Assembly (NCBI RefSeq): GCF_009725235.1
Contig: NZ_WJFC01000011.1
Location: 1 to 64,000, forward strand
Direction: 5' to 3'
DNA from: Scytonema sp. UIC 10036
GTDB lineage: Bacteria; Cyanobacteriota; Cyanobacteriia; Cyanobacteriales; Nostocaceae
Length of the DNA: 64,000 nt
Positions within the stretch are counted from its first letter, which is position 1; the number at the start of each line of letters is the position of its first letter. Below are positions 1 through 64,000 of this stretch, piece by piece. Position numbers and translations under genes: made by a program. The notes beneath the pieces were generated by a model. The model was not told where the DNA came from. It saw only the letters and a program-made list of their open reading frames with translations, and did no database searches.

Positions 1-163
1 TGTTTGAAAAGTCATGATTGATGTATCAAATATTTTTTACCCCACCCTAACCCTCCCCTTATAAAGGGGAGGGAACTCAATTTCTCTTATTTCCCCCCTT
101 TATAAGGGGGGACTAAGGGGGGTAATCATGTGATTAAAATAACAGCTAACCACTTTTCAAACA
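1..163. repeat. MITE-like element with terminal inverted repeats
   Basis: The first 12 bases (TGTTTGAAAAGT) are the reverse complement of 152-163 (ACTTTTCAAACA). Between them are G/C-run palindromes of the CCCTCCCCTTATAAAGGGG type. There is no ORF. The layout fits a small non-autonomous palindromic element common in filamentous cyanobacteria; that assignment is inference. It forms the outer end of the large inverted repeat, and a degraded copy lies at 4372-4521. Confidence 0.55.
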
Positions 164-310
164 TCCTCTTACAAGGCATAGAGCAGCTATGCTGAAGGCA
201 CTTATGGAAGAAAAAAGCTTAAATCAAATGCAATTTAAAAAGCTAACTCTAGATAGAAGTACCAAGCAGGAGCAATCTTTACCATTTGACCAGTGTCTCT
301 TATATTTCTT

Positions 311-727
311 ATGTATTCTTCATCTTCCGCTCGACGCAAAGAAATTCTCCGTGGTATTTTAGCAGTGTCTACCATCATCGTTGGTATCACCCATTTTCTA
401 AAACCAGACCAATACGCCCGGATTGTACCACCAATATTTCCGCCTTTGGCATCCGTTTACATTAGCGGTTTTTTTGAAATTCTTGGCGGTATTGGCTTAA
501 TGATTCCATCTGTGAGTGTAGCTGCAGCATGGGGACTCATTGCTCTATTTATTGGCGTATTTCCTGCTAATATCTATATGACTTTGCACAACATTAAGAT
601 TGAAGGAATTCCTCACAATCAATTACTTTATTTGGTAAGATTACCCTTTCAGGCAGTGCTAATTGCCTGGGCATACTGGTACACCCACAACCCACAAACA
701 CAACTAGGGGCATCGGAAAGTCGATAA
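311..727 (+). CDS. DoxX-like small membrane protein
   Basis: A 138-residue hydrophobic protein with about four predicted membrane segments, preceded by a short charged N-terminus (SSARRKEIL). The spacing of segments and the motifs GITHFLKPDQYARIVPP and FEILGGIGLMIP resemble DoxX-family or related small integral membrane proteins. Their physiological role is poorly defined, with thiosulfate oxidation or redox roles proposed for some members. I chose the ATG at 311; a GTG at 293 in frame would add six residues, but neither start has a well-placed ribosome binding site. A second copy on the opposite strand near 3824-4228 is broken by frameshifts. Family assignment is moderately secure; function is not. 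Confidence 0.65.
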   Translation: MYSSSSARRKEILRGILAVSTIIVGITHFLKPDQYARIVPPIFPPLASVYISGFFEILGGIGLMIPSVSVAAAWGLIALFIGVFPANIYMTLHNIKIEGIPHNQLLYLVRLPFQAVLIAWAYWYTHNPQTQLGASESR

Positions 728-744
728 GAATTTTTGTAGGTTGG

Positions 745-862
745 GTTGAGGAACGAAACCCAACATTTATCAGCAAACGAAACCCAACATTTATCAGCAA
801 ACGAAACCCAACATTTATCAGCAAACGAAACCCAACATTTATCAGCATTTGTTGGGTTTCGT
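745..862. repeat. 24-bp tandem repeat with inverted flank
   Basis: Four near-perfect copies of the 24-bp unit CGAAACCCAACATTTATCAG + CAAA run from about 754 to 846. They are followed at 849-861 by the inverted motif TGTTGGGTTTCG. The motif GTAGGTTGGGTT...GAAACCCAAC is a dispersed cyanobacterial intergenic hairpin; other copies occur near 20965-21030 and 39736-39785. The mirror copy in the right arm (about 3690-3810) has many single-base indels. Confidence 0.7.
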
Positions 863-1149
863 ACACGGGTTTACCCAACCTACTATTTCCCAAAACCTAC
901 GTAGTATTGCAGTCGATCCTATTCTTTCAGCAGATGTCGATAAGTATTTGCTATAGTGTACTGATGATATGTTAAAAAAAATTAATAAATAAACAAAAAA
1001 TGTTAAAAGTATCGAAAAATACATCAATTTCTAAAAAAACGCCAAAAGTATAAAAAAATATATCAGTTAATTTTAAAAACAATAAAGTTTATTATTTTTC
1101 TTGGAACCGGTTCCAGATTTAAGAAACCAAAAAACGGAGAAGAGAAGAA

Positions 1150-1594
1150 ATGGAAGACAATCTGGAACAGTTTGCTTCTGAGGAAAGCAATACTTTGCTA
1201 CTGATGACTTCGTGATCGGTGGTGCTGGTGGCTTCGGTGGTGCTGGTGGCTTCGGTGGTGCTGTGGCTTCGGTGGGGAAGCACCCCTTGCTAGTGGCGAC
1301 TTCGGTGGCTTCGACGGCGCTGTGGCTTCGGTGTGGAAGCAACCCTTGCTAGGGGCGCCTTCAGGGTTTCGGTGGTGGAAGCAACCCCTTTGCCAGGGCG
1401 ACTTCGGTGGCTCGGCGGTGCTGGTGCTTCGGCGGTGCTGGTGGCTTGGCGGTGGAAGCAACCCCTTTGCTAGTGACGACTTCGGTGGCTTCGGTAGCGC
1501 TGGTGGCTTTGGTGGTGGAAGCAAAACCCCTTTGCTAGTGGTGGTTTCGGTGGCTTCGGTGGCTCGGTGGTGCAGCAGCTTAAGGGAACTTCCA
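1150..1594 (+). pseudogene. Glycine-rich NPF-repeat protein, frameshifted
   Basis: An ATG at 1150 follows an AGAGAAG ribosome-binding-like stretch and opens a frame (MEDNLEQFASEESN) that stops at 1213-1215. The rest up to about 1594 keeps a clear protein pattern if single-base indels are allowed. Units like GGFGGGSNPFA, DFGGFGSAGG and GAGGFGGAGG recur about five times but are spread over all three frames. The 89-residue intact gene at 6875-7144 has the same type of composition and NPF/NPFA motifs. I infer that both descend from one small NPF-motif family, and that this copy is either a pseudogene or carries uncorrected sequencing indels. Many of the deviations are shared with the mirror copy, which argues that at least part of the decay is real. 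Function unknown. Confidence 0.5.
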
Positions 1595-2988
1595 ATTAAA
1601 AAATTATCCCATCGTAGGGGCGCAAGGCATTGCGCCCTACACGTTTTTTTTGGTTTGGAATAATTTATTTTTGTGTTCCTAAGGGACTTTCAAATAAATA
1701 AGTTTCTAAATAATTTTTTGTGGAATGATCTGTCTGTCCATTTAGGATCGACAGTCTCTTTTAGTTTGAGGATTCATTCTGTCACATTGCAATTTAGCGA
1801 CGCAACAAGATACTCAATGGGGTTATTGCCTATGTGGTGACGTTTAAACTTTGTCAAAGCTGAATCAGTTGGAGCTAAAAATCTTTACGTCGGATGCGAA
1901 CTATCACCTTGTTTTCTGGTCTTCTCAGTCAAAACTCATTGCTAATTTCTCCATATTTCTTCCTTCTTGTAAGGATAAAACTCTCAGTAGGTTTTAACTG
2001 GGAATTAGGCGTCGTGTTTGATGAACTAAACTTTGTCTAAGCTCAATCGTTAACAAAATGAGAAAATCGCTAATCAGTTAGAAAACATCTCGGTTTTCAC
2101 GCTCAGTCAATTCTGATATACGAAACATAAAGGGATAACACGATTATGGATGATCCGACATTGGAACACAACTCCTCATCGGAAAAAGATTTTTCATGTT
2201 GCCATACTGAGTTATTCTCATGGAACTTCCTTATCCATTTTTGTTCTGTATAGTCAAACGGTTCAAGAAGATCCGGATCTTCTTTAACAGTTTGACTCGG
2301 TTGGAGAGTAAAAATGGATTAGGAAGTTAGATGAGAATAAGTCAGTATCAGCAACATAAAAAAGCGTGTTAATAATAAACTGTGCACTCCAATAATGGGA
2401 TCACCCATAATAGAATCAACAGATTTATGTTTAAGTATATCACAATCGACTGAGCGAGAAAACCGAGATATTTTCTAACTCATTACCAACTTTTGATTTT
2501 GGTAACATCGATTCTTTCACATTGTTTAGTTCATCAAACACGAGGCGATACTTCCCAGTTACAATCTTTTGATAGTATGCCATCATTATAAGAATGAAAA
2601 AATATGGAGAAATTATCAATGAGTGTCAACTGCAAGAACCAGAAAACAAGGTGATAGTTCGCATCTGACGTACTGATTTTTAGCTCCAACTGATTCATCA
2701 ATGACAAAGGGGTTAAGCGTCACATACATAGGCAATAACCCCATTGAGTATCTTGTGGCGTCGCTAGATCGCAATGTGACAGAATGAATCCTCAAACTAA
2801 AAGAGACTGTCGATCCTAAATGGACAGACAGATCATTCCACAAAAAATTATTTAGGAACTTGTTTATTTGTAAGTCTAGCTTAGGAACACAAAAATAAAT
2901 TATTCGAAACCAAATAGGGACGTGTAGGGCGCAATGCCTTGCGCCCCTACGATGGGATAATTTTTTAATTGGTGTGAGTTTCGGTTAA

Positions 2989-3432
2989 GCTGCTGCACCA
3001 CCGAGCCACCGAAGCCAGCGAAACCACCATATAGCAAAAAGGGTTTTGCCTCCACCACCAAAGCCACCAGCGCTACCGAAGCCACCGAAGTCGTCACTAG
3101 CAAAGGGGTTGCTTCCACCGCCAAGCCACCAGCACCGCCGAAGCACCAGCACCGCCGAGCCACCGAAGTCGCCCTGGCAAAGGGGTTGCTTCCACCACCG
3201 AAACCCTGAAGCTCGCCCCTAGCAAGGGTTGCTTCCACACCGAAGCCACAGCGCCGTCGAAGCCACCGAAGTCGCCACTAGCAAGGGGTGCGTCCCCACC
3301 GAAGCCACAGCACCACCGAAGCCACCAGCACCACCGAAGCCACCAGCACCACCGATCACGAAGTCATCAGTAGCAAAGTATTGCTTTCCTCAGAAGCAAA
3401 CTGTTCCAATTGTCTCTTTCTTCTCTTCTCCG
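2989..3432 (-). pseudogene. Second NPF-repeat gene copy, decayed
   Basis: Mirror copy of the feature at 1150-1594. On the minus strand it keeps GFGGGSNPFAR and the same shifted blocks as the left arm, for example the in-frame stretch GGLAVEATPLL that results from the same missing bases. The start ATG is lost: AAGAAATGGAAG in the left arm reads AAGAAAGAGA here. Non-coding in its present state. Confidence 0.45.
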
Positions 3433-3823
3433 TTTTTGGTTTCTTCATCTGGAACCGGTTCAAGAAAATAATAAACTTATGTTTTTAAAATTAACTGATA
3501 TATTTTTTTAACCTTTTGGCGTTTTTAGAAATTGATGTATTTTTCGATACTTTTAACATTTTTGTTTTTTATTAATTTTTTTACATTCATCAGTACACTA
3601 TAGCAATACTTTCGACATCTCTGAAAGAAATAGGATCGACTGCATCTACGTAGGTTTTGGGAAATAGTAGTTGGGTAACCCGTGTACGAACCAACAAATC
3701 TGATAAAATGTTGGTTTCCGTTTGCTGATAAATGTTGGGTTTTCGTTTGCTGATAAATGTGGGTTCGTTTGCTGATAATGTTGGTTTCGTTTGCGAAAAT
3801 GTTGGGTTCGTTCTCAACCCAAC

Positions 3824-4228
3824 CTACAAATTCCTTATCGACTTCCGATGCCCCTGTTGTGTGGGGTGTGGGTGTAACCAGTATGCCCAGGCAATTAGCA
3901 CTCCTGAAAGGAATCTTACCAATAATAATTGATTGTGAGGAATTCCTTCAATCTTAATGTTGTGCAAAGTCATATAGATATTAGCAGAAATACGCCAATA
4001 AATAGAGCAATGAGTCCCCATGCTGCAGCTACACTCACAGATGAATCCTTAAGCAATACGCAAGATTTCAAAAAAACCGCTAATGTAAAGGGATGCAAAA
4101 GGCGGAAATATTGGGTACAATCCGGCGTATTGGTCTGGTTTTAGAAAATGGTGATACAACGCTGATGGTAGACACGCTAAACTACCACGGAGAATTTCTT
4201 TGCGTCGAGCGGAAGATGAAGAATACAT
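3824..4228 (-). pseudogene. Second DoxX-like gene copy, frameshifted
   Basis: Mirror copy of the gene at 311-727. The N-terminal part is readable from 4228 (SSSARRKEILRG), then the frame shifts around 4040-4130. The later segment NIYMTLHNIKIEGIPHNQ is readable in another frame. At least two indels separate it from the intact copy. Confidence 0.6.
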
Positions 4229-4371
4229 AAGAAATATAAGAGACACTGGTCAAATGGTAAAGATTGCTCCTGCTTGGTACTTCTATCTAGAGTTAGCTTT
4301 TTAAATTGCTTTGATTTAAGCTTTTTTCTTCCATAAGTGCCTTCAGCATAGCTGCTCTATGCTTGTAAGAG

Positions 4372-4521
4372 GTGTTGAAAGTGTTAGTGTATTTTAATCA
4401 CATGATACCCCCTTGTCCCCCTTATAAAGGGGGGATAAGAGAATTGAGTTCCCTCCCCTTTATAAGGAGGGTTAGGGTGGGGTAAAAAATATTTGATACA
4501 TCAATCATGACTTTTCAAACA
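4372..4521. repeat. Degraded copy of the MITE-like element
   Basis: Reverse complement of 1-163 with a damaged inner end: TGTTGAAAGT near 4373 replaces TGTTTGAAAAGT. The outer end ACTTTTCAAACA at about 4510-4521 is intact. It forms the outer tip of the right arm. 4522-4733 beyond it is A/T-rich and I see nothing supportable there. Confidence 0.5.
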
Positions 4522-4733
4522 TCCTCTAAGGAGCGCTGTTTAAAAAAAAGCTTGATTTTATGGCAAAAACACTCACATTTAACTCATATAAAATCTCAGT
4601 TTTAACACCAAGAATCGATAAATAAATCATACATAATCTACCGATTAACTTTGTAGCTAGATGATACCTTTTAATTGGAAATTATAATTTTTAAAAACAT
4701 AATATTAAGAAAATCTTATTATTCAGCTATCCC

Positions 4734-6830
4734 ATGAAATTAGCTTGGATAGAATATGGGCGCACGTCGAAGAGAGAATTTAGAAAAATGGGATATTCGA
4801 CATCTTGGATTGGCAACACTTTCAGTGGGAATCGTAAGTGGGTGCAAATCAATATAGAAGCAATGTATGTTGCACCTGATGGAACTGTTTACACGAATAG
4901 TATCTGGGACGAAGGAGCAAAAGAGGCGGGTATATATAAAAATGGAGATGTTGCAGGACTTGCTGCTGATTTACACGGTTGGGAACGTTTGGGTGGCTTA
5001 GCGGTAACAGCTAATTCGCGCTACTTGTATGTGGGAATGTCACAAGGTGCGGGTTCGGGGAAACCGGGTGAGGATTATCCACCAAAAGGAACCATTTGGT
5101 ACTGCATCCGACGTTATAATTTATCCGGTCAGCAAGCGCCTTTTTCTGGTGGGCGTGGTTGGGATAAGAGTATGGTTATTGTGAATACGAGTAGCCCCGT
5201 GACTGGATTAGCTGCTACTGATAATGAGGTGTATGTGAGCGATCGCGCCAGTAACAGAATTGTTGTCTATGACGCTAACTCCATGAACCAACTGCGGAGT
5301 TTCTCTTTTTCACGTCCCGGACACATAGCCATTGACCGACAGAAGAATCTTTGGATTGTCCAACAAAAAGAGAACTCTTCATCTGCTGCTATTTTGCGGT
5401 ATTCTCCCCAAGGACAGCAGTTATCGGAAAAAATTACCAATGTTGCACAACCAACTGCGATCGCACTCGACAATCAAGGTAGATTGTTAGTGGCAGACAA
5501 CGGACCGCGCCAACAAATATTGATTTATAACATCACGGGTTCTCCCTCCCAAGTTGGAACATTTGGCACGGAAAGAGGCGTGTATTCAGGAACCCCCGGT
5601 CAGATAGGAGATTTAAAACTTTACGGTATTACTGGAGTAGGTACCGACGCACAAGGCAACATTTATGTTGCAAACAATGGTTTTAACAACGCAGGTGCGG
5701 ACTTGAGGAAATTTTCTCCCAACGGTGCTTTGCAATGGAGATTGTTAGGGCTGTGCTTTATAGATACAGCAGATGCCGATCCTAGTTCTGACGGTCGCGA
5801 CGTGTTCACAAAAGAAGAACATTACGTCATGAACTATGACAAACCTAACGGTCAGCAGTGGACTTACGCAGACTACACGGTTAATGCTATTAAATACCCG
5901 CAAGATCCCAGACTCCATACTTCACCGACTGCAGTTTTCTTCCGGAGAGTTCAAGGCAGACCGTTGATGTACTTGACAAATATGTACAACAGTTGGATGC
6001 AAATATACCGTTTTGCACAAAACTCCGAAGGTTGGACGGCGATACCAAGTGGAATGTTTGTAGGCACTCCAGCAGATCCTAACAAGCCTTTTTTCACCCA
6101 AGGGAATTGGCCTCCAAACCAACCCAAAACAGGTGAGTGGATTTGGCGGGATGCTAACGGTAATGGTGCTTTTGACCCTGGTGAATATGATACTAACAGA
6201 GACGATCTATACATCGGTGGTTGGTGGGTAGATAGTCGAGGTGATGTGTGGAAAAATTTACGGACTGCTAATGGTATCCGGCATTATCCTCTACAAGGTT
6301 TTGATGGGAGTGGCAATCCTATCTATACTTATGCATCCATGAAGAAAATAGCTACACCAAACTTCTTCACCGACCTGCGTAGAGTAGAATATTTTCCAGA
6401 GACAGATACAATGTATTTGACAGGGTTTACAAAAGAAAACCCCGCACCATACGATGATGCCAAAGTCGTTGGTTCTGAATTAGTGCGTTTTGATAATTGG
6501 AGTAAAGGAAATAGAAACCCTGCGTGGAGAACTAAGTTACCTGCAGATAAACGTCCTGAAGAAAAACAGACTGTTTACCCAGCAGCAATCAGTGTTGCAG
6601 GTGATTATGTATTTGTAGCAACAGTAAAAACAAGGCAAGTCTATGTCTATAAAACATCAAATGGTTCACAAGCAGATATCATGACACCCGATCCTAATAT
6701 TGAACCAGAAGCAGGTTGGGTAGATATTCCCTATGGTGTCCGGGCTTACCGTCGTTCCAACGGAGAGTACTTGGTCTTTCTTGAAGAAGACCACCACGGT
6801 AAGGTTTTATTCTTCCGTTGGAGACCGTAA
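4734..6830 (+). CDS. NHL/SMP-30-type beta-propeller protein
   Basis: A 698-residue protein with repeated strand patterns typical of NHL or SMP-30-like beta-propellers: AMYVAPDGTVYTN, GLAATDNEVYVSD, IAIDRQKNLWIV, AIALDNQGRLLVAD and GVGTDAQGNIYVANNG. The C-terminal half contains WIWRDANGNGAFDPGEYD, a calcium-loop-like or dockerin-like motif. Such proteins are usually exported and bind ligands or carbohydrate, but I see no signal peptide in MKLAWIEYGRTSKREF. The start is therefore doubtful: no ribosome binding site precedes 4734, and an in-frame ATG at 4788 (MGYSTSW) is an alternative. The gene may have lost its original 5' end, since the inverted-repeat boundary lies only about 210 bp upstream. 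It is followed by a strong hairpin terminator. Confidence 0.7.
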   Translation: MKLAWIEYGRTSKREFRKMGYSTSWIGNTFSGNRKWVQINIEAMYVAPDGTVYTNSIWDEGAKEAGIYKNGDVAGLAADLHGWERLGGLAVTANSRYLYVGMSQGAGSGKPGEDYPPKGTIWYCIRRYNLSGQQAPFSGGRGWDKSMVIVNTSSPVTGLAATDNEVYVSDRASNRIVVYDANSMNQLRSFSFSRPGHIAIDRQKNLWIVQQKENSSSAAILRYSPQGQQLSEKITNVAQPTAIALDNQGRLLVADNGPRQQILIYNITGSPSQVGTFGTERGVYSGTPGQIGDLKLYGITGVGTDAQGNIYVANNGFNNAGADLRKFSPNGALQWRLLGLCFIDTADADPSSDGRDVFTKEEHYVMNYDKPNGQQWTYADYTVNAIKYPQDPRLHTSPTAVFFRRVQGRPLMYLTNMYNSWMQIYRFAQNSEGWTAIPSGMFVGTPADPNKPFFTQGNWPPNQPKTGEWIWRDANGNGAFDPGEYDTNRDDLYIGGWWVDSRGDVWKNLRTANGIRHYPLQGFDGSGNPIYTYASMKKIATPNFFTDLRRVEYFPETDTMYLTGFTKENPAPYDDAKVVGSELVRFDNWSKGNRNPAWRTKLPADKRPEEKQTVYPAAISVAGDYVFVATVKTRQVYVYKTSNGSQADIMTPDPNIEPEAGWVDIPYGVRAYRRSNGEYLVFLEEDHHGKVLFFRWRP

Positions 6831-6841
6831 CAATTGAACAA

Positions 6842-6865
6842 GGTGGGCTTTAGCCCACCCTTTTT
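6842..6865 (+). terminator. Rho-independent terminator
   Basis: GGTGGGC, loop TTTA, GCCCACC, then CTTTTT. It begins 11 bases after the propeller gene's stop codon. It lies between convergent genes; the minus-strand side lacks a T-run, so it serves mainly the plus strand. Confidence 0.8.
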
Positions 6866-6874
6866 ACAAGTCAT

Positions 6875-7144
6875 TTAGAAACCACCACTGAAGGTATCCC
6901 CACCCCCACCACTACCAAAGGAGGGATTAGAGGGGTTAACACCACCTGCAAAGATATTCCAGAAGTTATCTCCAGCAAAGGGGTTACCGTTATAAGGTAA
7001 ATCTTGGATGTTAGAAGAACTACCCATTGTAAAGGGGTTTTCACCACTAAAAGAACCACCAACATTGCCAAATATATCTTCTGGTCCATTTACGCCTTCT
7101 ATGTCAAGCAAGCGATCGAAGGGACCAAGATTAACTTCATCCAT
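6875..7144 (-). CDS. Small glycine-rich NPF-motif protein
   Basis: An 89-residue protein with a good ribosome binding site (AGAGGA, about 7 bases before ATG). The N-terminus is acidic (MDEVNLGPFDRLLDIEGV); the rest is rich in G, N, F, P and S, with repeated asparagine-proline-phenylalanine motifs (GENPFTMGS, GNPFAGDNF, VNPSNPSFG) and a glycine tail ending TFSGGF. There is no signal peptide or membrane segment. I do not recognise a family. Its composition matches the decayed gene at 1150-1594 (GGSNPFA and GGF units), so the two appear related. It is transcribed toward the propeller gene and ends 10 bases beyond that gene's terminator. Possible roles, such as structural or self-associating protein, are speculation. 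Confidence 0.6.
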   Translation of the reverse strand: MDEVNLGPFDRLLDIEGVNGPEDIFGNVGGSFSGENPFTMGSSSNIQDLPYNGNPFAGDNFWNIFAGGVNPSNPSFGSGGGGDTFSGGF

Positions 7145-7908
7145 GTTGTTTATCCTCTTTTATGTTATGAACTAGTTGCTATACATTGAAGGTAACTTTG
7201 ATATTTAACTTTGACCTACCAAAATCATTTTGATTATTTGACCTTTTTTTAGAAGAAGCAATTATGGATTCTCAGTAATTCTCTCTTTCTTTGCTTTGCT
7301 TCCTCTACGTATAAGTCTAATTCATTAAAACTGCCATAATTCTAATAAAACTTCTCGTGGAATTATCAAATACAAGTAGGGTGGGCAATGTCCACCCTAT
7401 CATGCTTTTGGGAGAGAATGCCTACCCTACTCAAACTTTTGATGCTGATTTATCCTACTAAATGCTTAAACCAAGCGTCTTCACTAAATTAGTAAAACAA
7501 CATATAAAAGTCTTTCTTTTGATAGAAGAACATATTTTTTTTTAGATTAATAGTGACAGAATATTATGTTTCAAAAAATGTGGGATGGGCAATGTCCAAC
7601 CTACAAAAGTTGGTAATTTTCAATTGTAAGGGAATCACAGCCACTAACCCAAAATTAATTTCCTAGCAATTCTTCATCTGTAATAAATCTACTCTGACAA
7701 AATACGTCTAATGTCAGTGGTATGGATGAAAGCCAATCTTGAAGATAGAGGAAAACGGTCTGTATCAAAATAATGTACTGCGTTCGCAAAGCGCAAGCTG
7801 TACCCAGCTTATCGCCAAAACGGTTGCGACAAATACACAATCACTTGTAAAACACTGCTGCATAGTTCATAAGATCGGTAACCTATAACTTATCAAGAAT
7901 GAGGCTTC
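7145..7908. other. Intergenic region with dispersed hairpins
   Basis: Two related imperfect hairpins of the type AGGGTGG-GCAATGT-CCACCCT lie at about 7379-7401 and 7577-7604. A 61-codon minus-strand frame at 7655-7840 has no convincing start signal or family, and I do not call it. No other gene is seen. Confidence 0.5.
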
Positions 7909-8445
7909 ATGGAACCAACACAACTGAGTCAAGAACTGCGTGAAGGAAACAATCCCCATATGACCCGCCGCCGATGGATTATTGGTTTATCTGCACTTGG
8001 GGGTTCAATGGGACAAATTGTTACACTTTACCAAACAGGGATAGTTAAACATTTACCCGATCCACCAGTTCCAGTGTTTGATGCAGACCGAGTGGACGCA
8101 TCTAACTATGCCTACAGCCGATTCAATTCACCTGACGGTCCAATCATGGTGCTTAATTATGCCCTTACAGGTTGGCTAGCTGCTGCAGGTGGTCTAGATC
8201 GCGCACGGAAAAACCCACTGCTACCAATTGCAATGGGCGTTAAGATCCTTTTAGATACAGTTGTCTCTGCTGAATTAGCTCGTGAAGAGTGGGCAGAAAA
8301 CAAAGCATTTTGTGAGTATTGCCAAGTAGCAACTGTTGCCTCGATCGCTTCCTTGGTACTTGCTGCACCAGAAGTCCTTGCGGCTACTCGTGTTCTGCTA
8401 AGTCGTCGGGACAGTAAAAAAGCTGAAGCACAGAGCAATACATAA
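7909..8445 (+). CDS. VKOR-family membrane protein
   Basis: A 178-residue protein with a basic N-terminus (TRRRW) and four predicted hydrophobic segments at about 23-45, 78-95, 103-120 and 138-165. A CxxC motif (C135-EY-C138, in AFCEYCQVATV) sits at the start of the last segment. This matches the vitamin K epoxide reductase fold, in which the membrane CxxC reduces quinone to drive disulfide formation. The VDASNYAYSRF stretch is typical of short bacterial VKOR-like proteins that lack the loop cysteine pair of classical VKOR, so the partner thiol donor is unclear. It is followed by a strong hairpin at 8482-8505. The 3' third of the gene is duplicated at about 8905-9100. Confidence 0.75.
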   Translation: MEPTQLSQELREGNNPHMTRRRWIIGLSALGGSMGQIVTLYQTGIVKHLPDPPVPVFDADRVDASNYAYSRFNSPDGPIMVLNYALTGWLAAAGGLDRARKNPLLPIAMGVKILLDTVVSAELAREEWAENKAFCEYCQVATVASIASLVLAAPEVLAATRVLLSRRDSKKAEAQSNT

Positions 8446-8590
8446 TAACCAATACCTTTGATTGCTAGAATATACTTCTACAGAGACGTTACGTTTAACG
8501 TCTCTATATTTATTGGGATGGAAGTGTTTTTATTCATTTCCATCTGCACGTCCAATCAAAGTTTCTCTTATATGCCTCCTCGCAAACGTG
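8251..8590 (+). repeat. Direct repeat, copy 1 (VKOR 3' end to next gene start)
   Basis: This stretch holds the last 64 codons of the VKOR-like gene, its hairpin and the first codons of the following gene (ATGCCTCCTCGCAAACG at about 8572, then a stop after MPPRKRV). It matches 8905-9245 at roughly 85-90 percent by eye. The two copies flank a toxin-antitoxin remnant. Confidence 0.8.
8482..8505 (+). terminator. 10-bp perfect hairpin after VKOR gene
   Basis: AGAGACGTTA, loop CGTT, TAACGTCTCT. It follows the VKOR-like stop codon by 36 bases. The tail is A/T-rich without a real T-run, so termination is probable rather than certain. A copy with loop TGTT lies at 9137-9160. Confidence 0.55.
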
Positions 8591-8714
8591 TAATAAAACA
8601 TTGACCACCCTGTAGCAAAATTTGAAAAATAGCATTATTAATAATTTCGTACTCAGAGGAGTGGGTATCAGCAAACCTAAGAATAATATTCGTATCCAAA
8701 AAATAGCTTGTCAT
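8568..8714 (-). pseudogene. Truncated PIN-domain (VapC-like) toxin
   Basis: On the minus strand, ATG at 8714 opens MTSYFLDTNIILRFADTHS, the classical N-terminal PIN strand with Asp7 and the LDTN motif. After about 37 residues (LLQGGQCFIT) the homology is cut at the repeat junction, and the frame runs into antisense of the neighbouring gene start before stopping at 8568. Three of the four acidic PIN residues are missing, so no activity is expected. Its ATG overlaps the antitoxin stop in an ATGA arrangement. Confidence 0.65.
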
Positions 8715-8857
8715 ACACCGCGATCGCCATAAATATTCTCACGCAGACTGGCTTCAGCAGGTAAGCTTACACTACTTTTGGGGAATCGAACCACCCATTG
8801 ACGAAATTGCTCGGCTTTTTCTGTTGGTGTCAATTTTTTTTTGGTCGCTGTCTCTAC
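8711..8857 (-). pseudogene. Truncated antitoxin remnant upstream of PIN toxin
   Basis: A minus-strand frame without a start codon reads KKKLTPTEKAEQFRQWV, then LPAEASLRENIYGDRGV and stop. The C-terminal pattern L-x-x-E-A-x-x-R-E-x-I-Y-x-x-R is typical of small antitoxins paired with PIN toxins in cyanobacteria. The stop TGA overlaps the toxin ATG. The 5' end is cut by the second direct-repeat copy, close to 8900. Confidence 0.5.
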
Positions 8858-8904
8858 CTGTCTGGTGTGGAGTCTGGATTGAAAAAGTTCCTGGTCTATT
8901 ATTT

Positions 8905-9245
8905 TTTAGATACCGTCGTCTCTGCCGAGTTAGCTCGTGAAGAGTGGGCGGAAAATAAAGCATTTTGTGAGTATTGCCAAGTTGCAACTGTTTGCTCGAT
9001 CGCTTCCTTGGTACTTGCAGCGCCAGAAGTACTTGCTGCTACTCGTGTTCTGCTAAGTCGTCGGGACAGTAAAAAAGCTGAAGCACAAAGCAATACGTAG
9101 TAACCAATACCTTTGATTGCTACAATAAACATCTACAGAGACGTTATGTTTAACGTCTCTATGTTTATTTGGGTGGAAGTGTTTGTACAATCATCTCCAT
9201 CTGCACTTCCAATGAAAGTTTGTCTAATATGCCTCCTCGCAAACG
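8905..9245 (+). repeat. Direct repeat, copy 2 (VKOR 3' end to next gene start)
   Basis: Second copy of the 8251-8590 block. It begins inside the VKOR-like sequence (LDTVVSAELAREEW), keeps the CEYC motif, stop codon and hairpin (9137-9160), and leads into the intact downstream gene at 9229. The VKOR fragment has no start of its own and is a 64-codon remnant. Confidence 0.8.
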
Positions 9246-10260
9246 AAACAAATCTGAAAATGACAATCCCAATACTCACGAGTCTCCACCTAAAGAAGCA
9301 TCGGACGGTTCTTCAATAGTAACCGCTGATGAACGCGGATGCACGCAGATAGATACTACTAGCACCGAGCTGCTACAGGATGGGGTGGAAAATTCCAAAT
9401 CCATCGATCCATCTCTAAACTTGTTAGTACAGCAAATTGAAAAACAAAACTCTAATCTATCTGTTATAGTAGCGCGTCAATTTTGCTACAAATTAGTACA
9501 GACGCTGGTGGAGGTGATGATTAGCGAACCTCGTAAATTTAATGTTTTGGAAGAATTTATTCTCCGTGCAAGCATTGAATTTACACCTCCACCCACATTG
9601 CAAGAATTGGCAAGTGTTTTGGGGTTGGATCTTGTATTTGTGAAAAGTACTGCTGAAAATTTACAAAGATTTAAGAGTTTGAAGATTTTAGAAACAGGTG
9701 CGATTAAGATTACACCACAAGGGCAGGAATTTTACAAACAGGGAAATGTCTCTCTACCGCCTCAAGCGAAACAGATTTATGCGATCGCCGATCCTTTTGC
9801 AGAAAATCTGACTTTTCAGTTTGAAGCTTTACCATTGGGATTAGTCGATTTACCCGATCTAGCAGAGTTAGTTAAGATTGAGGATCATCTTCCCCCTCTC
9901 AACAGTTTGGCCATTAGCGATATTCAACAACTAATTCAAGCAGCAGGGTTAGGGCTTCACGTACCTGAAGAAGGAAAAATTGTGACTAATTTTCAGATGA
10001 TTGGCAAGCCTCAGGTATGCTGGAAGACGATTTCCATCTTTATTTTACGTGATGTTATGGAGAAAAAACATATCATTCAGGTTAGGAGAGATAAGCAAGT
10101 CTTAGAAAAAGCATCAAATTGGCTGATAGAACTAGAAGCGCAACAAAAATTTGATTTGAAGAATTTGGGTATTACAATATCACCAGAAAACACTCCTGTG
10201 ACTCCTTCAACATTAAAAGCTAAACGTCAAAGGTCAACAACAAAGAAAAGCCAAAAATGA
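9229..10260 (+). CDS. Uncharacterised protein, winged-helix-like centre
   Basis: A 343-residue cytoplasmic protein. Residues 1-60 are polar and probably disordered (PPRKRNKSENDN...). About 90-190 form a helical region with LQELASVLGLDLVFVKSTAENL and FKSLKILETGAIKITPQG, which reads like a winged helix-turn-helix. The C-terminus is lysine-rich (KAKRQRSTTKKSQK), compatible with nucleic-acid binding. I do not recognise the family. I chose the ATG at 9229 because the duplicated block at 8572 preserves exactly this start (MPPRKR). It was probably once directly downstream of the VKOR-like gene, before the duplication and toxin-antitoxin insertion. Confidence 0.6.
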   Translation: MPPRKRNKSENDNPNTHESPPKEASDGSSIVTADERGCTQIDTTSTELLQDGVENSKSIDPSLNLLVQQIEKQNSNLSVIVARQFCYKLVQTLVEVMISEPRKFNVLEEFILRASIEFTPPPTLQELASVLGLDLVFVKSTAENLQRFKSLKILETGAIKITPQGQEFYKQGNVSLPPQAKQIYAIADPFAENLTFQFEALPLGLVDLPDLAELVKIEDHLPPLNSLAISDIQQLIQAAGLGLHVPEEGKIVTNFQMIGKPQVCWKTISIFILRDVMEKKHIIQVRRDKQVLEKASNWLIELEAQQKFDLKNLGITISPENTPVTPSTLKAKRQRSTTKKSQK

Positions 10261-10284
10261 ATTTAATTTTTAATTTTATGTCCT

Positions 10285-10440
10285 TTACTGTACTTTCCGC
10301 ACATATACCGTTACCCAATTGGGGTAACCAAACGTCAGTACTGGGTAGCTTTCCATATTGATGTAGTCACCTGGACTGATTTGCCCGTCGCCATCGACAT
10401 CAATGTGAACATTAACCTGAAAACTTCTACTTAGAGAATA
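10285..10440 (-). pseudogene. C-terminal fragment of YbaY-like lipoprotein
   Basis: The minus strand reads VNVHIDVDGDGQISPGDYIN, then MESYPVLTFGYPNWVTVYVR and a stop at 10285-10287. The VDVDGDGxISPGDxI...SYPV pattern fits the C-terminus of YbaY/YscW-type secretion-chaperone-like proteins. No start or N-terminal part is present; the upstream side abuts the astacin-like remnant. Confidence 0.5.
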
Positions 10441-10488
10441 AAATCGCAGCCAGCAGATTTAAATCGTATGACAGGAGATCCAGTACCA

Positions 10489-10983
10489 TTACCGAAAAAG
10501 ACACCCACAGAAATTCCAATTCCCCACTTTTGAAAAGCAAGCATTCCGATCCACAAATCGGACGTAGTTGGGATACTGTGCAGCGTTAGTAGTTGTGCGT
10601 TCAACAAACTGCATGGGAGTTCGTTCTTCCCAATGTTTAATTGCATCTCTGACTCGTTGCTGCGCGGGAAGATTGGAATCGATTTCATAGGGAATGAGTG
10701 CGTTAGGCCAGCGAAATTGATTGCCTGTAATTCCAACACCCAATTCACCCTTGGCGATATTCTCTACTAATTCTTCCATCTCCTTAATAGAGCCAAGGGA
10801 GATATCGCCCTCAAAAATTGCTTCTCCATTAATTGCAGAATACTTAACTTCCTTCAAGTCAAAAGTATTTCCTTGAATGAATCCTGTTTTTGGTTCTTCT
10901 TCCGTAGAGCGGAACCAAACGGAAATATCAGCTTCTTCAGAAACAGAAAGAGCAGAACCTTCAGGTACATTGTTAACTGTCAT
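10489..10983 (-). pseudogene. Truncated astacin-like metallopeptidase
   Basis: From ATG 10983 (MTVNNVPEGSA) the frame encodes a propeptide-like segment and then RWPNALIPYEIDSNLP with a following AIKHWEERTPMQFVER. This is the typical start of an astacin (M12A) catalytic domain. It continues to YPNYVRFVD, then goes off homology (NACFSKVGNWNFCGC) and stops at 10489. The zinc-binding HExxH and met-turn are absent. A TTG at 11031 is an alternative start. No peptidase activity is expected unless it serves as an inhibitor or decoy, which is speculation. Confidence 0.65.
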
Positions 10984-11031
10984 GTTCGATAGATATCCTT
11001 GTTTGTATTCAAAAATTTGACTTTGTATCAA

Positions 11032-11357
11032 GTTCTGTGAGGTTTTCTTTAACTTGATAAAGACATCTGTCCCACTAAAGAAATTCAGGGATTCAAATTC
11101 TAGCCAATACCAAAAAGCTACAACGCACTTCAGATAATTTGCTCTGCACGGGGTAAAATTGAGCTAGTTGCCATCACGAATTGCGTACACGAGGAAGTCT
11201 TGAATCTTGCAGTTGAGAGTTTTGAGATGCACCTTACTTATACTAATTCATTAAAACCTATTAATGACTCAGTTTAAGACGGTGAATATACTGACTTAGT
11301 ACTGACTTATGACTAACTTTCGAGTAAAATAAATAAGTAATTTTACTTGCTCTACCT
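11032..11357. other. Intergenic region
   Basis: A/T-rich divergent intergenic region between the astacin remnant and the STAND remnant. It presumably holds promoters for both; I see no clear sigma-70 boxes, repeat or RNA. Confidence 0.3.
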
Positions 11358-12053
11358 ATGTTGCGGATGTCGCGATCGCTCAAAGTTCGTCCAGAATGTC
11401 TTGAGATAGTGAGATTGCCTTTGAGGCGCAAGGGATTTTCCAGCCAAAAAAGTCTTGCTCACAATATGGGATTAGCGCTGGCGACTCTAAGTAAATTTTT
11501 CACGGGTAAGCCTGTAGATTCAGGAAATTTTCGAGAAATATGTCTCAAACTAGCTCTCGATTGGCAAGCGATCGCTGATTGAAAAAAAAAGGTGGTATGG
11601 AGTCCAGATGGAAAAATTCTTGCCAGTGGTAGTACTGACCACACAGTCAGGCTTTGGGATGGTTGTGACGGTAAATGCGTCAACACATTGCAAGACCATA
11701 CTAATATGGTATTTTCAGTTTCTTGGAGCCCAGATGGCAGAATCCTGGCTAGTGGCTCTCGTGACCAAACGGTAAAGCTGTGGGACACTCGTGACGGTAA
11801 GTGCCTTAATACATTACAGGGACATACGAATATAGTATATGTAGTAGTGTTTAGTACAGATGGACAGACTCTCGCCAGTGCTGGAGCTGATGAAATGATT
11901 AAACTATGGAATGTTCAGACAGGCGAGTGTTTGAAAACTTTCAAAGGTTGCGGACCTTATGAGGGAATGAATATTCTAGGGATTACAGGATTGACGGAGG
12001 AACAAAAATCCACTCTGAAGGCTTTGGGATCTGTGGAAATTGCTCCACAATGA
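11358..12053 (+). pseudogene. Collapsed STAND gene: HTH plus WD40, NTPase lost
   Basis: The first 75 codons (SRSLKVRPECLEIVRLPL to KLALDWQAIAD) match the N-terminal helix-turn-helix found in cyanobacterial NB-ARC/WD40 proteins. A TGA at 11580-11582 and an A-run follow. In the same frame come three and a half WD40 repeats (VVWSPDGKILASGS, VSWSPDGRILASGS, VVFSTDGQTLASAG) and the usual C-terminal tail (LKALGSVEIAPQ). The whole NB-ARC nucleotide-binding region is missing. In-frame joining of two conserved ends separated by one stop points to an internal deletion. The WD40 part could be translated alone from GTG 11592 (AAGGTGG context), but this is unproven. Confidence 0.65.
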
Positions 12054-12097
12054 GTATTATTAAGATATATGAAAAAGCTCAATGGTGCGAGAACCTT

Positions 12098-13285
12098 TTA
12101 CAAGTACCTGGACCACCAGCCTTTGTGTTTTGCTTTGTAGTTAGCGAACCAATTACAGATAGGATATAGGATAACGAGCATGATTATCCACAGACCGTAA
12201 ATCTTTGGTAAATCATATCCATACTCTGTTGGCATCAGACTAGAAAATATGTAGGGCAGAATAATTGCTTTCCATCCATAATGAGGGAAGGCAAGTATAA
12301 TAGCAGCGATATGAACTAACCAAAGGTGGATAATATAAAAAAATAGAGGAACTTTACCGAAGAGAACAAGGGGTTTGAGAATTCTCAATCTGTAGTTTTC
12401 AAACAAATGAAATATCAGGATTGCTAGACCAAGGGTCATCAATAAAAAGAGCAATGAAGGCGGATATTTATGGCAGTTGATGAATGATAGCAGAGTGCGG
12501 GAAAAGCTGAACTGGAATGACCAAGGGTTGGGGTCACCATAAATATTAATTGCCCGTAGGATAATAAAAGCAAGAATTAGACATAGACCCAGACGTCTTA
12601 GCAACTGGTTGCGTTGAGATTTTTCCAGATCGAATACTCTTCCAAATGCATAACCTATTGCCATCACTCCAATCCAAGGAATGAGGGGATAAAGGATGAA
12701 AAAGCTGATTCCTGGAAAGGGTGTGAACATTTTTTGTTCGTGAAGCACCGCCCAAAGCCAACTCCATGTTCCTAATTGTTCAGCATTGAAATTATCAAAC
12801 AAATTGTGTCCTACTATAAGCAGGATTCCGAGTGCAGCGATCGCACGAGTCGGAAGATAAATGAGTGCTGCCAAGATAACCATAGACCAACCAATCGCCC
12901 ATAAGACCCCCGCGCCGAAAAAAGTTAGGTCGAAAGTCCATGCAAGTTTAATGACTGTCAACTCCAGAAACACCAACCATAATCCACGCATGACAAGAAA
13001 GTAGGAAAGTTTTTGCTTGTTTTCGTGGCGTTGGAAAGAAAGATAGGCAGCAATACCAGCCAGGAAAATAAAAGAGGGAGCGCATAAATGAGTTACCCAT
13101 CTAGTCAAAAATAGAGGGATGTTTGATTGGGTAATATCTAAAGAATTAAAGCGAACATTGGTAAAAAAGCCTCGCACGTGGTCTAGGGTCATTAACGCCA
13201 TGACAAGTCCACGCCATAAATCTATCGAAATTAGGCGTTTACTTTTAGATTGTTCATGGTTCTCAAGGTCAGGAAAAAATCCCAT
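12098..13285 (-). CDS. DUF1624 / HGSNAT-like membrane acyltransferase
   Basis: About 395 residues with roughly ten membrane segments. The opening KRLISIDLWRGLVMALMTLDH is the signature of the DUF1624 family, related to heparan-alpha-glucosaminide N-acetyltransferase. These enzymes are thought to move acetyl groups across the membrane onto sugars; the conserved DHVR/DH histidine near the N-terminus is present. I chose ATG 13285, four bases after the kinase stop codon. An upstream TTG at 13336 or ATG at 13333 in frame would overlap the kinase gene by about 45 bases. It is the last gene of the PAS / hybrid kinase group, so translational coupling is likely. The substrate is unknown. Confidence 0.75.
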   Translation of the reverse strand: MGFFPDLENHEQSKSKRLISIDLWRGLVMALMTLDHVRGFFTNVRFNSLDITQSNIPLFLTRWVTHLCAPSFIFLAGIAAYLSFQRHENKQKLSYFLVMRGLWLVFLELTVIKLAWTFDLTFFGAGVLWAIGWSMVILAALIYLPTRAIAALGILLIVGHNLFDNFNAEQLGTWSWLWAVLHEQKMFTPFPGISFFILYPLIPWIGVMAIGYAFGRVFDLEKSQRNQLLRRLGLCLILAFIILRAINIYGDPNPWSFQFSFSRTLLSFINCHKYPPSLLFLLMTLGLAILIFHLFENYRLRILKPLVLFGKVPLFFYIIHLWLVHIAAIILAFPHYGWKAIILPYIFSSLMPTEYGYDLPKIYGLWIIMLVILYPICNWFANYKAKHKGWWSRYL

Positions 13286-13289
13286 TGAT

Positions 13290-15161
13290 TTAGGCTCTAG
13301 CTTGCATTTGTTTGGTGAGAGTGATGATTTCATCAAAACAAAAGTTATTGACCATATGAGTTAAAGCATTAGCTAAATAAGCATAGGGTTGAGGTATTTG
13401 TTCAATCAGCTTCAGAATTAACTTACCATTGACTTTAGTAGCATTATCGTGTAGTTGTTCTACCCAAGTATGAGGCATCATCGCTAAAGTCTTAATCAGT
13501 TCCTCGTGCGAGAAAACTGGTTCTGAGGATGAATCTAGCAATAGATTTTCACAGGGGCATGGCGTAGATTGCAGATCGTAAACCACTCCCAAATGTTCAG
13601 CCATTTTTTCAAAGATGATTTCCGATCGAAATGGCTTACGCACAAAATCATCACAACCAGCCGATAAAGCCACTATACGATCTTCTTCAAAAGCACTTCC
13701 AGTCAATGCAATCACTATGGGTGCTGGGTTGCCATTCGCTTTAATTTGTCTGGTTGCTTCATATCCATCCATCATTGGCATACGCATATCCATCCAAATC
13801 AAATGGGGTGACCAACTTTGCCCTAGGGCGATCGCTTCTTGCCCGTTCATGGCTTCCCGCACTTCAAAACCGATTGGTTTGAGCAGCTTAATCAAAATCT
13901 GACGAATTTCCAAGTTGTCTTCTGCCACCAAAATCTTATACTTGGGCTGTCCGGCTTGCAAACCAATAACCTGCTGACTCGGTTTTGTGACTGGTATCTC
14001 ATCCGTTTCAACCACACTAGTTGTTTGGATATCAAACTTAAAAATGGTTCCAATTCCTAATTGACTTTCAACAGCAATCTCTCCCCCCATAAGACGCACA
14101 AACTGACGGCTAATGGGTAAGCCAAGCCCAGTTCCCTCTTGAGAATTTTGACCGGTTTTGGTTTGAACAAATGCCTCAAATAAAGTCTCAAGTTCTTTAG
14201 GAGCAATACCGGGTCCGGTATCTTCCACTTCAAATAATAATCGTGGAGGAAGTATATTGCTACCTTCATTAACCCACTTGACTCGCAGTATGATTTTACC
14301 TGTTTGGGTAAACTTAATAGCATTGCCTAACAAATTCATTAAAACCTGGCGCAGCTTGCTTTCATCTGTATAAATGTATTGAGGGATGTTAGTTGTCTGT
14401 TCAAAGATAAGCTCTATCCTTTTCAACTCAGCTTTAAACTGGAACATCTGTTGCAGAGAGTTCAGAAGATTGTCTAGGTTGAAACTACTTTCATTGAGTG
14501 TTGTCTTTCCTGCCTCAATCTTAGACATTTCCAACACATCATTGATTAAAGTGAGCAGATGTTCTCCACTGCGTGCGATCGCATCCAAATATTCTTGCTG
14601 CTGCGAATTGAGGTAACCACTGCTTGCCATCAATTGAGTGAAACCCAAAATAATATTAAGAGGAGTTCTCAGTTCATGGCTCATGTTCGCTAAAAACTGA
14701 CTTTTAGCACGGTTTGCCACATCTGCTGCTTCTTTTGCTTCTTTAAGCGCTTCTTCGATTTGTTTTTTGACAGTAATATTACGCAGCACCAGAATAGCAG
14801 CTCTATCGCTGCCACACAGTTCAACACAATTGCCAGATATTTCCAAAACTAATTTTTCTCCAAATTGTTGAAACTCGTATTCTGTGGTTTTTAGTTGACC
14901 TTGTATCACCCTCATGACTGGGTGTATCTCTAAAGTATCCTCTGTATTCGAGTGTGTTAAAGGCAATAAATCGATTAAACAGGTTCCTAAAACTACAATA
15001 CGCGGTTTATTAATGAGGTTTTCAAAAGCAGTATTGCACCATTGTATTCTGCCATCTTTATCTGTCCAGATGAGCGCATCATCAATGACACCCAGCGCTA
15101 TCTCGATCTTTCCCAAAGTTAACCGTAATTGGTTAATCATCAGGGCAAAATTATTTTTCAT
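13290..15161 (-). CDS. Hybrid sensor histidine kinase (PAS-HisKA-HATPase-REC-Hpt-like)
   Basis: About 623 residues from ATG 15161, which has a good ribosome binding site (GAAGGAA). In order: a PAS domain (IWTDKDGRIQWCNTAFENL), a coiled linker (EAKEAADVANRAKSQFLAN), the HisKA H-box (MSHELRTPLNIILG), HATPase N, G1 and G2 boxes (LGNAIKFTQTG, EDTGPGIA, GTGLGLPIS), a receiver domain with phospho-acceptor Asp in IWMDMRMPMMDG and Lys in VRKPF, and a C-terminal helical region of about 90 residues that resembles an Hpt-like tail, although I cannot point to the phospho-histidine. No membrane segment is seen, so it is a cytoplasmic phosphorelay kinase. The PAS gene lies 32 bases upstream and the acyltransferase 4 bases downstream. 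Confidence 0.88.
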   Translation of the reverse strand: MKNNFALMINQLRLTLGKIEIALGVIDDALIWTDKDGRIQWCNTAFENLINKPRIVVLGTCLIDLLPLTHSNTEDTLEIHPVMRVIQGQLKTTEYEFQQFGEKLVLEISGNCVELCGSDRAAILVLRNITVKKQIEEALKEAKEAADVANRAKSQFLANMSHELRTPLNIILGFTQLMASSGYLNSQQQEYLDAIARSGEHLLTLINDVLEMSKIEAGKTTLNESSFNLDNLLNSLQQMFQFKAELKRIELIFEQTTNIPQYIYTDESKLRQVLMNLLGNAIKFTQTGKIILRVKWVNEGSNILPPRLLFEVEDTGPGIAPKELETLFEAFVQTKTGQNSQEGTGLGLPISRQFVRLMGGEIAVESQLGIGTIFKFDIQTTSVVETDEIPVTKPSQQVIGLQAGQPKYKILVAEDNLEIRQILIKLLKPIGFEVREAMNGQEAIALGQSWSPHLIWMDMRMPMMDGYEATRQIKANGNPAPIVIALTGSAFEEDRIVALSAGCDDFVRKPFRSEIIFEKMAEHLGVVYDLQSTPCPCENLLLDSSSEPVFSHEELIKTLAMMPHTWVEQLHDNATKVNGKLILKLIEQIPQPYAYLANALTHMVNNFCFDEIITLTKQMQARA

Positions 15162-15193
15162 GAAGGTTCCTTCTCGCGTCTTATTATTTTTTC

Positions 15194-15613
15194 TTATAAA
15201 GGACGAATTGTAGCTGCAAAAAACCAATTATCCCCTTGTTTTTCTGCCATAATTGTATGTTCGCTCTCAATTTCTAAACCATCTTTTGTCACTGCTTTTA
15301 GTAAAAGAGGGTGATTGAGAATTTTAGACTTTCCGGTCATAATGAAGCGAGAAAAACTAAGACGATGGGCATCATGAAAGCTGTAGGGAATCACAATTTC
15401 CAAATGTTCACCCATAATTTCATCCAAATTCCATCCAAAAACAGATGTAAAACAATCGTTTACATAGCTAATAATCCCCTGTTCATCAGTGATGATAACT
15501 GGAAATTGAGTTTCTAGCTTCATTTCATCAATTGTGTTCATAAACCAACTTTTCAATTTTTCTAGATGCTTATCGGCAATTGTTTTATTCCTAAAATTCC
15601 CATGAAAATCCAC
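15194..15613 (-). CDS. Stand-alone PAS domain protein
   Basis: A 139-residue protein made almost entirely of one PAS domain: PVIITDEQGIISYVNDCFTS, FGWNLDEIMGEHLEIVIP, then a KDGLEIESEHTIMAEK segment and the terminal strands NWFFAATIRPL. No kinase or output domain is attached. It is immediately upstream of the hybrid kinase in the same direction and probably provides a sensory input to it. It may also be the detached N-terminal domain of an ancestral multi-PAS kinase. Cofactor unknown. Confidence 0.75.
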   Translation of the reverse strand: MDFHGNFRNKTIADKHLEKLKSWFMNTIDEMKLETQFPVIITDEQGIISYVNDCFTSVFGWNLDEIMGEHLEIVIPYSFHDAHRLSFSRFIMTGKSKILNHPLLLKAVTKDGLEIESEHTIMAEKQGDNWFFAATIRPL

Positions 15614-16365
15614 TGCTACAAGAAGTCATTTCCATAGCAAATGAAGTACCAGTTCATGAAGCATTAGTTTTACTAAAGGAGGAGAAATGGCTCCACTATC
15701 CGCACAAGCTATTGGAAATTTTTTGCCCTACCCAAGTAAGAAAAGAGAACACAAAACGACCAACATCCAGGTCACGCCCGAACATCCTGGTAGGTTCTCA
15801 GGCTTCTTAGTTAAGAGGAAAGAGAATTACAAGAATCTCAACTGCACCATACTAGTAATATCTCTACCTACCAATTGACCTGACTGCTGACTTGAACATA
15901 GGGGAACTGGTTAGCAGGTTAGGGAAAAACCCAATGCCCAATGATGCCAGTTGCTTTAACGGGAGAACTCACCGCAACCACTGGCTCCCCAATGTCTATT
16001 TTTATTCGTTTTGGTGTACACGGTTTGTGATGGCTACTTTATAACTCAGTTAACTTGTTACTAAAGCCTTACTAACCGTACCAAATATTACACCTTTTTT
16101 CAAGAGCTAGCACAGTCTTTTGAGGCTGTATATTAATTTATATTATTTTAATAATTGAAAATCATTATATATATGTATATTAAGGTACATAGCTATCTAA
16201 TAAGAATTAATCATAATTTCATAAAATATGGTATATTTCGATTCGGTTACTCATAGTTTTACAAAGCTAATTAAGTCACCCTACAAGGTGTGGTTTATCA
16301 ATATGAAAATTAGTTCAAGGAAGAAAAATATATCTTCATTATATTGCAATTGACTCAACCAAAAT
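15614..16365. other. Intergenic region with unassigned coding-like remnant
   Basis: A plus-strand open stretch at about 15612-15806 reads LLQEVISIANEVPVHEAL and later KWLHYPHKLLEIFCPTQ, without a start codon or recognisable family; it may be a gene fragment. The rest is A/T-rich, including ATATAT tracts near 16130-16180, and probably contains the promoter of the REC-kinase gene. Confidence 0.35.
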
Positions 16366-17472
16366 ATGGACTGCACCCAGTTGCCAAAGGCAGATATCCT
16401 TCTCGTTGACGACAATATAGATAATCTACGCCTTTTATCAGCAATGCTCACCAAGCAGGGCTATGAAGTTCGGAGTGTGACAAATGGCTCTACAGCATTA
16501 ATGGGCGTACAAGCTCAACCGCCGGATTTGATTCTGCTTGACATCAATATGCCGGGAATCAACGGCTATGAAGTTTGCCGTCAGTTAAAAGCTAATAACC
16601 AAACCAATGAAATACCAGTCATTTTTATTAGCGCTTTGAATGAGACTTTTGATAAGGTAAAAGCTTTCTCAGTGGGAGGTGTGGATTACATTACTAAGCC
16701 ATTTCAGCTTGAGGAAGTCTATGCCAGAATTGAAAATCAACTTACACTCCGCCGATTGCAAGCACAACTTCAAACTCAAAATTTTCTTTTACAGCAAACA
16801 GAGGCAGAACTGCTCAAGGCGTTAGAGCAGGAGCAAAAACTTAACAAGCAGATTGAGGAAATGGCAACCCTTGAAGAACGGAATCGAATTGCTCGTGATA
16901 TTCACGACTCTTTGGGGCATTCCTTAGTAGCGCTGAATATTCAACTAGAAGCTGCTCTAGCTCTATGGCAGGAAGACCCAAACAAAGCACATAAACTGTT
17001 GTTGGGGGCAAAGCAATTGGGTTCAAATGCATTGAAAGCAGTGCGCCAATCTGTCGCTGAAATCAGATCCGAACCGTTACAAGGGCAGTTACTACAGGAG
17101 GCGATCGCTAACCTTGTTGAAGAATTTCACCAGACAACAGGGGTGGTGCCAACATACCAAATTGAATTGCCATCAACTTTACCCCAAGCGATGAATTCAG
17201 TTATTTATCGAATTTTACAGGAGGGACTGACTAATATTTGTAAGCATGCTAAGGCGAGCGAGGTACACATTCAAATCCAAACAACAAGAAGTGACTTATG
17301 TGTGACGCTTCAGGATAACGGTAACGGCTTTCAACTCTCTGAAAATAGAACGGGATTTGGTCTCCAAGGGATGCGAGAACGTGCTATTGCTATGGGGGGT
17401 CAATTAGAAATTTTCAGTCAACCGGGCGCGGGATGTCAGATTAAAGTTAGGTTTCCGAGGTTAGCAGAATGA
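16366..17472 (+). CDS. Response regulator-HisKA_3 histidine kinase fusion
   Basis: A 368-residue cytoplasmic protein. Residues 8-125 are a receiver domain (acidic pocket Asp15/Asp16, phospho-acceptor Asp59 in LILLDINMPG, Lys in YITKPF). A coiled-coil linker covers about 125-170 (QLQTQNFLLQQTEAELLKALEQ). Then comes a HisKA_3 dimerisation domain with ERNRIARDIHDSLGHSL, and an HATPase_c domain (QEGLTNICKHAKAS, LQDNGNGF, GFGLQGMRERA). This architecture is a NarL-system kinase regulated by an upstream phosphorelay. The next gene, a NarL-type regulator, overlaps by four bases (ATGA), so the two form an operon and a cognate pair. The hybrid kinase at 13290-15161 is a plausible upstream partner, by proximity only. 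Confidence 0.9.
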   Translation: MDCTQLPKADILLVDDNIDNLRLLSAMLTKQGYEVRSVTNGSTALMGVQAQPPDLILLDINMPGINGYEVCRQLKANNQTNEIPVIFISALNETFDKVKAFSVGGVDYITKPFQLEEVYARIENQLTLRRLQAQLQTQNFLLQQTEAELLKALEQEQKLNKQIEEMATLEERNRIARDIHDSLGHSLVALNIQLEAALALWQEDPNKAHKLLLGAKQLGSNALKAVRQSVAEIRSEPLQGQLLQEAIANLVEEFHQTTGVVPTYQIELPSTLPQAMNSVIYRILQEGLTNICKHAKASEVHIQIQTTRSDLCVTLQDNGNGFQLSENRTGFGLQGMRERAIAMGGQLEIFSQPGAGCQIKVRFPRLAE

Positions 17473-18152
17473 TCCGAGTGTTGTTAGTAGAAGACCAAGA
17501 GATTATCCGTCAAGGTCTAAAAACCTTGTTAGAAATTAATTCAGATTTACAGGTTGTGGGAGAAGCGGAAAATGGTCAAAGAGCAATACAGCAAATGGAA
17601 CGTCTTTATGGTGGGGATTTACAGCCAGATATTGTGCTGATGGATATTCGCATGCCCGTGATGGATGGTGTAGCAGCAACTCAACAAATATCCCAGCAGT
17701 TCCCAGAAACAAAAATTTTGATACTGACAACCTTTGATGATTCGCACTACGTTGCAGAAGCGCTGCGTTTTGGAGCTAAGGGATATATTTTGAAGGATAC
17801 GCCCGCTCAAGAACTCACAGCAACAATTCGTTGGATTGACAAAGGCTATACTCACCTTGGACCCGGACTCCTAGAAAAAATGATAACCCTGGTTCAATCG
17901 CCTTCAAAACCAAAGGAGCCACCACCAGGGTTATCAGAATTAACAATTAGAGAAAGAGAAGTTTTGCAATTGATTGCCAATGGCTTGAGCAATCGAGAAA
18001 TTTCTCAAACTCTCCACCTCTCAGAAGGTACTGTACGAAACCATATTACGAATATCCTGGGTCGATTGAATTTACGCGATCGCACTCAAGCGGCGTTGTT
18101 TGCAAATTCTTGTTTGCCCTGGTTGGAAAACTCCGAGAAGTATAGCAAGTAG
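17469..18152 (+). CDS. NarL/LuxR-type response regulator
   Basis: A 227-residue DNA-binding regulator. The receiver domain covers residues 1-120 (VEDQ acidic pair, phospho-acceptor Asp59 in IVLMDIRMPVMDG, Lys in YILKDTP). A LuxR/GerE helix-turn-helix lies at about 155-215 (LSELTIREREVLQLIANGLS, NREISQTLHLSEGTVRNHIT). The start overlaps the kinase stop by four bases. It would bind an inverted-repeat operator as a dimer. Candidate sites are the TGACAAATGT/ACATTT boxes at 20.8, 26.5, 31.3 and 37.2 kb, but this link is inference. A paralogous C-terminal fragment lies immediately downstream in reverse orientation. Confidence 0.92.
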   Translation: MIRVLLVEDQEIIRQGLKTLLEINSDLQVVGEAENGQRAIQQMERLYGGDLQPDIVLMDIRMPVMDGVAATQQISQQFPETKILILTTFDDSHYVAEALRFGAKGYILKDTPAQELTATIRWIDKGYTHLGPGLLEKMITLVQSPSKPKEPPPGLSELTIREREVLQLIANGLSNREISQTLHLSEGTVRNHITNILGRLNLRDRTQAALFANSCLPWLENSEKYSK

Positions 18153-18181
18153 TTCAAAATAACTAGTTACCACTTAATTAT

Positions 18182-18345
18182 AGGCAAGAGCAGATTCGCG
18201 CTTGTCCAACCAAGATAGGAAAGAATTAGCCAAAATTGCGGCTTGAGTACGATCGCGCAAACAGAGTCGATTCAGAAGATTCGTAATATGATTTCTAACC
18301 GTCCCTTCTGAAAGGTAAAGCTTTTGGGCAATTTCTCGATTGCTC
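18182..18345 (-). pseudogene. C-terminal fragment of a second NarL-type regulator
   Basis: The minus strand reads [20 protein letters not shown], then HITNLLNRLCLRDRTQAAIL and a short tail. It is clearly paralogous to the last 55 residues of the regulator at 17469-18152, but has distinct codons. The receiver domain is absent: the fragment ends where the helix-turn-helix of the collapsed STAND gene begins on the other strand, at about 18340. Confidence 0.7.
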
Positions 18346-19527
18346 AAAGATTTAGGGCTAGCTTTAGCAACTTTAAGTAAATTCCTTACAGGTAAACCAG
18401 TAGATTATCAAAATTTCCAGGAAATATGCCTCAAACTGGGACTTGATTGGTTGGCGATCGCGGACTTAGGAGAGACAGCCCCGGAAGCGCAGGTTTCTGC
18501 AAAATCCGAACCCAAAAGCGTCACAGCCCGCTTGGATTGGGGAGAAGCGAGCGATGTCTCCGTATTTTACGGACGCACAGTAGAACTTCAAACTTTACAA
18601 AAATGGATTGTGCACGATCGTTGCCGTTTGGTAGCCGTGTTGGGAATGGGAGGAATAGGCAAAACAACACTGGTAGCACGGGTTACCACAAATCTTCAGG
18701 CGAATTTTGACTATATTATATGGCGAAGCCTCCGCAATGCTCCACCTTTAAACAATCTCCTAGCGGATCTCGTGCCTTTTGTCTCAGATCAGCAAGAAAC
18801 CAAAGCAGAAATTAACCGACTCATCTACTACCTGCGCTCCTCACGTTGTCTGCTCATTTTGGATAATTGGGAAACAATTTTTCAAGGAGGCGATTATGTT
18901 GGACAGTATCTTCCGGGTTACGAAGGATATGGTGAACTACTGAGGGTAATCAGTGAAGCAACTCATCAAAGTTGTTTGATACTAACGAGCCGTGAAAAAC
19001 CAGCTGAAATTGCTGCCTTTGAAGGAGTAGAGCTAGAGGTGCGAACCCTAACATTACAGGGATCGCAGGAGATAGGACAAGCCCTAGTTCAAGCAAAAGG
19101 ACTCTCAGGAACTCAAGCGCAAAAACAAGAGTTGTGCGATCGCTACAGCAACACTCCCCTAGCAGTTTTAGAAGGAGACACAGATCAAATATGGTCGGTT
19201 GCTTTCAGTCCGGATGGACAAAGCCTTGCTAGTACTAGCGTCGATTGTACTGTTAGATTGTGGGACATCCATACAGGTAAGACTAGAAAAATTTTACGCG
19301 GACATACTCATTGGGTACTCTGTGCTGATTTTAGCGATCGAGAAGCAATTTTGGTGAGTGGAAGTGCAGATGCAACTATTAAGCTTTGGGATGTCAACAC
19401 AGGAGAGTGTGTCAAGACTCTGATAGCCGAGCGTGCTTATGAAGGAATGAATATTACGGGAGTGACAGGAATAACAGCAGCTCAGAAGCTGACGTTAAAA
19501 GCTTTGGGAGCAGTTGAGGAGGAATAG
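18340..19527 (+). pseudogene. NB-ARC/WD40 STAND gene with internal deletion
   Basis: An open frame of 395 codons starting with TTG. It has lost the first part of its helix-turn-helix (begins [20 protein letters not shown]). The NB-ARC part is readable: [16 protein letters not shown]-loop [15 protein letters not shown], kinase-2 [11 protein letters not shown] and TSREKP. After [11 protein letters not shown] the frame jumps directly to [20 protein letters not shown], that is into the terminal WD40 repeats, followed by the conserved tail ([12 protein letters not shown]). The ARC2/WHD helical part and most WD40 repeats are missing. It may still be translated, but a STAND switch without its regulatory arm is unlikely to work normally. 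It complements the remnant at 11358-12053, which lost the NTPase. Confidence 0.65.
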
Positions 19528-19559
19528 GTTTGAAGAAAGGTGCGGCAAATTAGTGAAAT

Positions 19560-20555
19560 TTATATACAAACAAATGTTTTCCCCTGCTGCAATTTTGTTA
19601 AATAGTCGTATATGCACAAATGAATCCAAAGCACAAGTTGACCGACAGCAAAGTCGTTGGGTGGGTATGGCCAGTTAGAAAGAATATTGAATGCTTCAGA
19701 GATAGCTAAATCAATTGCCATCTGTTGCGCCATATAGCGATCGCAACCCAAACGCTTTTCTGACCAAAACTCGGGAAGTACCCCAAGGAGTTTCAAGTCA
19801 ATCATAGGAAGCCCATCAGTCCAAGTCCAGTTCGCAATGGGGAGAAGCATGAGATCGATCCACCCATGCAGCCAACAGTCTTGCAATTTTAGCTTTCTTT
19901 CTTCAACCGTCACTAACCGACGGTTAAAGCACATGAAGGAATTTTCTGGTGAAGAATCTGTTGTTGAAACAGGGCTAGATTGTCCTCCCTCAGCAGTCAG
20001 CCAGTAGGTCTTGCCATTTTCCTGAAACTGAGACAGAAAGATGAAGACGTGGCTGGGGTCATTTTTTAGTGCCTCGCAATCTTGAGTCACCCAGACGATG
20101 TCACCCATCTTTGGGCAAGCATTTGGTTGCGCTAAATTCCACCCAATCAGTGCGCTCTTTAATGTTCCATCAACTTTTGTGTACCCAGTTTGTACTTGAG
20201 GATGGGGCTTGTACGCGGTGTCAGAAGTAAACTTAGTAATATTCTTTGTGATGGAGCAGACAATCTGCTTGTCCTCCTCTTCAGTGTGTTCATTGTTACA
20301 CGTAGCATCCGTGCCGTTGACCGTACAGCCATCACGGTAACCGAGAGACCAAAGCAGCCAACTGGCAGTAAATTTGCACGTGCTGCCATCTGATGGCATC
20401 CAGACATTGTTAGTCATTTGCTGAAACTTTTCTTTGCCACAGGATTGGGGGTAGTATACATCCTCAGTCGATTTGTAGGGATAGTCACAAGGAAGGTGGC
20501 AAATGAGAAGAAACAAGGCAAGTCGGCGAAGTACATCTTCAGTTGAGTAAGCCAT
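19560..20555 (-). CDS. Uncharacterised cysteine-peptidase-like protein
   Basis: A 331-residue, cysteine-rich protein. A possible papain/NlpC/CHAP-like layout is visible: Cys60 in STCKFTASWLLWSLGY, then PKMGDIVWVTQDC, then DPSHVFIFLSQF with His169, then YWLTAEGGQSS with an acidic residue. Order and spacing (Cys, GDIV strand, His, Glu/Asn) are those of peptidoglycan amidases, but the assignment is inference. The N-terminus (RRLALFLLICHLPC) is short and hydrophobic but not a classic signal peptide. The C-terminal 110 residues are helical and tryptophan-rich. There is no clear ribosome binding site at 20555. A 40-bp internal piece of this gene (about 20010-20060) reappears at about 26605-26650. 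Genes to its right are wall-related, which supports a cell-wall role. Confidence 0.5.
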   Translation of the reverse strand: MAYSTEDVLRRLALFLLICHLPCDYPYKSTEDVYYPQSCGKEKFQQMTNNVWMPSDGSTCKFTASWLLWSLGYRDGCTVNGTDATCNNEHTEEEDKQIVCSITKNITKFTSDTAYKPHPQVQTGYTKVDGTLKSALIGWNLAQPNACPKMGDIVWVTQDCEALKNDPSHVFIFLSQFQENGKTYWLTAEGGQSSPVSTTDSSPENSFMCFNRRLVTVEERKLKLQDCWLHGWIDLMLLPIANWTWTDGLPMIDLKLLGVLPEFWSEKRLGCDRYMAQQMAIDLAISEAFNILSNWPYPPNDFAVGQLVLWIHLCIYDYLTKLQQGKTFVCI

Positions 20556-20764
20556 GGTAATTGGTTTTGGTATTGCAACAAAAGATGTGGAGAGTCAAGT
20601 TGCTTTGCTCCAATTCGTAGTATGCGCTTCCCGAACGTAGTTCGTAATTCGTACTTATTTCCTCATGCTGAAATAGGAGGTTTGTAGTGAGGATGTTTCG
20701 CATTTTTTCATGACTTTTTGCTAGATCTGCTTTGTTTTGCACAGCAAGCCCTTAACTTTGATAA

Positions 20765-20842
20765 CTTTAAGATATTTGTAAAACTTTAAGAAAGCATCTA
20801 AGAAATGTCACGATGAGAGCATGACATTTGTCATGTGATTGG
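20765..20842 (-). promoter_or_regulatory. Palindromic regulator box, copy 1
   Basis: In minus-strand sense: ATGACAAATGTCATG, a short spacer ending in ATCG, TGACATTTCTTAGATGC, then TTTTACAAATATC. The same arrangement recurs at 26508-26567, 31297-31363 and 37195-37265. The inverted half-sites (TGACAAAT / ACATTT) suit a dimeric NarL-type regulator. It lies about 210-290 bases upstream of the cysteine-peptidase-like gene. Confidence 0.55.
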
Positions 20843-20961
20843 TTTCACGCACTCAACAAACGTTAACTCCAAAAAAAATAATCCCCAGCCTTAAGAAAGG
20901 AAAAAAGCGCAAAAGCGTCAAGAGCTAAAAGTCTTTGACGCAACCACACCTAAGAATTTTA

Positions 20962-21115
20962 GCTTTGTTGGGTTGAGCACGAGCGTTACCCAACAAATGC
21001 TCTAGATGTTGGGTTTCGTTCCTCAAACGCCAGTCCCCTACAGAGGGAAACCCTCCTATGGCGCATTCGCGCCACGCTTCGCTATCAGGGCTGGCTCCCC
21101 AACCTACGTGTTTTG
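20962..21115. repeat. Dispersed cyanobacterial repeat
   Basis: Contains TTGTTGGGTTGAGCACGAG, then TACCCAACAAATG, then TGTTGGGTTTCGTTCCTC, followed by a GCGCATTCGCGCCACGC palindrome and CCCCAACCTACG. It is related to the repeats at 745-862 and 39736-39785. No gene is present between 20556 and 21191. Confidence 0.6.
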
Positions 21116-21191
21116 GAATTTATGTCTCAGCCCTTGTAGTATTGGGAGCCTTTCTTGGTGTCTTTGCGTGAGTTGCGATCGCACAAGAAGG

Positions 21192-21701
21192 TTAGTTAGC
21201 TGTGAGAGAAGTAGCTAAAGTACTCAGTGCTTTCCACGTTTTGTGTCCAATTATACCATTAGAAATGAGTTGTTGACTTTCTTGAAACGCCCGCACAGCT
21301 GCTTCTGTTTTTTCTCTGAAAAAACCATCAATGGCACCATCTTGATAAAATCCACCTCTAAAAAGAACTTCCTGAACAATTGCGACCTGTTGACCATAAC
21401 TGTTACGATGTAAAACGGGTTTATTAACTGGGGTGTTTGCACGCAGGGATTGCCAAGTCAAAGGACCAGCAATACCATCCTGTTTGAGAAGGAATTGGTA
21501 TTGGACAATTTTAACCGCTGCTTGAGTTTTGATACCAAAAAAACTGTCCACTGTGAGGCAATCGCCATTAGGAATTCTGCAATTCAATAGTTCTTGCAAT
21601 TCTTTCACTTTTGGACCATTAGCACCAATTCTGAGAATGGGGTCGATTGCTGTTGTAGCTACCTGCATAGTGAATGCCTCGTGGATGACATAATCACTCA
21701 T
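21192..21701 (-). CDS. Double peptidoglycan-binding domain protein
   Basis: A 169-residue protein with two PG_binding_1 repeats: residues 25-85 (LRIGANGPKVKELQELLN, VDSFFGIKTQAAVKIVQYQ, DGIAGPLTWQSL) and 98-160 (YGQQVAIVQEVL, AIDGFFREKTEAAVRAFQ, NGIIGHKTWKAL). These domains bind peptidoglycan or its precursors. No catalytic domain and no clear signal peptide are seen. AAAGGA precedes the ATG at 21701. It is upstream of, and on the same strand as, the cysteine-peptidase-like gene. It probably acts as an adaptor or as a partner of neighbouring wall enzymes. Confidence 0.8.
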   Translation of the reverse strand: MSDYVIHEAFTMQVATTAIDPILRIGANGPKVKELQELLNCRIPNGDCLTVDSFFGIKTQAAVKIVQYQFLLKQDGIAGPLTWQSLRANTPVNKPVLHRNSYGQQVAIVQEVLFRGGFYQDGAIDGFFREKTEAAVRAFQESQQLISNGIIGHKTWKALSTLATSLTAN

Positions 21702-21770
21702 TCATCCTTTTTGGTTGTATAAACGGATAATATTAAGCATTTTCTGGAAGAATATTTAGTTTTTTACGGG

Positions 21771-22511
21771 CTACTTATCCAGATGCAACCTTGATATCAC
21801 AGCAATTGGTAAGGTACTTTCGTACCAGTTATGAGGTAGATTTGCATCTTCCCCAGCATTTTTAACAATCGTCATGATTCTCTTCATATCTTCTACCCGA
21901 TGGCGGTAACAGCCATTAGAGCCATTTCCAGCCATTAAGTTCCCTTCACGTCCGTGGAATCCTATATTTACAGGATTACCATTTTTATCTTTCTCACCTT
22001 CAGGAGAATAAAAATTCCCATAAGCAGGCTTAAAAGCAGGGCTGCGATCGGGCTTAATATAATCTAGTGTATAAATCCCCGATTTGATATGCCATTCATA
22101 ATAACGCGAGCCTACAGCCTTAAATTTCTCCTGATGAATCTGACCATTTTTACTTTTATAGATGAGAGTGGTTGTAACATCTTGTGAAGTTTTTCCAATT
22201 TCAAAAACAAACATTACAGGAGATTTTATTTTTTTCTCAGGATTGTAGCCAAAGGTATTAAGACAAGCTTCAGTGGTTTTTTTATCCCCCTGTTGAGGTA
22301 GCTGATTGAGCAATCCATTTAAACATTGATTGTTCTCTTTCGTTATACTTGGATCGTAATAAACACTTTTCGTAGCCTTAAACTTCTCAAAATTATAAGC
22401 ATATATATGTGCTGCATTTGATTTTTGAGGTTGAAATATAATATTGATGAGGGAATACTTTACAAGTATAATTGCTACAAAACAAGCAATTTTTAAGATT
22501 TTTTTCAGCAT
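21771..22511 (-). CDS. L,D-transpeptidase (YkuD)-like secreted protein
   Basis: A 246-residue protein with an N-terminal membrane/signal segment (ILKIACFVAIILVKYSLINI). The C-terminal catalytic pattern is GFHGREG (His186) followed by NGSNGCYRH (Cys201), which matches the YkuD H-G...S-x-G-C-x-R signature; the His-Cys spacing of 15 residues is standard. Such enzymes form 3-3 cross-links in peptidoglycan or attach proteins to it, and act in the periplasm. Two cysteines at about 63 and 83 could form a disulfide. Neighbouring genes on the same strand encode a peptidoglycan-binding protein and a secreted protein. A second, divergent L,D-transpeptidase family lies at 34-37 kb. Confidence 0.75.
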   Translation of the reverse strand: MLKKILKIACFVAIILVKYSLINIIFQPQKSNAAHIYAYNFEKFKATKSVYYDPSITKENNQCLNGLLNQLPQQGDKKTTEACLNTFGYNPEKKIKSPVMFVFEIGKTSQDVTTTLIYKSKNGQIHQEKFKAVGSRYYEWHIKSGIYTLDYIKPDRSPAFKPAYGNFYSPEGEKDKNGNPVNIGFHGREGNLMAGNGSNGCYRHRVEDMKRIMTIVKNAGEDANLPHNWYESTLPIAVISRLHLDK

Positions 22512-22598
22512 AAATGAGGTATTAATGTAAAAACTTACATAACTTTGTAACTAAATACCAACCTACTTGAAATTCTGACAAATAACAAATGAGAAATG

Positions 22599-23162
22599 CT
22601 AATAATTAAAATGCTTTTTCCATCCCTGTTCTAAAGGTAAAGATAAACTGTTGTGCTTGTGAGTAGGGATTGGTGTAAGCAAGCGATTGTTGCTTTCAAA
22701 AATTTTATAAGCTGCAATTGTACATATGGTTTGTGAGTCTAACAGTTTTTCACTGCTCTCTTCAACTGCAATAGGGGTTGAAGGATGTCTTCCGATTTGA
22801 AAAAGCATCATTTTGCGTTCTCCTCCTTCGTAATCAGTCAATTGAGATTGCCAAGGCTTTCTGGATTCATTTCGCCATTTTGGAATGCTATTTGTGGAAG
22901 CACTGAGTCGAATTGGAGTTTCTAAAACCGTTCCGTCATTCAAAAAATTTCTGGAGATGGGATTTTGCAACAAGCAGCCGTTTTGACGGGTAAACGTTAC
23001 AAGCCCAGGGGTTACTTCACGCTTGACAACTCTTACAGAAGATTCGTTATGCTGTAGCGCTTTTATATTCCTTGAAGGAGACATTGCTACTTGTGCAATA
23101 GCTTGAGCATAAGGTACGCTAGCTAAAAGAGTCGCGATCGCAAAACGAAAAAACAGTTTCAT
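22599..23162 (-). CDS. Secreted protein of unknown function
   Basis: A 187-residue protein with a clear Sec signal peptide (MKLFFRFAIATLLASVPYAQ, then AIAQ, probable cleavage after AQA/AIA). The mature part is basic and polar, with two cysteines (NGCLLQNP and SQTICTIAAY). No family is recognised. It is the first of the minus-strand genes 23162-21192. Its proximity to L,D-transpeptidase and peptidoglycan-binding genes suggests a periplasmic or wall role. Confidence 0.6.
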   Translation of the reverse strand: MKLFFRFAIATLLASVPYAQAIAQVAMSPSRNIKALQHNESSVRVVKREVTPGLVTFTRQNGCLLQNPISRNFLNDGTVLETPIRLSASTNSIPKWRNESRKPWQSQLTDYEGGERKMMLFQIGRHPSTPIAVEESSEKLLDSQTICTIAAYKIFESNNRLLTPIPTHKHNSLSLPLEQGWKKHFNY

Positions 23163-23787
23163 AATTAACCTCGTTAGAAGATAGATTGGTTATTTTTTGA
23201 ATAAAAGACATGATGGTTTGTAGAAATATTCGTTTGAAACATTTCTACTCTGTTAGAGTTTTGCCGTTATAAAGGCGTATGATTTAGGTGATTAGCAACT
23301 TAAAATTTTTTCTTGATGAGGTGCAACTGCAACTCTCTATATACCTGTCGTCTGATATGCGAAATATGCGTTCAGCCAGTTCTGTTTGTGTGAAACTTGC
23401 TATAGTAAATCAGACATATTTCACCTCACTGAGTAAGGTTTTGAACCTACAAAACATAAGTTTTCATCCTTACATTATTAAATAGATGCAAGTGAAATCA
23501 GCTTATGCACTTAAATCTAAAAAACGGAACTAGGATTTACGCACTGTACAAATTGACCATCATATGGATCGACGAATCACAGTCGTTTCAAATGTTGTAG
23601 GGGCGCTTTGCCTTGCGTCCTTACAATGGGTGATGTTGGTTCTAATTCCTTGGATAATAGACCAGTTTTGTGGCTCCAATGACTTGAGTTTTAAGAGCCT
23701 TTAAAAATAAATGGGACGGGCTAAGAGCACCATCCCACAAGAAAAATATAGATGAAAAAGTTGGATATTTTTTAATTTAGAAGTCCA
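23163..23787. other. Intergenic region with partial promoter element and repeat
   Basis: GCAACTGCAACTCTCTATAT at about 23323-23342 matches the downstream half of the repeated promoter element of the 26-40 kb region, but the GGTTTTATTCA half is absent. A GTAGGGGCGCTTTGCCTTGC repeat follows at about 23599-23625, related to the one near 1613. No gene is seen. Confidence 0.4.
23713..23738 (-). terminator. Terminator-like hairpin, GGGACGGGCT type
   Basis: GGGACGGGCTAAGAGCACCATCCC can fold with the outer GGGA(C/T)GG pairing to CCATCCC. Close copies lie at 26374-26400 and 31490-31517, each downstream of a member or remnant of the same secreted-protein family. It is therefore probably the family's terminator. 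Confidence 0.5.
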
Positions 23788-24354
23788 TCACCAATCGCTA
23801 CTGCAGCTACTACCGCCACTATCACTACTGGAGCTACTGCTGCCAGTATCAATACTGCAGCTACTATCGTTGTCATTCCACCAACTTCCGCCACTATTGT
23901 CGCCACTCCACTCACTTGTGCTACTATTATCGCCGCTCCACCCAATACTAACGACATCACTCCTTTTTCTGTTTTTATCATTACGGACTCTCCACTTAGA
24001 AACGATCGCTCTTAAAATGAGTAGTGCGATAATTAATTTCATTGTCCTATAAAAAAAATAAAGTAGTGAAGTGCTTGGTGATGTGGTGCTTGAAGAACCA
24101 TTGATAGCTGTATTGCTAACATCACAAAGTGGGTCAATATTTGGAACATTATTTCTGCCGTAACAATCAATATCTTGATTTAAAATGCCAGTGGAATTGA
24201 CAGTTAAGTTATTAGCATTTACAAAAGTTTCAAAACCATCAGTTGAATCCTTAATTTGTTGATTCACCACTTGAGCACTGGCAACATCTGCAAACAAAAT
24301 AGTAGTTGCTGATAAACTTAATAAGCCGATGGTAGCAATTTTTTTAGCAAACAT
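23788..24354 (-). CDS. Secreted protein, constant N-terminus with Ser/Gly/Cys-rich tail
   Basis: A 188-residue protein with a signal peptide (MFAKKIATIGLLSLSATTIL...ASA). The next 75 residues (QVVNQQIKDSTDGFETFVNA, GILNQDIDCYGRNNVP, DPLCDVSNTAI) are homologous to the three larger proteins at 25083, 31561 and 37400. After that the sequence is unrelated: a hydrophobic segment (LLYFFYRTMKLIIALLILRA) and a tail with repeated WSGDNS units and dense Ser, Gly, Trp and Cys. The family thus keeps a constant export module and varies its C-terminus. It is the most divergent member and has no copy of the TGAATAAAACC promoter element upstream. Function unknown. Confidence 0.65.
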   Translation of the reverse strand: MFAKKIATIGLLSLSATTILFADVASAQVVNQQIKDSTDGFETFVNANNLTVNSTGILNQDIDCYGRNNVPNIDPLCDVSNTAINGSSSTTSPSTSLLYFFYRTMKLIIALLILRAIVSKWRVRNDKNRKRSDVVSIGWSGDNSSTSEWSGDNSGGSWWNDNDSSCSIDTGSSSSSSDSGGSSCSSDW

Positions 24355-24427
24355 AACTGACCCCTAATTATTTAAGTAATAATTTTGACAACTTTATCAA
24401 TAAAAATCAAAAACCCATGAGTTACCT

Positions 24428-24468
24428 CTAGATCCCCGACTTCTTGGAGCAAGAAGTCGGGGATCTAG
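24428..24468. repeat. Perfect hairpin repeat
   Basis: AGATCCCCGACTTCTT, short loop GGAGC, AAGAAGTCGGGGATCT. This REP-like palindrome is common in cyanobacterial intergenic DNA. It has no T-tail. Confidence 0.7.
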
Positions 24469-24639
24469 CAGCTTTTAAAACCGCACTAGGCGCAGAGAAC
24501 ACGGGGAAAGAGTTCATGATGCCTACTTACAATTCTTGTTACAAGAGCCTTCAGTACGACTGATAACTGCACCTGTAAAAGTATTGATAACTTCATCAAA
24601 GCATTTTCCATTTTTCATCTGCATCAAGTAGACGCTCGG

Positions 24640-25082
24640 TCTGTCGAACTCACGTTAAAATGAATTGCGAGCCAAAAAAGAAATGACCCTCTTGTCAGCA
24701 CCCCGTACTAAAGTAACGGGGCTTCGTGCCTCGAAATTTTAGTTAGCTGACCAGCTTAAGTCTTAACTGACTGCGTTATTGGCAAGAGTTAAAGTCTCAC
24801 CTACAGATGCGAAGCCAGTTTGTAGTTCTGAAATTGGATGGTTAAACAGGTTTACAAGGGGTAAGCCAGTGCTGTCCGAAAAGTACCGACCAATAACCTT
24901 GGCAAGGCTAACATTACTCCTGAAAGGGAAGGCTCTACGGAGCAAAACCATTATGCGTACAGGGTAAACGGTTTGAGATGGTAACTGTCCCATTGAAAGT
25001 ACAGCACAAAAGTACACCGAACTTAGTCACCCCAAGGCGGTAATGGTTCACAATATAAAGCCGTCCTAGAAGTTATGTCTTA
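24640..25082. mobile_element. Possible remnant of an IS200/IS605-type element end
   Basis: This stretch has no credible gene but high GC and structured motifs: GTCAGCACCCCGTACTAAAG, TAACGGGGCTTC, then ACAAGGGGTAAGCCAGTG and GGAAGGCTCTACGGAGC. The GTCAGCACCCCGTA piece recurs at 62697-62710. It resembles, from memory, the structured non-coding ends next to cyanobacterial IS200/IS605 (TnpB) elements, but no transposase or TnpB is present. It joins directly to the altered 3' end of the next gene. Confidence 0.25.
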
Positions 25083-26135
25083 TTAATATGGCATTGTGGG
25101 GTTCTCGGTTTTGTCATCGCCATTCACATTGTGAACGTTTGGGACGAAAGAAGCACAGTTAGCGATCGCTCTGGTGTAAGCTTCTTGACGAGAGACTGCA
25201 CCGGAGTTGAGTCGTTGCTCGAAAGTTTGTTGGTTGTTGACAACACTCATCGCCACAAGAAATGCGCTTTCCATCTTATTTTGAACAGCATCCCGACTTT
25301 CGATAGTATCCATGCCAGTGCTAGAAATATCCAACGCAAAACCCAAACCACCACCACCAATGCGCTTTGGCTTGAGAGCGAAACCTTGGCGGTAGTTCAC
25401 CGATGCGCCACAAGCCGAACGATATTGGAACGAGAAAGCTTCACCGCCAGTTCCGGGTGCTTGCGAACCAAACTGAATGTGGTTGTGTCGCGCACCTTCC
25501 ACCTTGACACGTGTGCTGGGGGAAACATTGGGGGCGACAGTTGTAGCACCAGTAGTTACAGATTGTTGGTTCTTTTGGTCACCAACCGAAGAGCTAGAAC
25601 TGTTATTGACATGACCGACTGTGGCCGAACCACCTTGAGCATTGTTCTCATTGGTATTGTGGCTGTTACCACTGTCGCGGATTGTGGCTTTGGCATCAGA
25701 GCTACTGTTGGATTCACTACTGCTGTTTGAATCAGAGTTGGCTGTGGTGGGAGTAATCACAGTTGTGTTTGTGCCACCGTTTTCTACCTGTTGGCTGATA
25801 CTGGGAATATTGGTAGTTGATGAATCGGTTTCGCGCTTGGGTTCGGGCTCGTCTGTTGGTGAAGAGGTGCGGTGTGAATCATAAATTGCCGTGTTGCGAG
25901 CATCGCAACGTGGGTCAATCTGTGGAACATCATTTCTTGCTTCACAATCAATGGCTTGATTTAAAATTCCTGTAGGATTTTCCGTGTAGTTCGCTGCATC
26001 TACAAATGTCTCCGGGCCATTAGCCACACCCTTTATCTGTTGATTCACCACTTGAGCTGAGGCAACATTTGCAAATAAAATCGCAGTGGTTGATAAACTT
26101 AATAAACTGATGGTAGCAATTTTTTTAGCAAACAT
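25083..26135 (-). CDS. Secreted Ser/Asn/Thr-rich protein, family copy 1
   Basis: A 350-residue exported protein. The signal peptide (MFAKKIATISLLSLSTTAIL, cleavage near ASA-Q) is followed by a conserved module with two cysteine motifs (IDCEARNDVP, DPRCDARNT). About residues 85-200 are a low-complexity linker rich in Ser, Asn and Thr. The C-terminal domain (GARHNHIQFGSQAPGTGGEA, SACGASVNYRQG, GGGGLGFALDISSTGMDT) ends in a helical part with QQTFEQRLNSGAVSRQEAY. No known family. The copy is almost identical to those at 31561 and 37400, except that its last about 20 residues (VHNVNGDDKTENPTMPY) are replaced where the IS-like remnant begins. The RBS TAGGAGT is well placed. A promoter element lies at 26281-26345. 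Confidence 0.7.
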   Translation of the reverse strand: MFAKKIATISLLSLSTTAILFANVASAQVVNQQIKGVANGPETFVDAANYTENPTGILNQAIDCEARNDVPQIDPRCDARNTAIYDSHRTSSPTDEPEPKRETDSSTTNIPSISQQVENGGTNTTVITPTTANSDSNSSSESNSSSDAKATIRDSGNSHNTNENNAQGGSATVGHVNNSSSSSVGDQKNQQSVTTGATTVAPNVSPSTRVKVEGARHNHIQFGSQAPGTGGEAFSFQYRSACGASVNYRQGFALKPKRIGGGGLGFALDISSTGMDTIESRDAVQNKMESAFLVAMSVVNNQQTFEQRLNSGAVSRQEAYTRAIANCASFVPNVHNVNGDDKTENPTMPY

Positions 26136-26280
26136 AACTGACTCCTAATGATTTAAGTAATAACTTTGACGACTTGATAAATAAAAATCAAAAACAAGTG
26201 AGAGAGCGTTGTCTGGGTGTTGATCGCACCAGTAGATGAGTGAGGTGACTATCAGTGAACATCTTTGTTATCCCACCCGC

Positions 26281-26345
26281 GACTCTCTATATATTTCTGC
26301 TCTTGGATTCAAGGTTTTATTCACTCTCCGGAAAATTTTTTGAGA
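26281..26345 (-). promoter_or_regulatory. Shared promoter element, copy 1
   Basis: In minus-strand sense: an AAAAAATTTTCC tract, GGAGAGTGAATAAAACC, 17 nt, then AATATATAGAGAGTCGC. The start of the downstream gene is 146 bases away. The spacing fits a -35/-10 pair with an upstream A/T-tract. Other copies: 31393, 32795, 34980, 35988, 36517, 38632, 39500 and, for the first half, 43957. Confidence 0.65.
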
Positions 26346-26373
26346 GAATGGTATGAAGAGTAGCTCAACATCA

Positions 26374-26400
26374 ATGGGACGGGCTATAAGCACCGTCCCA
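26374..26400 (-). terminator. Terminator-like hairpin, GGGACGGGCT type
   Basis: GGGACGGGCTATAAGCACCGTCCC. The outer arms GGGACGG / CCGTCCC pair perfectly. It sits upstream of family copy 1, left of a fragment of another family member's 3' end, and so is probably that lost gene's terminator. Confidence 0.5.
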
Positions 26401-26507
26401 GTCGAAAAATTCTAGCGGTTCTCAGTTAAATGAAGTACAGATTCATCTGCGTTCATCTGCGGTTCTTTTTTAAGGTATTGATTAAGTTGATAACCTAAAG
26501 ATATCTG

Positions 26508-26567
26508 TAAAACTTTCAGAAAGTATCGAATAAATGTGACAATGAGAGTATGACATTTGCCATTCAC
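26508..26567 (-). promoter_or_regulatory. Palindromic regulator box, copy 2
   Basis: In minus-strand sense: ATGGCAAATGTCATACTC, then TGTCACATTTATTCGATAC and TTTTACAGATATC. It has the same layout as 20765-20842. It lies between a gene fragment and the terminator-like hairpin, so its present target is unclear. Confidence 0.5.
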
Positions 26568-26569
26568 AA

Positions 26570-26655
26570 GGGATTTAGTTGCAACCAACAGCAGTGCAAG
26601 TGCGAGGCTTTTTCCTGAAACTGAGACAGAAAGATGAATACGTGGCTGGCATTGG
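26570..26655 (-). pseudogene. Mosaic of two gene fragments
   Basis: AGTTGCAACCAACAGCAGTG at about 26577-26596 is the 3' end of the secreted-protein family (encoding TCTAVGCN and stop). Directly after it, CCTGAAACTGAGACAGAAAG at about 26610-26630 with the following ACGTGGCTGG matches 20018-20055, inside the cysteine-peptidase-like gene. The two pieces are fused without a reading frame. Confidence 0.6.
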
Positions 26656-29600
26656 CTACCTGTGAGTACCAATACCATCACATAAATGGCGGTTATTTTT
26701 GGCATTGGTATTGTACTTCAGATACCCGCGCACCCAATCACAACCACGTGATAGTAAGTCATCGAAATTCAGCTTCAACAAACGTGCTGTATTGTCAGCA
26801 CTTGCAGTGACAATGGTTTTACCATCTGGGCTGAACGCTACGTCTGTGATAGTTTCTTTATAACCAGTCAGGGTATTGACGAGTTCTCCCTGTAGATTCC
26901 ACAGACGCAATGTATTGTCCTTGCTACTAGTAGCAAGGGTTTGACCATCCGGGCTGAACCTGAGTGCCCAGACAGGTTTGCTATGACCGATGAGGGTATA
27001 AAGTTCCTGTCCTTGCAGATTCCACAAGCGTACTGTACTATCATCACTACCAGTAGCAATAATTTTACCATCCGGGCTGAAAGCGGCATTATTGACCGCA
27101 TCGGTATGACCGGTGAGGGTATAAAGTTCCTGTCCTTGCAGATTCCACAACTTCACTTCCGTGTCGTTACGACTGACAGTAGCAATGGTCTTGCCATCTG
27201 GGCTGAACGTTACTTTGTTGACAAACCTTCTATGGCCCTTAAGGACATGGAGTTGCTGTCCTTGCAAATTCCACAAACGTGCTGTATTGTCAGCACTAGC
27301 AGTGGCAATGGTCTTGCCATCCGGGCTGAACTCTAGGTCATAAACATAACCTTCATGACCTGTAAGAGTATGGAGTTGCTGTCCTTGCAAATTCCACAAG
27401 CTTACTGTGTTATCATAACTAGCTGTCGCAATGGTTTTGCCATCGGGACTAAATGCTAAGTTTGTGATATATGCCTTATGACCCATGAGGATATTAAGGA
27501 GCTTTCCTTCCAGATTCCACAAATGCACCATCTCGCCCTCACCACCTGCAGCAAAGATCTTGCCATCTGGGCTGAACACTACCCTATTGACGGAACCAGT
27601 GTACTCAGTAAGGGTATGAAGTTGCTGTCCTTGCAGATTCCACAAGCGTACTGTGCGGTCACGACTGGCAGTAGCAATAGTCTTGCCATCCGGGCTGAAC
27701 TCTACGTCTAGGATAGCATCGCTATGACCTTTAAGGAAATCCAATTGCTGTCTTTGCAGATTCCACAAGCGTACTGTGCGGTCATGACTGGCAGTGGCAA
27801 GAGTTTTGCCATCTTGGCTGAACGCTATGTCTAGGATAGCATTGCTATGACCTTTAAGGACATCGAATTGCTGTCCTTGCAGATTCCACAAACGTACTGT
27901 ATTGTCATAACTAGCAGTAGCAATAGTCTTGCCATCCGGGCTGAACGCTACTTGTATAACAGCGCTATGACCCTTAAGGACATAGAGTTGCTGTCCTTGC
28001 AGATTCCACAAATGTACTTTATCATAACTGGTCGTAGCAATGGTCTGGCTATCCGGGCTGAACGCCACGTGCTGAACAGAATCGCTATGACCCTTAAGGA
28101 CATGGAGTTGCTGTCCTTGCAGATTCCACAAGCGTACTGTGCGATCGTAACTAGTAGTGGCAATAGTCTTGCCATCTGGGCTGAACGCCACGTGCTCAAT
28201 AGAATCGCTATGACCCTTAAGGACATGAAGTTGCTGTCCTTGAAGATTCCACAAGCGTATTGTGTAGTCACTATTAGCAATGGCAATGGTCTTACCATCT
28301 GGGCTGAACGCTACGCGTTCTGTACTATAACTGCGATCGTTGACGGTTAGTCTTTGAATTTCCTGTCCTTGAAGATTCCACAAGCGTACTGTCTGGTCAT
28401 TACTAGCAGTGGCAATAGTCTGACCATCTGGGCTAAACTCCACTGCCCTCAAAAATCTCTCATGACCGCTGAGGATACCGATCGCTTGTCCCTGCAAATT
28501 CCACAAGCGTACTGTGTAGTCATCACTACCAGTGGCAAGAGTTTTACCATCTGGGCTGAACACTATTTTTGTAACAGATCTGCCATGACCCCTAAGGGTA
28601 TGGAGTTGCTGTCCTTGCAGATTCCACAAACGCACTGTGTAGTCATTACTAGCAGTGCCAATGGTCTTACCATCTGGGCTAAACACTACTTTTGTAATAG
28701 AACCGTTATGACCTTTTAAGCGATTATACTCTTTTACTCCATAAACTGTCTGTTGCAATGCAGCCACTACTTGCATTGGAATATCAGCTCGCCCTTTTAG
28801 TGGTACTGCTGCTCGTAAACTTACTATCAATGCTTCAAGCTTTTGATCTCGCTCAAAAATTTGTTTTGAATATTGGCTGAGAGCTTTACTGTGATCTAAT
28901 TGAGCGGTTTCTACTTGCCACTGTTGCCTAAGTGCGAACCCAGCGAAACTTACAGCACCTATAAAACCAGCAGCTAGACCTAAGACGATCCGCAGTCTTC
29001 TGCGTTGTTTTTCCTTTTGCTCGCTCTCCCGCAATCTTAAACTAGCTATGATAAAGTCTTGCTCTTCTTCTGTCAGATCGTCTAAACGTTTTTGCAACCA
29101 ATCTTCTGCTACAGCTAGCGGTACGCCCCGCAATAATGCAGCAGGGTCGCGATCGCTATTTTTCCATTCGTGTATTGCTAGTTTTAGCCGTTCTTGCCAA
29201 AGGCGAAACTGACGGTTAGCGTTTATCCACTCTCGCAAAGTTCCCCATTCGCGAATCAGCGCTTCATGAACTACCTCCACCGTGTCTTCACCAGACTTAT
29301 CATTATGTCCTGTCACGACTAAACGTGCTTCAGGACCGGCTAAACGAATAACCAGTCCCCAATTCTCTTCCCCAACTTCTGTGCGGGTAGCTAAGCGCCT
29401 AGTATCCTCTGTTCCCTCTCCAGGGCGAACTGATGGCAGAAAAATGCGTTGTACTTGTATCTTCTCGACATCACTAAGTTTGTTATAAACCTCTTGAGCG
29501 TGTTTAACCAAAGCTTGTTTCACACCCCCGATTTCGTCATATGCTTTATGAGTCAATACATAATTTTGCTGTTTCTTCCATAATTCAGCGAGCGCAAATT

Positions 29601-30936
29601 CTAATAAGGGTAAAGAACCTGGTTCTTGGCCGACATCATCTAATATTCGTTCTGTTAAATGTTCTTCTAACTGCACTTTCAACTTTTGAGCGGGCATCTC
29701 AATGGTTGCTTTGAGTTCGTCCCGACTCATCGAACTCAGTAACTGAGGCGTAAACTCTTGCAATGCATGACAAAACGGAGGGTAGGATAAAACATCATCG
29801 TAAAAGTCAGCTCTGAGAGTAAGAACTAACGTTAGACTTTTTTGATAAATAGCTTCTAGTAAAATATCAACAAAGCGCTCCTGTTGTTTTTTATCCTGGC
29901 AAAGAGTATAAAGTTCCTCAAATTGGTCTGCTATTAACAATAGACGTTTATTGGAACTTTCCAAAATGCCAGACACTATCTGCTGCAAACTTATTTCACC
30001 ATTTTTTAGCCTTTCTGCCAATTTCACTGCCTTGACTACTCGCTCGAGATTACCAAGCTCTGGTTCTAGCTGACGCACCAAAGCAGAAGCTAGCTCATCA
30101 AATGGTTGTTTACCAGGACGAAAAGATTCAATTAACCAAGTGCCTTCTGTTCGCAAGCGTGGAATCAATCCCGCAAAAACGACGGAGGATTTCCCGCTAC
30201 CGCTAGAACCCACTACAGTTATTAAGGGATCTTTATGAGTGGTTTGGAATAAATTCTCAACAAATTTCTCTCTTCCATAAAAGAATTCTGCATCTTTCTC
30301 ACCAAAAGCAAACAATCCTTGATAGGGGTTGGGAGGAATAAAGTTAGATTGAGTTTGAGTGATGTGGTTTTTTTTCTTAAATACTGGAGTGGAGTATTCA
30401 TTTAAGCTAATAAGCTGAGATGAGCCTAACTTAAAAGCAGACTCTACATCTTTCCCAGCTGCAAGAGTATCGTAGAATGCGACGGTAAAATTGATAGCGC
30501 TTCTATCCCCAATTGCTTGGTTCATGCCAATGACATAATTAATGTGCTGACTAATGGCTTCTGCCTGCGCCTCTGAGTAGCAAGCGTTCAACACTACACA
30601 CTCTACACCGTTTGTAGCAAATATCTCAAACATACCTGCTAATGCATCTGCCTTAACAAACGCTGGCTGCCCCATTTCATCTTCTAGGACAAGACCTTCT
30701 TGCCCTGCTCCATGCCCGCTGAAATGAACTATTTGAGGTTGATAATCCAAAATAGCTCGGTAAAAGTCTCGCGATCGCACTGCCCATTTTTGCTCTAGCT
30801 TAAACTGCTCGCGCTGGTTAGAGCGTCGCAATCCTTCATCAATTTCCCGCACCTCTTCATCCAGTCGTAACCTGGAGGTATTTGTGGGATTGGCAGCTAG
30901 AATCAGAATTGTTTTGACATATAGGCTATTATTCAT
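26656..30936 (-). CDS. CHAT-STAND-WD40 protein
   Basis: A 1426-residue protein. Residues 8-175 are a CHAT caspase-like peptidase with His75 (HFSGHG) and Cys119 (VVLNACYS), both catalytic residues intact. Residues 203-640 are a STAND NTPase (NPYQGLFAFGEKDAEFFYGR, P-loop GSSGSGKS at 243-250, Walker-B-like KRLLLIADQFEELYTL). A membrane segment follows (IVLGLAAGFIGAVSFAGFAL), then 16 WD40 repeats up to about 1390 and a short tail (FDDLLSRGCDWVRGYL). The logic is sensor (WD40), switch (NTPase) and effector (protease), as in proteins proposed for programmed cell death or phage defence. The repeats are unusually uniform, and one (DKVHLWNLQ) lacks two residues. A promoter element copy (31393) and a regulator box (31297) lie 360-520 bases upstream. 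The start is ATG 30936. Confidence 0.9.
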   Translation of the reverse strand: MNNSLYVKTILILAANPTNTSRLRLDEEVREIDEGLRRSNQREQFKLEQKWAVRSRDFYRAILDYQPQIVHFSGHGAGQEGLVLEDEMGQPAFVKADALAGMFEIFATNGVECVVLNACYSEAQAEAISQHINYVIGMNQAIGDRSAINFTVAFYDTLAAGKDVESAFKLGSSQLISLNEYSTPVFKKKNHITQTQSNFIPPNPYQGLFAFGEKDAEFFYGREKFVENLFQTTHKDPLITVVGSSGSGKSSVVFAGLIPRLRTEGTWLIESFRPGKQPFDELASALVRQLEPELGNLERVVKAVKLAERLKNGEISLQQIVSGILESSNKRLLLIADQFEELYTLCQDKKQQERFVDILLEAIYQKSLTLVLTLRADFYDDVLSYPPFCHALQEFTPQLLSSMSRDELKATIEMPAQKLKVQLEEHLTERILDDVGQEPGSLPLLEFALAELWKKQQNYVLTHKAYDEIGGVKQALVKHAQEVYNKLSDVEKIQVQRIFLPSVRPGEGTEDTRRLATRTEVGEENWGLVIRLAGPEARLVVTGHNDKSGEDTVEVVHEALIREWGTLREWINANRQFRLWQERLKLAIHEWKNSDRDPAALLRGVPLAVAEDWLQKRLDDLTEEEQDFIIASLRLRESEQKEKQRRRLRIVLGLAAGFIGAVSFAGFALRQQWQVETAQLDHSKALSQYSKQIFERDQKLEALIVSLRAAVPLKGRADIPMQVVAALQQTVYGVKEYNRLKGHNGSITKVVFSPDGKTIGTASNDYTVRLWNLQGQQLHTLRGHGRSVTKIVFSPDGKTLATGSDDYTVRLWNLQGQAIGILSGHERFLRAVEFSPDGQTIATASNDQTVRLWNLQGQEIQRLTVNDRSYSTERVAFSPDGKTIAIANSDYTIRLWNLQGQQLHVLKGHSDSIEHVAFSPDGKTIATTSYDRTVRLWNLQGQQLHVLKGHSDSVQHVAFSPDSQTIATTSYDKVHLWNLQGQQLYVLKGHSAVIQVAFSPDGKTIATASYDNTVRLWNLQGQQFDVLKGHSNAILDIAFSQDGKTLATASHDRTVRLWNLQRQQLDFLKGHSDAILDVEFSPDGKTIATASRDRTVRLWNLQGQQLHTLTEYTGSVNRVVFSPDGKIFAAGGEGEMVHLWNLEGKLLNILMGHKAYITNLAFSPDGKTIATASYDNTVSLWNLQGQQLHTLTGHEGYVYDLEFSPDGKTIATASADNTARLWNLQGQQLHVLKGHRRFVNKVTFSPDGKTIATVSRNDTEVKLWNLQGQELYTLTGHTDAVNNAAFSPDGKIIATGSDDSTVRLWNLQGQELYTLIGHSKPVWALRFSPDGQTLATSSKDNTLRLWNLQGELVNTLTGYKETITDVAFSPDGKTIVTASADNTARLLKLNFDDLLSRGCDWVRGYLKYNTNAKNNRHLCDGIGTHR

Positions 30937-31296
30937 GAGATATTGGAAAAAGAATGATTATTTACGATTTTACACAGCAAACAAAATATGAGATTGCCAG
31001 AAAGTTAGCAAGAGAAATCTTATACAGCATTTTTTAGGTAGAATGAAGTACATTGGTAAGAACGTGGCGGTCTTATACCCTTACAATAAGGAGTACCTCA
31101 TTTGGTTGCAAACAATTAATTAAAGCAAGATGAAAGTTGTCCGCTTTGGTGTTACCAACAACACTCTTGCACTGGCAATTTACTTATGGGAGCGTGGTTG
31201 GTCACAAGCTCACAACGTTCATCCAGAAGCAATCTTACAAGGAATAGTGAGAAATAACAGCACCGCCCTTTATGTTCTTGACTTCATGACTTTAAG
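30937..31296. other. Leader region of the CHAT-STAND gene
   Basis: No gene on either strand is convincing. A 61-codon plus-strand frame at 31130-31315 lacks a ribosome binding site and family. The region separates the CHAT-STAND start from the regulator box and promoter element to its right, so it could be a long 5' leader. Confidence 0.35.
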
Positions 31297-31363
31297 ATAT
31301 CAGTACAAACTTTGAGCTTGCATCTTAGAAATGTCATTATCTGGACATTACATTTGTCATAAT
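31297..31363 (-). promoter_or_regulatory. Palindromic regulator box, copy 3
   Basis: In minus-strand sense: ATGACAAATGTAATGTCC, then TGACATTTCTAAGATGC and TTTGTACTGATATCTT. It lies just downstream of promoter element copy 2 and upstream of the CHAT-STAND-WD40 gene. Confidence 0.55.
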
Positions 31364-31392
31364 ATCAATGTCGTTCTGTTTGGAGCGCAATT

Positions 31393-31455
31393 GCAACTCT
31401 CTATATATCTCTGCTCGCGTCTTCACAGTTTTATTCACTCTCCGGAAAATTTTTT
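31393..31455 (-). promoter_or_regulatory. Shared promoter element, copy 2
   Basis: In minus-strand sense: AAAAAATTTTCCGGAGAG, TGAATAAAACT, 17 nt, GATATATAGAGAGTTGC. It is the only element copy pointing at the CHAT-STAND-WD40 gene, 457 bases from its start. One core base differs (AAAACT for AAAACC). Confidence 0.5.
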
Positions 31456-31489
31456 CGAGAATGGGATGAAGAGTGCCGCAAAAGAAAAA

Positions 31490-31517
31490 GGGGACGGGCT
31501 ACGAGCACCATCCCACC
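31490..31517 (-). terminator. Terminator-like hairpin, GGGACGGGCT type
   Basis: GGGGACGGGCTACGAGCACC followed by ATCCCACC, about 45-70 bases beyond the stop codon of family copy 2. It is a match to 23713 and 26374. Confidence 0.5.
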
Positions 31518-31560
31518 AGAAACATTCCAGAGAAAAAGTTGGAGATTGATTGATTTGGTA

Positions 31561-32649
31561 TTAGTTACAACCAACAGCAGTGCAAGTGCGGGGTTTATCA
31601 ACGTCAGTTGTAGGTGTTGTTGGTTGCTCGTAAACTGTGGGAGGGTCGCTATTTGGGACAAAAGAAGCACAGTTAGCGATCGCTCTAGTGTAAGCTTCTT
31701 GACGAGAGACTGCACCGGAGTTGAGTCGTTGCTCGAAAGTTTGTTGGTTGTTGACAACGCTCATAGCTACAAGAAATGCGCTTTCCATCTTATTTTGAAC
31801 AGCATCCCGACTTTCGATAGTATCCATGCCAGTGCTAGAAACATCCAACGCAAAACCCAAACCACCACCACCAATGCGCTTTGGCTTGAGAGCAAAACCT
31901 TGGCGGTAGTTCACCGATGCGCCACAAGCCGAACTGTATTGGAATGAGAAAGCTTCACCGCCAGTTCCGGGTGCTTGCGAACCAAACTGAATGTGGTTGT
32001 GTCGCGCACCTTCCACCTTGACACGTGTGCTGGGGGAAACATTGGGGGCGACAGTTGTAGCACCAGTAGTTACAGATTGTTGGTTCTTTTGGTCACCAAC
32101 CGAAGAGCTAGAACTGTTATTGACATGACCGACTGTGGCCGAACCACCTTGAGCATTGTTCTCATTGGTATTGTGGCTGTTACCACTGTCGCGGATTGTG
32201 GCTTTGGCATCAGAGCTACTGTTGGATTCACTACTGCTGTTTGAATCAGAGTTGGCTGTGGTGGGAGTAATCACAGTTGTGTTTGTGCCACCGTTTTCTA
32301 CCTGTTGGCTGATACTGGGAATATTGGTAGTTGATGAATCGGTTTCGCGCTTGGGTTCGGGCTCGTCTGTTGGTGAAGAGGTGCGGTGTGAATCATAAAT
32401 TGCCGTGTTGCGAGCATCGCAACGTGGGTCAATCTGTGGAACATCATTTCTTGCTTCACAATCAATGGCTTGATTTAAAATTCCTGTAGGATTTTCCGTG
32501 TAGTTCGCTGCATCTACAAATGTCTCCGGGCCATTAGCCACACCCTTTATCTGTTGATTCACCACTTGAGCTGAGGCAACATTTGCAAATAAAATCGCAG
32601 TGGTTGATAAACTTAATAAACTGATGGTAGCAATTTTTTTAGCAAACAT
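31561..32649 (-). CDS. Secreted Ser/Asn/Thr-rich protein, family copy 2
   Basis: A 362-residue exported protein, nearly identical at DNA level to 25083-26135 and 37400-38488. It has a signal peptide, a two-cysteine N-terminal module, an S/N/T-rich linker (about 85-200) and a conserved C-terminal domain. Unlike copy 1 it keeps the original tail (SDPPTVYEQPTTPTTDVDKP, then RTCTAVGCN), with two further cysteines at the end. The RBS TAGGAGT lies 6-7 bases before ATG. A promoter element is at 32795-32860 and a terminator-like hairpin at 31490. Function unknown; surface or matrix protein is plausible from the export signal and low-complexity linker. Confidence 0.72.
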   Translation of the reverse strand: MFAKKIATISLLSLSTTAILFANVASAQVVNQQIKGVANGPETFVDAANYTENPTGILNQAIDCEARNDVPQIDPRCDARNTAIYDSHRTSSPTDEPEPKRETDSSTTNIPSISQQVENGGTNTTVITPTTANSDSNSSSESNSSSDAKATIRDSGNSHNTNENNAQGGSATVGHVNNSSSSSVGDQKNQQSVTTGATTVAPNVSPSTRVKVEGARHNHIQFGSQAPGTGGEAFSFQYSSACGASVNYRQGFALKPKRIGGGGLGFALDVSSTGMDTIESRDAVQNKMESAFLVAMSVVNNQQTFEQRLNSGAVSRQEAYTRAIANCASFVPNSDPPTVYEQPTTPTTDVDKPRTCTAVGCN

Positions 32650-32794
32650 AACTGACTCCTAATGATTTAAGTAATAACTTTGACGACTTGATAAATAAAA
32701 ATCAAAAACAAGTGAGAGAGCGTTGTCTGGGTGTTGATCGCACCAGTAGATGAGTGAGGTGACTATCAGTGAACATCTTTGTTATCCCACCCGC

Positions 32795-32860
32795 GACTCT
32801 CTATATATTTCTGCTCTTGGATTCAAGGTTTTATTCACTCTCCGGAAAATTTTTTAGAGA
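32795..32860 (-). promoter_or_regulatory. Shared promoter element, copy 3
   Basis: In minus-strand sense: AAAAAATTTTCCGGAGAG, TGAATAAAACC, 17 nt, AATATATAGAGAGTCGC. It is 146 bases before the start of family copy 2 and identical in layout to 26281-26345. Confidence 0.65.
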
Positions 32861-33026
32861 ATGGTTTTGAGTGGATGTTTTCAAGTTTTCAGTTGGGTTT
32901 AATACGTTCAAGATTTCCGGAACCGCACCCTTCAGGCGGATGCACGCAGATGAACTTGTTCTTTATCTGGATGCCAGCCGCTATAAAACTCTCATAAATG
33001 ATTTAGGATTGCTATATCTTTGCTAA

Positions 33027-33060
33027 ATGAAAAACCCGGTTTTTCTGAAAAACCGGGTTG
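33027..33060. terminator. Perfect AAAACCCGG hairpin
   Basis: AAAAACCCGGTTTTTC, then TGAAAAACCGGGTT. A stem of about 12 bp with T-rich arms that could terminate in both directions. A copy lies at 38861-38893. It is located after the lysozyme gene on the minus strand only by distance (283 bases), so it may also be a dispersed element. Confidence 0.45.
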
Positions 33061-33069
33061 GGCTAGCTG

Positions 33070-33240
33070 TTTAACAAGAAGAACTCAGGAGTCAGGAGCC
33101 AGAATTCAGAATTGAATTCTGTGCGACTGGTGGATGAGTAAAGGGGTTTAAATCCCCACCGTCTACACGGTGTCTACAATTGGTTGGGGTCTGAATCCCC
33201 ATCCAATTGATTCTGAATTCTGAATTCTGTCTTCTGACTT
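33070..33240. repeat. Palindromic dispersed repeat (GAATTC type)
   Basis: Starts AAGAAGAACTCAGGAGTCAG with CAGAATTCAGAATTGAATTC, and ends TGATTCTGAATTCTGAATTC with TTCTGACTTCTTCTTC, so the ends are inverted. The interior holds two smaller hairpins (GGGGTTTAAATCCCC, GGGGTCTGAATCCCC). It is a MITE-like insertion absent from the paralogous position near 38895. Confidence 0.6.
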
Positions 33241-33342
33241 CTTCTTCAACTTCTAGTAATTTTTATCCCTTGATAGTACACCTATCTGCGTTCATATGTG
33301 GTTTCTAAACTCTTTGATTGATTGCTATCTTAAAAGCGCAAA

Positions 33343-34083
33343 CTAAGGGTATGGTGTCAAAAATAGTTCAGCTTCAGCTTGCCTTCGTGCCAAAAGCCCT
33401 TGCTCAACATTTGTTCCAGGGTTGCGATACTTGATAAAAGTTTCGTGGATTTTGGACCAATCACGATTGTTTAAAACTGTAGTGATTGAATTGAAGTTAG
33501 GAGCACCATAGAATTTACTTCCCAAGTTGTAGCCAAAGCTGAGTAATGCTCCTTGTTGGTTAGGGTTGAGTTCGCTCCAACAAGGTATTTTTGCTAGATC
33601 GGGTAAGTAATCTCTCTCCAACTGAAGAATCAAAAGCTCATCAGCTTCTTGTTGGGAAATGCTCTCTCTAAGATGCCACTCACTACCATCACGTTTCTTA
33701 GTCGATCCCCAACCAATTGTGATAGGTTCTCGCTTGGTTAAAGGATCGGGATATGCATTGAGAAAACAACCTTCAAAGCGTTTAATTAACTCAACGCCAG
33801 AAATAGGTAAGCTTGTAGGAATTAAGGCTATGGTATTGGGAACTTCCTTAGCTTCAATGAGCTTTTCTGCAAATGCTGCATTTAAAAGTTCGGGTAGGTT
33901 AAAGGCTTGAGCAAATTTTACTATTGCCTGTTTAGTGATTGGTCCATAAGCGCCGTCGGCAACTCCAGAAAGTAATTTTAGCTCTCTCAGGCGAATTTGA
34001 ATTTGTTGTGCTAACTCGCGATCTTGTCCTAAATAATCAAACTCGAAGGATTCGTTAAGCTTGACAATATCTTGAAGTTTCAT
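33343..34083 (-). CDS. GH24 lysozyme with N-terminal binding domain
   Basis: A 246-residue protein. Residues 20-65 resemble a peptidoglycan-binding fold (IRLRELKLLSGVADGAYGPI, KQAIVKFAQAFNL). Residues 95-245 are a T4-lysozyme-type GH24 domain: catalytic Glu104 in LIKRFEGC, Asp113 in YPDPLT, and Thr122 in TIGWGST, followed by AELFLTPYP at the end. It would cleave the glycan strands of peptidoglycan. No signal peptide is visible. A good ribosome binding site (AGAGGAAAG) precedes ATG 34083. It lies 21 bases after an L,D-transpeptidase-like gene and is presumably co-transcribed from the promoter element at 34980. A phage endolysin origin is possible. Confidence 0.85.
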   Translation of the reverse strand: MKLQDIVKLNESFEFDYLGQDRELAQQIQIRLRELKLLSGVADGAYGPITKQAIVKFAQAFNLPELLNAAFAEKLIEAKEVPNTIALIPTSLPISGVELIKRFEGCFLNAYPDPLTKREPITIGWGSTKKRDGSEWHLRESISQQEADELLILQLERDYLPDLAKIPCWSELNPNQQGALLSFGYNLGSKFYGAPNFNSITTVLNNRDWSKIHETFIKYRNPGTNVEQGLLARRQAEAELFLTPYP

Positions 34084-34104
34084 ATTGCTTTCCTCTTAAT
34101 AAAT

Positions 34105-34566
34105 TTAATAAGTGTAACCAACGAGAAGTTTAACTTCTTTGTGCTGTTGGCATTTGTCTGCGAAAACTTTTTCAAAATCAGCAAACTCACCATCTGAGAG
34201 GACGATACAACCCATACTTCCTGGCACATTGGCATCGCGGTGAATCAGCAGATCGCTGCGAGTCCCGCCATCCTTTGTTTTTACTTCAAAAGGTGTAATT
34301 GGATACCCGTTGCCTTCTACTCCCTTGACGTGTTTCAAGTCTACAGGGTTGACTGCCACAGAATAAAAAGCTAATGGTTGAGACAACTCATAAGTAGGCG
34401 GTAATGCTCCGCCACGTACATTCCAATCTTTGACGCCTTGCTTATCTGCGGTGCTGCTTGTCGCCACCCATCTGCCGACAATTCCTTGTGCTTCATCAAT
34501 CAGGAATAGTCTTCCTCTGTTTAACTGAGATGTTTCGTCTAGTGGCATGGTGAAAAATAACAGCAT
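34105..34566 (-). CDS. L,D-transpeptidase-like protein, copy 1
   Basis: A 153-residue protein with a YkuD-like catalytic pattern LLIHRDANVPGSMGCIVL (His109, Ser117, Cys120). The rest is a compact beta domain beginning FLIDEAQGIVGRWVATSS. It lacks a signal peptide and any anchor, and is shorter than typical L,D-transpeptidases, so it may be a minimal catalytic domain. AAGGAG precedes ATG 34566. It is preceded by a 65-codon ORF and followed by the lysozyme gene, forming the only complete cassette. Copies 2 and 3 differ from it by few residues. Confidence 0.75.
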   Translation of the reverse strand: MLLFFTMPLDETSQLNRGRLFLIDEAQGIVGRWVATSSTADKQGVKDWNVRGGALPPTYELSQPLAFYSVAVNPVDLKHVKGVEGNGYPITPFEVKTKDGGTRSDLLIHRDANVPGSMGCIVLSDGEFADFEKVFADKCQQHKEVKLLVGYTY

Positions 34567-34695
34567 CTTCTTATTTCTCCTTTTGAATTAATATGAAAAT
34601 TGACTTTGTGATTGTTGTTCAGTCTTTTTGCTGTTTGTGGTTCGTCAGTTGTTGTTTTGAAGATATCAGTCCCAACTGTCTGCCGCGAATGTGGC

Positions 34696-34893
34696 TTATC
34701 TGCGATCGCCTGCGCCTTTTGTATCCGTACCGCCTGTACGGGGTGGCTTTGGCATGGATCTGCTACTAGTGGTGCTGCTATCAAACCACCGCAGTGTACT
34801 TCTGTGAATTTTGGCGATGAGAGATAACTTTTTTTGCTTGGATTGTTGTAATTGTTCTGGTTCTAGAGTGGCTGCTAATCTTTGAGAAAACAT
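34696..34893 (-). CDS. Conserved 65-residue basic protein, copy 1
   Basis: A small ORF with a well-placed ribosome binding site (TAGGAGT) and start ATG 34893, 87 bases downstream of a promoter element. Product: MFSQRLAATLEPEQLQQSKQ, a lysine-rich KKLSLIAKIHRSTLRWF, then a serine run and PKPPRTGGTDTKGAGDRR at the end. It is not recognised. It could be a precursor peptide, a leader peptide or a small regulator. Four copies exist (34696, 35704, 36233, 39216) in the same promoter context, the last with several substitutions but still open, which supports coding. The 130 bases between it and the transpeptidase gene contain another frame without a clear start. Confidence 0.55.
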   Translation of the reverse strand: MFSQRLAATLEPEQLQQSKQKKLSLIAKIHRSTLRWFDSSTTSSRSMPKPPRTGGTDTKGAGDRR

Positions 34894-34979
34894 GGTAGAC
34901 TCCTAATAGTGACCGAAAAAATTGATTAATGAAGTGAGAGTTGTTGTCCCTTGAGTTTCTTGTTTGTCCAGCACAACTG

Positions 34980-35042
34980 CAACTCTCTAAATATTTCTGC
35001 TCTTGGATTCAAGGTTTTATTCAAAGCGCGGAAAAATTTTTG
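34980..35042 (-). promoter_or_regulatory. Shared promoter element, copy 4
   Basis: In minus-strand sense: AAAATTTTTCCGCGCTT, TGAATAAAACC, 17 nt, AATATTTAGAGAGTTGC. It is 87 bases before the 65-residue ORF. The flanks differ from the family-A copies, while the core is kept. Confidence 0.65.
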
Positions 35043-35112
35043 GAAACTCGAAATGCCATGGCTGTGAGCTACTGATATATGGCTGAGGGGAATGGATAGA
35101 ATTTTCTGTGGT

Positions 35113-35574
35113 TTAGTAGGTGTAACCAACCAGAAGTTTAACTTCTTTGTGCTGTTGGCATTTTTCTGCGAAAACTTTTTCAAAATCAGCGAACTCACCA
35201 TCTGAGAGGACGATACAACCCATACTTCCTGGCACATTGGCATCGCGGTGAATCAGCAAATCGCTGCGAGTCCCGCCATCCTTTGTTTTCACCTCAAAAG
35301 GTGTAATCGGATACCCGTTGCCTTCTACTCCCTTGACGTGTTTCAAGTCTACAGGGTTGACTGCCACAGAATAAAAAGCTAATGGTTGAGACAACTCATA
35401 AGTAGGCGGTAATGCTCCGCCACGTACATTCCAATCTTTGACGCCTTGCTTATCTGCGGTGCTGCTTGTCGCCACCCATCTGCCGACAATTCCTTGTGCT
35501 TCATCAATCAGGAATAGTCTTCCTCTGTTTAACTGAGATGTTTCGTCTAGTGGCATGGTGAAAAATAACAGCAT
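35113..35574 (-). CDS. L,D-transpeptidase-like protein, copy 2
   Basis: A 153-residue protein almost identical to the one at 34105 (for example Ala for Asp near VFAxKCQQHK), with HRDANVPGSMGC intact. It is exactly 1008 bases from copy 1. AAGGAG precedes the ATG at 35574. No lysozyme gene follows; instead the promoter of the next cassette comes about 70 bases after the stop. Confidence 0.75.
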   Translation of the reverse strand: MLLFFTMPLDETSQLNRGRLFLIDEAQGIVGRWVATSSTADKQGVKDWNVRGGALPPTYELSQPLAFYSVAVNPVDLKHVKGVEGNGYPITPFEVKTKDGGTRSDLLIHRDANVPGSMGCIVLSDGEFADFEKVFAEKCQQHKEVKLLVGYTY

Positions 35575-35703
35575 CTTCTTATTTCTCCTTTTGAATTAAT
35601 ATGAAAATTGACTTTGTGATTGTTGTTCAGTCTTTTTGCTGTTTGTGGTTCGTCAGTTGTTGTTTTGAAGATATCAGTCCCAACTGTCTGCCGCGAATGT
35701 GGC

Positions 35704-35901
35704 TTATCTGCGATCGCCTGCGCCTTTTGTATCCGTACCGCCTGTACGGGGTGGCTTTGGCATGGATCTGCTACTAGTGGTGCTGCTATCAAACCACCGC
35801 AGTGTACTTCTGTGAATTTTGGCGATGAGAGATAACTTTTTTTGCTTGGATTGTTGTAATTGTTCTGGTTCTAGAGTGGCTGCTAATCTTTGAGAAAACA
35901 T
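35704..35901 (-). CDS. Conserved 65-residue basic protein, copy 2
   Basis: Identical at protein level to the 34696 copy, with the same ribosome binding site and 129-base gap to the transpeptidase gene. Part of the tandem 1008-bp unit. Confidence 0.5.
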   Translation of the reverse strand: MFSQRLAATLEPEQLQQSKQKKLSLIAKIHRSTLRWFDSSTTSSRSMPKPPRTGGTDTKGAGDRR

Positions 35902-35987
35902 GGTAGACTCCTAATAGTGACCGAAAAAATTGATTAATGAAGTGAGAGTTGTTGTCCCTTGAGTTTCTTGTTTGTCCAGCACAACTG

Positions 35988-36050
35988 CAACTCTCTAAAT
36001 ATATCTGCTCTTGGATTCAAGGTTTTATTCAAAGCGCGGAAAAATTTTTG
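35988..36050 (-). promoter_or_regulatory. Shared promoter element, copy 5
   Basis: Same as copy 4, with one change in the -10 region (ATATATTTAG in place of AATATTTAG). It is 87 bases before the second 65-residue ORF. Confidence 0.6.
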
Positions 36051-36232
36051 GAAACTCGAAATGCCATCTTTGTCAGCTACGTGTAATGGGATATCCGTTG
36101 GCTTCTACTCCCTTGACGTATTTCAAGTCTACAGGGTTGTTAATTAGGGACTTCCAAAACTTGCATCTTTGCTTTGCGACGAGTGCGGCTTTGCGTGAGG
36201 TTTAAATAATAATGATTCAACAGAACATAACA
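36051..36232 (-). pseudogene. Scar of a deleted transpeptidase gene
   Basis: The minus strand still reads NPVDLKYVKGVEANGYPIT, an internal piece of the L,D-transpeptidase family, at about 36085-36140. The flank AACTTGCATCTTTGCTTTGC and GCGTGAGGTTTAAATAATAA matches 39137-39196. So the third cassette came from a version like the one at 39.1-39.5 kb after deletion of the transpeptidase gene. Confidence 0.6.
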
Positions 36233-36430
36233 TTATCTGCGATCGCCTGCGCCTTTTGTATCCGTACCGCCTGTACGGGGTGGCTTTGGCATGGATCTGC
36301 TACTAGTGGTGCTGCTATCAAACCACCGCAGTGTACTTCTGTGAATTTTGGCGATGAGAGATAACTTTTTTTGCTTGGATTGTTGTAATTGTTCTGGTTC
36401 TAGAGTGGCTGCTAATCTTTGAGAAAACAT
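36233..36430 (-). CDS. Conserved 65-residue basic protein, copy 3
   Basis: Identical protein to the copies at 34696 and 35704, with TAGGAGT before ATG 36430. Here it is not followed by a complete transpeptidase gene, only by the scar at 36051-36232. It is thus a monocistronic version. Confidence 0.5.
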   Translation of the reverse strand: MFSQRLAATLEPEQLQQSKQKKLSLIAKIHRSTLRWFDSSTTSSRSMPKPPRTGGTDTKGAGDRR

Positions 36431-36516
36431 GGTAGACTCCTAATAGTGACCGAAAAAATTGATTAATGAAGTGAGAGTTGTTGTCCCTTGAGTTTCTTGT
36501 TTGTCCAGCACAACTG

Positions 36517-36579
36517 CAACTCTCTAAATATTTCTGCTCTTGGATTCAAGGTTTTATTCAAAGCGCGGAAAAATTTTTG
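36517..36579 (-). promoter_or_regulatory. Shared promoter element, copy 6
   Basis: Sequence as copy 4 (AAAATTTTTCCGCGCTT, TGAATAAAACC, 17 nt, AATATTTAGAGAGTTGC), 87 bases before the third 65-residue ORF. Confidence 0.65.
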
Positions 36580-36649
36580 GAAACTCGAAATGCCATGGCT
36601 GTGAGCTACTGATATATGGCTGAGGGGAATGGATAGAATTTTCTGTGGT

Positions 36650-37111
36650 TTAGTAGGTGTAACCAACCAGAAGTTTAACTTCTTTGTGCTGTTGGCATTT
36701 TTCTGCGAAAACTTTTTCAAAATCAGCGAACTCACCATCTGAGAGGACGATACAACCCATACTTCCTGGCACATTGGCATCGCGGTGAATCAGCAAATCG
36801 CTGCGAGTCCCGCCATCCTTTGTTTTCACCTCAAAAGGTGTAATCGGATACCCGTTGCCTTCTACTCCCTTGACGTGTTTCAAGTCTACAGGGTTGACTG
36901 CCACAGAATAAAAAGCTAATGGTTGAGACAACTCATAAGTAGGCGGTAATGCTCCGCCACGTACATTCCAATCTTTGACGCCTTGCTTATCTGCGGTGCT
37001 GCTTGTCGCCACCCATCTGCCGACAATTCCTTGCGCTTCATCAATCAAAAATAGTCTTCCTCTATTTAACTGAGATGTTTCGTCTAGTGGCATGGTGAAA
37101 AATAACAGCAT
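36650..37111 (-). CDS. L,D-transpeptidase-like protein, copy 3
   Basis: A 153-residue protein with the same HRDANVPGSMGC site as copies 1 and 2. AAGGAG precedes ATG 37111; the frame is open upstream to 37210 because part of the preceding cassette was lost. No 65-residue ORF or TGAATAAAACC element lies upstream. Instead the palindromic regulator box at 37195-37265 is 85-150 bases away, so this copy may be under different control. Confidence 0.75.
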   Translation of the reverse strand: MLLFFTMPLDETSQLNRGRLFLIDEAQGIVGRWVATSSTADKQGVKDWNVRGGALPPTYELSQPLAFYSVAVNPVDLKHVKGVEGNGYPITPFEVKTKDGGTRSDLLIHRDANVPGSMGCIVLSDGEFADFEKVFAEKCQQHKEVKLLVGYTY

Positions 37112-37194
37112 CTTCTTATTTCTCCTTTTAAATTCAAATGAAAATTGACTTTGTTGTTCAGTCTTCTGTTTGTAGTTCGTCCGTTGTTGTTTTG

Positions 37195-37265
37195 AAGATA
37201 TCAGTACCAACTGTGTGCGTGCATCTTAGAAATGTCATTATGCGGGCATTACATTTGTCATGAGA
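37195..37265 (-). promoter_or_regulatory. Palindromic regulator box, copy 4
   Basis: In minus-strand sense: ATGACAAATGTAATGCCC, then AATGACATTTCTAAGATGC and TTGGTACTGATATCTT. It lies upstream of L,D-transpeptidase copy 3. The match to 31297-31363 extends over nearly 70 bases. Confidence 0.55.
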
Positions 37266-37399
37266 TCGCTGTTTTTTGCTGATTCACGGGACTCGATATC
37301 GCCTCAGTCCCTCTTTACACCTTCAATGGGGCTGATCTACAATCAGCCAGAGGCTGACCGGCGATACTGCCCTATCGCCTGCATATGCTTGTATCTCAT
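37266..37399. other. Spacer with hairpin
   Basis: Contains TGATCTACAATCAGCC with CAGAGGCTGACCGGCGAT and repeated CGATA/TATCGCC motifs, able to form short hairpins. No gene. It may terminate transcription of family copy 3. Confidence 0.3.
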
Positions 37400-38488
37400 T
37401 TAGTTGCAGCCAACAGCAGTGCAAGTGCGGGGTTTATCAACGTCAGTTGTAGGTGTTGTCGGTTGCTCGTAAACTGTGGGCGGATCGCTATTTGGGACGA
37501 AAGAAGCACAGTTAGCGATCGCTCTGGTGTAAGCTTCTTGACGAGAGACTGCACCGGAGTTGAGGCGTTGCTCGAAAGTTTGTTGGTTGTTGACAACGCT
37601 CATCGCTACAAGAAATGCGCTTTCCATCTTATTTTGAACAGCATCCCGACTTTCGATAGTATCCATGCCAGTGCTAGAAACATCCAACGCAAAACCCAAA
37701 CCACCACCACCAATGCGCTTTGGCTTGAGAGCAAAACCTTGGCGGTAGTTCACCGATGCGCCACAAGCCGAACTGTATTGGAATGAGAAAGCTTCACCGC
37801 CAGTTCCGGGTGCTTGCGAACCAAACTGAATGTGGTTGTGTCGCGCACCTTCCACCTTGACACGTGTGCTGGGGGAAACATTGGGGGCGACAGTTGTAGC
37901 ACCAGTAGTTACAGATTGTTGGTTCTTTTGGTCACCAACCGAAGAGCTAGAACTGTTATTGACATGACCGACTGTGGCCGAACCACCTTGAGCATTGTTC
38001 TCATTGGTATTGTGGCTGTTACCACTGTCGCGGATTGTGGCTTTGGCATCAGAGCTACTGTTGGATTCACTACTGCTGTTTGAATCAGAGTTGGCTGTGG
38101 TGGGAGTAATCACAGTTGTGTTTGTGCCACCGTTTTCTACCTGTTGGCTGATACTGGGAATATTGGTAGTTGATGAATCGGTTTCGCGCTTGGGTTCGGG
38201 CTCGTCTGTTGGTGAAGAGGTGCGGTGTGAATCATAAATTGCCGTGTTGCGAGCATCGCAACGTGGGTCAATCTGTGGAACATCATTTCTGGCTTCACAA
38301 TCAATGGCTTGATTTAAAATTCCTGTAGGATTTTCCGTGTAGTTCGCTGCATCCACAAATGTCTCCGGGCCATTAGCCACACCCTTAATCTGTTGATTCA
38401 CCACTTGAGCATTCGCCGCATTTGCAAATAAGATCGCAGTTGCTGATACACTTAATAATCCGATGGTAGCAATTTTTTTAGCAAACAT
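37400..38488 (-). CDS. Secreted Ser/Asn/Thr-rich protein, family copy 3
   Basis: A 362-residue exported protein, nearly identical to 31561-32649 but with a slightly different signal peptide (MFAKKIATIGLLSVSATAIL, then FANAANA). It has the same two-cysteine N-terminal module, S/N/T-rich linker, glycine-containing C-terminal domain and TCTAVGCN end. The signal peptide is intermediate between those of 23788 and 25083, which suggests recombination among family members. RBS TAGGAGT. Promoter element at 38632-38695, 144 bases upstream. Confidence 0.72.
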   Translation of the reverse strand: MFAKKIATIGLLSVSATAILFANAANAQVVNQQIKGVANGPETFVDAANYTENPTGILNQAIDCEARNDVPQIDPRCDARNTAIYDSHRTSSPTDEPEPKRETDSSTTNIPSISQQVENGGTNTTVITPTTANSDSNSSSESNSSSDAKATIRDSGNSHNTNENNAQGGSATVGHVNNSSSSSVGDQKNQQSVTTGATTVAPNVSPSTRVKVEGARHNHIQFGSQAPGTGGEAFSFQYSSACGASVNYRQGFALKPKRIGGGGLGFALDVSSTGMDTIESRDAVQNKMESAFLVAMSVVNNQQTFEQRLNSGAVSRQEAYTRAIANCASFVPNSDPPTVYEQPTTPTTDVDKPRTCTAVGCN

Positions 38489-38631
38489 AACTGACTCCTA
38501 ATATTTTAGTAATAAGTTGGCAAAATTCAGCAATAAAAATCAAAGAAATAGTGAGTGAGAGTCGGTGTTTATCACACAAGTAGATTGGACATATAACTCT
38601 GAATTGAAATCTTTGTTATTAGCGCACCCGC

Positions 38632-38695
38632 GACTCTCTATATATTTCTGCGCCTATCCGACAGGTTTTATTCAACTTCAGGAAAATTTTTTAGA
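38632..38695 (-). promoter_or_regulatory. Shared promoter element, copy 7
   Basis: In minus-strand sense: AAAATTTTCCTGAAGT, TGAATAAAACC, 17 nt with a different sequence (TGTCGGATAGGCGCAGA), then AATATATAGAGAGTCGC. The diverged spacer beside conserved boxes supports functional constraint. Confidence 0.7.
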
Positions 38696-38860
38696 GAATG
38701 GTTTTGAGTGAATGTTATCAAGTTTTCAGATGGGTTTACAGCAAGATTTCCGGAACCGCACCCTTCACGCGGATACACGCAGATGAACTTGTTCTTTATC
38801 TAGATGCCAGCCGCTATAAAAGTGTCACGAATGATTAAGCAGTTTTATATCTCTACTATA

Positions 38861-38893
38861 TGAAAAACCCGGTTTTTCAGAAAAACCGGGTTG
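38861..38893. terminator. Perfect AAAACCCGG hairpin, second copy
   Basis: AAAAACCCGGTTTTTC, then AGAAAAACCGGGTT, followed by GGGCTAGCTGTTTAAC as at 33027-33075. It is part of the duplicated block. Confidence 0.45.
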
Positions 38894-38984
38894 GGCTAGC
38901 TGTTTAACTTCTAGTAATTTTTATCACTTGATATTACATATATTTGCGTTTATATGGCAGTCTTAAATGATTTACAAGCACCTC

Positions 38985-39035
38985 TTCCTTGTCTTCCTTG
39001 TCCTCCTTATCTTCCTTGTCTCCCTTGTTTAGATC
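38985..39035. repeat. Short tandem repeat CTTCCTTGTC
   Basis: About five imperfect copies of CTTCCTTGTC / CTCCTTATC. Such short tandem repeats are common in filamentous cyanobacteria. Nothing else is seen between 38894 and 39103. Confidence 0.55.
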
Positions 39036-39103
39036 TCAAATAGAATTGCTATATGCGGTTTCTAAAATCTTTGATAGATTGCTATCTTAAAAGCGCAAAC
39101 TAA

Positions 39104-39215
39104 GTTTCAAGTCTACAGGGTTGTTAATTAGTGATTACAAAACTTGCATCTTTGCTTTGCGACGATTGCGCCTTTGCGTGAGGTTTAAATAATAATTATT
39201 CAACCGGACATAACA
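39104..39215 (-). pseudogene. Scar of deleted lysozyme and transpeptidase genes
   Basis: AAACTAAG at about 39097-39104 corresponds to the stop codon of the lysozyme gene. Directly next to it, TTTCAAGTCTACAGGGTTG is an internal piece of the transpeptidase gene. The two genes were thus removed here, leaving only their edges. Confidence 0.55.
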
Positions 39216-39413
39216 TTATCTGCGATCGCCTGCGCCTTTTGTATCCGTACCGCCTGTACGGGGTGGCTTTGGCATAGATCTGTTGCTAGTGGTGCTGATA
39301 TCAAACCACCACAGTGTACTTCTGTGAATTTTCGCGATGAGAGATAACTTTTTTTGCTTGGGTGGTTGTGATTGTTCTAGTTTTAGAGTTGCTGCTAATC
39401 TTTGAGAAAACAT
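39216..39413 (-). CDS. Conserved 65-residue basic protein, copy 4
   Basis: A divergent copy (MFSQRLAATLKLEQSQPPKQ, FDISTTSNRSMPKPP, same DTKGAGDRR end). All differences keep the frame open and most change amino acids conservatively. The ribosome binding site reads TAGGAGTATACC. A promoter element lies 87 bases upstream. It is probably the oldest copy in the array. Confidence 0.55.
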   Translation of the reverse strand: MFSQRLAATLKLEQSQPPKQKKLSLIAKIHRSTLWWFDISTTSNRSMPKPPRTGGTDTKGAGDRR

Positions 39414-39499
39414 GGTATACTCCTAACAGTGACTGAAAAAAATTGATTTTTGAGTAAAAGTTGTTCCCGCTTAAGTTTCTTCTTTAAGCAGCACAACTG

Positions 39500-39562
39500 C
39501 AACTCTCTAAATATTTGTGCTCTTGGATTCAAGGTTTTATTCAAATCCAGAAAAATTTTTTT
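39500..39562 (-). promoter_or_regulatory. Shared promoter element, copy 8
   Basis: In minus-strand sense: AAAAAAATTTTTCTGGAT, TTGAATAAAACC, 17 nt, AAATATTTAGAGAGTTGC. It is 87 bases before the 65-residue ORF copy 4. 39563-39735 further right is A/T-rich with nothing recognisable. Confidence 0.65.
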
Positions 39563-39735
39563 TATTTTTCGGATGTACCTCATCTTGCATTGAACTTTCC
39601 CTCTTTCCCAAAGTCTCAAACCTAAGGAGTGTAAGAGTGTTAAATTGAAGTTCTATTAAGTAAATACACGGTAAATCGTAAGTTTTCGTAATGGCAGTTC
39701 AATCTTTACATTTCTTTTAAACAGTCAGATTTTGT

Positions 39736-39785
39736 GTAGGTTGGGTTGAGGAACGAAACCCAACTTCTTGAGGCGTTTGTTGGGT
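39736..39785. repeat. Dispersed GTAGGTTGGGTT hairpin repeat
   Basis: GTAGGTTGGGTTGAGGAACG, AAACCCAACTTCTTGAGG, then CGTTTGTTGGGTAAC. Inverted GGGTT/AACCC units. Located just after the CHAT-CHASE2 stop codon, so it may act as a terminator. Confidence 0.6.
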
Positions 39786-39787
39786 AA

Positions 39788-42082
39788 CTATTGTTTTGCT
39801 CTAAATGCGGCGGTCATTAAACTTGTGCTGGTAACAACCAAAGCCACAGATGAAGGAACAAACGGAATCCAAACAGCTCCTATAAGTAGAAAGTTGAAGC
39901 ACACACCACCTAATATAATGAGTGCAACACTGTTACCAATTATCAAGTGTAATAGCAACTGACAGCGCCAAGCTAACAAACCACCTACCAAAGCCCAAGC
40001 CAAAATCCACAGTGCATCACCCCATAGCGACCAAACCGATAACAGGGGACGGCCATCTTCCACTGCACTCAGAATTTGACTGACCATCTGTGCGTGAATG
40101 AGTACTCCAGGTATATCTTGAGAAAATCCCTTACCACCAGTAAAAGGAGTAAAATGACGGTCTCTACCCTCTGTATCTGCACCAATTAAGACAATCCGAT
40201 TTTTAATGATTTCAGGATGAACACGACCTTTTAAAATATCTGTAATAGTCATTGACTCAGCAAGTTCTATGGGGAGTCGATAATTCAGTAATATCTGATA
40301 TCCACCAGCATGAAACTTTTGATAGCCCCCACTATGAGGTAATAAACGCTTGAAAACAACAGAGCCAATTTGCCATTGGTTTTGCTTGGTCAGTTTGATA
40401 GAATATTTTTTCGCTTCTAAGTACCGAGTTGCAAGTTGAAAAGACAAGCTATAAGGTGTTGGACAAGTATTTTGGGCTTTTAAATCCATTGATAATAATT
40501 GACGGCGCAGGATGAATTCATTTGGTACGTCATTGAAGCCCAAGCTTTCTTGAGGTAAGTTGGCGGGAGGCGGTCCAAACCCTCGATCGTTTTCATCTGG
40601 TCTTTTACAGATGGCAATTAGGCTCGCGCTTTCTTTAAAAATTTTGAGTAATTGTTCTTGTCCCTTACCCTGTGGTAAATCCCGATAAAGGTCGATGCCA
40701 ATAGCAATGGGTTTATGAGCTTCTATTTTTTTGAGAATTTTTGCTAAGGTTTCGTCATGCAGTGGATCTTGATTGAGTTGCTGAAAATCCTCTTCAGTGG
40801 CTTTGACAATTAATAAACGTTCGTCTAACCCCTCCTCTGGTCGCCATTGCAACATTTGGTCAAAAGCTTTTAATTCTGTGGGTTGAAACATTCCCAGCGA
40901 TCGCACACCAACAACACAAGCCGTCACTGCTAAACTTGTGAGAGCGACAGCATATAATTTTAATCTGTGACGCCGTTCTGAAATCCAGTCTTTAGACTTT
41001 TCCTGCCAATCTTTCCAAGTTGGTGGTGCTTCTGGAGAATTTTGATAAATCACTGGTAACCAAGTTGCACAAGGAAATTCATCTTCCAATCCCTCTAATT
41101 TTCCTCGTGCTTCTTTAACAGCAGAATATAAAGACTCCCCGCGATAAAACGCTTCTAAAAAGTATTTTAAAAATGTCTGTGCTACTTTATCCGGTACAGG
41201 TTGACGCATCACAATCATTTGCGGAATACATAAATCCACCAAAGACCTTGCCAAACCCAAACCGTCACAAGAATTAAAAATTGCTAATTTTAACCCATTT
41301 TCAACAGCTTTTTTTAAAGATTGTTTTAACTCGGCAATTGTTAAAGTATCTGTTTGATTAATATGAATCCACCCGCTTTCGCCATCTAGTTGACTGGAAC
41401 TATGTCCGGCAAAAAAGAGAATATCCCACCCTTTATCATCCCACAATTTTTCTGTTAACTCTTGACGCTGTGGCTCGGATAAAAATAAAATTTCCGCATC
41501 AGGAAGTTGCTGTTTCAACAAAGCTGCATCTGCTTGAGTGTTAATACCTGTACTGTTTCCTAAAATAGCTAAAATTCTTACCCTAGACTTAGTAGGTCTT
41601 TTTCCAACACACTCATAAAATGGAGAAATAACAGCAACTTCAGCCTTGGGGTAAGATTCAAATAAATTCCACAAGTGCCAAGGAAAACGCTGTAATCGCA
41701 CGTCCATTGTTTGAATCAGAACCCGCATTTCATCCTCGGATGAAACTTTTTGGATAAATTTCTCTCTGATTAATCGGAGTGCATCTGAGTTCAACCAAAT
41801 ATTGAGACTATTCCGCAAGATATTAGCTGCGTGGTTGCAATCTTTAAGAAAAGAACCACGGGTTGCTTTTCCCTTATTTTTAGATGACAACCGATATAAC
41901 ATTTCCAAATTGCAATAAGCAGAGTTCCAAATCTCATAGTGTTTGATGATATCGGGGTTAGGTGGTAACTTACCCCGGATTTCCACTGAAGGATTTTTTC
42001 CCTCCTCACCTATTTGCAACCTAATGGGAAACCCACTTTCAAAGTCTCCTTCTCCCAACTCAAAAACAACTAACTTTCTCAC
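39788..42082 (-). CDS. CHAT-CHASE2 membrane protein
   Basis: A 764-residue protein. After an N-terminal region of about 160 residues comes a CHAT caspase-like domain (VRILAILGNSTGIN, His in LFFAGHSSSQ, Cys in LAIFNSCDGLG; end PCATWLPVIYQ). A membrane segment follows (LYAVALTSLAVTACVVGVRS), then a CHASE2 extracytoplasmic sensor (WRPEEGLDERLLIVKATEED, PIAIGIDLYRD, RIVLIGADTEGRDRHFTPF), and three C-terminal membrane helices. So an external signal could control a cytoplasmic peptidase. It is the last gene of the sigma / DUF1822 operon, 36 bases after the DUF1822 gene. In this family the CHASE2 fold usually belongs to kinases or cyclases; here CHAT replaces the output. Confidence 0.88.
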   Translation of the reverse strand: MRKLVVFELGEGDFESGFPIRLQIGEEGKNPSVEIRGKLPPNPDIIKHYEIWNSAYCNLEMLYRLSSKNKGKATRGSFLKDCNHAANILRNSLNIWLNSDALRLIREKFIQKVSSEDEMRVLIQTMDVRLQRFPWHLWNLFESYPKAEVAVISPFYECVGKRPTKSRVRILAILGNSTGINTQADAALLKQQLPDAEILFLSEPQRQELTEKLWDDKGWDILFFAGHSSSQLDGESGWIHINQTDTLTIAELKQSLKKAVENGLKLAIFNSCDGLGLARSLVDLCIPQMIVMRQPVPDKVAQTFLKYFLEAFYRGESLYSAVKEARGKLEGLEDEFPCATWLPVIYQNSPEAPPTWKDWQEKSKDWISERRHRLKLYAVALTSLAVTACVVGVRSLGMFQPTELKAFDQMLQWRPEEGLDERLLIVKATEEDFQQLNQDPLHDETLAKILKKIEAHKPIAIGIDLYRDLPQGKGQEQLLKIFKESASLIAICKRPDENDRGFGPPPANLPQESLGFNDVPNEFILRRQLLSMDLKAQNTCPTPYSLSFQLATRYLEAKKYSIKLTKQNQWQIGSVVFKRLLPHSGGYQKFHAGGYQILLNYRLPIELAESMTITDILKGRVHPEIIKNRIVLIGADTEGRDRHFTPFTGGKGFSQDIPGVLIHAQMVSQILSAVEDGRPLLSVWSLWGDALWILAWALVGGLLAWRCQLLLHLIIGNSVALIILGGVCFNFLLIGAVWIPFVPSSVALVVTSTSLMTAAFRAKQ

Positions 42083-42118
42083 TGTCTTGGCGTCGCTCCT
42101 TACAGGTTTTCTTCTTAA

Positions 42119-43099
42119 TTAGATAATAAAGTTTTCTGTAGTACTGATATCACCAAGTGCGACTCGAATGCTAAATTTCTCACCGGGATGACCACCAATT
42201 TGCAACTGAAGAAAATCGTCGTCAGATAAAGCTTGAGTTTCCTCAAAAATAGCTCCAGACTCATCAAGTATCATGAGTTGCAAACCGGGTGGAAGGGCTG
42301 TTTGTGCCGCAGCCGGGATAACTTGCACGTGGATATCAATTTCTTGTTCTTCTGATACAGATGTAAATTCAGTACTTGATGCCAGCGAGACTGCAAGGAT
42401 AATGGAATAATTTCCTTGTGGGGTCTGTAGCTCGATTGTTTTGCCACCACGCGAACTGGTATTTTGTCGGAATTGTCGGAAGCCAAAAGCTAAATTGGTT
42501 TGCTGTGTACTTACCAAAGAATCCAGAGTTTGCCAACCAGTTTCAAAAGCGTTCCGCAACCATTGGTTGAGATTTGTGAGTTGTGCAGTAGCACTAACAG
42601 ATGGAGATACTTTTTCACGCAGTTGATTTAAAGATCTCAGTAAATTTCTGAGTGGTTGAAATTGATGCAACGGGATTTCTTCTGCTTCCACCGTTGGGAT
42701 AAAACCTAAAATTGCAGCCTCTTCCAGAGTTTCATCCATCTGTACCGCAGTATAACCAATGCGATCGCCCCAGACATCGACAGGAACATGACAGGTTTGC
42801 TCGTGCGGTGTCACCGGACGGCATTCCAAACGGCCCAATCCTGTAACAATTAGATCGGCAACATCACTGCACAAGCAAACAAACGCATTGCGGCTGTAAC
42901 TTGCTGCAATATCTGTAGGAATATCCATCATTTGTAAGTAGTTGTCAACGACTGACACCGCCAAAGTATTCAACAACACTTGTTCCGCCTTTTCCGGAGT
43001 TGGTTGACGTGCTGCCAATTGACGAGCGGTATTGCGTGCTTCTTCAGTAATGGGTAACACAATAGTGCGATCGTATATTTCATGTGTTATTCCAGCCAT
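42119..43099 (-). CDS. DUF1822 family protein
   Basis: A 326-residue soluble protein. The N-terminal helical part (TEEARNTARQLAARQPTPEK, LNTLAVSVVDNYLQMMDI), the central VPVDVWGDRIGYTAVQMDETLEEA and the C-terminal beta-rich part (LMILDESGAIFEETQAL, GEKFSIRVALGD) are hallmarks of DUF1822, a cyanobacterial family of unknown function that is usually found between an ECF-like sigma factor and a CHASE2 protein. That context is exactly reproduced here. A role as sigma partner, for example anti-sigma or peptidase substrate, is inference. It starts 22 bases after the sigma gene's stop codon. Confidence 0.8.
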   Translation of the reverse strand: MAGITHEIYDRTIVLPITEEARNTARQLAARQPTPEKAEQVLLNTLAVSVVDNYLQMMDIPTDIAASYSRNAFVCLCSDVADLIVTGLGRLECRPVTPHEQTCHVPVDVWGDRIGYTAVQMDETLEEAAILGFIPTVEAEEIPLHQFQPLRNLLRSLNQLREKVSPSVSATAQLTNLNQWLRNAFETGWQTLDSLVSTQQTNLAFGFRQFRQNTSSRGGKTIELQTPQGNYSIILAVSLASSTEFTSVSEEQEIDIHVQVIPAAAQTALPPGLQLMILDESGAIFEETQALSDDDFLQLQIGGHPGEKFSIRVALGDISTTENFII

Positions 43100-43121
43100 A
43101 GTTATTCACTTTCCTTTTACT

Positions 43122-43757
43122 TTACAAATATCCTTGTTCTTCCCCAAATTTAAGGAGGCGTGGGAGGCACTGCCTTTGATAAAAGGTACTTAAGGTGGGT
43201 AACGGAACCTTGAATTCTGCTGCTATTTCTTTCCAACTCGTCTCTGGAGGTAAACGCCGTAGAATAATAGCTTGACAAGTGATTTCTGGGTGACCTTTGA
43301 TATGAATACTCCTCAACTCACCTGTTAAATCTGTTTCTGCCCACTCCCGTGTCACTTCCAACATGGAAGGAACATCAACTGGTGCGGCTACAGTTTCCAA
43401 AGGGTCAATTTCTTCACCCTTGTCGGAAATTTGCACCGACACAAATCGCTGTGCTGTTTTCTGACCTTGGGTGTAAAACTTTCGTAGTTCTAGCTTGAGG
43501 TAAGCATTCAGCCAAGTCACAACAGTACTGCGTTCCGAATCGAATTTTTCTCCAGTTGTTGCTTCGCAGAGATTGCGGCAGAAGTAAAGCCAAGTTCGTT
43601 GCAAAGCATCCTGATAGAAGGGCGAGTTCTCTTTCCACAGTTTTCTTTGCACAAGTTTAACAATTTCCGTCAAACCCTCTTGGCGCTCAAGGCTACCCTG
43701 GGGATGCTGACAGGTTTGTTGAACTAGCCGAACAATTTTTTGATTACCGTTATCCAT
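43122..43757 (-). CDS. ECF-like RNA polymerase sigma factor
   Basis: About 211 residues. Region 2-like sequence: NSPFYQDALQRTWLYFCRNL with AYLKLELRKFYTQG. Region 4-like helix-turn-helix near the C-terminus: PPETSWKEIAAEFKVPLPTL and STFYQRQCLPRLLKF. The divergent class lacks canonical region 1 and resembles sigma-70-family proteins that accompany DUF1822 in cyanobacteria. I prefer ATG 43757; an in-frame TTG at 43778 adds seven residues. The first half of the shared promoter element lies about 200 bases upstream, which suggests autoregulation. It is first gene of the operon sigma / DUF1822 / CHAT-CHASE2. Confidence 0.75.
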   Translation of the reverse strand: MDNGNQKIVRLVQQTCQHPQGSLERQEGLTEIVKLVQRKLWKENSPFYQDALQRTWLYFCRNLCEATTGEKFDSERSTVVTWLNAYLKLELRKFYTQGQKTAQRFVSVQISDKGEEIDPLETVAAPVDVPSMLEVTREWAETDLTGELRSIHIKGHPEITCQAIILRRLPPETSWKEIAAEFKVPLPTLSTFYQRQCLPRLLKFGEEQGYL

Positions 43758-43956
43758 AACACCCTGGCTGGCTGACAAGATTGGCTTTAAATTAGCACAA
43801 CTACAATACCAACTCTATACCCCTCTATCCCCATCCTCTGGGACTCTTTTAACTTTCTTGCTTGCGGCAAAGATAGTTATTGTAATCAGTTTCAATTTGA
43901 TGCCTACTTATACCTCCCTCGTGTGTGCGTTAATGGACTAACTGTCCTGTTAACTC

Positions 43957-44003
43957 ATGGAGCGAGTTTTGAGGTTTTATTCAAATTTCCTAAATTTTTT
44001 TCT
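43957..44003 (-). promoter_or_regulatory. Promoter element upstream of the sigma operon
   Basis: In minus-strand sense: AAAAAAATTTAGGAAAT, TTGAATAAAACC, then TCAAAACTCGCTCCATG and AGTTAACAGGACAGTTAG. The A/T tract and the TTGAATAAAACC core match the eight cassette copies; the downstream half matches only weakly. It is about 200 bases before the sigma factor start. Confidence 0.6.
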
Positions 44004-44027
44004 GACTTCTATATTGGCAGCACTCTA

Positions 44028-44140
44028 GCTAGTGGTCCACCACATTAATTTTGATGGGCAGTCACCTCGATCCGGTGGCTCCGCCTGGGAAGGAGAGTCG
44101 GGGATCGACCCATCAGAATTTATGCGATGAACCACTAGTT
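44028..44140. repeat. Palindromic dispersed repeat
   Basis: Begins CTAGTGGTCCACCACATTAA with TTTTGATGGG and ends CCCATCAGAATTTATGCGAT with GAACCACTAG. The outer arms pair imperfectly over about 30 bp, with GGTGGCTCCGCC and GGGGATCG inside. It is a non-coding MITE-like element. Confidence 0.6.
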
Positions 44141-44163
44141 TTTCTTGACAAGCCTTAAATTTT

Positions 44164-44466
44164 ATGGTATTGATTGGGTCAAATATAGACAGAGAAACTC
44201 AAAAACAGATATTGAGCAGATTGGGACAAATAGTCATTGATTCGGGGCAATTCAAAGACTTAATATCTGGACAATTTTTATCTTCATTGACCTACAATGT
44301 CAATGAAGATTTAATGCTTTTGAACACTTATTCTCCGTACATAAAGTTAGATTCACAGAGTAAAGATGCTTTATTTACGGGATTGAGACATCGGATAGAA
44401 TATGATTTTGGAGGCAATCTTCAGCTTTCATATATTTCCTCCTTTCACATTGCCAAAAAATATTAA
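44164..44466 (+). pseudogene. Probable C-terminal fragment of a methyltransferase
   Basis: A 100-codon frame from ATG 44164. The sequence (NIDRETQKQILSRLGQIVID, LMLLNTYSPYIKLDSQSKDA, GNLQLSYISSFHIAKKY) resembles the last third of class I SAM-dependent methyltransferases, which often end with a strand followed by AxK. The SAM-binding motif I is absent, and the palindromic repeat lies directly upstream, so the 5' part seems lost. No ribosome binding site. Family assignment is tentative. Confidence 0.4.
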
Positions 44467-44595
44467 TTACAGCAGTTTTCAATTTCATCAAAAAACCCGC
44501 AGGTGGCAGGTAAAAACCAAAGGATTTATAACGGACAAACTGTTAAATTTTTCTAATGCTTACCTCTATCAAGGGCATTGGGCATTGGGCATTGT

Positions 44596-46104
44596 TTAGA
44601 CTATTGTTAACTTACGATTTGTAGGAGAAATAGTGTGAGTTACAGTAGTAGACCGTGTAACTTGCTTTTTTTTGACGATATCGCACACTGCTTCCAAGGC
44701 TGACTCAATAGAACCTTGCAGCCAAGCAGGGAATCTGGAACAATGTTCGCCAGCAAAGAACAGGTTGTTTTGCGGTCTTTGTGCTGCTAAGTAATTGGAT
44801 TCGCTGTCATCCCAATGAATTGTGCATCCACCAGCACTCCACTTGTAGTTACCCCAAGCAATGGATGCTTTGTCCACAATTATTCCAGGTGTGTTCAGTT
44901 CAGGGTGAATCTTGCTGACAGTATTTTGGACATAGTCAAAACGTTTAAGTTCGCACATTTTGCCCATGCGATCGGCATCGTCACCAATGGTGTAGCTGGC
45001 TAATATGACGCTTCCACATTCGGGATTAAACTTGACAGAGGGATAGTATGTTTGACGTACACCTTCTCCACTGAAAGAAGCACCACCTTTAATGCCTTCT
45101 TGTTGCCAGAAAGCTTCACGAGTGTGAAATGCTACCTTAGTACCGGGACAATAAACAGTGTTGTGGATGGAGTCCAACTTTTGCTCGTCAAAACCACTCA
45201 ATTCCATTTTCCGGAGTATAGAGAAGGGAATGGTGCATAAGACATAATCGCAGTTCTTGGTGTGCAATTGACCGTTTTGTTTCCAGGTAATTTGGGTGTA
45301 GTCTTTTTCCACACGGAGTGCTACCACTTCAGCATTGCACTTAATATCTGTTTTAATTGACGCTGCCAAGCGTTGGATAAGTTGATCCATTCCACCTTGA
45401 AGTTGTAACAAGTCGTGGCTGGTTTCAATCATAATGTCGCCGAGGAAAATGTCTAACCCTTGGGAGCACTTGGCACGGAAGCTAGGATTTTGAGTTAGGA
45501 AGGAGTGCAGATCGATAGTTTCACCGTCTTCACTGAAGTAAGGTTCTAAATCTAAACGCTCTAATTCATCCATTAAGTGAGATTGCAAATCGCGTTCAAA
45601 ATCAGCACGCAGATTACCTGGTGCGATGGTATTAATAATAGTTTTGAGCCAAGCGGCAAACAAGCGAGTTTTTTCGCTGTAACGAGTGTCAGTCAACAGC
45701 CCACCTTCTGTTTGTTGCAGCACGCGGGGTGCATCTTTCATGCGGATGACTTCCCCATCAATATTCATTTTGGCGTTGCTTTCTTCAAACACGGTCATAA
45801 ACTTGCACAATTTGTCGTTGAGTCCCATTTCTTGCACGTAATGCAGTGTCAGAGAGTGGTTGCTAGGAATACGCATTGCACCAAGTTCGGCATACGGTGC
45901 ATCGGGTTCGTTACCAAAGCGATGCGTCCACACCCGTCCACCGATGCGGGGACTACCTTCTAATATTTCAACAGTATGTCCCAAACGTTCGAGTTCGTAT
46001 GCTGCTACCAAACCTGCAATTCCTGCCCCTAAGATTGTAATGTGCTTCTTCTCAGATTGGTCGTTGATAAGTTGGCATTGTTCAAGAATCATGTTAACGT
46101 CCAT
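44596..46104 (-). CDS. FAD-dependent amine / L-amino-acid oxidase
   Basis: A 502-residue flavoprotein. Dinucleotide-binding motif HITILGAGIAGLVAAYELER at residues 21-40, with the following GGRVWTHRF, is typical of the amine oxidase superfamily. The substrate-side region includes LQLQGGMDQLIQRLA. The C-terminal FAD motif is FFAGEHCSRFPAWLQGSIES. No signal peptide is seen. It would oxidise an amine or L-amino acid to the imino or keto product with H2O2 release. Cyanobacterial relatives act in amino acid catabolism or in biosynthetic clusters. No partner gene is adjacent. Start: ATG 46104; an internal ATG at 46092 is also possible. Confidence 0.85.
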   Translation of the reverse strand: MDVNMILEQCQLINDQSEKKHITILGAGIAGLVAAYELERLGHTVEILEGSPRIGGRVWTHRFGNEPDAPYAELGAMRIPSNHSLTLHYVQEMGLNDKLCKFMTVFEESNAKMNIDGEVIRMKDAPRVLQQTEGGLLTDTRYSEKTRLFAAWLKTIINTIAPGNLRADFERDLQSHLMDELERLDLEPYFSEDGETIDLHSFLTQNPSFRAKCSQGLDIFLGDIMIETSHDLLQLQGGMDQLIQRLAASIKTDIKCNAEVVALRVEKDYTQITWKQNGQLHTKNCDYVLCTIPFSILRKMELSGFDEQKLDSIHNTVYCPGTKVAFHTREAFWQQEGIKGGASFSGEGVRQTYYPSVKFNPECGSVILASYTIGDDADRMGKMCELKRFDYVQNTVSKIHPELNTPGIIVDKASIAWGNYKWSAGGCTIHWDDSESNYLAAQRPQNNLFFAGEHCSRFPAWLQGSIESALEAVCDIVKKKQVTRSTTVTHTISPTNRKLTIV

Positions 46105-46342
46105 TTGTTTATCCCCTTTTGGTCAGTTGTTTTTGTTGTTTGTCTCTGATTTAGACATCAATTTACCAAGCACGATTACGTAAACATTGAATCATTTTGT
46201 ATAAAATAAATACTATTTATTACGGATACTGACGATTTCTGACTTTTTCTGACGGCTGGCGCATGGATACTCAATACTTGTCGGGTTTTGCCTAAAAATA
46301 CGAAAACACGTAGGTTGGGGACCAACGGACAAACTAGCAGAT

Positions 46343-46684
46343 GTGATTGAGTTTTATGAAAATGGCTTGGGATTGAAAAAGCTGTACTCCTTTACAGAGC
46401 ATGATGGATACGACGGAGTCATGTTTGGATTGCCTGAAGCTCAATATCACCTGGAATTTACAACTCACCAAAGTGGAAGTCCTTGTCTTGCTCCAACAAA
46501 AGATAATTTACTGGTACTATATATACCTGAAAAAGAAAAAATCACCCAAATCAAAAACCGTCTTGCCGATTTGGGATATCCCGAAGTAGAGCCAGAAAAC
46601 CCATATTGGAAAGGTAAAAGTGTAACCATTGAAGATCCTGATGGGTGGCGTATAGTGCTTTTTCATGGGAAGTTTGAAAGCTAG
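46343..46684 (+). CDS. VOC (glyoxalase/bleomycin-resistance) protein, 5' end uncertain
   Basis: A 113-codon frame opening with GTG. It matches VOC-fold proteins: VIEFYENGLGLKKLYSF, GVMFGLPEAQYHLEFT, metal-side KSVTIEDPDGWRIVLF. The frame is homologous further upstream (LKIRKHVGWGPTDKLAD, from about 46290), yet no start codon exists there. So the true N-terminus has lost its start, or the GTG at 46343 is used and the first strand is missing. VOC proteins bind small substrates with a metal ion; the substrate is not predictable. Confidence 0.6.
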   Translation: MIEFYENGLGLKKLYSFTEHDGYDGVMFGLPEAQYHLEFTTHQSGSPCLAPTKDNLLVLYIPEKEKITQIKNRLADLGYPEVEPENPYWKGKSVTIEDPDGWRIVLFHGKFES

Positions 46685-46810
46685 CCACCAAGGTAGCTTT
46701 TTATAGCAATCGTTACCCACATACGCAACAATCAATTCAACTAGAAGGAATTCCGGAACATCTGACTCCCGTGGTGAAGAAAAAGCAATAGCGATCGCAC
46801 TTAGCAGTAA

Positions 46811-47125
46811 TTACCTAACGGCAGGTAGTATATTTTCTATACCTGCTTCTGGGCGTTGTTGTATCCGATTGTTTCTCCTCTGGAATTCGATTATATACGG
46901 TTCGCTAAACTGTTTAATTTCTCTTGCTTCTCCAAGCCTGTACTCAATGTCTGCATTCAACAGGCGCACTTGTTGGTTAAGGCGTAGCTTTAATCGAACT
47001 TCGGGTTCTGGCTTTTGTTCGCTTGAGATATTTAATCTATAAATTTGTGACTCTTGTTGTTGTGCTAGGGTGGTTGCAGGGGTGAAAATTAAAACCCAAG
47101 CTAATAATAATGCTGAGATCTTCAT
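46811..47125 (-). CDS. Small secreted protein
   Basis: A 104-residue protein with a Sec signal peptide (MKISALLLAWVLIFTPATTL, cleavage near LAQ). The mature part is charged and amphipathic (RLKLRLNQQVRLLNADIEYR, EIQKFSEPYIIEF-like), without cysteines. It has a good ribosome binding site (GGAGAGTG). Not recognised; likely periplasmic. Confidence 0.6.
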   Translation of the reverse strand: MKISALLLAWVLIFTPATTLAQQQESQIYRLNISSEQKPEPEVRLKLRLNQQVRLLNADIEYRLGEAREIKQFSEPYIIEFQRRNNRIQQRPEAGIENILPAVR

Positions 47126-47597
47126 AACATATCACTCTCCTGTAGGAGCTTTCTCCAATTCTTCTTACATAATTGACTTTTTTAAGCTATTTACTCATCC
47201 TATATCTTGTCTCTCTGTTTATATTATATACCCACTCTCAACATACCTGTTAAGTATTTCTCTACTCAGTTTAGATACAGTTCTCATTAATGGGGATTGT
47301 ACGATGGCTGTAAACTCAAATGAACTCTAAATGTCGAAGTCCCTACTTTATGTACTGCTCAATGGGTTGAAATTGTCAGGAGATGGTAGGAGTGGGCTAC
47401 AAATGTCCCAATGTCTCACTCTGGATGGAAAAGCCATCAGTTAAAGTTAAGTTTTGAAATTATACATTAACGACAAAAAAATCAAAGTTAAGTCTATCTT
47501 GACTTTTTAAAGTCCTTAACTTTTCTGTATCGACCGTTAGTCATTACAAGCTTATAAAGAGAAGAGTAAACAGTAAATCCTCAAGAAGGACAAAATA
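47126..47597. other. Intergenic region
   Basis: A/T-rich divergent intergenic region. It should contain promoters for the secreted protein on the left and the lectin-like gene on the right. No repeat or RNA is recognised. Confidence 0.3.
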
Positions 47598-48176
47598 ATG
47601 CAAGTTGTAACTGAAAACTCTTTTCGTCGTATTAATCAAGGTTAAACACTGTCTGAACCAGCCTTAGTATCTTTTAGCGGACAGCTTTATATGGCTGTGC
47701 ATGGTATTGATGATGGCTTGTATATTGCTACTTCAGCTAATATATCAAATTGGAGTGAATTTACACGTATCAATCAAGATTCAAGCCCAAACGCTCCTGC
47801 TTTAGCTGCTTTCGATGGACAGTTACAAATGGTTGTGCGAGGTACAGATAACCATCTGTATGTAGCTTGCTCAAGCAATGGAGTGAATTGGACTGAATTT
47901 ACAAGATTTAATTCCAATTTTATTACGACTTCCAGACCTGCGTTAGCAGTACTTCAGGGAAATCTTTACCTAGCAGTACGAGGGAACGATCGCCGCTTGT
48001 ATTACTCCAATGGATTGAGTGATGGAACTTTAAGAGAAGTAAATGCTACTTTTGTTAGTCCTTCTGCTCCTGCATTAGCAGGTTTTGAATCCCAGTCGGT
48101 TGAACCAACTGCTGCACTTTACATTGGTGTACGAGGAACTGATAACGGCTTATATCTAGGACTCATTGGCGTTTAA
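47598..48176 (+). pseudogene. Lectin-like propeller protein with in-frame stop
   Basis: ATG 47598 has a good ribosome binding site (AAGAAGGA) and opens MQVVTENSFRRINQG. A TAA stop at 47643-47645 follows in frame, after which the frame continues unbroken (TLSEPALVSFSGQLYMAV...) for 177 codons to 48176. The product has about four repeats of 45 residues with the pattern G-x-L-Y-x-A-V-R-G-x-D-x-x-L-Y (YMAVHGIDDGLYIATS, QMVVRGTDNHLYVACS, YLAVRGNDRRLYYSN, YIGVRGTDNGLYLG), as in bacterial beta-propeller lectins of the PLL/DUF346 type. An internal ATG at 47691 could restart translation. Sequencing error, pseudogene or stop readthrough are the options. Confidence 0.65.
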
Positions 48177-48322
48177 AGATTTGAATACTTCTTTAAAGAA
48201 GTCGGGCATTTATTCGATCTGATAGCTTGTAAATCTATATTATGCGATCGCAGCATGGGAAACTACAGAAAGCTCTCAACGTCAGTTAGCTCAATGATTT
48301 AACGTCAGCTTATCAGAGGCAA

Positions 48323-49483
48323 ATGATTATTTTCAATCCTACCGTTACGGCTATTAGCTACGCTCTCAGTAGTACTGCTACAATTGGCTTTAGTACTCAA
48401 AGTCCATTCAGTTTAAGCGTGAGTCAAGGGAACAAGAATTTTATTGCCCAAGCAACCCGCGTGACCCCAAACAACAAGTGCAGTCCTGGTAGACCGCGAG
48501 ACAAGGGCACCTGGCCATTTGCTTGTAACAGTATTTGGAATGTACCCATTGGCTCAAACGCAAAATACGTCGATGCTTATATCGGTTCAAAAGGCGCTGG
48601 AGTTGACACCGATTGGTTTGTAGTGACGAAAAAGACTGACCCATTGCAAAATGTCTATATGGTAGGTGGTTGGGACAAGAATCGCTGCACCGGCACTGTA
48701 CCTCAGGAGCAGGCGCAGTGGCATCCCAAAGCGGGAGAGAAATTGAGGGTTCCTCACGATTTAATCATTCCAGATGCAAGACCGGGTTTCACTCCAAACA
48801 ACTCCTCAGCATTTTTGAAACCAGATGGCAAAACTTTAGTGTCGTTTAACGTGACGACTCGATGCAAAAAGGGTGGTCCTCTTTACGGCTACTGGTTTGG
48901 AGAGCAAGACATTTATGGAGATGGTCTTGGTGGCGGGCATGGTGGCTCGGCAATGTCCAGCATTGGTGGTAGCATTCGTAAAGGCGAGTTGCTAGGCAAA
49001 AATCCTATTCGTCACGCACTCAAGCTAGTGATTTGGAGCAAGTGGTTGCACTACAATCGCTCATCACCGACTCCCGGTTATCGCTGGCCAGCCCGTGCTG
49101 CTGATAACTACGCACCCGAGCGATACAAAGGTTCTAACCCAGCGCTAGTCATGGGTTCTTTGCTAGCTGTTCCACCTAAGGTCTCAGCAAAAAGCTTGGG
49201 ACTAACCACCAAAGCAGGCAAAAAGATTTTCCAGGCAATGCAAGACTACGGTGCTTACGTCGTTGACGATTCAGGCTGGGACTTCAACTACATCTGCTTG
49301 GAAAGGGCAGCTGAGGAAGAATATGAAAAAGTCATGGGGCGTCACTTCAATGACGATAAAAACCTCCAAGCTGACCTTACAAAGATGATTAGTGCCTTAA
49401 AAGTTGTGGACAACAACAAACCTAATAACATTGGTGGAGGTGGTACACCCCGCCAACCGTTAGCACCACCCATTGGAAATTAG
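48323..49483 (+). CDS. Exported protein of an uncharacterised family
   Basis: A 386-residue protein. The N-terminus is hydrophobic (TVTAISYALSSTATIGF) and may be a signal sequence. The body has SPGRPRDKGTWPFACNSIWN, a glycine motif GLGGGHGGSAMSSIGGSIRK, then IRHALKLVIWSKWLHYNRSS and GYRWPARAADNY, and ends with KIFQAMQDYGAYVVDDSGWD and a proline tail. The I-x-H-A-L, WPA and QDYGAYV-DDSG pattern is found in a widespread family of secreted bacterial proteins without assigned function, possibly carbohydrate-active. Several cysteines suit an oxidising compartment. It lies downstream of the lectin-like gene in the same direction. Confidence 0.6.
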   Translation: MIIFNPTVTAISYALSSTATIGFSTQSPFSLSVSQGNKNFIAQATRVTPNNKCSPGRPRDKGTWPFACNSIWNVPIGSNAKYVDAYIGSKGAGVDTDWFVVTKKTDPLQNVYMVGGWDKNRCTGTVPQEQAQWHPKAGEKLRVPHDLIIPDARPGFTPNNSSAFLKPDGKTLVSFNVTTRCKKGGPLYGYWFGEQDIYGDGLGGGHGGSAMSSIGGSIRKGELLGKNPIRHALKLVIWSKWLHYNRSSPTPGYRWPARAADNYAPERYKGSNPALVMGSLLAVPPKVSAKSLGLTTKAGKKIFQAMQDYGAYVVDDSGWDFNYICLERAAEEEYEKVMGRHFNDDKNLQADLTKMISALKVVDNNKPNNIGGGGTPRQPLAPPIGN

Positions 49484-49488
49484 ATAGG

Positions 49489-49621
49489 TAGACAGTCTAG
49501 CGGGTCGTATGTGAACATAATCGAGCTTGTTAAGCCAACTGTGAACCTTCAACAAATAAATCTAAACTCCAGGCCCATAACTTCACGGTAACTTACAATT
49601 GCAGGTAACAGACTGTGGTTG
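49489..49621 (-). pseudogene. Fragments of Uma2 5' end and DUF1156 methylase 3' end
   Basis: 49489-49521 matches the first codons of the Uma2 gene at 58289-58951 (MFxYxPLDCLPT on the minus strand). 49525-49600 matches the end of the methylase pseudogene at 62761 (about LPLSYGQ..SLDLFADS). The same two pieces in the same order are at 58919-59045. They are non-coding here. Confidence 0.6.
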
Positions 49622-50437
49622 TCAAGAGCGTTTCCCGAAAACTTCTTTAATCGCAAGTGGATTGAGATTAAACACCTTACCACTTGTAAACAATTGATAT
49701 CCCACCGAAAAGGAACCCGTAGCTAACAGAAAGGAAAAAAGAGTCATCGGCACAATAAAGATACCTCCACTAGCGATCGCGATCGCGACTCCTATTGCTA
49801 TCAATACCCATCCCAGCCTCCGGTTTGAACCTCCGTAAGTTAAGGTTAAGACTCCAAAAATACTAAGTCCAATCAGTGGAGTGTTGTATATAAAACCAGC
49901 AGAACCAATAACAAGACTTGAACTTAAAAAGCCAAGCCCAACCAGCATCAGAACAAAACCTATAAGCTGAGTGATAATAGTTACTTGAATTTCTGCGTCT
50001 TTATTTGTATTAATAACAGTAGCTGGTAAAGGATGAGGTGGAACTCCAGCGTTACTGGAATTTCCTACTGAGTTGTTAGGAGTTGGAACAGTAGTTTGCT
50101 TGTACTGAAAGATAAAGGTAACTTTATTTCCTTGCCCCAGACTGATCCTATCTCCCAAGTTAAGAGGGTAGAAGTTTTGTGGCTGTAACCTGACATTATT
50201 GAGGTATGTACCATTAGAACTCCCCATATCTACCAGTTGGTAATCGCTGCCCTGTACCCAAATTTGAACATGAACTCTCGATACAACATCAGCATCTGGT
50301 AAACCTGAAACATCAATATTCGGTACAGTCTGACCACCAGGCTTACCGATGTGAACCACAGAAAGATTTGGCGGGAGTGGAAAAGCAGTATCTGTTTGAA
50401 CGTGAAGCAGTTCTGGTAAATGCGATGCAGTTTGCAT
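49622..50437 (-). CDS. FHA-domain membrane protein
   Basis: About 271 residues from ATG 50437 (MQTASHLPELLHVQTD). The FHA domain covers about 15-125: NLSVVHIGKPGG, VVSRVHVQIWVQG with the Ser-Arg-x-His phosphothreonine-binding core, and MGSSNGTYLNN. Three or more hydrophobic segments follow (IITQLIGFVLMLVGLGFL, LIGLSIFGVLTLTYGG, WVLIAIGVAIAIASG, FIVPMTLFSFLLATGSF) and a conserved tail (NPLAIKEVFGKRS). FHA domains read phosphothreonine marks made by Ser/Thr kinases, so this is a membrane-tethered signalling adaptor. An upstream in-frame extension to 50557 is less likely. Its last about 60 codons are duplicated at 59050-59215. Confidence 0.8.
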   Translation of the reverse strand: MQTASHLPELLHVQTDTAFPLPPNLSVVHIGKPGGQTVPNIDVSGLPDADVVSRVHVQIWVQGSDYQLVDMGSSNGTYLNNVRLQPQNFYPLNLGDRISLGQGNKVTFIFQYKQTTVPTPNNSVGNSSNAGVPPHPLPATVINTNKDAEIQVTIITQLIGFVLMLVGLGFLSSSLVIGSAGFIYNTPLIGLSIFGVLTLTYGGSNRRLGWVLIAIGVAIAIASGGIFIVPMTLFSFLLATGSFSVGYQLFTSGKVFNLNPLAIKEVFGKRS

Positions 50438-50574
50438 AAGTTCTGTAAGTAAAAAACCTTTTCCAAGTTCCTCTGTAGAAAGATAAAAAGAGAATAGTAA
50501 TCTCCCGGAAAACAACTTAAATTTTTCAACAAGCACTTCCTGTTGGAAAAGCCCCAAGGCTCAAAGCCAGGATT

Positions 50575-50720
50575 ATATAAACAAACCTCCAGCTCACCTA
50601 TCGCTCACCTCTCGTTCCCAGGCGGAGCCTGGGAATGCCTTAAAAGAGGCTCCGCCTCCAGTACTCAGTAGCCACGCGAGGAAGCAGCCCACCAGTGTGC
50701 ATTCCCAACATCAATCAGCC
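50575..50720. repeat. Dispersed repeat with GGCGGAGCC palindromes
   Basis: TCGTTCCCAGGCGGAGCCTG, GGAATGCCTTAAAAGAGGCT and CCGCCTCCAGTACTCAG form small inverted repeats (AGGCGGAGCCT / AGGCTCCGCCT). A typical cyanobacterial intergenic element with no gene. Confidence 0.6.
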
Positions 50721-50740
50721 TTTAGACAAGCGATTTCAAG

Positions 50741-51139
50741 TTATTTCCCCATGCGATCGCGATCGACAAACCGAGTCTCAGGGCTAAACCACCACAATTG
50801 TCTTGCTGTGGATTCACCTTGATAGCAGTGTGGTTCATCTCCACCGGGTTTGGCATAAGCAGAAGTGCCTTGACAAATATTGCCACTATAGGCTCTATCG
50901 TAAGGACAGATACAATTTGGATTCTCTTTAGTACTGCGTTGAGTAGCAAATTTTGGCAGACGAATTCGACGAGGTTCTGCAACAGTGCTATTCACTCTAG
51001 TGTCTTGAGCATAGATTGAGGGAAAGATTGGAGCGGAAGTAGATGTTTGTGCTTGTGTAGGTATAACAGCCTTAAGGTAAGAAAATGATAATCCAATTAA
51101 GGAAAAAAACAAAGCTGTGGTTAGTAAAGTTCTTTTCAT
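50741..51139 (-). CDS. Small secreted cysteine-containing protein
   Basis: About 132 residues from ATG 51139 (MKRTLLTTALFFSLIGLSFS), a signal peptide or anchor with likely cleavage at TQAQ. The mature part contains four cysteines in NPNCICPYDRAYSGNICQGT and EPHCYQGES, suggesting two disulfides or metal binding. An upstream in-frame extension to 51220 is less likely. Not recognised. Confidence 0.6.
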   Translation of the reverse strand: MKRTLLTTALFFSLIGLSFSYLKAVIPTQAQTSTSAPIFPSIYAQDTRVNSTVAEPRRIRLPKFATQRSTKENPNCICPYDRAYSGNICQGTSAYAKPGGDEPHCYQGESTARQLWWFSPETRFVDRDRMGK

Positions 51140-51230
51140 GTCAAGAGTACTATTCGAGATGATTGATATGTTGAATTTTTGGAATTTATTAATAACAGAG
51201 TGAGCAATAACAAACTTCAAAATTAGTTAT

Positions 51231-51584
51231 TTACCAACGAAGTCTTTGTTTAGTATCTTTATGCCAGTAAACTGTTAAAATTTGAGGATTAGGAATTCCA
51301 TTTAGACAAACAACTCGTAGACCGCGTAAGGCATCAGTAAACTGAGAGTAAAATGTATTATGCAAGCTTTTGTCATTGAGAGTAAAAAGTATAGCACCGT
51401 GGCGAAATTGCTTTTTCCCATATAACAAAGTGATTTTAATCATTGCCTCATTAATCGATCTTTGCTGCAGGCGGCGCTGCAAGTGACTATCATATTGATG
51501 TCGGCTAGCGACTTCTAAGGTACCAACTTTATACTTGTTTTCATCAGCCTCGAATATCAGCGTGAGCCGTTTTTTAGTGTCCAT
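51231..51584 (-). CDS. DUF4258-like small protein
   Basis: About 117 residues from ATG 51584 (MDTKKRLTLIFEAD); the open frame continues upstream to 51623. The core SHLQRRLQQRSINEAMIKIT and RVVCLNGIPNPQILTVYWHK resembles the DUF4258 fold, related to BECR/RelE-like ribonuclease toxins, in which a histidine-arginine-containing HxxxRxxxR motif is usual. No antitoxin gene is adjacent. A solitary toxin-like or housekeeping role cannot be distinguished. Confidence 0.55.
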   Translation of the reverse strand: MDTKKRLTLIFEADENKYKVGTLEVASRHQYDSHLQRRLQQRSINEAMIKITLLYGKKQFRHGAILFTLNDKSLHNTFYSQFTDALRGLRVVCLNGIPNPQILTVYWHKDTKQRLRW

Positions 51585-51751
51585 ATTGCTTGTTGCATGA
51601 CTTGATGATTCGAGAATATCCAAGCTGCAATGACCAGTCCAGAGCAGATTCGGTCAGACAAATTAGATACAAGTGAACCAAACTGACCTTTTCATTTAGA
51701 CTTTAGTGCGAATAAACTATTGAATACCATATACCGAAATAAAGGTAAATA

Positions 51752-53017
51752 ATGATGCAAGTAGAACCAAGTACCGTTCAAGTAAGTCAATCTGGACTGC
51801 AAAAACTCAGAGAAGCAAGGGATTCTCAGTGTAGAGATAAAGGCGGAGATTATTTAGAACGCTTGACTAATGAGCGCCTTGCTGGAAAAGCTCACGTATC
51901 AGAGAGCACGGTTAAGCGATTTTGCAAAGGAGAGAGAGTCAGGCGCGAAATTGCAAAGGCAATTACCGAAGTTTTAGGTTTGCAATTGTCAGATGTGATT
52001 GCTGACGATCTGGATTCTGCCTTTTATGTAGAGCGTCCCCCGATTGAATCTGACTGTTGCAATGCGATTTTGCAACCAGGAGCGCTCATCCGTATTAAAG
52101 CACCCGAACTAACGGGCAAAACTTTATTATTGAACAGGATTCTGGAGCACGCAGACAAGCAGAACTATGAAACTGTAACAGTAGATTTTGCGCTATGCGA
52201 TCGTGAGGTATTTCGCAATATACGCACATTCTCACAGAGGTTTTGTGCGCTTGTTAGTAAAGAGTTGGACTTGCCTAATAAGCTAGCAGATTTTTGGGAT
52301 GATATTTATGGCTGTAATGATAACATCACAGCTTATTTCGAGGAATATTTACTGGCAGAACGTACTACCCCTGTAGTACTTGCATTAGATAAACTTGATA
52401 GGGTCTTTGAGGAACCTGCTATAGCCGAGGATTTTTGTTGCTTGTTACGAGGATGGAATGATTTGGCAAAGCGAAGTCGTTCCAGGGGTGTTAATTGGAA
52501 GCAACTCCGGTTGATACTGGTACACTCTACAGAAGTTTATAGCTCACTGGATATCAATCGCTCCCCTCTTGCTAACGTTGGCTTCATCTTTCCTTTACCG
52601 GAGTTCACAACTACGCAAGTGCAGAATTTGGCAAAACTTTATCAACTGGATTGGGTAGGAACCCAAGAAGTTGAACAACTGATGGCTATGGTAGGAGGAC
52701 ATCCCTATTTAGTAAGCCAAGCTTTTGATTACCTGAAACGTCAAAAAGTTAATCTCTTGGAATTTTTGCAAATAGCACCTACAGAAGCAGGTCCATTCAG
52801 TAGCCATCTTCGAGACCAGTTGTTGCATCTGAAACAAAATTCAGAATTAGTAACAGCTTTGAGTGCAGTAGTAAACACGAGCAAACCTGTAAGGCTAGAA
52901 TCCACTCAAGCCTTTAAATTACAGAGTATGGGGCTAGTACAATTGCAAGGCAATGATTGTACTTCCAAATGTAATTTATATACTCAATACTTTTTGGAGC
53001 GGCTTCCAAAAAGCTAA
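51752..53017 (+). CDS. HTH plus AAA-like ATPase (AAA_35 type)
   Basis: A 421-residue protein. Residues 13-85 are helical and helix-turn-helix-like (VSESTVKRFCKGERVRREIA). Residues 88-340 are an AAA-like domain: FYVERPPIESDCC start, P-loop-like KAPELTGKTLLLNRI (117-124), Walker-B-like PVVLALDKLDRVFE, and VGGHPYLVSQAFDYL, typical of the AAA_35 family in cyanobacteria. It lies 64 bases before a second AAA_35 protein fused to WD40 repeats, in the same direction. This suggests a regulator/effector pair, perhaps in a STAND-type defence or stress switch; that role is inference. Confidence 0.75.
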   Translation: MMQVEPSTVQVSQSGLQKLREARDSQCRDKGGDYLERLTNERLAGKAHVSESTVKRFCKGERVRREIAKAITEVLGLQLSDVIADDLDSAFYVERPPIESDCCNAILQPGALIRIKAPELTGKTLLLNRILEHADKQNYETVTVDFALCDREVFRNIRTFSQRFCALVSKELDLPNKLADFWDDIYGCNDNITAYFEEYLLAERTTPVVLALDKLDRVFEEPAIAEDFCCLLRGWNDLAKRSRSRGVNWKQLRLILVHSTEVYSSLDINRSPLANVGFIFPLPEFTTTQVQNLAKLYQLDWVGTQEVEQLMAMVGGHPYLVSQAFDYLKRQKVNLLEFLQIAPTEAGPFSSHLRDQLLHLKQNSELVTALSAVVNTSKPVRLESTQAFKLQSMGLVQLQGNDCTSKCNLYTQYFLERLPKS

Positions 53018-53081
53018 GAAAAAATTGCTTTATCAGTAATTTAGCACAGCTTTAAATTCCGTTGAAAAATCTTTTACAAAT

Positions 53082-56000
53082 ATGATTTCTGAATATTTCT
53101 TTTCTGCAACTTTGCCAGAAGATGCCTCTACCTATGTTACTAGGCAGGCAGATAGCGAACTTTTTGAGGCACTAAAAGCTGGAAAGTTTTCTTATGTGTT
53201 GAACTCCCGACAGACGGGAAAATCTAGCTTGCGAGTTCAAGTGATGCGTCGCCTAGAAAAAGAAGGATTTAAATGTGCTGCCATTGATCTTTCCATAGGT
53301 GGTAGCCAACAGGTAACTTCTGAGCAATGGTATGCTGGTATACTCCGCAGTCTGAAGGTGGAGCTTGAGTTGAATATCAATTTAGTAAGCTGGTGGCGAG
53401 AACGCGAATGGCTCTCTCCATTGGAGCGATTTAGAGAATTTATTGAATCGATACTTTTGGTGCAGAAGACTGAAAACATAGCGATCTTTATTGATGAAAT
53501 TGATAGCGTTCTCAGCTTAGATTTTCCCAGTGATGATTTTTTTGCATTTATCCGTGCTTGTTATAATCAGCGAGTTGACAATGCCGAATACAAACGCCTC
53601 ACCTTTTGTCTGCTAGGGGTAGCAACACCATCAGATTTGATTGCTGATAAACAGCGAACACCATTTAACATTGGACAAGCAATTGAGTTGAAGGGCTTTA
53701 CGCTAGAAGAAGCTAAACCGTATTTAATTCAAGGATTAACACATAAGGTAGAAAATCCCGAATGGGTTTTAACACAAGTACTTGAGTGGACGCTAGGACA
53801 ACCATTTCTGACACAAAAATTATGCTATTTTGTTGTTACAAAAGCAGAAAGTAGAAAGCCTAATATTGAGGGACTAGTTCGTAAGTACATTATTGATAAT
53901 TGGGAATCTCAGGATAATCCTCAGCATTTGAAGACAATCCGCGATCGCATTTTGAGTAACGAGCAACGTGCTGTAAAAATGCTAGGAATTTATCAAAAAA
54001 TTTTGCTACAAGGACATATTACAGCTGATAACAGTCCTGAACAAACACAACTGCTTTTATCGGGATTAATCGTTAAACAGCATGGTAAGCTAAAAGTTTA
54101 TAATCGTATTTATGAATCTGTTTTTAATGATATTTGGCTGCAAGAGGCACTAGCAGATTTGCGACCTTATAGTGACATGATAACAGCTTGGTTAAATTCT
54201 TCTTGCCAAGATGAATCACGGTTATTGCGAGGACAGGCATTGCAAGAAGCAAAAGCTTGGGCATTTGGTAAAAGTTTGAGCGAGCAAGATTATAATTTTT
54301 TCTCAGCTTCTGAAGCATTGGAAAAGCGAGAAATACAAATAGCTTTTAAGGAAAAAGAAGAAGAAGCTCAGATATTAGCTCAAGCTAATCAGACTTTGAC
54401 TGACGCTCAGGACAAAGCTAAGCAAACAATTCAGATTGCGATCATTATACTAACAGGAACTATATTTGTTGCAGTAACAGCACTGTTAGCGGCATTCAAT
54501 TCTGAAAGGGTGCTCCAAGAAAATCGTGCTGTTAGCAGAATACAAAGGGAAGCAGCTCGTGCCAGGGACCAGTTTTCGTGGTCGTCTAAACGCGAGAACA
54601 CAGAAGCTCTACTGTCAGCTATGCGTGCTGGGCAAAGCTTGCAAGCATTGGTTAAAGACAGCCGCTCTCTCCAGGAATATCCAACAACCACTCCTCTATT
54701 GGTTTTGCAGGACACACTATCTGGTATCAACCAAATGCACCAGTTCAACATTGTCCATGATATAAGTTTTAGTGCTAATGGGCAGCGCCTAGCGACCGCA
54801 CATAGAGACGGCACAGCGAAAATCTGGGATTTGTCAGGTAAGCAGTTGGCTGTATTGAAAGGTCATCAGGGCGGAGTCTATAGTGTAAATTTTAGCTCAG
54901 ATGGGCAGCGTATAACTACAGTAGGAGGAGACAACACAGCACGAGTTTGGGATGTGTCAGGAAAGCAATTGTTTAAAATTAATTGGAAGCAGTACAGTAA
55001 TGATATCGATCGGGTCAAGTTTAGCCCAGATGGGCAGCGCCTCATAGGCATTGAAGACGACAAAATCGTTCGAGTCTGGAACCTCCAGGGAAAGCAATTG
55101 GCTCAATGGAAAGTAGAACCGAACGGAATCTATAACCTAAGCTTTAGCCCAAATGGGCAACTACTTACCATCTTAGGACAAGATGACAATACAATTAGAC
55201 TTTGGGATTTGTCAGGAAAGCAGTTAGCTCAATGGACATTGGGGCTAGGCGCTGCCTCAAGAGTTGATTTTAGCTCCAATGGGCAGCGACTTATTACATT
55301 TGATACTTGGCGAGACACGATTGCAGTTTGGGATCTATCTGGAAACCTAATAGCTCAAGGGAAAGTAGAGCTAAGTGGTTCTGACCCCAATTTTACTCCG
55401 GATGGGCAGAGCTATGCTACGGTCTCTGCAGACGGCGACATGGTTCAACTCTTGGATTTGTCAGGAAAGCTATTGGCTGAAATTAAAGGTCAACCTTATG
55501 AATTTAGAACAGTAACTTTTAGCCCGGATGGAAAACTGCTTGCTACAGGTGGTACTAAGGGTGCTGTGAGCATCTGGGATTTATCAGGAAAGCGGGTAGC
55601 TGAAATTATTAAAGATAAGCCGCAACCCTTTGATAGCGTTTTATTTAAAACCTCTACAACTGGGTTCAACGGCTTTAGCTGGAAAGGACAGCTCATTGCT
55701 ACTGTAGAAAATGATACTACAGTTATGCTTTGGAACTCTTCAGGACAGCTGTTAACTAAATTTAGGAGCGATCGAGGCAAGATTAACCAAGTAAGCTTAA
55801 GTTCTGATGGGCTACACCTTGCTACTGTAGCAACAGTCAAAGGGTCTATCAATTTGACTGTAGAGGGCATAGACTCACCTGTCGCAGAGAGTAAAACACC
55901 AGACAGTGAAAGTGTAGTACAGATCTGGAATCTCTCAGGAAAACTTCTAGCTCAATTTAAAGGTCATCAAGGTAATGTCTTGAGTGTAAGGTTCAGTCCG

Positions 56001-56627
56001 AATGGGCAGCGAATTGCTACAAAAGGAGAAGATGGCACAGCACGAGTCTGGGATTTATCAGGACACCAACTGGCAGAGATCGAGCTTGAAGGCAAGGTCA
56101 ACGACGTAAGTTTTAGTTCGGATGAGCGACACCTTATTACTGTCACAAAGGAAGGCAAAGTTCGACTCTGGGAATTGTCAGGAAAACAGTTAGCTGAATG
56201 GAAAGTCGCTCAAGACCACATTAACTACGTGAGTTTCAGCACCTATGGGCAACGCTTAGCCACAGCAAAAGATGATGGAACAGTCCGCATCTGGGATTTA
56301 TCAGGACGGAAACTTGCTGAACTAAAAGGCGATCGAGGCAACATTACAAACGTACAATTTAGTCTTGATGGACAGAGGATTGCTACTTTAGAATCTGATG
56401 AAGCTAGTATCTGGGACTTATCAGGGCGACAGATAGGTATATTTTCAAACTTTAGAGGTTTTAGCCCTGATGGGCAGTACGTTGCCACTCAAGAATCCGA
56501 TACTGTCAAACTACAGCGTATCAGAGGGTTAGATGATTTACTGGCTGAGGGTTGCGACTTGCTTCAAGATTACTTTGTCACTCATCCCAAAGCGTTAGAA
56601 GAACTTTACGTATGCCAAAAGAAGTAA
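53082..56627 (+). CDS. AAA_35-type STAND protein with WD40 repeats
   Basis: A 1181-residue protein. Residues 1-340 are an AAA-like domain ([21 protein letters not shown]-loop [10 protein letters not shown] at 41-50, Walker [17 protein letters not shown], arginine-finger area [14 protein letters not shown]). A helical region and coiled coil ([20 protein letters not shown]) lead to a membrane segment ([20 protein letters not shown]). From about 545 on there are roughly 13 WD40 repeats of the cyanobacterial type (SxDGQRLATA...[11 protein letters not shown]). The tail ([20 protein letters not shown]) matches that of the CHAT-STAND protein at 26656. It is membrane-anchored with a probable ligand-sensing propeller. 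No effector domain is evident, so the partner at 51752 may be needed. Confidence 0.85.
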
Positions 56628-56669
56628 GGATTTTCTATACACTCTTTGTAGTTTATAAAAAATCCTTGT

Positions 56670-56972
56670 TTAATCGTCATCCTCTACAAATAAAGATTCT
56701 AAATCTCTGTAAGCACTGACTACACGTAAAATTTCAATTCCGCTATCTCTAACTCGGTAAAGAATGATGTAACCATTTAAAGGTACACCCCTTAAATAAT
56801 CCTTAATATCAGCATAGCTGCGTCCTATGTTAGGGAAGTTCGCAAGATTTCTGCATTTTTTATTAAACTCATTAACAAAATGCTCTCCAGCATCAATACT
56901 ACGACTCGTAAAATAATCAATAATTTCCTCTAAATCTTGATTTGCTTTTGGAGAGATAATATGTTGTTTCAT
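56670..56972 (-). CDS. ParE/RelE-type toxin
   Basis: A 100-residue protein: SPKANQDLEEIIDYFTSRSI, FPNIGRSYADIKDYLRGVPL and YIILYRVRDSGIEILRVVSA are typical of the ParE branch of the RelE/ParE superfamily, which poisons DNA gyrase or ribosome-bound mRNA. Its ATG overlaps the antitoxin stop by four bases. The pair lies downstream of and convergent to the WD40 STAND gene. Confidence 0.85.
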   Translation of the reverse strand: MKQHIISPKANQDLEEIIDYFTSRSIDAGEHFVNEFNKKCRNLANFPNIGRSYADIKDYLRGVPLNGYIILYRVRDSGIEILRVVSAYRDLESLFVEDDD

Positions 56973-57235
56973 CCTTGGTTCTCTCTAGCTTTACGCAGTT
57001 TCTCCCGCAGTCGCTCAACTACAACTTCCCCGTCAATGCCTTCACCTCTATCTAACTGTTCAGCAGCCACTTCTACTTTTTGACGAGTTTCTTCAACCCA
57101 ATTTTGATAGCCTTTTTCCCACTCTCCTAATAGTTTCAGTGCTTTACTAATAACTGCTTCCGGATTTTTATATTTCCCTCTGGCAATTTGTATTTGAATA
57201 AATTGCTCTTCTTCTGGCTTGAGTTGGATGTTCAT
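56969..57235 (-). CDS. ParD-type antitoxin
   Basis: An 88-residue antitoxin with a ribbon-helix-helix N-terminus (MNIQLKPEEEQFIQIQIARG, YKNPEAVISKALKLL) and an acidic/basic helical tail for toxin binding. It overlaps the ParE-type toxin by four bases and probably autoregulates the operon. Confidence 0.8.
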   Translation of the reverse strand: MNIQLKPEEEQFIQIQIARGKYKNPEAVISKALKLLGEWEKGYQNWVEETRQKVEVAAEQLDRGEGIDGEVVVERLREKLRKARENQG

Positions 57236-57310
57236 AACTTTTCTTTGTTCTAAATTCGCTCTTGTGCCTATATTATGACGTTTTTGCTCTCGCTTCCTTA
57301 ATAGCTTATC

Positions 57311-57562
57311 CTAATGGAAGGAGTGACCATATAATCTTTGCCATTCTGCGCTTTTCTCTTTTTCTAATTCTTCCATTGTTTTGATAAAATCTTCCCTACC
57401 TTCCCAATCTGTTTCAAAAAAATCTTTGAGTTTCCGCACTCTTTTTTCATCACCGTTCGAGTGAGCTTGATGAATTTCAAGCATGACTTCTGTTCCATCA
57501 GGAAGATTGATATCTTGTAAGAGTTCAATGGTTTGACCGCGTTTTATTCCTCTAACTTTCAT
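57311..57562 (-). CDS. Orphan VapB-like antitoxin
   Basis: An 83-residue protein (MKVRGIKRGQTIELLQDINL, PDGTEVMLEI) homologous in its first 35 residues to the antitoxin at 62307-62591, which has a PIN toxin partner. No toxin gene lies next to it: the next minus-strand gene starts 75 bases to the left and is ParD. A solitary antitoxin may act in trans on the 61918 toxin; this is inference. It has a ribosome-binding AGAAGGAG. Confidence 0.65.
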   Translation of the reverse strand: MKVRGIKRGQTIELLQDINLPDGTEVMLEIHQAHSNGDEKRVRKLKDFFETDWEGREDFIKTMEELEKEKSAEWQRLYGHSFH

Positions 57563-57659
57563 TGACTAAGCTCCTTCTATAATCGCTCATTATTGTTCAT
57601 CTAGCATAAAAGGTAAGCATCTCACTTGCCTTTTCTACTTAGATTAGTTCGCGATGATA

Positions 57660-58019
57660 CTACGCGCTCCTTGATTCTGCTACCAGCAAGCCGGACATAT
57701 CTAACAATCGCTCACTCCAAGTTGCTGCGGTTGTAACGACAACAGTAACCTCACTGGGTGCGGAAGCGATAATCTCCCATCGCTCCCGCCAATCTTCAAG
57801 TAATTGTTTCAGCTGTGTTAATTCAACTATGTCATTTTCTCGTTGTAATAAGGACACATATAACAAACTTTCATCCAAAATTACTGGGACAACTTCTCGA
57901 AAGGAATCTTCAATAAGGCACCAAGCTTTTATACGTGCTAAACAAGCTGCGAGTTCACCCAATTCTCGAGTATAGGTTAGTTTCAAAAATCCTGCTTCGA
58001 TTGCAATCCAGTTGGGCAT
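57660..58019 (-). CDS. Uncharacterised small protein
   Basis: A 119-residue helical protein (MPNWIAIEAGFLKLTYTREL, LARIKAWCLIEDSFREVVP, LTQLKQLLEDWRERWEIIAS). No signal peptide or membrane segment. RBS AGGAGG before ATG 58019. I do not recognise the family; its codon use and clean start support a real gene. Confidence 0.5.
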   Translation of the reverse strand: MPNWIAIEAGFLKLTYTRELGELAACLARIKAWCLIEDSFREVVPVILDESLLYVSLLQRENDIVELTQLKQLLEDWRERWEIIASAPSEVTVVVTTAATWSERLLDMSGLLVAESRSA

Positions 58020-58288
58020 TAAGTTCCTCCTAACAACCTCGTGGTGATTTCTGTAATTTTAGCTCTTAGCTCTGGGGATTGTACTTCCGTGGTACGGTTG
58101 TTTTGACTTTCCTAGTCTACTGAAGTACGAATTTATCCGCGTCCATCCGCTACTGGCTGCGGTTAATTCAATATCCTGTACCTCACTAAAGTGGGAATTG
58201 CTATAATGTTTGTTCATCAATTTCATGCAGTTTAACTGCTTTTGTTTGATTAACTTTGCCGACAAAAGTGGCTAACAAAAAAAGAATA

Positions 58289-58951
58289 TCACAGGGTATT
58301 TGGATCGATTCCGCGTTGCTGTAATTTAGTTAAAAGCTCTTGAAGTTGTTCTTCTGGTGTAGGGTATCGATTACCATTTTGGTCATACCAGTATAACCAT
58401 TCCCGTGTAAGTCCCTGATAGGTTCCTTGTTCGCGTCCAATACCTAATCCCACTTCAGGCATCCAGACTATATCCTCTGGTTGCAAAACATATTTCCCCT
58501 CGACTAAACGATAAACTTCTAAACGTTTGCGCTTGCGGCGTAAGCGTGTTGGAGCATAAATTGCATAGTATAAAATTCCCAATTGGGCATAATCTGTTTT
58601 TTTCTGTTCGTATTCTCCGTTATATGTTTTAGAAACCACTTCTAAAGCCAAAATGGGAACAATTCCATCTTCCTCCCAAAGCACATAGCTCGGTCTGCCA
58701 TTTTCACCAACAAAACGTTCTACTCCCAAGCTAAGAAAGCCGTCAGGAACAATCGCAGAATAAGTCGAATCGTAGTAAATTCCCATATTTATACCAAAAA
58801 ACCAGTCATCGCGCTCTTGCCAACATAGAGACAAAATAGCGAGTAACAAATTGGGAATTAAAATTTGGAGTTCGTTATCCACAGGAGTGTCATCAGAATC
58901 TGGTAATTCTGCAGATGTTGGTAGACAGTCTAACGGGTTGTATTTGAACAT
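58289..58951 (-). CDS. Uma2-family (DUF820) endonuclease-like protein
   Basis: A 220-residue PD-(D/E)xK-fold protein of the Uma2 family, greatly expanded in cyanobacteria. Visible core: DSTYSAIVPDGFLSLGVERF, PILALEVVSKTYNGEYEQKK with the E-V-x-S-x-S/T motif, DYAQLGILYYAIY, and the C-terminal REWLYWYDQNGNRYPTPEEQ. The role of Uma2 proteins is unsettled (proposed nucleases). Its first codons are also found as a fragment at 49489-49521. Confidence 0.8.
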   Translation of the reverse strand: MFKYNPLDCLPTSAELPDSDDTPVDNELQILIPNLLLAILSLCWQERDDWFFGINMGIYYDSTYSAIVPDGFLSLGVERFVGENGRPSYVLWEEDGIVPILALEVVSKTYNGEYEQKKTDYAQLGILYYAIYAPTRLRRKRKRLEVYRLVEGKYVLQPEDIVWMPEVGLGIGREQGTYQGLTREWLYWYDQNGNRYPTPEEQLQELLTKLQQRGIDPNTL

Positions 58952-59215
58952 AATCGAGCTTGGTAAGTCAACTGTGAACCGTCAGCAAATAAATCTAGAC
59001 TCATTTGCCTATAACTTCACGGTAACTCAAATTGCACTTAAGAGACTTTGGCTGTCAAGATCGTTTCCCAAATACTTCTTTAATCGCAAGGGGATTGAGA
59101 TTAAACACCTTACCACTTGTCAACAATTGATATCCAACCGAAAAGCAACCCCTAGCTAACAGGAAGGAAAAAAGAGTCATTGGTATAATAATGATACCTC
59201 CAAAGCGCGATCCCG
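58952..59215 (-). pseudogene. Fused fragments: methylase 3' end and FHA-protein 3' end
   Basis: 58955-59045 repeats the C-terminal codons of the methylase pseudogene at 62761 (GxMSLDLFADS region). 59050-59215 repeats the last about 55 codons of the FHA membrane protein (IIPMTLFSFLLARGCFSVGY, NPLAIKEVFGKRS). Order and orientation equal those at 49525-49760. Neither fragment has a start. Confidence 0.65.
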
Positions 59216-59345
59216 TCTGATGGTAAGCTAGCTGTTTCAACTTCAAAGAATATTCTAAAAGTTTGGGATTTAGAAGTGGGGAAGCAACTTAAAACACTGT
59301 CGGGGCATACTGACTGTGTAACAGCCGTAACTATAGTACTTTTCC
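59216..59345 (+). pseudogene. WD40-repeat gene fragment
   Basis: The plus strand reads DGKLAVSTSKNILKVWDLEV, then GKQLKTLSGHTDCVTAVT: one WD40 repeat of the cyanobacterial type without start or continuation. It is joined directly to the FHA fragment. Confidence 0.55.
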
Positions 59346-59429
59346 TAAGGCTCGAAGGGGTTCAAAGCCGGATTAACGAGATTGGGTAAGGAAATGATGC
59401 GATCGCTCTTTATACGTTTAAGGGCAAAC

Positions 59430-59654
59430 CTATGCCCGACGTTCGAGCCTTTCAGCGATCCACACCTTAATGATGCTTTGCCGGGTAACGCCAAGCCGCC
59501 GTGCTTCATGGTCAAGAGCTTCAATCATCCATACGGGGAAATCGACATTGACCCGTTTTTGCTCATGACCGGGACGCCGCGCTTGGGACGTGTCCAAGAA
59601 CTCGGTCACGTCCTCTCCCGCATCGAACCGTTGGTCAAATTCATCTGCCTTCAT
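59430..59654 (-). CDS. BrnA-type (CopG-like) antitoxin
   Basis: A 74-residue antitoxin with DFPVWMIEALDHEARRLGVT, RQSIIKVWIAERLERRA, the ribbon-helix-helix end of BrnA proteins. The start ATG 59654 overlaps the end of the toxin remnant by 14 bases (59641-59654), the normal BrnTA layout. Higher GC than its neighbours, so it is probably a transferred module. Confidence 0.7.
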   Translation of the reverse strand: MKADEFDQRFDAGEDVTEFLDTSQARRPGHEQKRVNVDFPVWMIEALDHEARRLGVTRQSIIKVWIAERLERRA

Positions 59655-59745
59655 ACAGTGCCACCTCTTCTTTTCGTGCTCGCCTTACGGAGATGATTCG
59701 CACCCGCCCTTCTCGGTAGGTGATGACTAAAGTAGGATACCTGCC
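59641..59745 (-). pseudogene. C-terminal remnant of a BrnT-type toxin
   Basis: The minus strand reads YPTLVITYREGRVRIISVRR, then ARKEEVALYEGR and stop, the C-terminal strands of BrnT (DUF497) toxins with the R-x-I-S-x-R-R-A motif. The first 60 or so residues are missing; the frame runs into the membrane-protein gene at 59727. The antitoxin may now be an orphan. Confidence 0.6.
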
Positions 59746-59945
59746 GCAGTAATCGATATCAAGAAGCAAATGATAGCTACAGTTCCAAAAACCTTTGCCA
59801 AATCTGGAATTGTGCCTCGATTTGATTGAAAGAGTGTGCCGATGATTGCGATAGTTCCTGTCTCAATCGTAACAAGCCACTTTGCCCAATCGCTAATAAG
59901 TTTTAACGCTTCAAAGGATCTAGATTCGTCACGCATATTAAGCAT
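59727..59945 (-). CDS. Small two-helix membrane protein, possibly truncated
   Basis: A 72-residue protein with membrane segments KWLVTIETGTIAIIGTLF and VFGTVAIICFLISITAAGIL. It has AAGGAGAT before the ATG at 59945. The stop codon lies inside the BrnT remnant's sequence, so the C-terminus may have been changed by the rearrangement. Not recognised. Confidence 0.45.
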   Translation of the reverse strand: MLNMRDESRSFEALKLISDWAKWLVTIETGTIAIIGTLFQSNRGTIPDLAKVFGTVAIICFLISITAAGILL

Positions 59946-60124
59946 CTCCTTGAAAGTTTAGAGAATTGGCTGAGAAAGGGCTACGCTAGATTGCAGTAGC
60001 AGGACGGGAAACACGTTAACTAATATAGCAATACTAGCACGTATTTTTACTTATAACTAAGTAGATAATTGTAGCACTCATAGGAAGTACGATCCCGTAG
60101 TTACAGTGAGTTTTCAAACTCCAA

Positions 60125-60302
60125 CTAAAAAGGAAAGCAATTTTTTTGGAAAAAAAATGACAAAGGTTTGCGAGAGTACCAGCGATGCAGCTCCTTAAAT
60201 GGGTTTCCCTCGTGTTCGTAATATACCTGCTTGTTTAATGTTTGCACAAGCATCATTTTCTCGATAAAGACAGGGGACTGTTTGGGGGTTGGTTGAGTAT
60301 TT
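60125..60302 (-). pseudogene. N-terminal fragment of a DUF1156 DNA methylase
   Basis: The minus strand reads TPKQSPVFIEKMMLVQTLNK, then NPFKELHRWYSRKPLSF. This is the conserved start of Zn-ribbon-containing adenine-specific DNA methylases (DUF1156), which begin with a K-x-L-H-R-W-Y-S-R-K-P motif. After RKPLSF the frame runs into an A-rich stretch and stops at 60125. A paralogous start lies at 62985-63137. Confidence 0.65.
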
Positions 60303-60394
60303 ATGGTATGATAATAAGTAATACTATTAATGTTATTATAACTCCAGATAATTTCCACCCGTTTAAAATCCTGTAGCTAAAACTAAAATCACTC

Positions 60395-60640
60395 ATGTCT
60401 AACTCAGTGCAAAAGCGGCGAGTTTCGATTACCGTTGACTCGCACTTACTAGATGAAGTTGACAAACTGACAGATAACCGCTCTGCTGCTTTTGAAGAAG
60501 CACTGCGTCTTTGGTATGCTAAACAAATTGAAGACAAATTGCGAAGATTTTACCAATCTCGCACTCAAGCTGATATTGAATTTGAGGAAGAATGGACAAC
60601 TGACACCCAAGATGGAGCGATCGCCAGTTGGGATGAATAG
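60395..60640 (+). CDS. MazE/CopG-type antitoxin
   Basis: An 81-residue protein with a ribbon-helix-helix N-terminus (RRVSITVDSHLLDEVDKLTD, NRSAAFEEALRLWYAKQ) and an acidic C-terminal tail (EFEEEWTTDTQDG). The MazF gene follows after 2 bases, so the pair is an operon. Confidence 0.8.
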   Translation: MSNSVQKRRVSITVDSHLLDEVDKLTDNRSAAFEEALRLWYAKQIEDKLRRFYQSRTQADIEFEEEWTTDTQDGAIASWDE

Positions 60641-60642
60641 AA

Positions 60643-61002
60643 ATGAACACTACAGGTAACTTCCCACGTCAACGCGAGATTTATTTATGTAGAGCTTTGC
60701 GGCAATCGGGCGACACTAAAAAACGTCCTGTGGTCGTTGTTTCCTTGGATATTCGTAACGAATATAGTTCAACCGTTTTAGTTGTTCCATTTTCCTCTGA
60801 TACTCAAAGCGCCGTCGATCATCCCAACCGTGTTTTGATTCCGGCTGGTGAGGGTGGATTAGAACTAGCTTCTGTTGCTATGTGTGAAGTTATTACCAAT
60901 GTGGAAAAACGCTATCTAGAAAGAGGTCCTTATGGTCAAATTAGTTCTGAATCTCTAGCTCGAATTCAACGGGCAATTCAGGCAGCAATTGGTGTGTTTT
61001 AA
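60643..61002 (+). CDS. MazF/PemK-type endoribonuclease toxin
   Basis: A 119-residue protein of the MazF/PemK fold: QREIYLCRALRQSGDTKKRP with VVVVSLDIRNEYSSTVLVVP and ANxxxI-like VAMCEVITNVEKRYLE. These toxins cleave mRNA at short sites. The family's usual G-E-I-x-x-V start is here R-E-I-Y-L-C, with Arg21 in KKRPVVVVS conserved. Cognate antitoxin is directly upstream. Confidence 0.85.
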   Translation: MNTTGNFPRQREIYLCRALRQSGDTKKRPVVVVSLDIRNEYSSTVLVVPFSSDTQSAVDHPNRVLIPAGEGGLELASVAMCEVITNVEKRYLERGPYGQISSESLARIQRAIQAAIGVF

Positions 61003-61059
61003 AATGCTACAACGACAAGAAATAAGATTGGCGATCGCATCTGTGCTCTAGGTTGAACT

Positions 61060-61914
61060 TCACAGAAGGCGTTCTTCTTCTCTTTCTTCTGGAGAGATAA
61101 CAGGAGTTCCTAGTTCGGATGTGGGTGTAAACTCTGGTGTATCTGGTTCCGATTGGTTGAGAGGTCGATTGTCAAATTCTGTTTGAATATTCCAAGTTGG
61201 TTTTGAGGCTGGGGCGTAACGTAACAGCTTTTTCTGTACCGCTTCTGGAACTTCAAATATTCGCACATTAGGCGCTAAGTTGTACCAAAGTTGCTCAAAT
61301 CTCACAACTTCTTCATTGACTCTGTCGAGTTCTCGTCCACCTTCCCAAGAACAATAAACGTGGAAAGATTCTACATTTCTTTCCCAACCGCCAATAGATT
61401 CATTATTGGAACCGTTAAAAGCTAGGCGATCGCCACTATTATCAGTAAAAATTACCACTTTTTCATGAAATATATGCTGTGGATCTAGTTGTTCTTCGCT
61501 GACTTCTGGAGTCCTATTTTCTTTTAAGGGAATAGCAATTTTAATATCTAAATATTGATTTTGAATCAACCAGCTTATAATTTCAAAATGTTTGAGTTGA
61601 ACTAAGTTTTCCGGTGGTGTTAATTCAGCATCAAGACGAGTTAATAAAGCATCTCTCAGTGCATATCCTTGTTGAATAGCTTGTAAATCTTCAGCAGTAA
61701 ACTGACATCCCATAATTAACCGCATTCGCCCTTGATTGTGCAGCATTGCACCCAAACCACGAGCGACTTTACTCAGAATAGCACTGCTGAAAAAGCCAGA
61801 TTTGCGATCGTATTGAACGGCGGACTCTAGCGCTGGTATATAGAAGTCAGCAATGGTATTGTGAGTATTGCTAGAATAGCTAATTTTCCAAGGATGTTCG
61901 CGAAGTTTTTTCAA
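61060..61914 (-). CDS. PLD-like N-terminal part of a helicase, truncated
   Basis: A 284-residue protein with a phospholipase-D-like fold: ADFYIPALESAVQYDRKSGF, FFSSAILSKVARGLG, and the HKD-type motif IFHEKVVIFTDNSGDRLAFN with GSNNESIGG. This module normally forms the N-terminus of a large SNF2/DEAD-type helicase found next to DUF1156 methylase and DUF499 genes in defence arrays. Here the frame ends after a polar tail (PTSELGTPVISPEEREEERL) with no helicase motifs, so the helicase part is lost or was replaced. It starts 4 bases after the PIN toxin gene. It may still bind or cut nucleic acid. Confidence 0.65.
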   Translation of the reverse strand: MKKLREHPWKISYSSNTHNTIADFYIPALESAVQYDRKSGFFSSAILSKVARGLGAMLHNQGRMRLIMGCQFTAEDLQAIQQGYALRDALLTRLDAELTPPENLVQLKHFEIISWLIQNQYLDIKIAIPLKENRTPEVSEEQLDPQHIFHEKVVIFTDNSGDRLAFNGSNNESIGGWERNVESFHVYCSWEGGRELDRVNEEVVRFEQLWYNLAPNVRIFEVPEAVQKKLLRYAPASKPTWNIQTEFDNRPLNQSEPDTPEFTPTSELGTPVISPEEREEERLL

Positions 61915-61917
61915 TGA

Positions 61918-62307
61918 CTATAGCCAGTTTTCTAATTGTAAGTTAGGTATATTTTCAAAATCTTTAATATTGTTGGTGACGAGAATATCTTGACGGGAAC
62001 GAGCAACAGACGCAATTAATGCATCAATTTCTCCTGTTGGTTTACCAATCTGTCTCAATTCACTCTGAATTTTGCCAAATTCTATAGCAGCATTCAAATC
62101 AAATGGCTCAACAGGTAATAACTCGGACAGTTCTACAAGACTTTTTCGGTTTTTTTCAATCTGTTGAGAACAGTAAATTCCCTTATAAAGCTCTGAAAGG
62201 ACGATTGTAGAGAGATAGCATTGACTGAAAAAGCGATTGAATGTGGAGACCACTTTTGGATTCTCATTCAGCAGTGCAATGCATATATTAGTATCTAGCA
62301 AGTACAT
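61918..62307 (-). CDS. VapC-type PIN-domain toxin
   Basis: A 129-residue PIN ribonuclease: MYLLDTNICIALLNENPKVV with Asp5, LSTIVLSELYKGIYCSQ with Glu, GEIDALIASVARSRQDILVT with Asp, and TNNIKDFENIPNLQLENW. All four acidic positions are visible. The start shares one base with the antitoxin stop (A-TGA-type overlap at 62307). It is inserted between the PLD-helicase remnant and the methylase remnant. Confidence 0.9.
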   Translation of the reverse strand: MYLLDTNICIALLNENPKVVSTFNRFFSQCYLSTIVLSELYKGIYCSQQIEKNRKSLVELSELLPVEPFDLNAAIEFGKIQSELRQIGKPTGEIDALIASVARSRQDILVTNNIKDFENIPNLQLENWL

Positions 62308-62591
62308 TAGCTATTATCCTGAGTATCAATTGAGTCTATGACTCTTCCTCTATAAGCGTGACGTTCTTTGTCTATTTCAGCAAAAATGTCTATTAACTCA
62401 GGCTGATCTTTCCAAACTCCAAATAATTTATTGAGTCTTACTAATCTCTCCTCGTCTGTCAAGGTTTTTTGAGTTTCACTATGTTCAATAGGAGGTTCTA
62501 AATCAATAGCAATTTCTACTCCATCTGGGATATTCTCAACTATTTCTAAAAGTTCAATAATTTGACCCCGTTTGATTCCTTTAACTTTCAT
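62307..62591 (-). CDS. VapB-type antitoxin
   Basis: A 94-residue antitoxin: a beta-rich N-terminus (MKVKGIKRGQIIELLEIVEN, IPDGVEIAIDL) and a helical tail (LVRLNKLFGVWKDQPELIDI). It is homologous to the orphan at 57311. AGAAGGAG precedes the ATG. Operon with the PIN toxin. Confidence 0.8.
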   Translation of the reverse strand: MKVKGIKRGQIIELLEIVENIPDGVEIAIDLEPPIEHSETQKTLTDEERLVRLNKLFGVWKDQPELIDIFAEIDKERHAYRGRVIDSIDTQDNS

Positions 62592-62760
62592 TGACTAAGC
62601 TCCTTCTGTAATGGATAGTTATTATTTATCAAGTCTACCTTAAGAATCGACAACTGACACCCAAGATTCAGCAATTTTGTGTATAAGGAGTCCAGTCAGC
62701 ACCCCGTAAATTACGTCGCTCCTTCTGTTAATGGTTGACGGTTGACTGGAATTTTTAGTT
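62592..62760. other. Spacer with possible IS-end motif
   Basis: Contains CCAGTCAGCACCCCGTA at about 62691-62707, sharing GTCAGCACCCCGTA with 24694-24710, and an inverted GTCAACC/GGTTGAC pair near 62725-62745. No gene. Confidence 0.3.
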
Positions 62761-63137
62761 TCAGTCATCCATAACCTGTGAACTGTCAGCAAATAAATCT
62801 AAACTCATTTGCCCATAACTTAACGGTAACTCAGATTGCACGTAAGAAACTTTGGCTTTGATTTCATCCATCGCTAGCCACAAATCTAATAACGCTTTTT
62901 CTTCAGGAATGCGCTTCTTTTCATCCCCAATCCGGGGAATGACTTTCAATGCCACCTCAAACGTCCGCATAAATAAATCATTGCTGACTAAATGACAACG
63001 GTTTGCGCGAGTACCAACGATGCAACCCTTTAAATGGGTTTCCCCCGTGTTCGTAGTATACCTGCTCGTTCAACAGTTGCACGGGCATCATTTTTTCGAT
63101 AAAAACAACGGGATGTTTGGGAGTTGGGTTGGGCATA
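62761..63137 (-). pseudogene. DUF1156 DNA methylase with internal deletion
   Basis: The minus strand starts with PVVFIEKMMPVQLLNEQVYY, then NPFKGLHRWYSRKPLSFSQQ and a stop, i.e. the conserved N-terminus of the DUF1156 methylase family. A few bases later an open frame (ATG 62970) encodes 69 residues, RTFEVALKVIPRIGDEKKRI to LPLSYGQMSLDLFADS, which I take as the C-terminal end of the same gene. The whole catalytic region with the SAM-binding and NPPY motifs is missing. The C-terminal piece also occurs in fragments at 49525 and 58955. Confidence 0.6.
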
Positions 63138-63296
63138 GATTGTTTGTAATACTACAGCTTCCTTTAGGTATTATGGATTGAGATAGCTAGAAATGCCATT
63201 TTCGTAAGGCAACGCTGAGCGATCGCGCTTTGCTTAGCGCGATGTGACTTGAACAAGTTTTTGGACACTTTAGAACAAGAAAACAGGGCGCAACAC
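63138..63296. other. Spacer
   Basis: Short A/T-rich spacer with a HIP1-type inverted repeat (GCGATCGCGC...GCGCGAT at about 63219-63244). No gene. Confidence 0.3.
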
Positions 63297-63812
63297 CTAC
63301 GCGGATATTTTCTCAGATGTCGCTTGATTCATTATCTGCGCTGACAGAGAATCACCCGCGACGCGAGAGATTGTTTTCCAGTCCTCAACAGTCAGCATTA
63401 CCCCAATTAACTCCCGTAACACCTCATGATTGGGGATAAACTCCTCACCAAAAAGCTCCGAGTTCTCCAAAACAGCATTGATTTTTGAACGTACCAACGG
63501 GTTAGGGGATTTTAATTTATCTAATAAAAGCGATCGCGCAGTTTCTGTAGCTGATTTTCGCGCAGTTCCTAAATCCCACTCGGTCAACATCAAGCGTATT
63601 TCTCGGTTTAAGGAAATGCGTAACGTAGTTAAGCGACCAAATAGTTCGCTCTTAAGCATCAGTTCCCCAAAAGCATTACCCCAACTCAACCCAGCACCAA
63701 TATTACCACGCACGAGGTCTTCTGACTCAACGGCTTTTCTTAACCATTCTTCGCTCATTAAATCATCTAGAAGGCTAGGAGGCTGTTGGTTGCTATCTAA
63801 TTGCTGACTCAT
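63297..63812 (-). CDS. Uncharacterised helical protein of the defence array
   Basis: A 171-residue soluble helical protein: SLLDDLMSEEWLRKAVESED, MLKSELFGRLTTLRISLNRE, RLLLDKLKSPNPLVRSKINA. No recognised domain. It lies between the DUF499-like gene and the methylase remnant on the same strand, so it probably belongs to the same system. Stop at 63297, start ATG 63812. Confidence 0.55.
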   Translation of the reverse strand: MSQQLDSNQQPPSLLDDLMSEEWLRKAVESEDLVRGNIGAGLSWGNAFGELMLKSELFGRLTTLRISLNREIRLMLTEWDLGTARKSATETARSLLLDKLKSPNPLVRSKINAVLENSELFGEEFIPNHEVLRELIGVMLTVEDWKTISRVAGDSLSAQIMNQATSEKISA

Positions 63813-63858
63813 AAATTGACCAAGATAATTTTAGATTTTAAATTTTGGATTATGTCTC

Positions 63859-64000
63859 TTAAGGCGTCCCATCAAACTCCAATTCTTCTCGTTTGACATC
63901 AAATATACCTACTGGTTCGGCTGCACTGGGTATACGAGATGAACCTCCTGTACCGTAAATCAGTAGCTTCGCTTGAGTTTCCCTCTCTTCTACATCACCA
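63859..64000 (-). CDS. C-terminal part of a DUF499-like gene, cut by window edge
   Basis: The minus strand is open from the window edge to a TAA at 63859-63861. It reads GDVEERETQAKLLIYGTGGS, SRIPSAAEPVGIFDVKREEL and a short end. Only 46 codons are visible. Assignment to the DUF499 ATPase family rests on position next to DUF1156 and PLD-helicase genes and on a loose resemblance of the tail, so it is tentative. Confidence 0.4.
   Translation of the reverse strand, partial: GDVEERETQAKLLIYGTGGSSRIPSAAEPVGIFDVKREELEFDGTP

What the first reader, a model, noticed from the sequence alone, without database searches (positions are those of the whole stretch)
26281..44003. Candidate sigma-factor regulon: one promoter element in nine places
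Seen: eight minus-strand sites share an A/T tract, TGAATAAAACC, a constant 17-nt gap and AATATWTAGAGAGT (26281, 31393, 32795, 34980, 35988, 36517, 38632, 39500). A ninth site, upstream of the ECF-like sigma operon (43957), keeps the A/T tract and TTGAATAAAACC. Some copies are recent duplicates and not independent, but three flank types (secreted-family, 65-residue-ORF, sigma-operon) and the diverged spacer at 38632 show the core is constrained. Established: ECF-type sigma factors often recognise an AAC-containing -35 and autoregulate. Inference: this sigma factor drives its own operon and the wall/secretome cassettes beside it.
Basis: partly seen in the sequence, partly recalled or inferred. 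Interest (0 to 1): 0.85.

Follow-up and report, generated by a model that had tools for sequence, protein, structure and literature searches.

The report
Sigma factor's own local promoter set
A cyanobacterial gene-switch protein appears to use one distinctive DNA start signal, found near the genes for that switch, to turn on itself and a neighbouring set of largely secreted or cell-wall genes.

Summary
In detail: eight minus-strand copies of TGAATAAAAY-N17-(A)ATATWTAGAGAGT at 26282-39543, none in 100 shuffles. The ninth, before the sigma operon, has TTGAATAAAACC and a weak -10 in register.

In Scytonema hofmannii PCC 7110 (12.3 Mb) all 10 hits with at most 1 mismatch lie within 25 kb of two paralogous sigma-DUF1822-CHAT/CHASE2 operons, including both sigma promoters; in Scytonematopsis contorta both such hits are on the sigma contig (pattern partly tuned on known sites). 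Of 217 family genomes, 145 carry the sigma family; only these two show a listed sigma above 60% identity, and only these two carry the element at 0-1 mismatch. Relatives of target genes outside such neighbourhoods lack it.

Targets differ between loci. The layout is a promoter's: A/T tract, -35-like box, fixed spacer, -10-like box. The protein model resembles ECF sigmas. Best reading: an autoregulated ECF-like sigma with a clustered envelope/secretion regulon. Transcription is untested. The operon type was described in silico before; I found no account of its promoter or regulon.

The parts
43942..43983 (-). Element before the sigma operon: TTGAATAAAACC with weak -10 (TTAACAGGA) in register
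   Evidence: orthologous and paralogous sigma operons keep the element
39502..39543 (-). Element before the 65-aa ORF 39216-39413
   Evidence: 88 nt from its end to ATG
38633..38674 (-). Element before secreted-family gene 37400-38488, diverged spacer
   Evidence: 144 nt to ATG
36519..36560 (-). Element before 65-aa ORF 36233-36430
35990..36031 (-). Element before 65-aa ORF 35704-35901 (1 mismatch)
34982..35023 (-). Element before 65-aa ORF 34696-34893
32796..32837 (-). Element before secreted-family gene 31561-32649
   Evidence: 146 nt to ATG
31396..31437 (-). Element (2 mismatches) about 460 nt before the nSTAND-WD40 gene; no ORF of 40 aa or more starts within 450 nt
   Evidence: same arrangement in PCC 7110 (A_8705)
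26282..26323 (-). Element before secreted-family gene 25083-26135
   Evidence: 146 nt to ATG
23320..23343 (-). Truncated element: -10 half and leader only, before 187-aa ORF 22599-23162 with a signal-peptide-like start
   Evidence: not present before the PCC 7110 ortholog
43122..43757 (-). ECF-like sigma-70 family factor, 211 aa
42119..43099 (-). DUF1822 protein (PF08852)
   Evidence: E 1.5e-72
39788..42082 (-). CHAT-CHASE2 protein (PF12770, PF05226)
37400..38488 (-). Secreted-family protein, 362 aa, signal-peptide-like N-terminus (judged by eye)
   Evidence: no Pfam match
31561..32649 (-). Secreted-family protein, second copy
25083..26135 (-). Secreted-family protein, third copy, different C-terminus
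34105..34566 (-). 153-aa protein, weakly Tlde1-like (E 0.079, below cut-off), behind the 65-aa ORF and its element
35113..35574 (-). 153-aa protein, second copy, behind the 65-aa ORF and its element
36650..37111 (-). 153-aa protein, third copy; no element within 600 nt upstream (best match 6 mismatches)
33343..34083 (-). Lysozyme with peptidoglycan-binding domain
   Evidence: PF00959 E 9.8e-19
34696..34893 (-). 65-aa ORF (four copies in the window)
26656..30936 (-). nSTAND1-WD40 protein downstream of element 31396

Best explanation
The element is the promoter of the ECF-like sigma factor encoded at 43122-43757. Holoenzyme carrying this sigma would read the A/T tract (UP-like, upstream of the -35 box), TTGAATAAAAC (-35) and TATAYAG (-10) at fixed spacing, and start transcription about 6-8 nt after the -10 box, near the conserved AGAGAGTTGC. 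It drives its own operon (sigma, DUF1822, CHAT-CHASE2) and a cluster of neighbouring genes, largely for putatively secreted or cell-wall proteins. DUF1822 and the membrane CHAT-CHASE2 protein would sense a signal and release or gate the sigma. Shown: the element, its geometry, its confinement to these sigma neighbourhoods in two related genomes, and a sigma-like predicted fold. Inferred: binding, transcription start, autoregulation, and the role of DUF1822 and CHASE2.
For: Confinement: 10 of 10 hits with at most 1 mismatch in PCC 7110 and 2 of 2 in Scytonematopsis are in sigma neighbourhoods. Concordance over 217 family genomes. The sigma gene carries the element in 4 of 4 clade operons with 20 nt between boxes; -10 mismatches 0, 0, 1 and 3. 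Target families differ between loci. Relatives of targets outside the neighbourhoods lack it: L184 (92% identical copy in the same PCC 7110 genome) 7 mismatches, L185, L186, L187, L195 and L196 5-6, against 0 for the four PCC 7110 copies inside (two of the 153-aa gene, two of the secreted family). Features not used to find the sites are conserved too: the A/T tract 10-18 nt upstream and CA at +24/25, in 19 non-redundant sites. ECF sigmas lead the fold matches. No other regulator family was found shared by the three neighbourhoods.
Against: No transcription data. The pattern was shaped by sites already seen. Simulation predicts no chance hits with at most 2 mismatches but is too optimistic: 12.3 three-mismatch hits expected against 27 hits for the reversed control at up to 3, and five real 2-mismatch hits lie elsewhere in PCC 7110. 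Relatives with a moderately similar region 4 (close-versus-far identity 59%) lack the element at their operons. The window's own sigma promoter has 3 mismatches in the -10. Inside the neighbourhood the third 153-aa copy and the decayed secreted copy at 23788-24354 have no element (6 and 5 mismatches). Sites 31396 and A_8705 have no ORF start within 450 nt. Pfam does not recognise the sigma. Sites within a locus are partly duplicates.
Confidence: 0.79

Rival explanations
1. The element is an operator/promoter read by another regulator: a transcription factor, or housekeeping RNA polymerase with an activator bound at TTGAATAAAAC, which also controls the sigma operon.
For: The boxes (TTGAATAAAAC, AGAGAGTTGC) are longer and more conserved than most ECF promoters need (general knowledge); sigma relatives with moderately similar region 4 lack the element.
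Against: No second regulator family was found shared by the three neighbourhoods at blastp E up to 1e-5 in the stretches held, though a diverged or unlinked one could be missed; an unlinked regulator would be expected to leave sites elsewhere, and PCC 7110 has none with at most 1 mismatch; the boxes sit at -35/-10 spacing with an A/T tract upstream.
Confidence: 0.14
2. The copies are by-products of local duplication: the element was carried along as cassettes were amplified, or is a small mobile repeat, without a shared regulatory role.
For: Window copies 34982, 35990 and 36519 are parts of near-identical duplications.
Against: Between loci only the boxes, A/T tract and leader are kept while spacer, flanks and downstream genes differ; two genera and two paralogous operons share it; in PCC 7110 it occurs nowhere else at 0-1 mismatch.
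Confidence: 0.04
3. The conserved part is an RNA leader element (a 5' UTR structure) rather than a promoter.
For: AGAGAGTTGCAGTTG is conserved past the -10 box, and a leader-only copy exists at 23320-23343.
Against: Five leaders folded with z-scores from -1.99 to 0.28 and no common structure; the most conserved box lies upstream of any plausible start.
Confidence: 0.03

Closest known systems
ECF sigma - DUF1822 - EACC2/caspase-(CHASE2) neighbourhoods (Kaur et al. 2021, eLife, PMC8195603; passages seen)
   Same: Same gene trio: ECF sigma, DUF1822, and a caspase-clan (here CHAT) protein with a CHASE2 C-terminus; the authors proposed that the sigma regulates many genes.
   Different: The passages seen name no promoter, regulon or target; here a specific element and its local targets are proposed. 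The EACC2 domain itself was not tested here.
Autoregulated ECF sigma regulons (for example sigma-E, SigW; general knowledge)
   Same: Two-domain sigma with ECF fold matches, likely self-regulated operon, conserved -35 and -10 boxes with fixed spacing.
   Different: Neighbours are DUF1822 and CHAT-CHASE2 rather than a recognised anti-sigma; boxes are A/T-rich and long; predicted targets cluster near the sigma; Pfam sigma profiles miss the protein.
SigJ J-box promoters of Nostoc punctiforme (PMC6495340; passages seen)
   Same: A cyanobacterial alternative-sigma promoter defined from a conserved motif.
   Different: J-box is GGGaAtacT, an extended -10 with weak -35, with about 100 promoters; this element has a strong -35-like box and few, clustered sites.

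Membership tests
ECF (group 4) sigma factors | Region 2 and region 4 folds only, no regions 1 and 3 | tested here: met
ECF (group 4) sigma factors | Sequence match to Pfam sigma-70 region 2/4 profiles | tested here: not met
   0 families at E up to 0.001 and at E up to 1; NCBI labels on several homologs say sigma-70 family. Hence 'ECF-like', not a filed member of a numbered ECF group.
ECF (group 4) sigma factors | Recognises its own promoter (autoregulation) with an AAC-type -35 | tested here: inconclusive
   Element before 4 of 4 clade sigma operons, with AAAAC in three and AAAAT in one; recognition not shown.
ECF (group 4) sigma factors | Binds core RNA polymerase and initiates transcription | not testable with these tools
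   Needs biochemistry.
ECF-DUF1822-EACC2/caspase systems (Kaur et al. 2021) | Neighbouring ECF sigma and DUF1822 genes | tested here: met
   PF08852 beside the sigma-like gene; conserved in three neighbourhoods.
ECF-DUF1822-EACC2/caspase systems (Kaur et al. 2021) | Caspase-clan domain followed by a variable C-terminal domain such as CHASE2 | tested here: met
   PF12770 CHAT 172-329 and PF05226 CHASE2 387-702; CHAT is taken as caspase-clan from general knowledge.
ECF-DUF1822-EACC2/caspase systems (Kaur et al. 2021) | N-terminal EACC2 domain | not tested
   Residues 1-171 gave no Pfam match; no EACC2 profile was searched.
SigJ J-box promoters | GGGaAtacT extended -10 | tested here: not met
   The -10 consensus here is TATATAG/TATAYAG with CA about 5 nt upstream.

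The most novel reading that the evidence does not exclude
CHAT-CHASE2 and DUF1822 act as a protease-gated, membrane-sensing release system for the sigma, in place of an anti-sigma factor, and the sigma then switches on a co-located set of secreted lectin-fold proteins, murein hydrolases and surface proteins: a self-contained interference or envelope-defence module whose targets change between strains while promoter and sensor stay.
Probability: 0.25. Interest if true: 0.78.

Novelty: new member of a known kind. Interest (0 to 1): 0.6.

Why it matters
The sigma of this system is common (145 of 217 genomes of one family carry a relative at E up to 1e-60), and I found no account of its output in the papers searched. 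A sequence-defined promoter gives a direct handle: reporter fusions, start-site mapping and target prediction become simple for this clade. It also suggests a target set that turns over around a fixed promoter and sensor.

Tried and rejected
RNA leader structure: five leaders folded, no common structure. J-box: not the same motif. Viral contigs: exact pattern absent, 0 matches. Plasmid collection: one record, a 4% match in Planktothrix. Three-mismatch hits in other genomes (L083, L084, L098: TGGATAAAAC type) lie inside ORFs of 515-532 aa, with no sigma in the 3 kb held. Does the wider sigma family use the same element? 112 upstream rows were scored (some rows may be the same locus reached twice). 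Four rows scored 0 mismatches, but three of them (L001, L117, L154) are one locus, so two loci. One row (L061, the second sigma of Scytonematopsis) scored 3 with a 19-nt spacer; 107 scored 5 or more, like mononucleotide-shuffled sequence (4-10, one row without a score). Many distant members instead share a GTAAT-N23-ATACT doublet (21 of 77 upstream regions); not followed further. Homology of the window secreted family to the 198-aa secreted protein of PCC 7110 locus B: none. Equivalent of the 23339 half-site in PCC 7110: none, the upstream DNA there differs. Class-wide draw for sigma relatives at E up to 1e-84: only Scytonematopsis, 1 of 388. In one search the rows L188 and L191 turned out to read the same gene copy; one search scored both copies. 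L193, a fragment, was not scored. In one search four of 23 sites were dropped as near-duplicates, and the PCC 7110 site at L114 8776 (shifted -10, TGCATAAAAC) was left out beforehand. Papers: searches listed no description of this promoter or regulon; PMC8195603, PMC6495340 and PMC11119718 were seen as passages only, all others as listings. The library lacks most subscription journals and holds no preprints.

Full report
Observation. The bipartite element is real. One search finds eight minus-strand copies within 3 mismatches and none in 100 shuffles; one search finds TTGAATAAAACC also at 43973-43984. Aligned, all nine show an A/T tract, the -35-like box and, in register, a -10-like box, which in the ninth has 3 mismatches. 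Several window copies are recent duplicates: the stretches starting at 34696, 35704 and 36233 are listed as 100% alike over 300 nt. The window alone therefore gives only a few independent sites.

Where it comes from. The window's sigma protein is 96% identical to one of Scytonema hofmannii PCC 7110. No whole genome is held for the window, so genome-wide tests were done in relatives. PCC 7110 (handle G195) has three family members at E up to 1e-60: 96%, 70% and 54%. Scytonematopsis contorta (G001, locus L001) has two: 70% and 53%.

Genome-wide test. With TTGAATAAAAY-N20-TAWWTAGAG, PCC 7110 has 8 exact and 2 one-mismatch hits, in two stretches. Eight are in the neighbourhood orthologous to the window (C1:11302666-11327843), including the site before sigma. 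Two are at the paralogous operon: one directly before that sigma gene, one about 11 kb downstream. Of six two-mismatch hits one is in the first neighbourhood and five lie elsewhere. In Scytonematopsis both hits with at most 1 mismatch are on the 35.8-kb sigma contig. So are 2 of its 27 three-mismatch hits, although the contig is 0.3% of the genome. The reversed control pattern gave 27 and 35 hits at up to 3 mismatches, against 45 and 32 for the pattern, so the 3-mismatch level is noise apart from position. This pattern was shaped partly by sites already seen, including both PCC 7110 sigma promoters. The earlier pattern TGAATAAAAC-N19-ATATWYAGAGAGT, set from the window and L001 alone, gave 7 exact hits in PCC 7110, all in the first neighbourhood, and one 3-mismatch hit, at the second. 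Five Mb of simulated sequence gave no hit with 0-2 mismatches, but the simulation underestimates chance: it predicts 12.3 three-mismatch hits where the reversed control shows 27 at up to 3.

Concordance across genomes. Of 217 genomes of the family, 36 have some hit at up to 3 mismatches, but 0-1 mismatch hits occur only in G195 and G001. In the same 217 genomes 145 have a sigma relative at E up to 1e-60. Among the listed matches (the list is cut below about 2e-67) only two proteins of G195 and one of G001 exceed 60% identity. An order-wide draw of 388 genomes gave an exact hit only in G001 and sigma relatives at E up to 1e-50 in 131 of 388, none but G001 above 60%; G195 is not in the listing of that draw.

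Natural controls. Relatives of the target genes exist away from this sigma: the 153-aa protein in another place in PCC 7110 (92%), in Cyanomargarita, Calothrix and Iningainema (81-82%), and the secreted family in Cyanomargarita and Calothrix (55-61%). Their best upstream matches have 5-7 mismatches. More distant 153-aa relatives (L189, L190, L192) also lack it (6-7). Inside the PCC 7110 neighbourhood both 153-aa copies and both secreted copies score 0. Against this, in the window the third 153-aa copy (36650-37111) and the decayed secreted copy at 23788-24354 have no element (6 and 5 mismatches), so membership of the neighbourhood alone does not guarantee it.

Targets. In the window: the secreted family (three copies), the 65-aa ORF (four copies), with 153-aa and lysozyme genes following on the same strand. 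In PCC 7110 locus B: a ricin-B-type lectin-fold protein, followed by a serine-rich protein and a CHAP-domain protein. In Scytonematopsis: an outer-membrane-barrel-like protein (PF13505, below its cut-off), and at the two weak sites a 120-aa protein and a DUF928 protein. In PCC 7110 locus A also a DUF6006 protein, 337 nt away. Signal peptides were judged by eye. Two-partner secretion genes (ShlB, TPS) are present in both PCC 7110 neighbourhoods and in Scytonematopsis, by Pfam in locus B and by blastp in the others; no counterpart appeared in the 64-kb window.

Geometry and mechanism. In 19 non-redundant sites the conserved columns are the A/T tract, TTGAATAAAAC, CA at +24/25 and TATAYAGAGAGTTGC. 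The boxes were used to find the sites, so their conservation is partly circular; the A/T tract and the CA were not used. Taking TATAYAG as -10 puts TTGAATAAAAC near -35 and the A/T tract near -50 to -60, the place of an UP element (general knowledge). The likely circuit is an autoregulated sigma gated by DUF1822 and the membrane CHAT-CHASE2 protein. The gating step is a guess based on gene order and on the proposal of Kaur et al. (PMC8195603, passages). The main doubts are the lack of transcription data, the relatives with a moderately similar region 4 but no element, and the possibility of a different regulator.

Novelty. The operon type is known in silico; no promoter or regulon for it turned up in the searches named under Tried and rejected. 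I rate this a new member of a known kind (an ECF-type autoregulated regulon), of interest because the sigma family is widespread and its output was unknown to me and to those searches.

Noticed in passing
L017, L020, L036, L050, L056, L060 and others, about 35-90 nt before the sigma start: Distant sigma relatives share a different conserved block, roughly AATATCRCGACRAGGGGTAATACT, and a second AATACT 25 nt on; GGGTAATACT resembles the J-box.
   Followed up: partly
window 23320-23343: Truncated copy of the element (-10 half and leader) before an ORF with a signal-peptide-like start; the PCC 7110 ortholog has different upstream DNA, which looks like a promoter replacement.
   Followed up: partly
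window 26656-30936; L113 3925-8200: nSTAND1-WD40 gene in one frame in the window but split into two frames in PCC 7110, with the element about 460 nt upstream in both.
   Followed up: no
L115 1112-9148: CHAT-TPR, ShlB/FhaC and TPS haemagglutinin genes between the paralogous sigma operon and its distal target; relatives of ShlB and TPS also lie beside the Scytonematopsis operon.
   Followed up: partly
window 23788-24354: A 188-aa ORF starts like the secreted family (MFAKKIATI) but diverges, perhaps a decayed fourth copy; no element within 600 nt upstream.
   Followed up: partly
window 36650-37111: Third 153-aa copy lacks an element within 600 nt upstream, unlike the other two copies.
   Followed up: partly
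G195:C1:4576761-4576800: Two-mismatch hit whose spacer (GAAGACGAGCGCA) resembles those of true sites, far from both close-clade sigma operons; downstream gene not examined.
   Followed up: no
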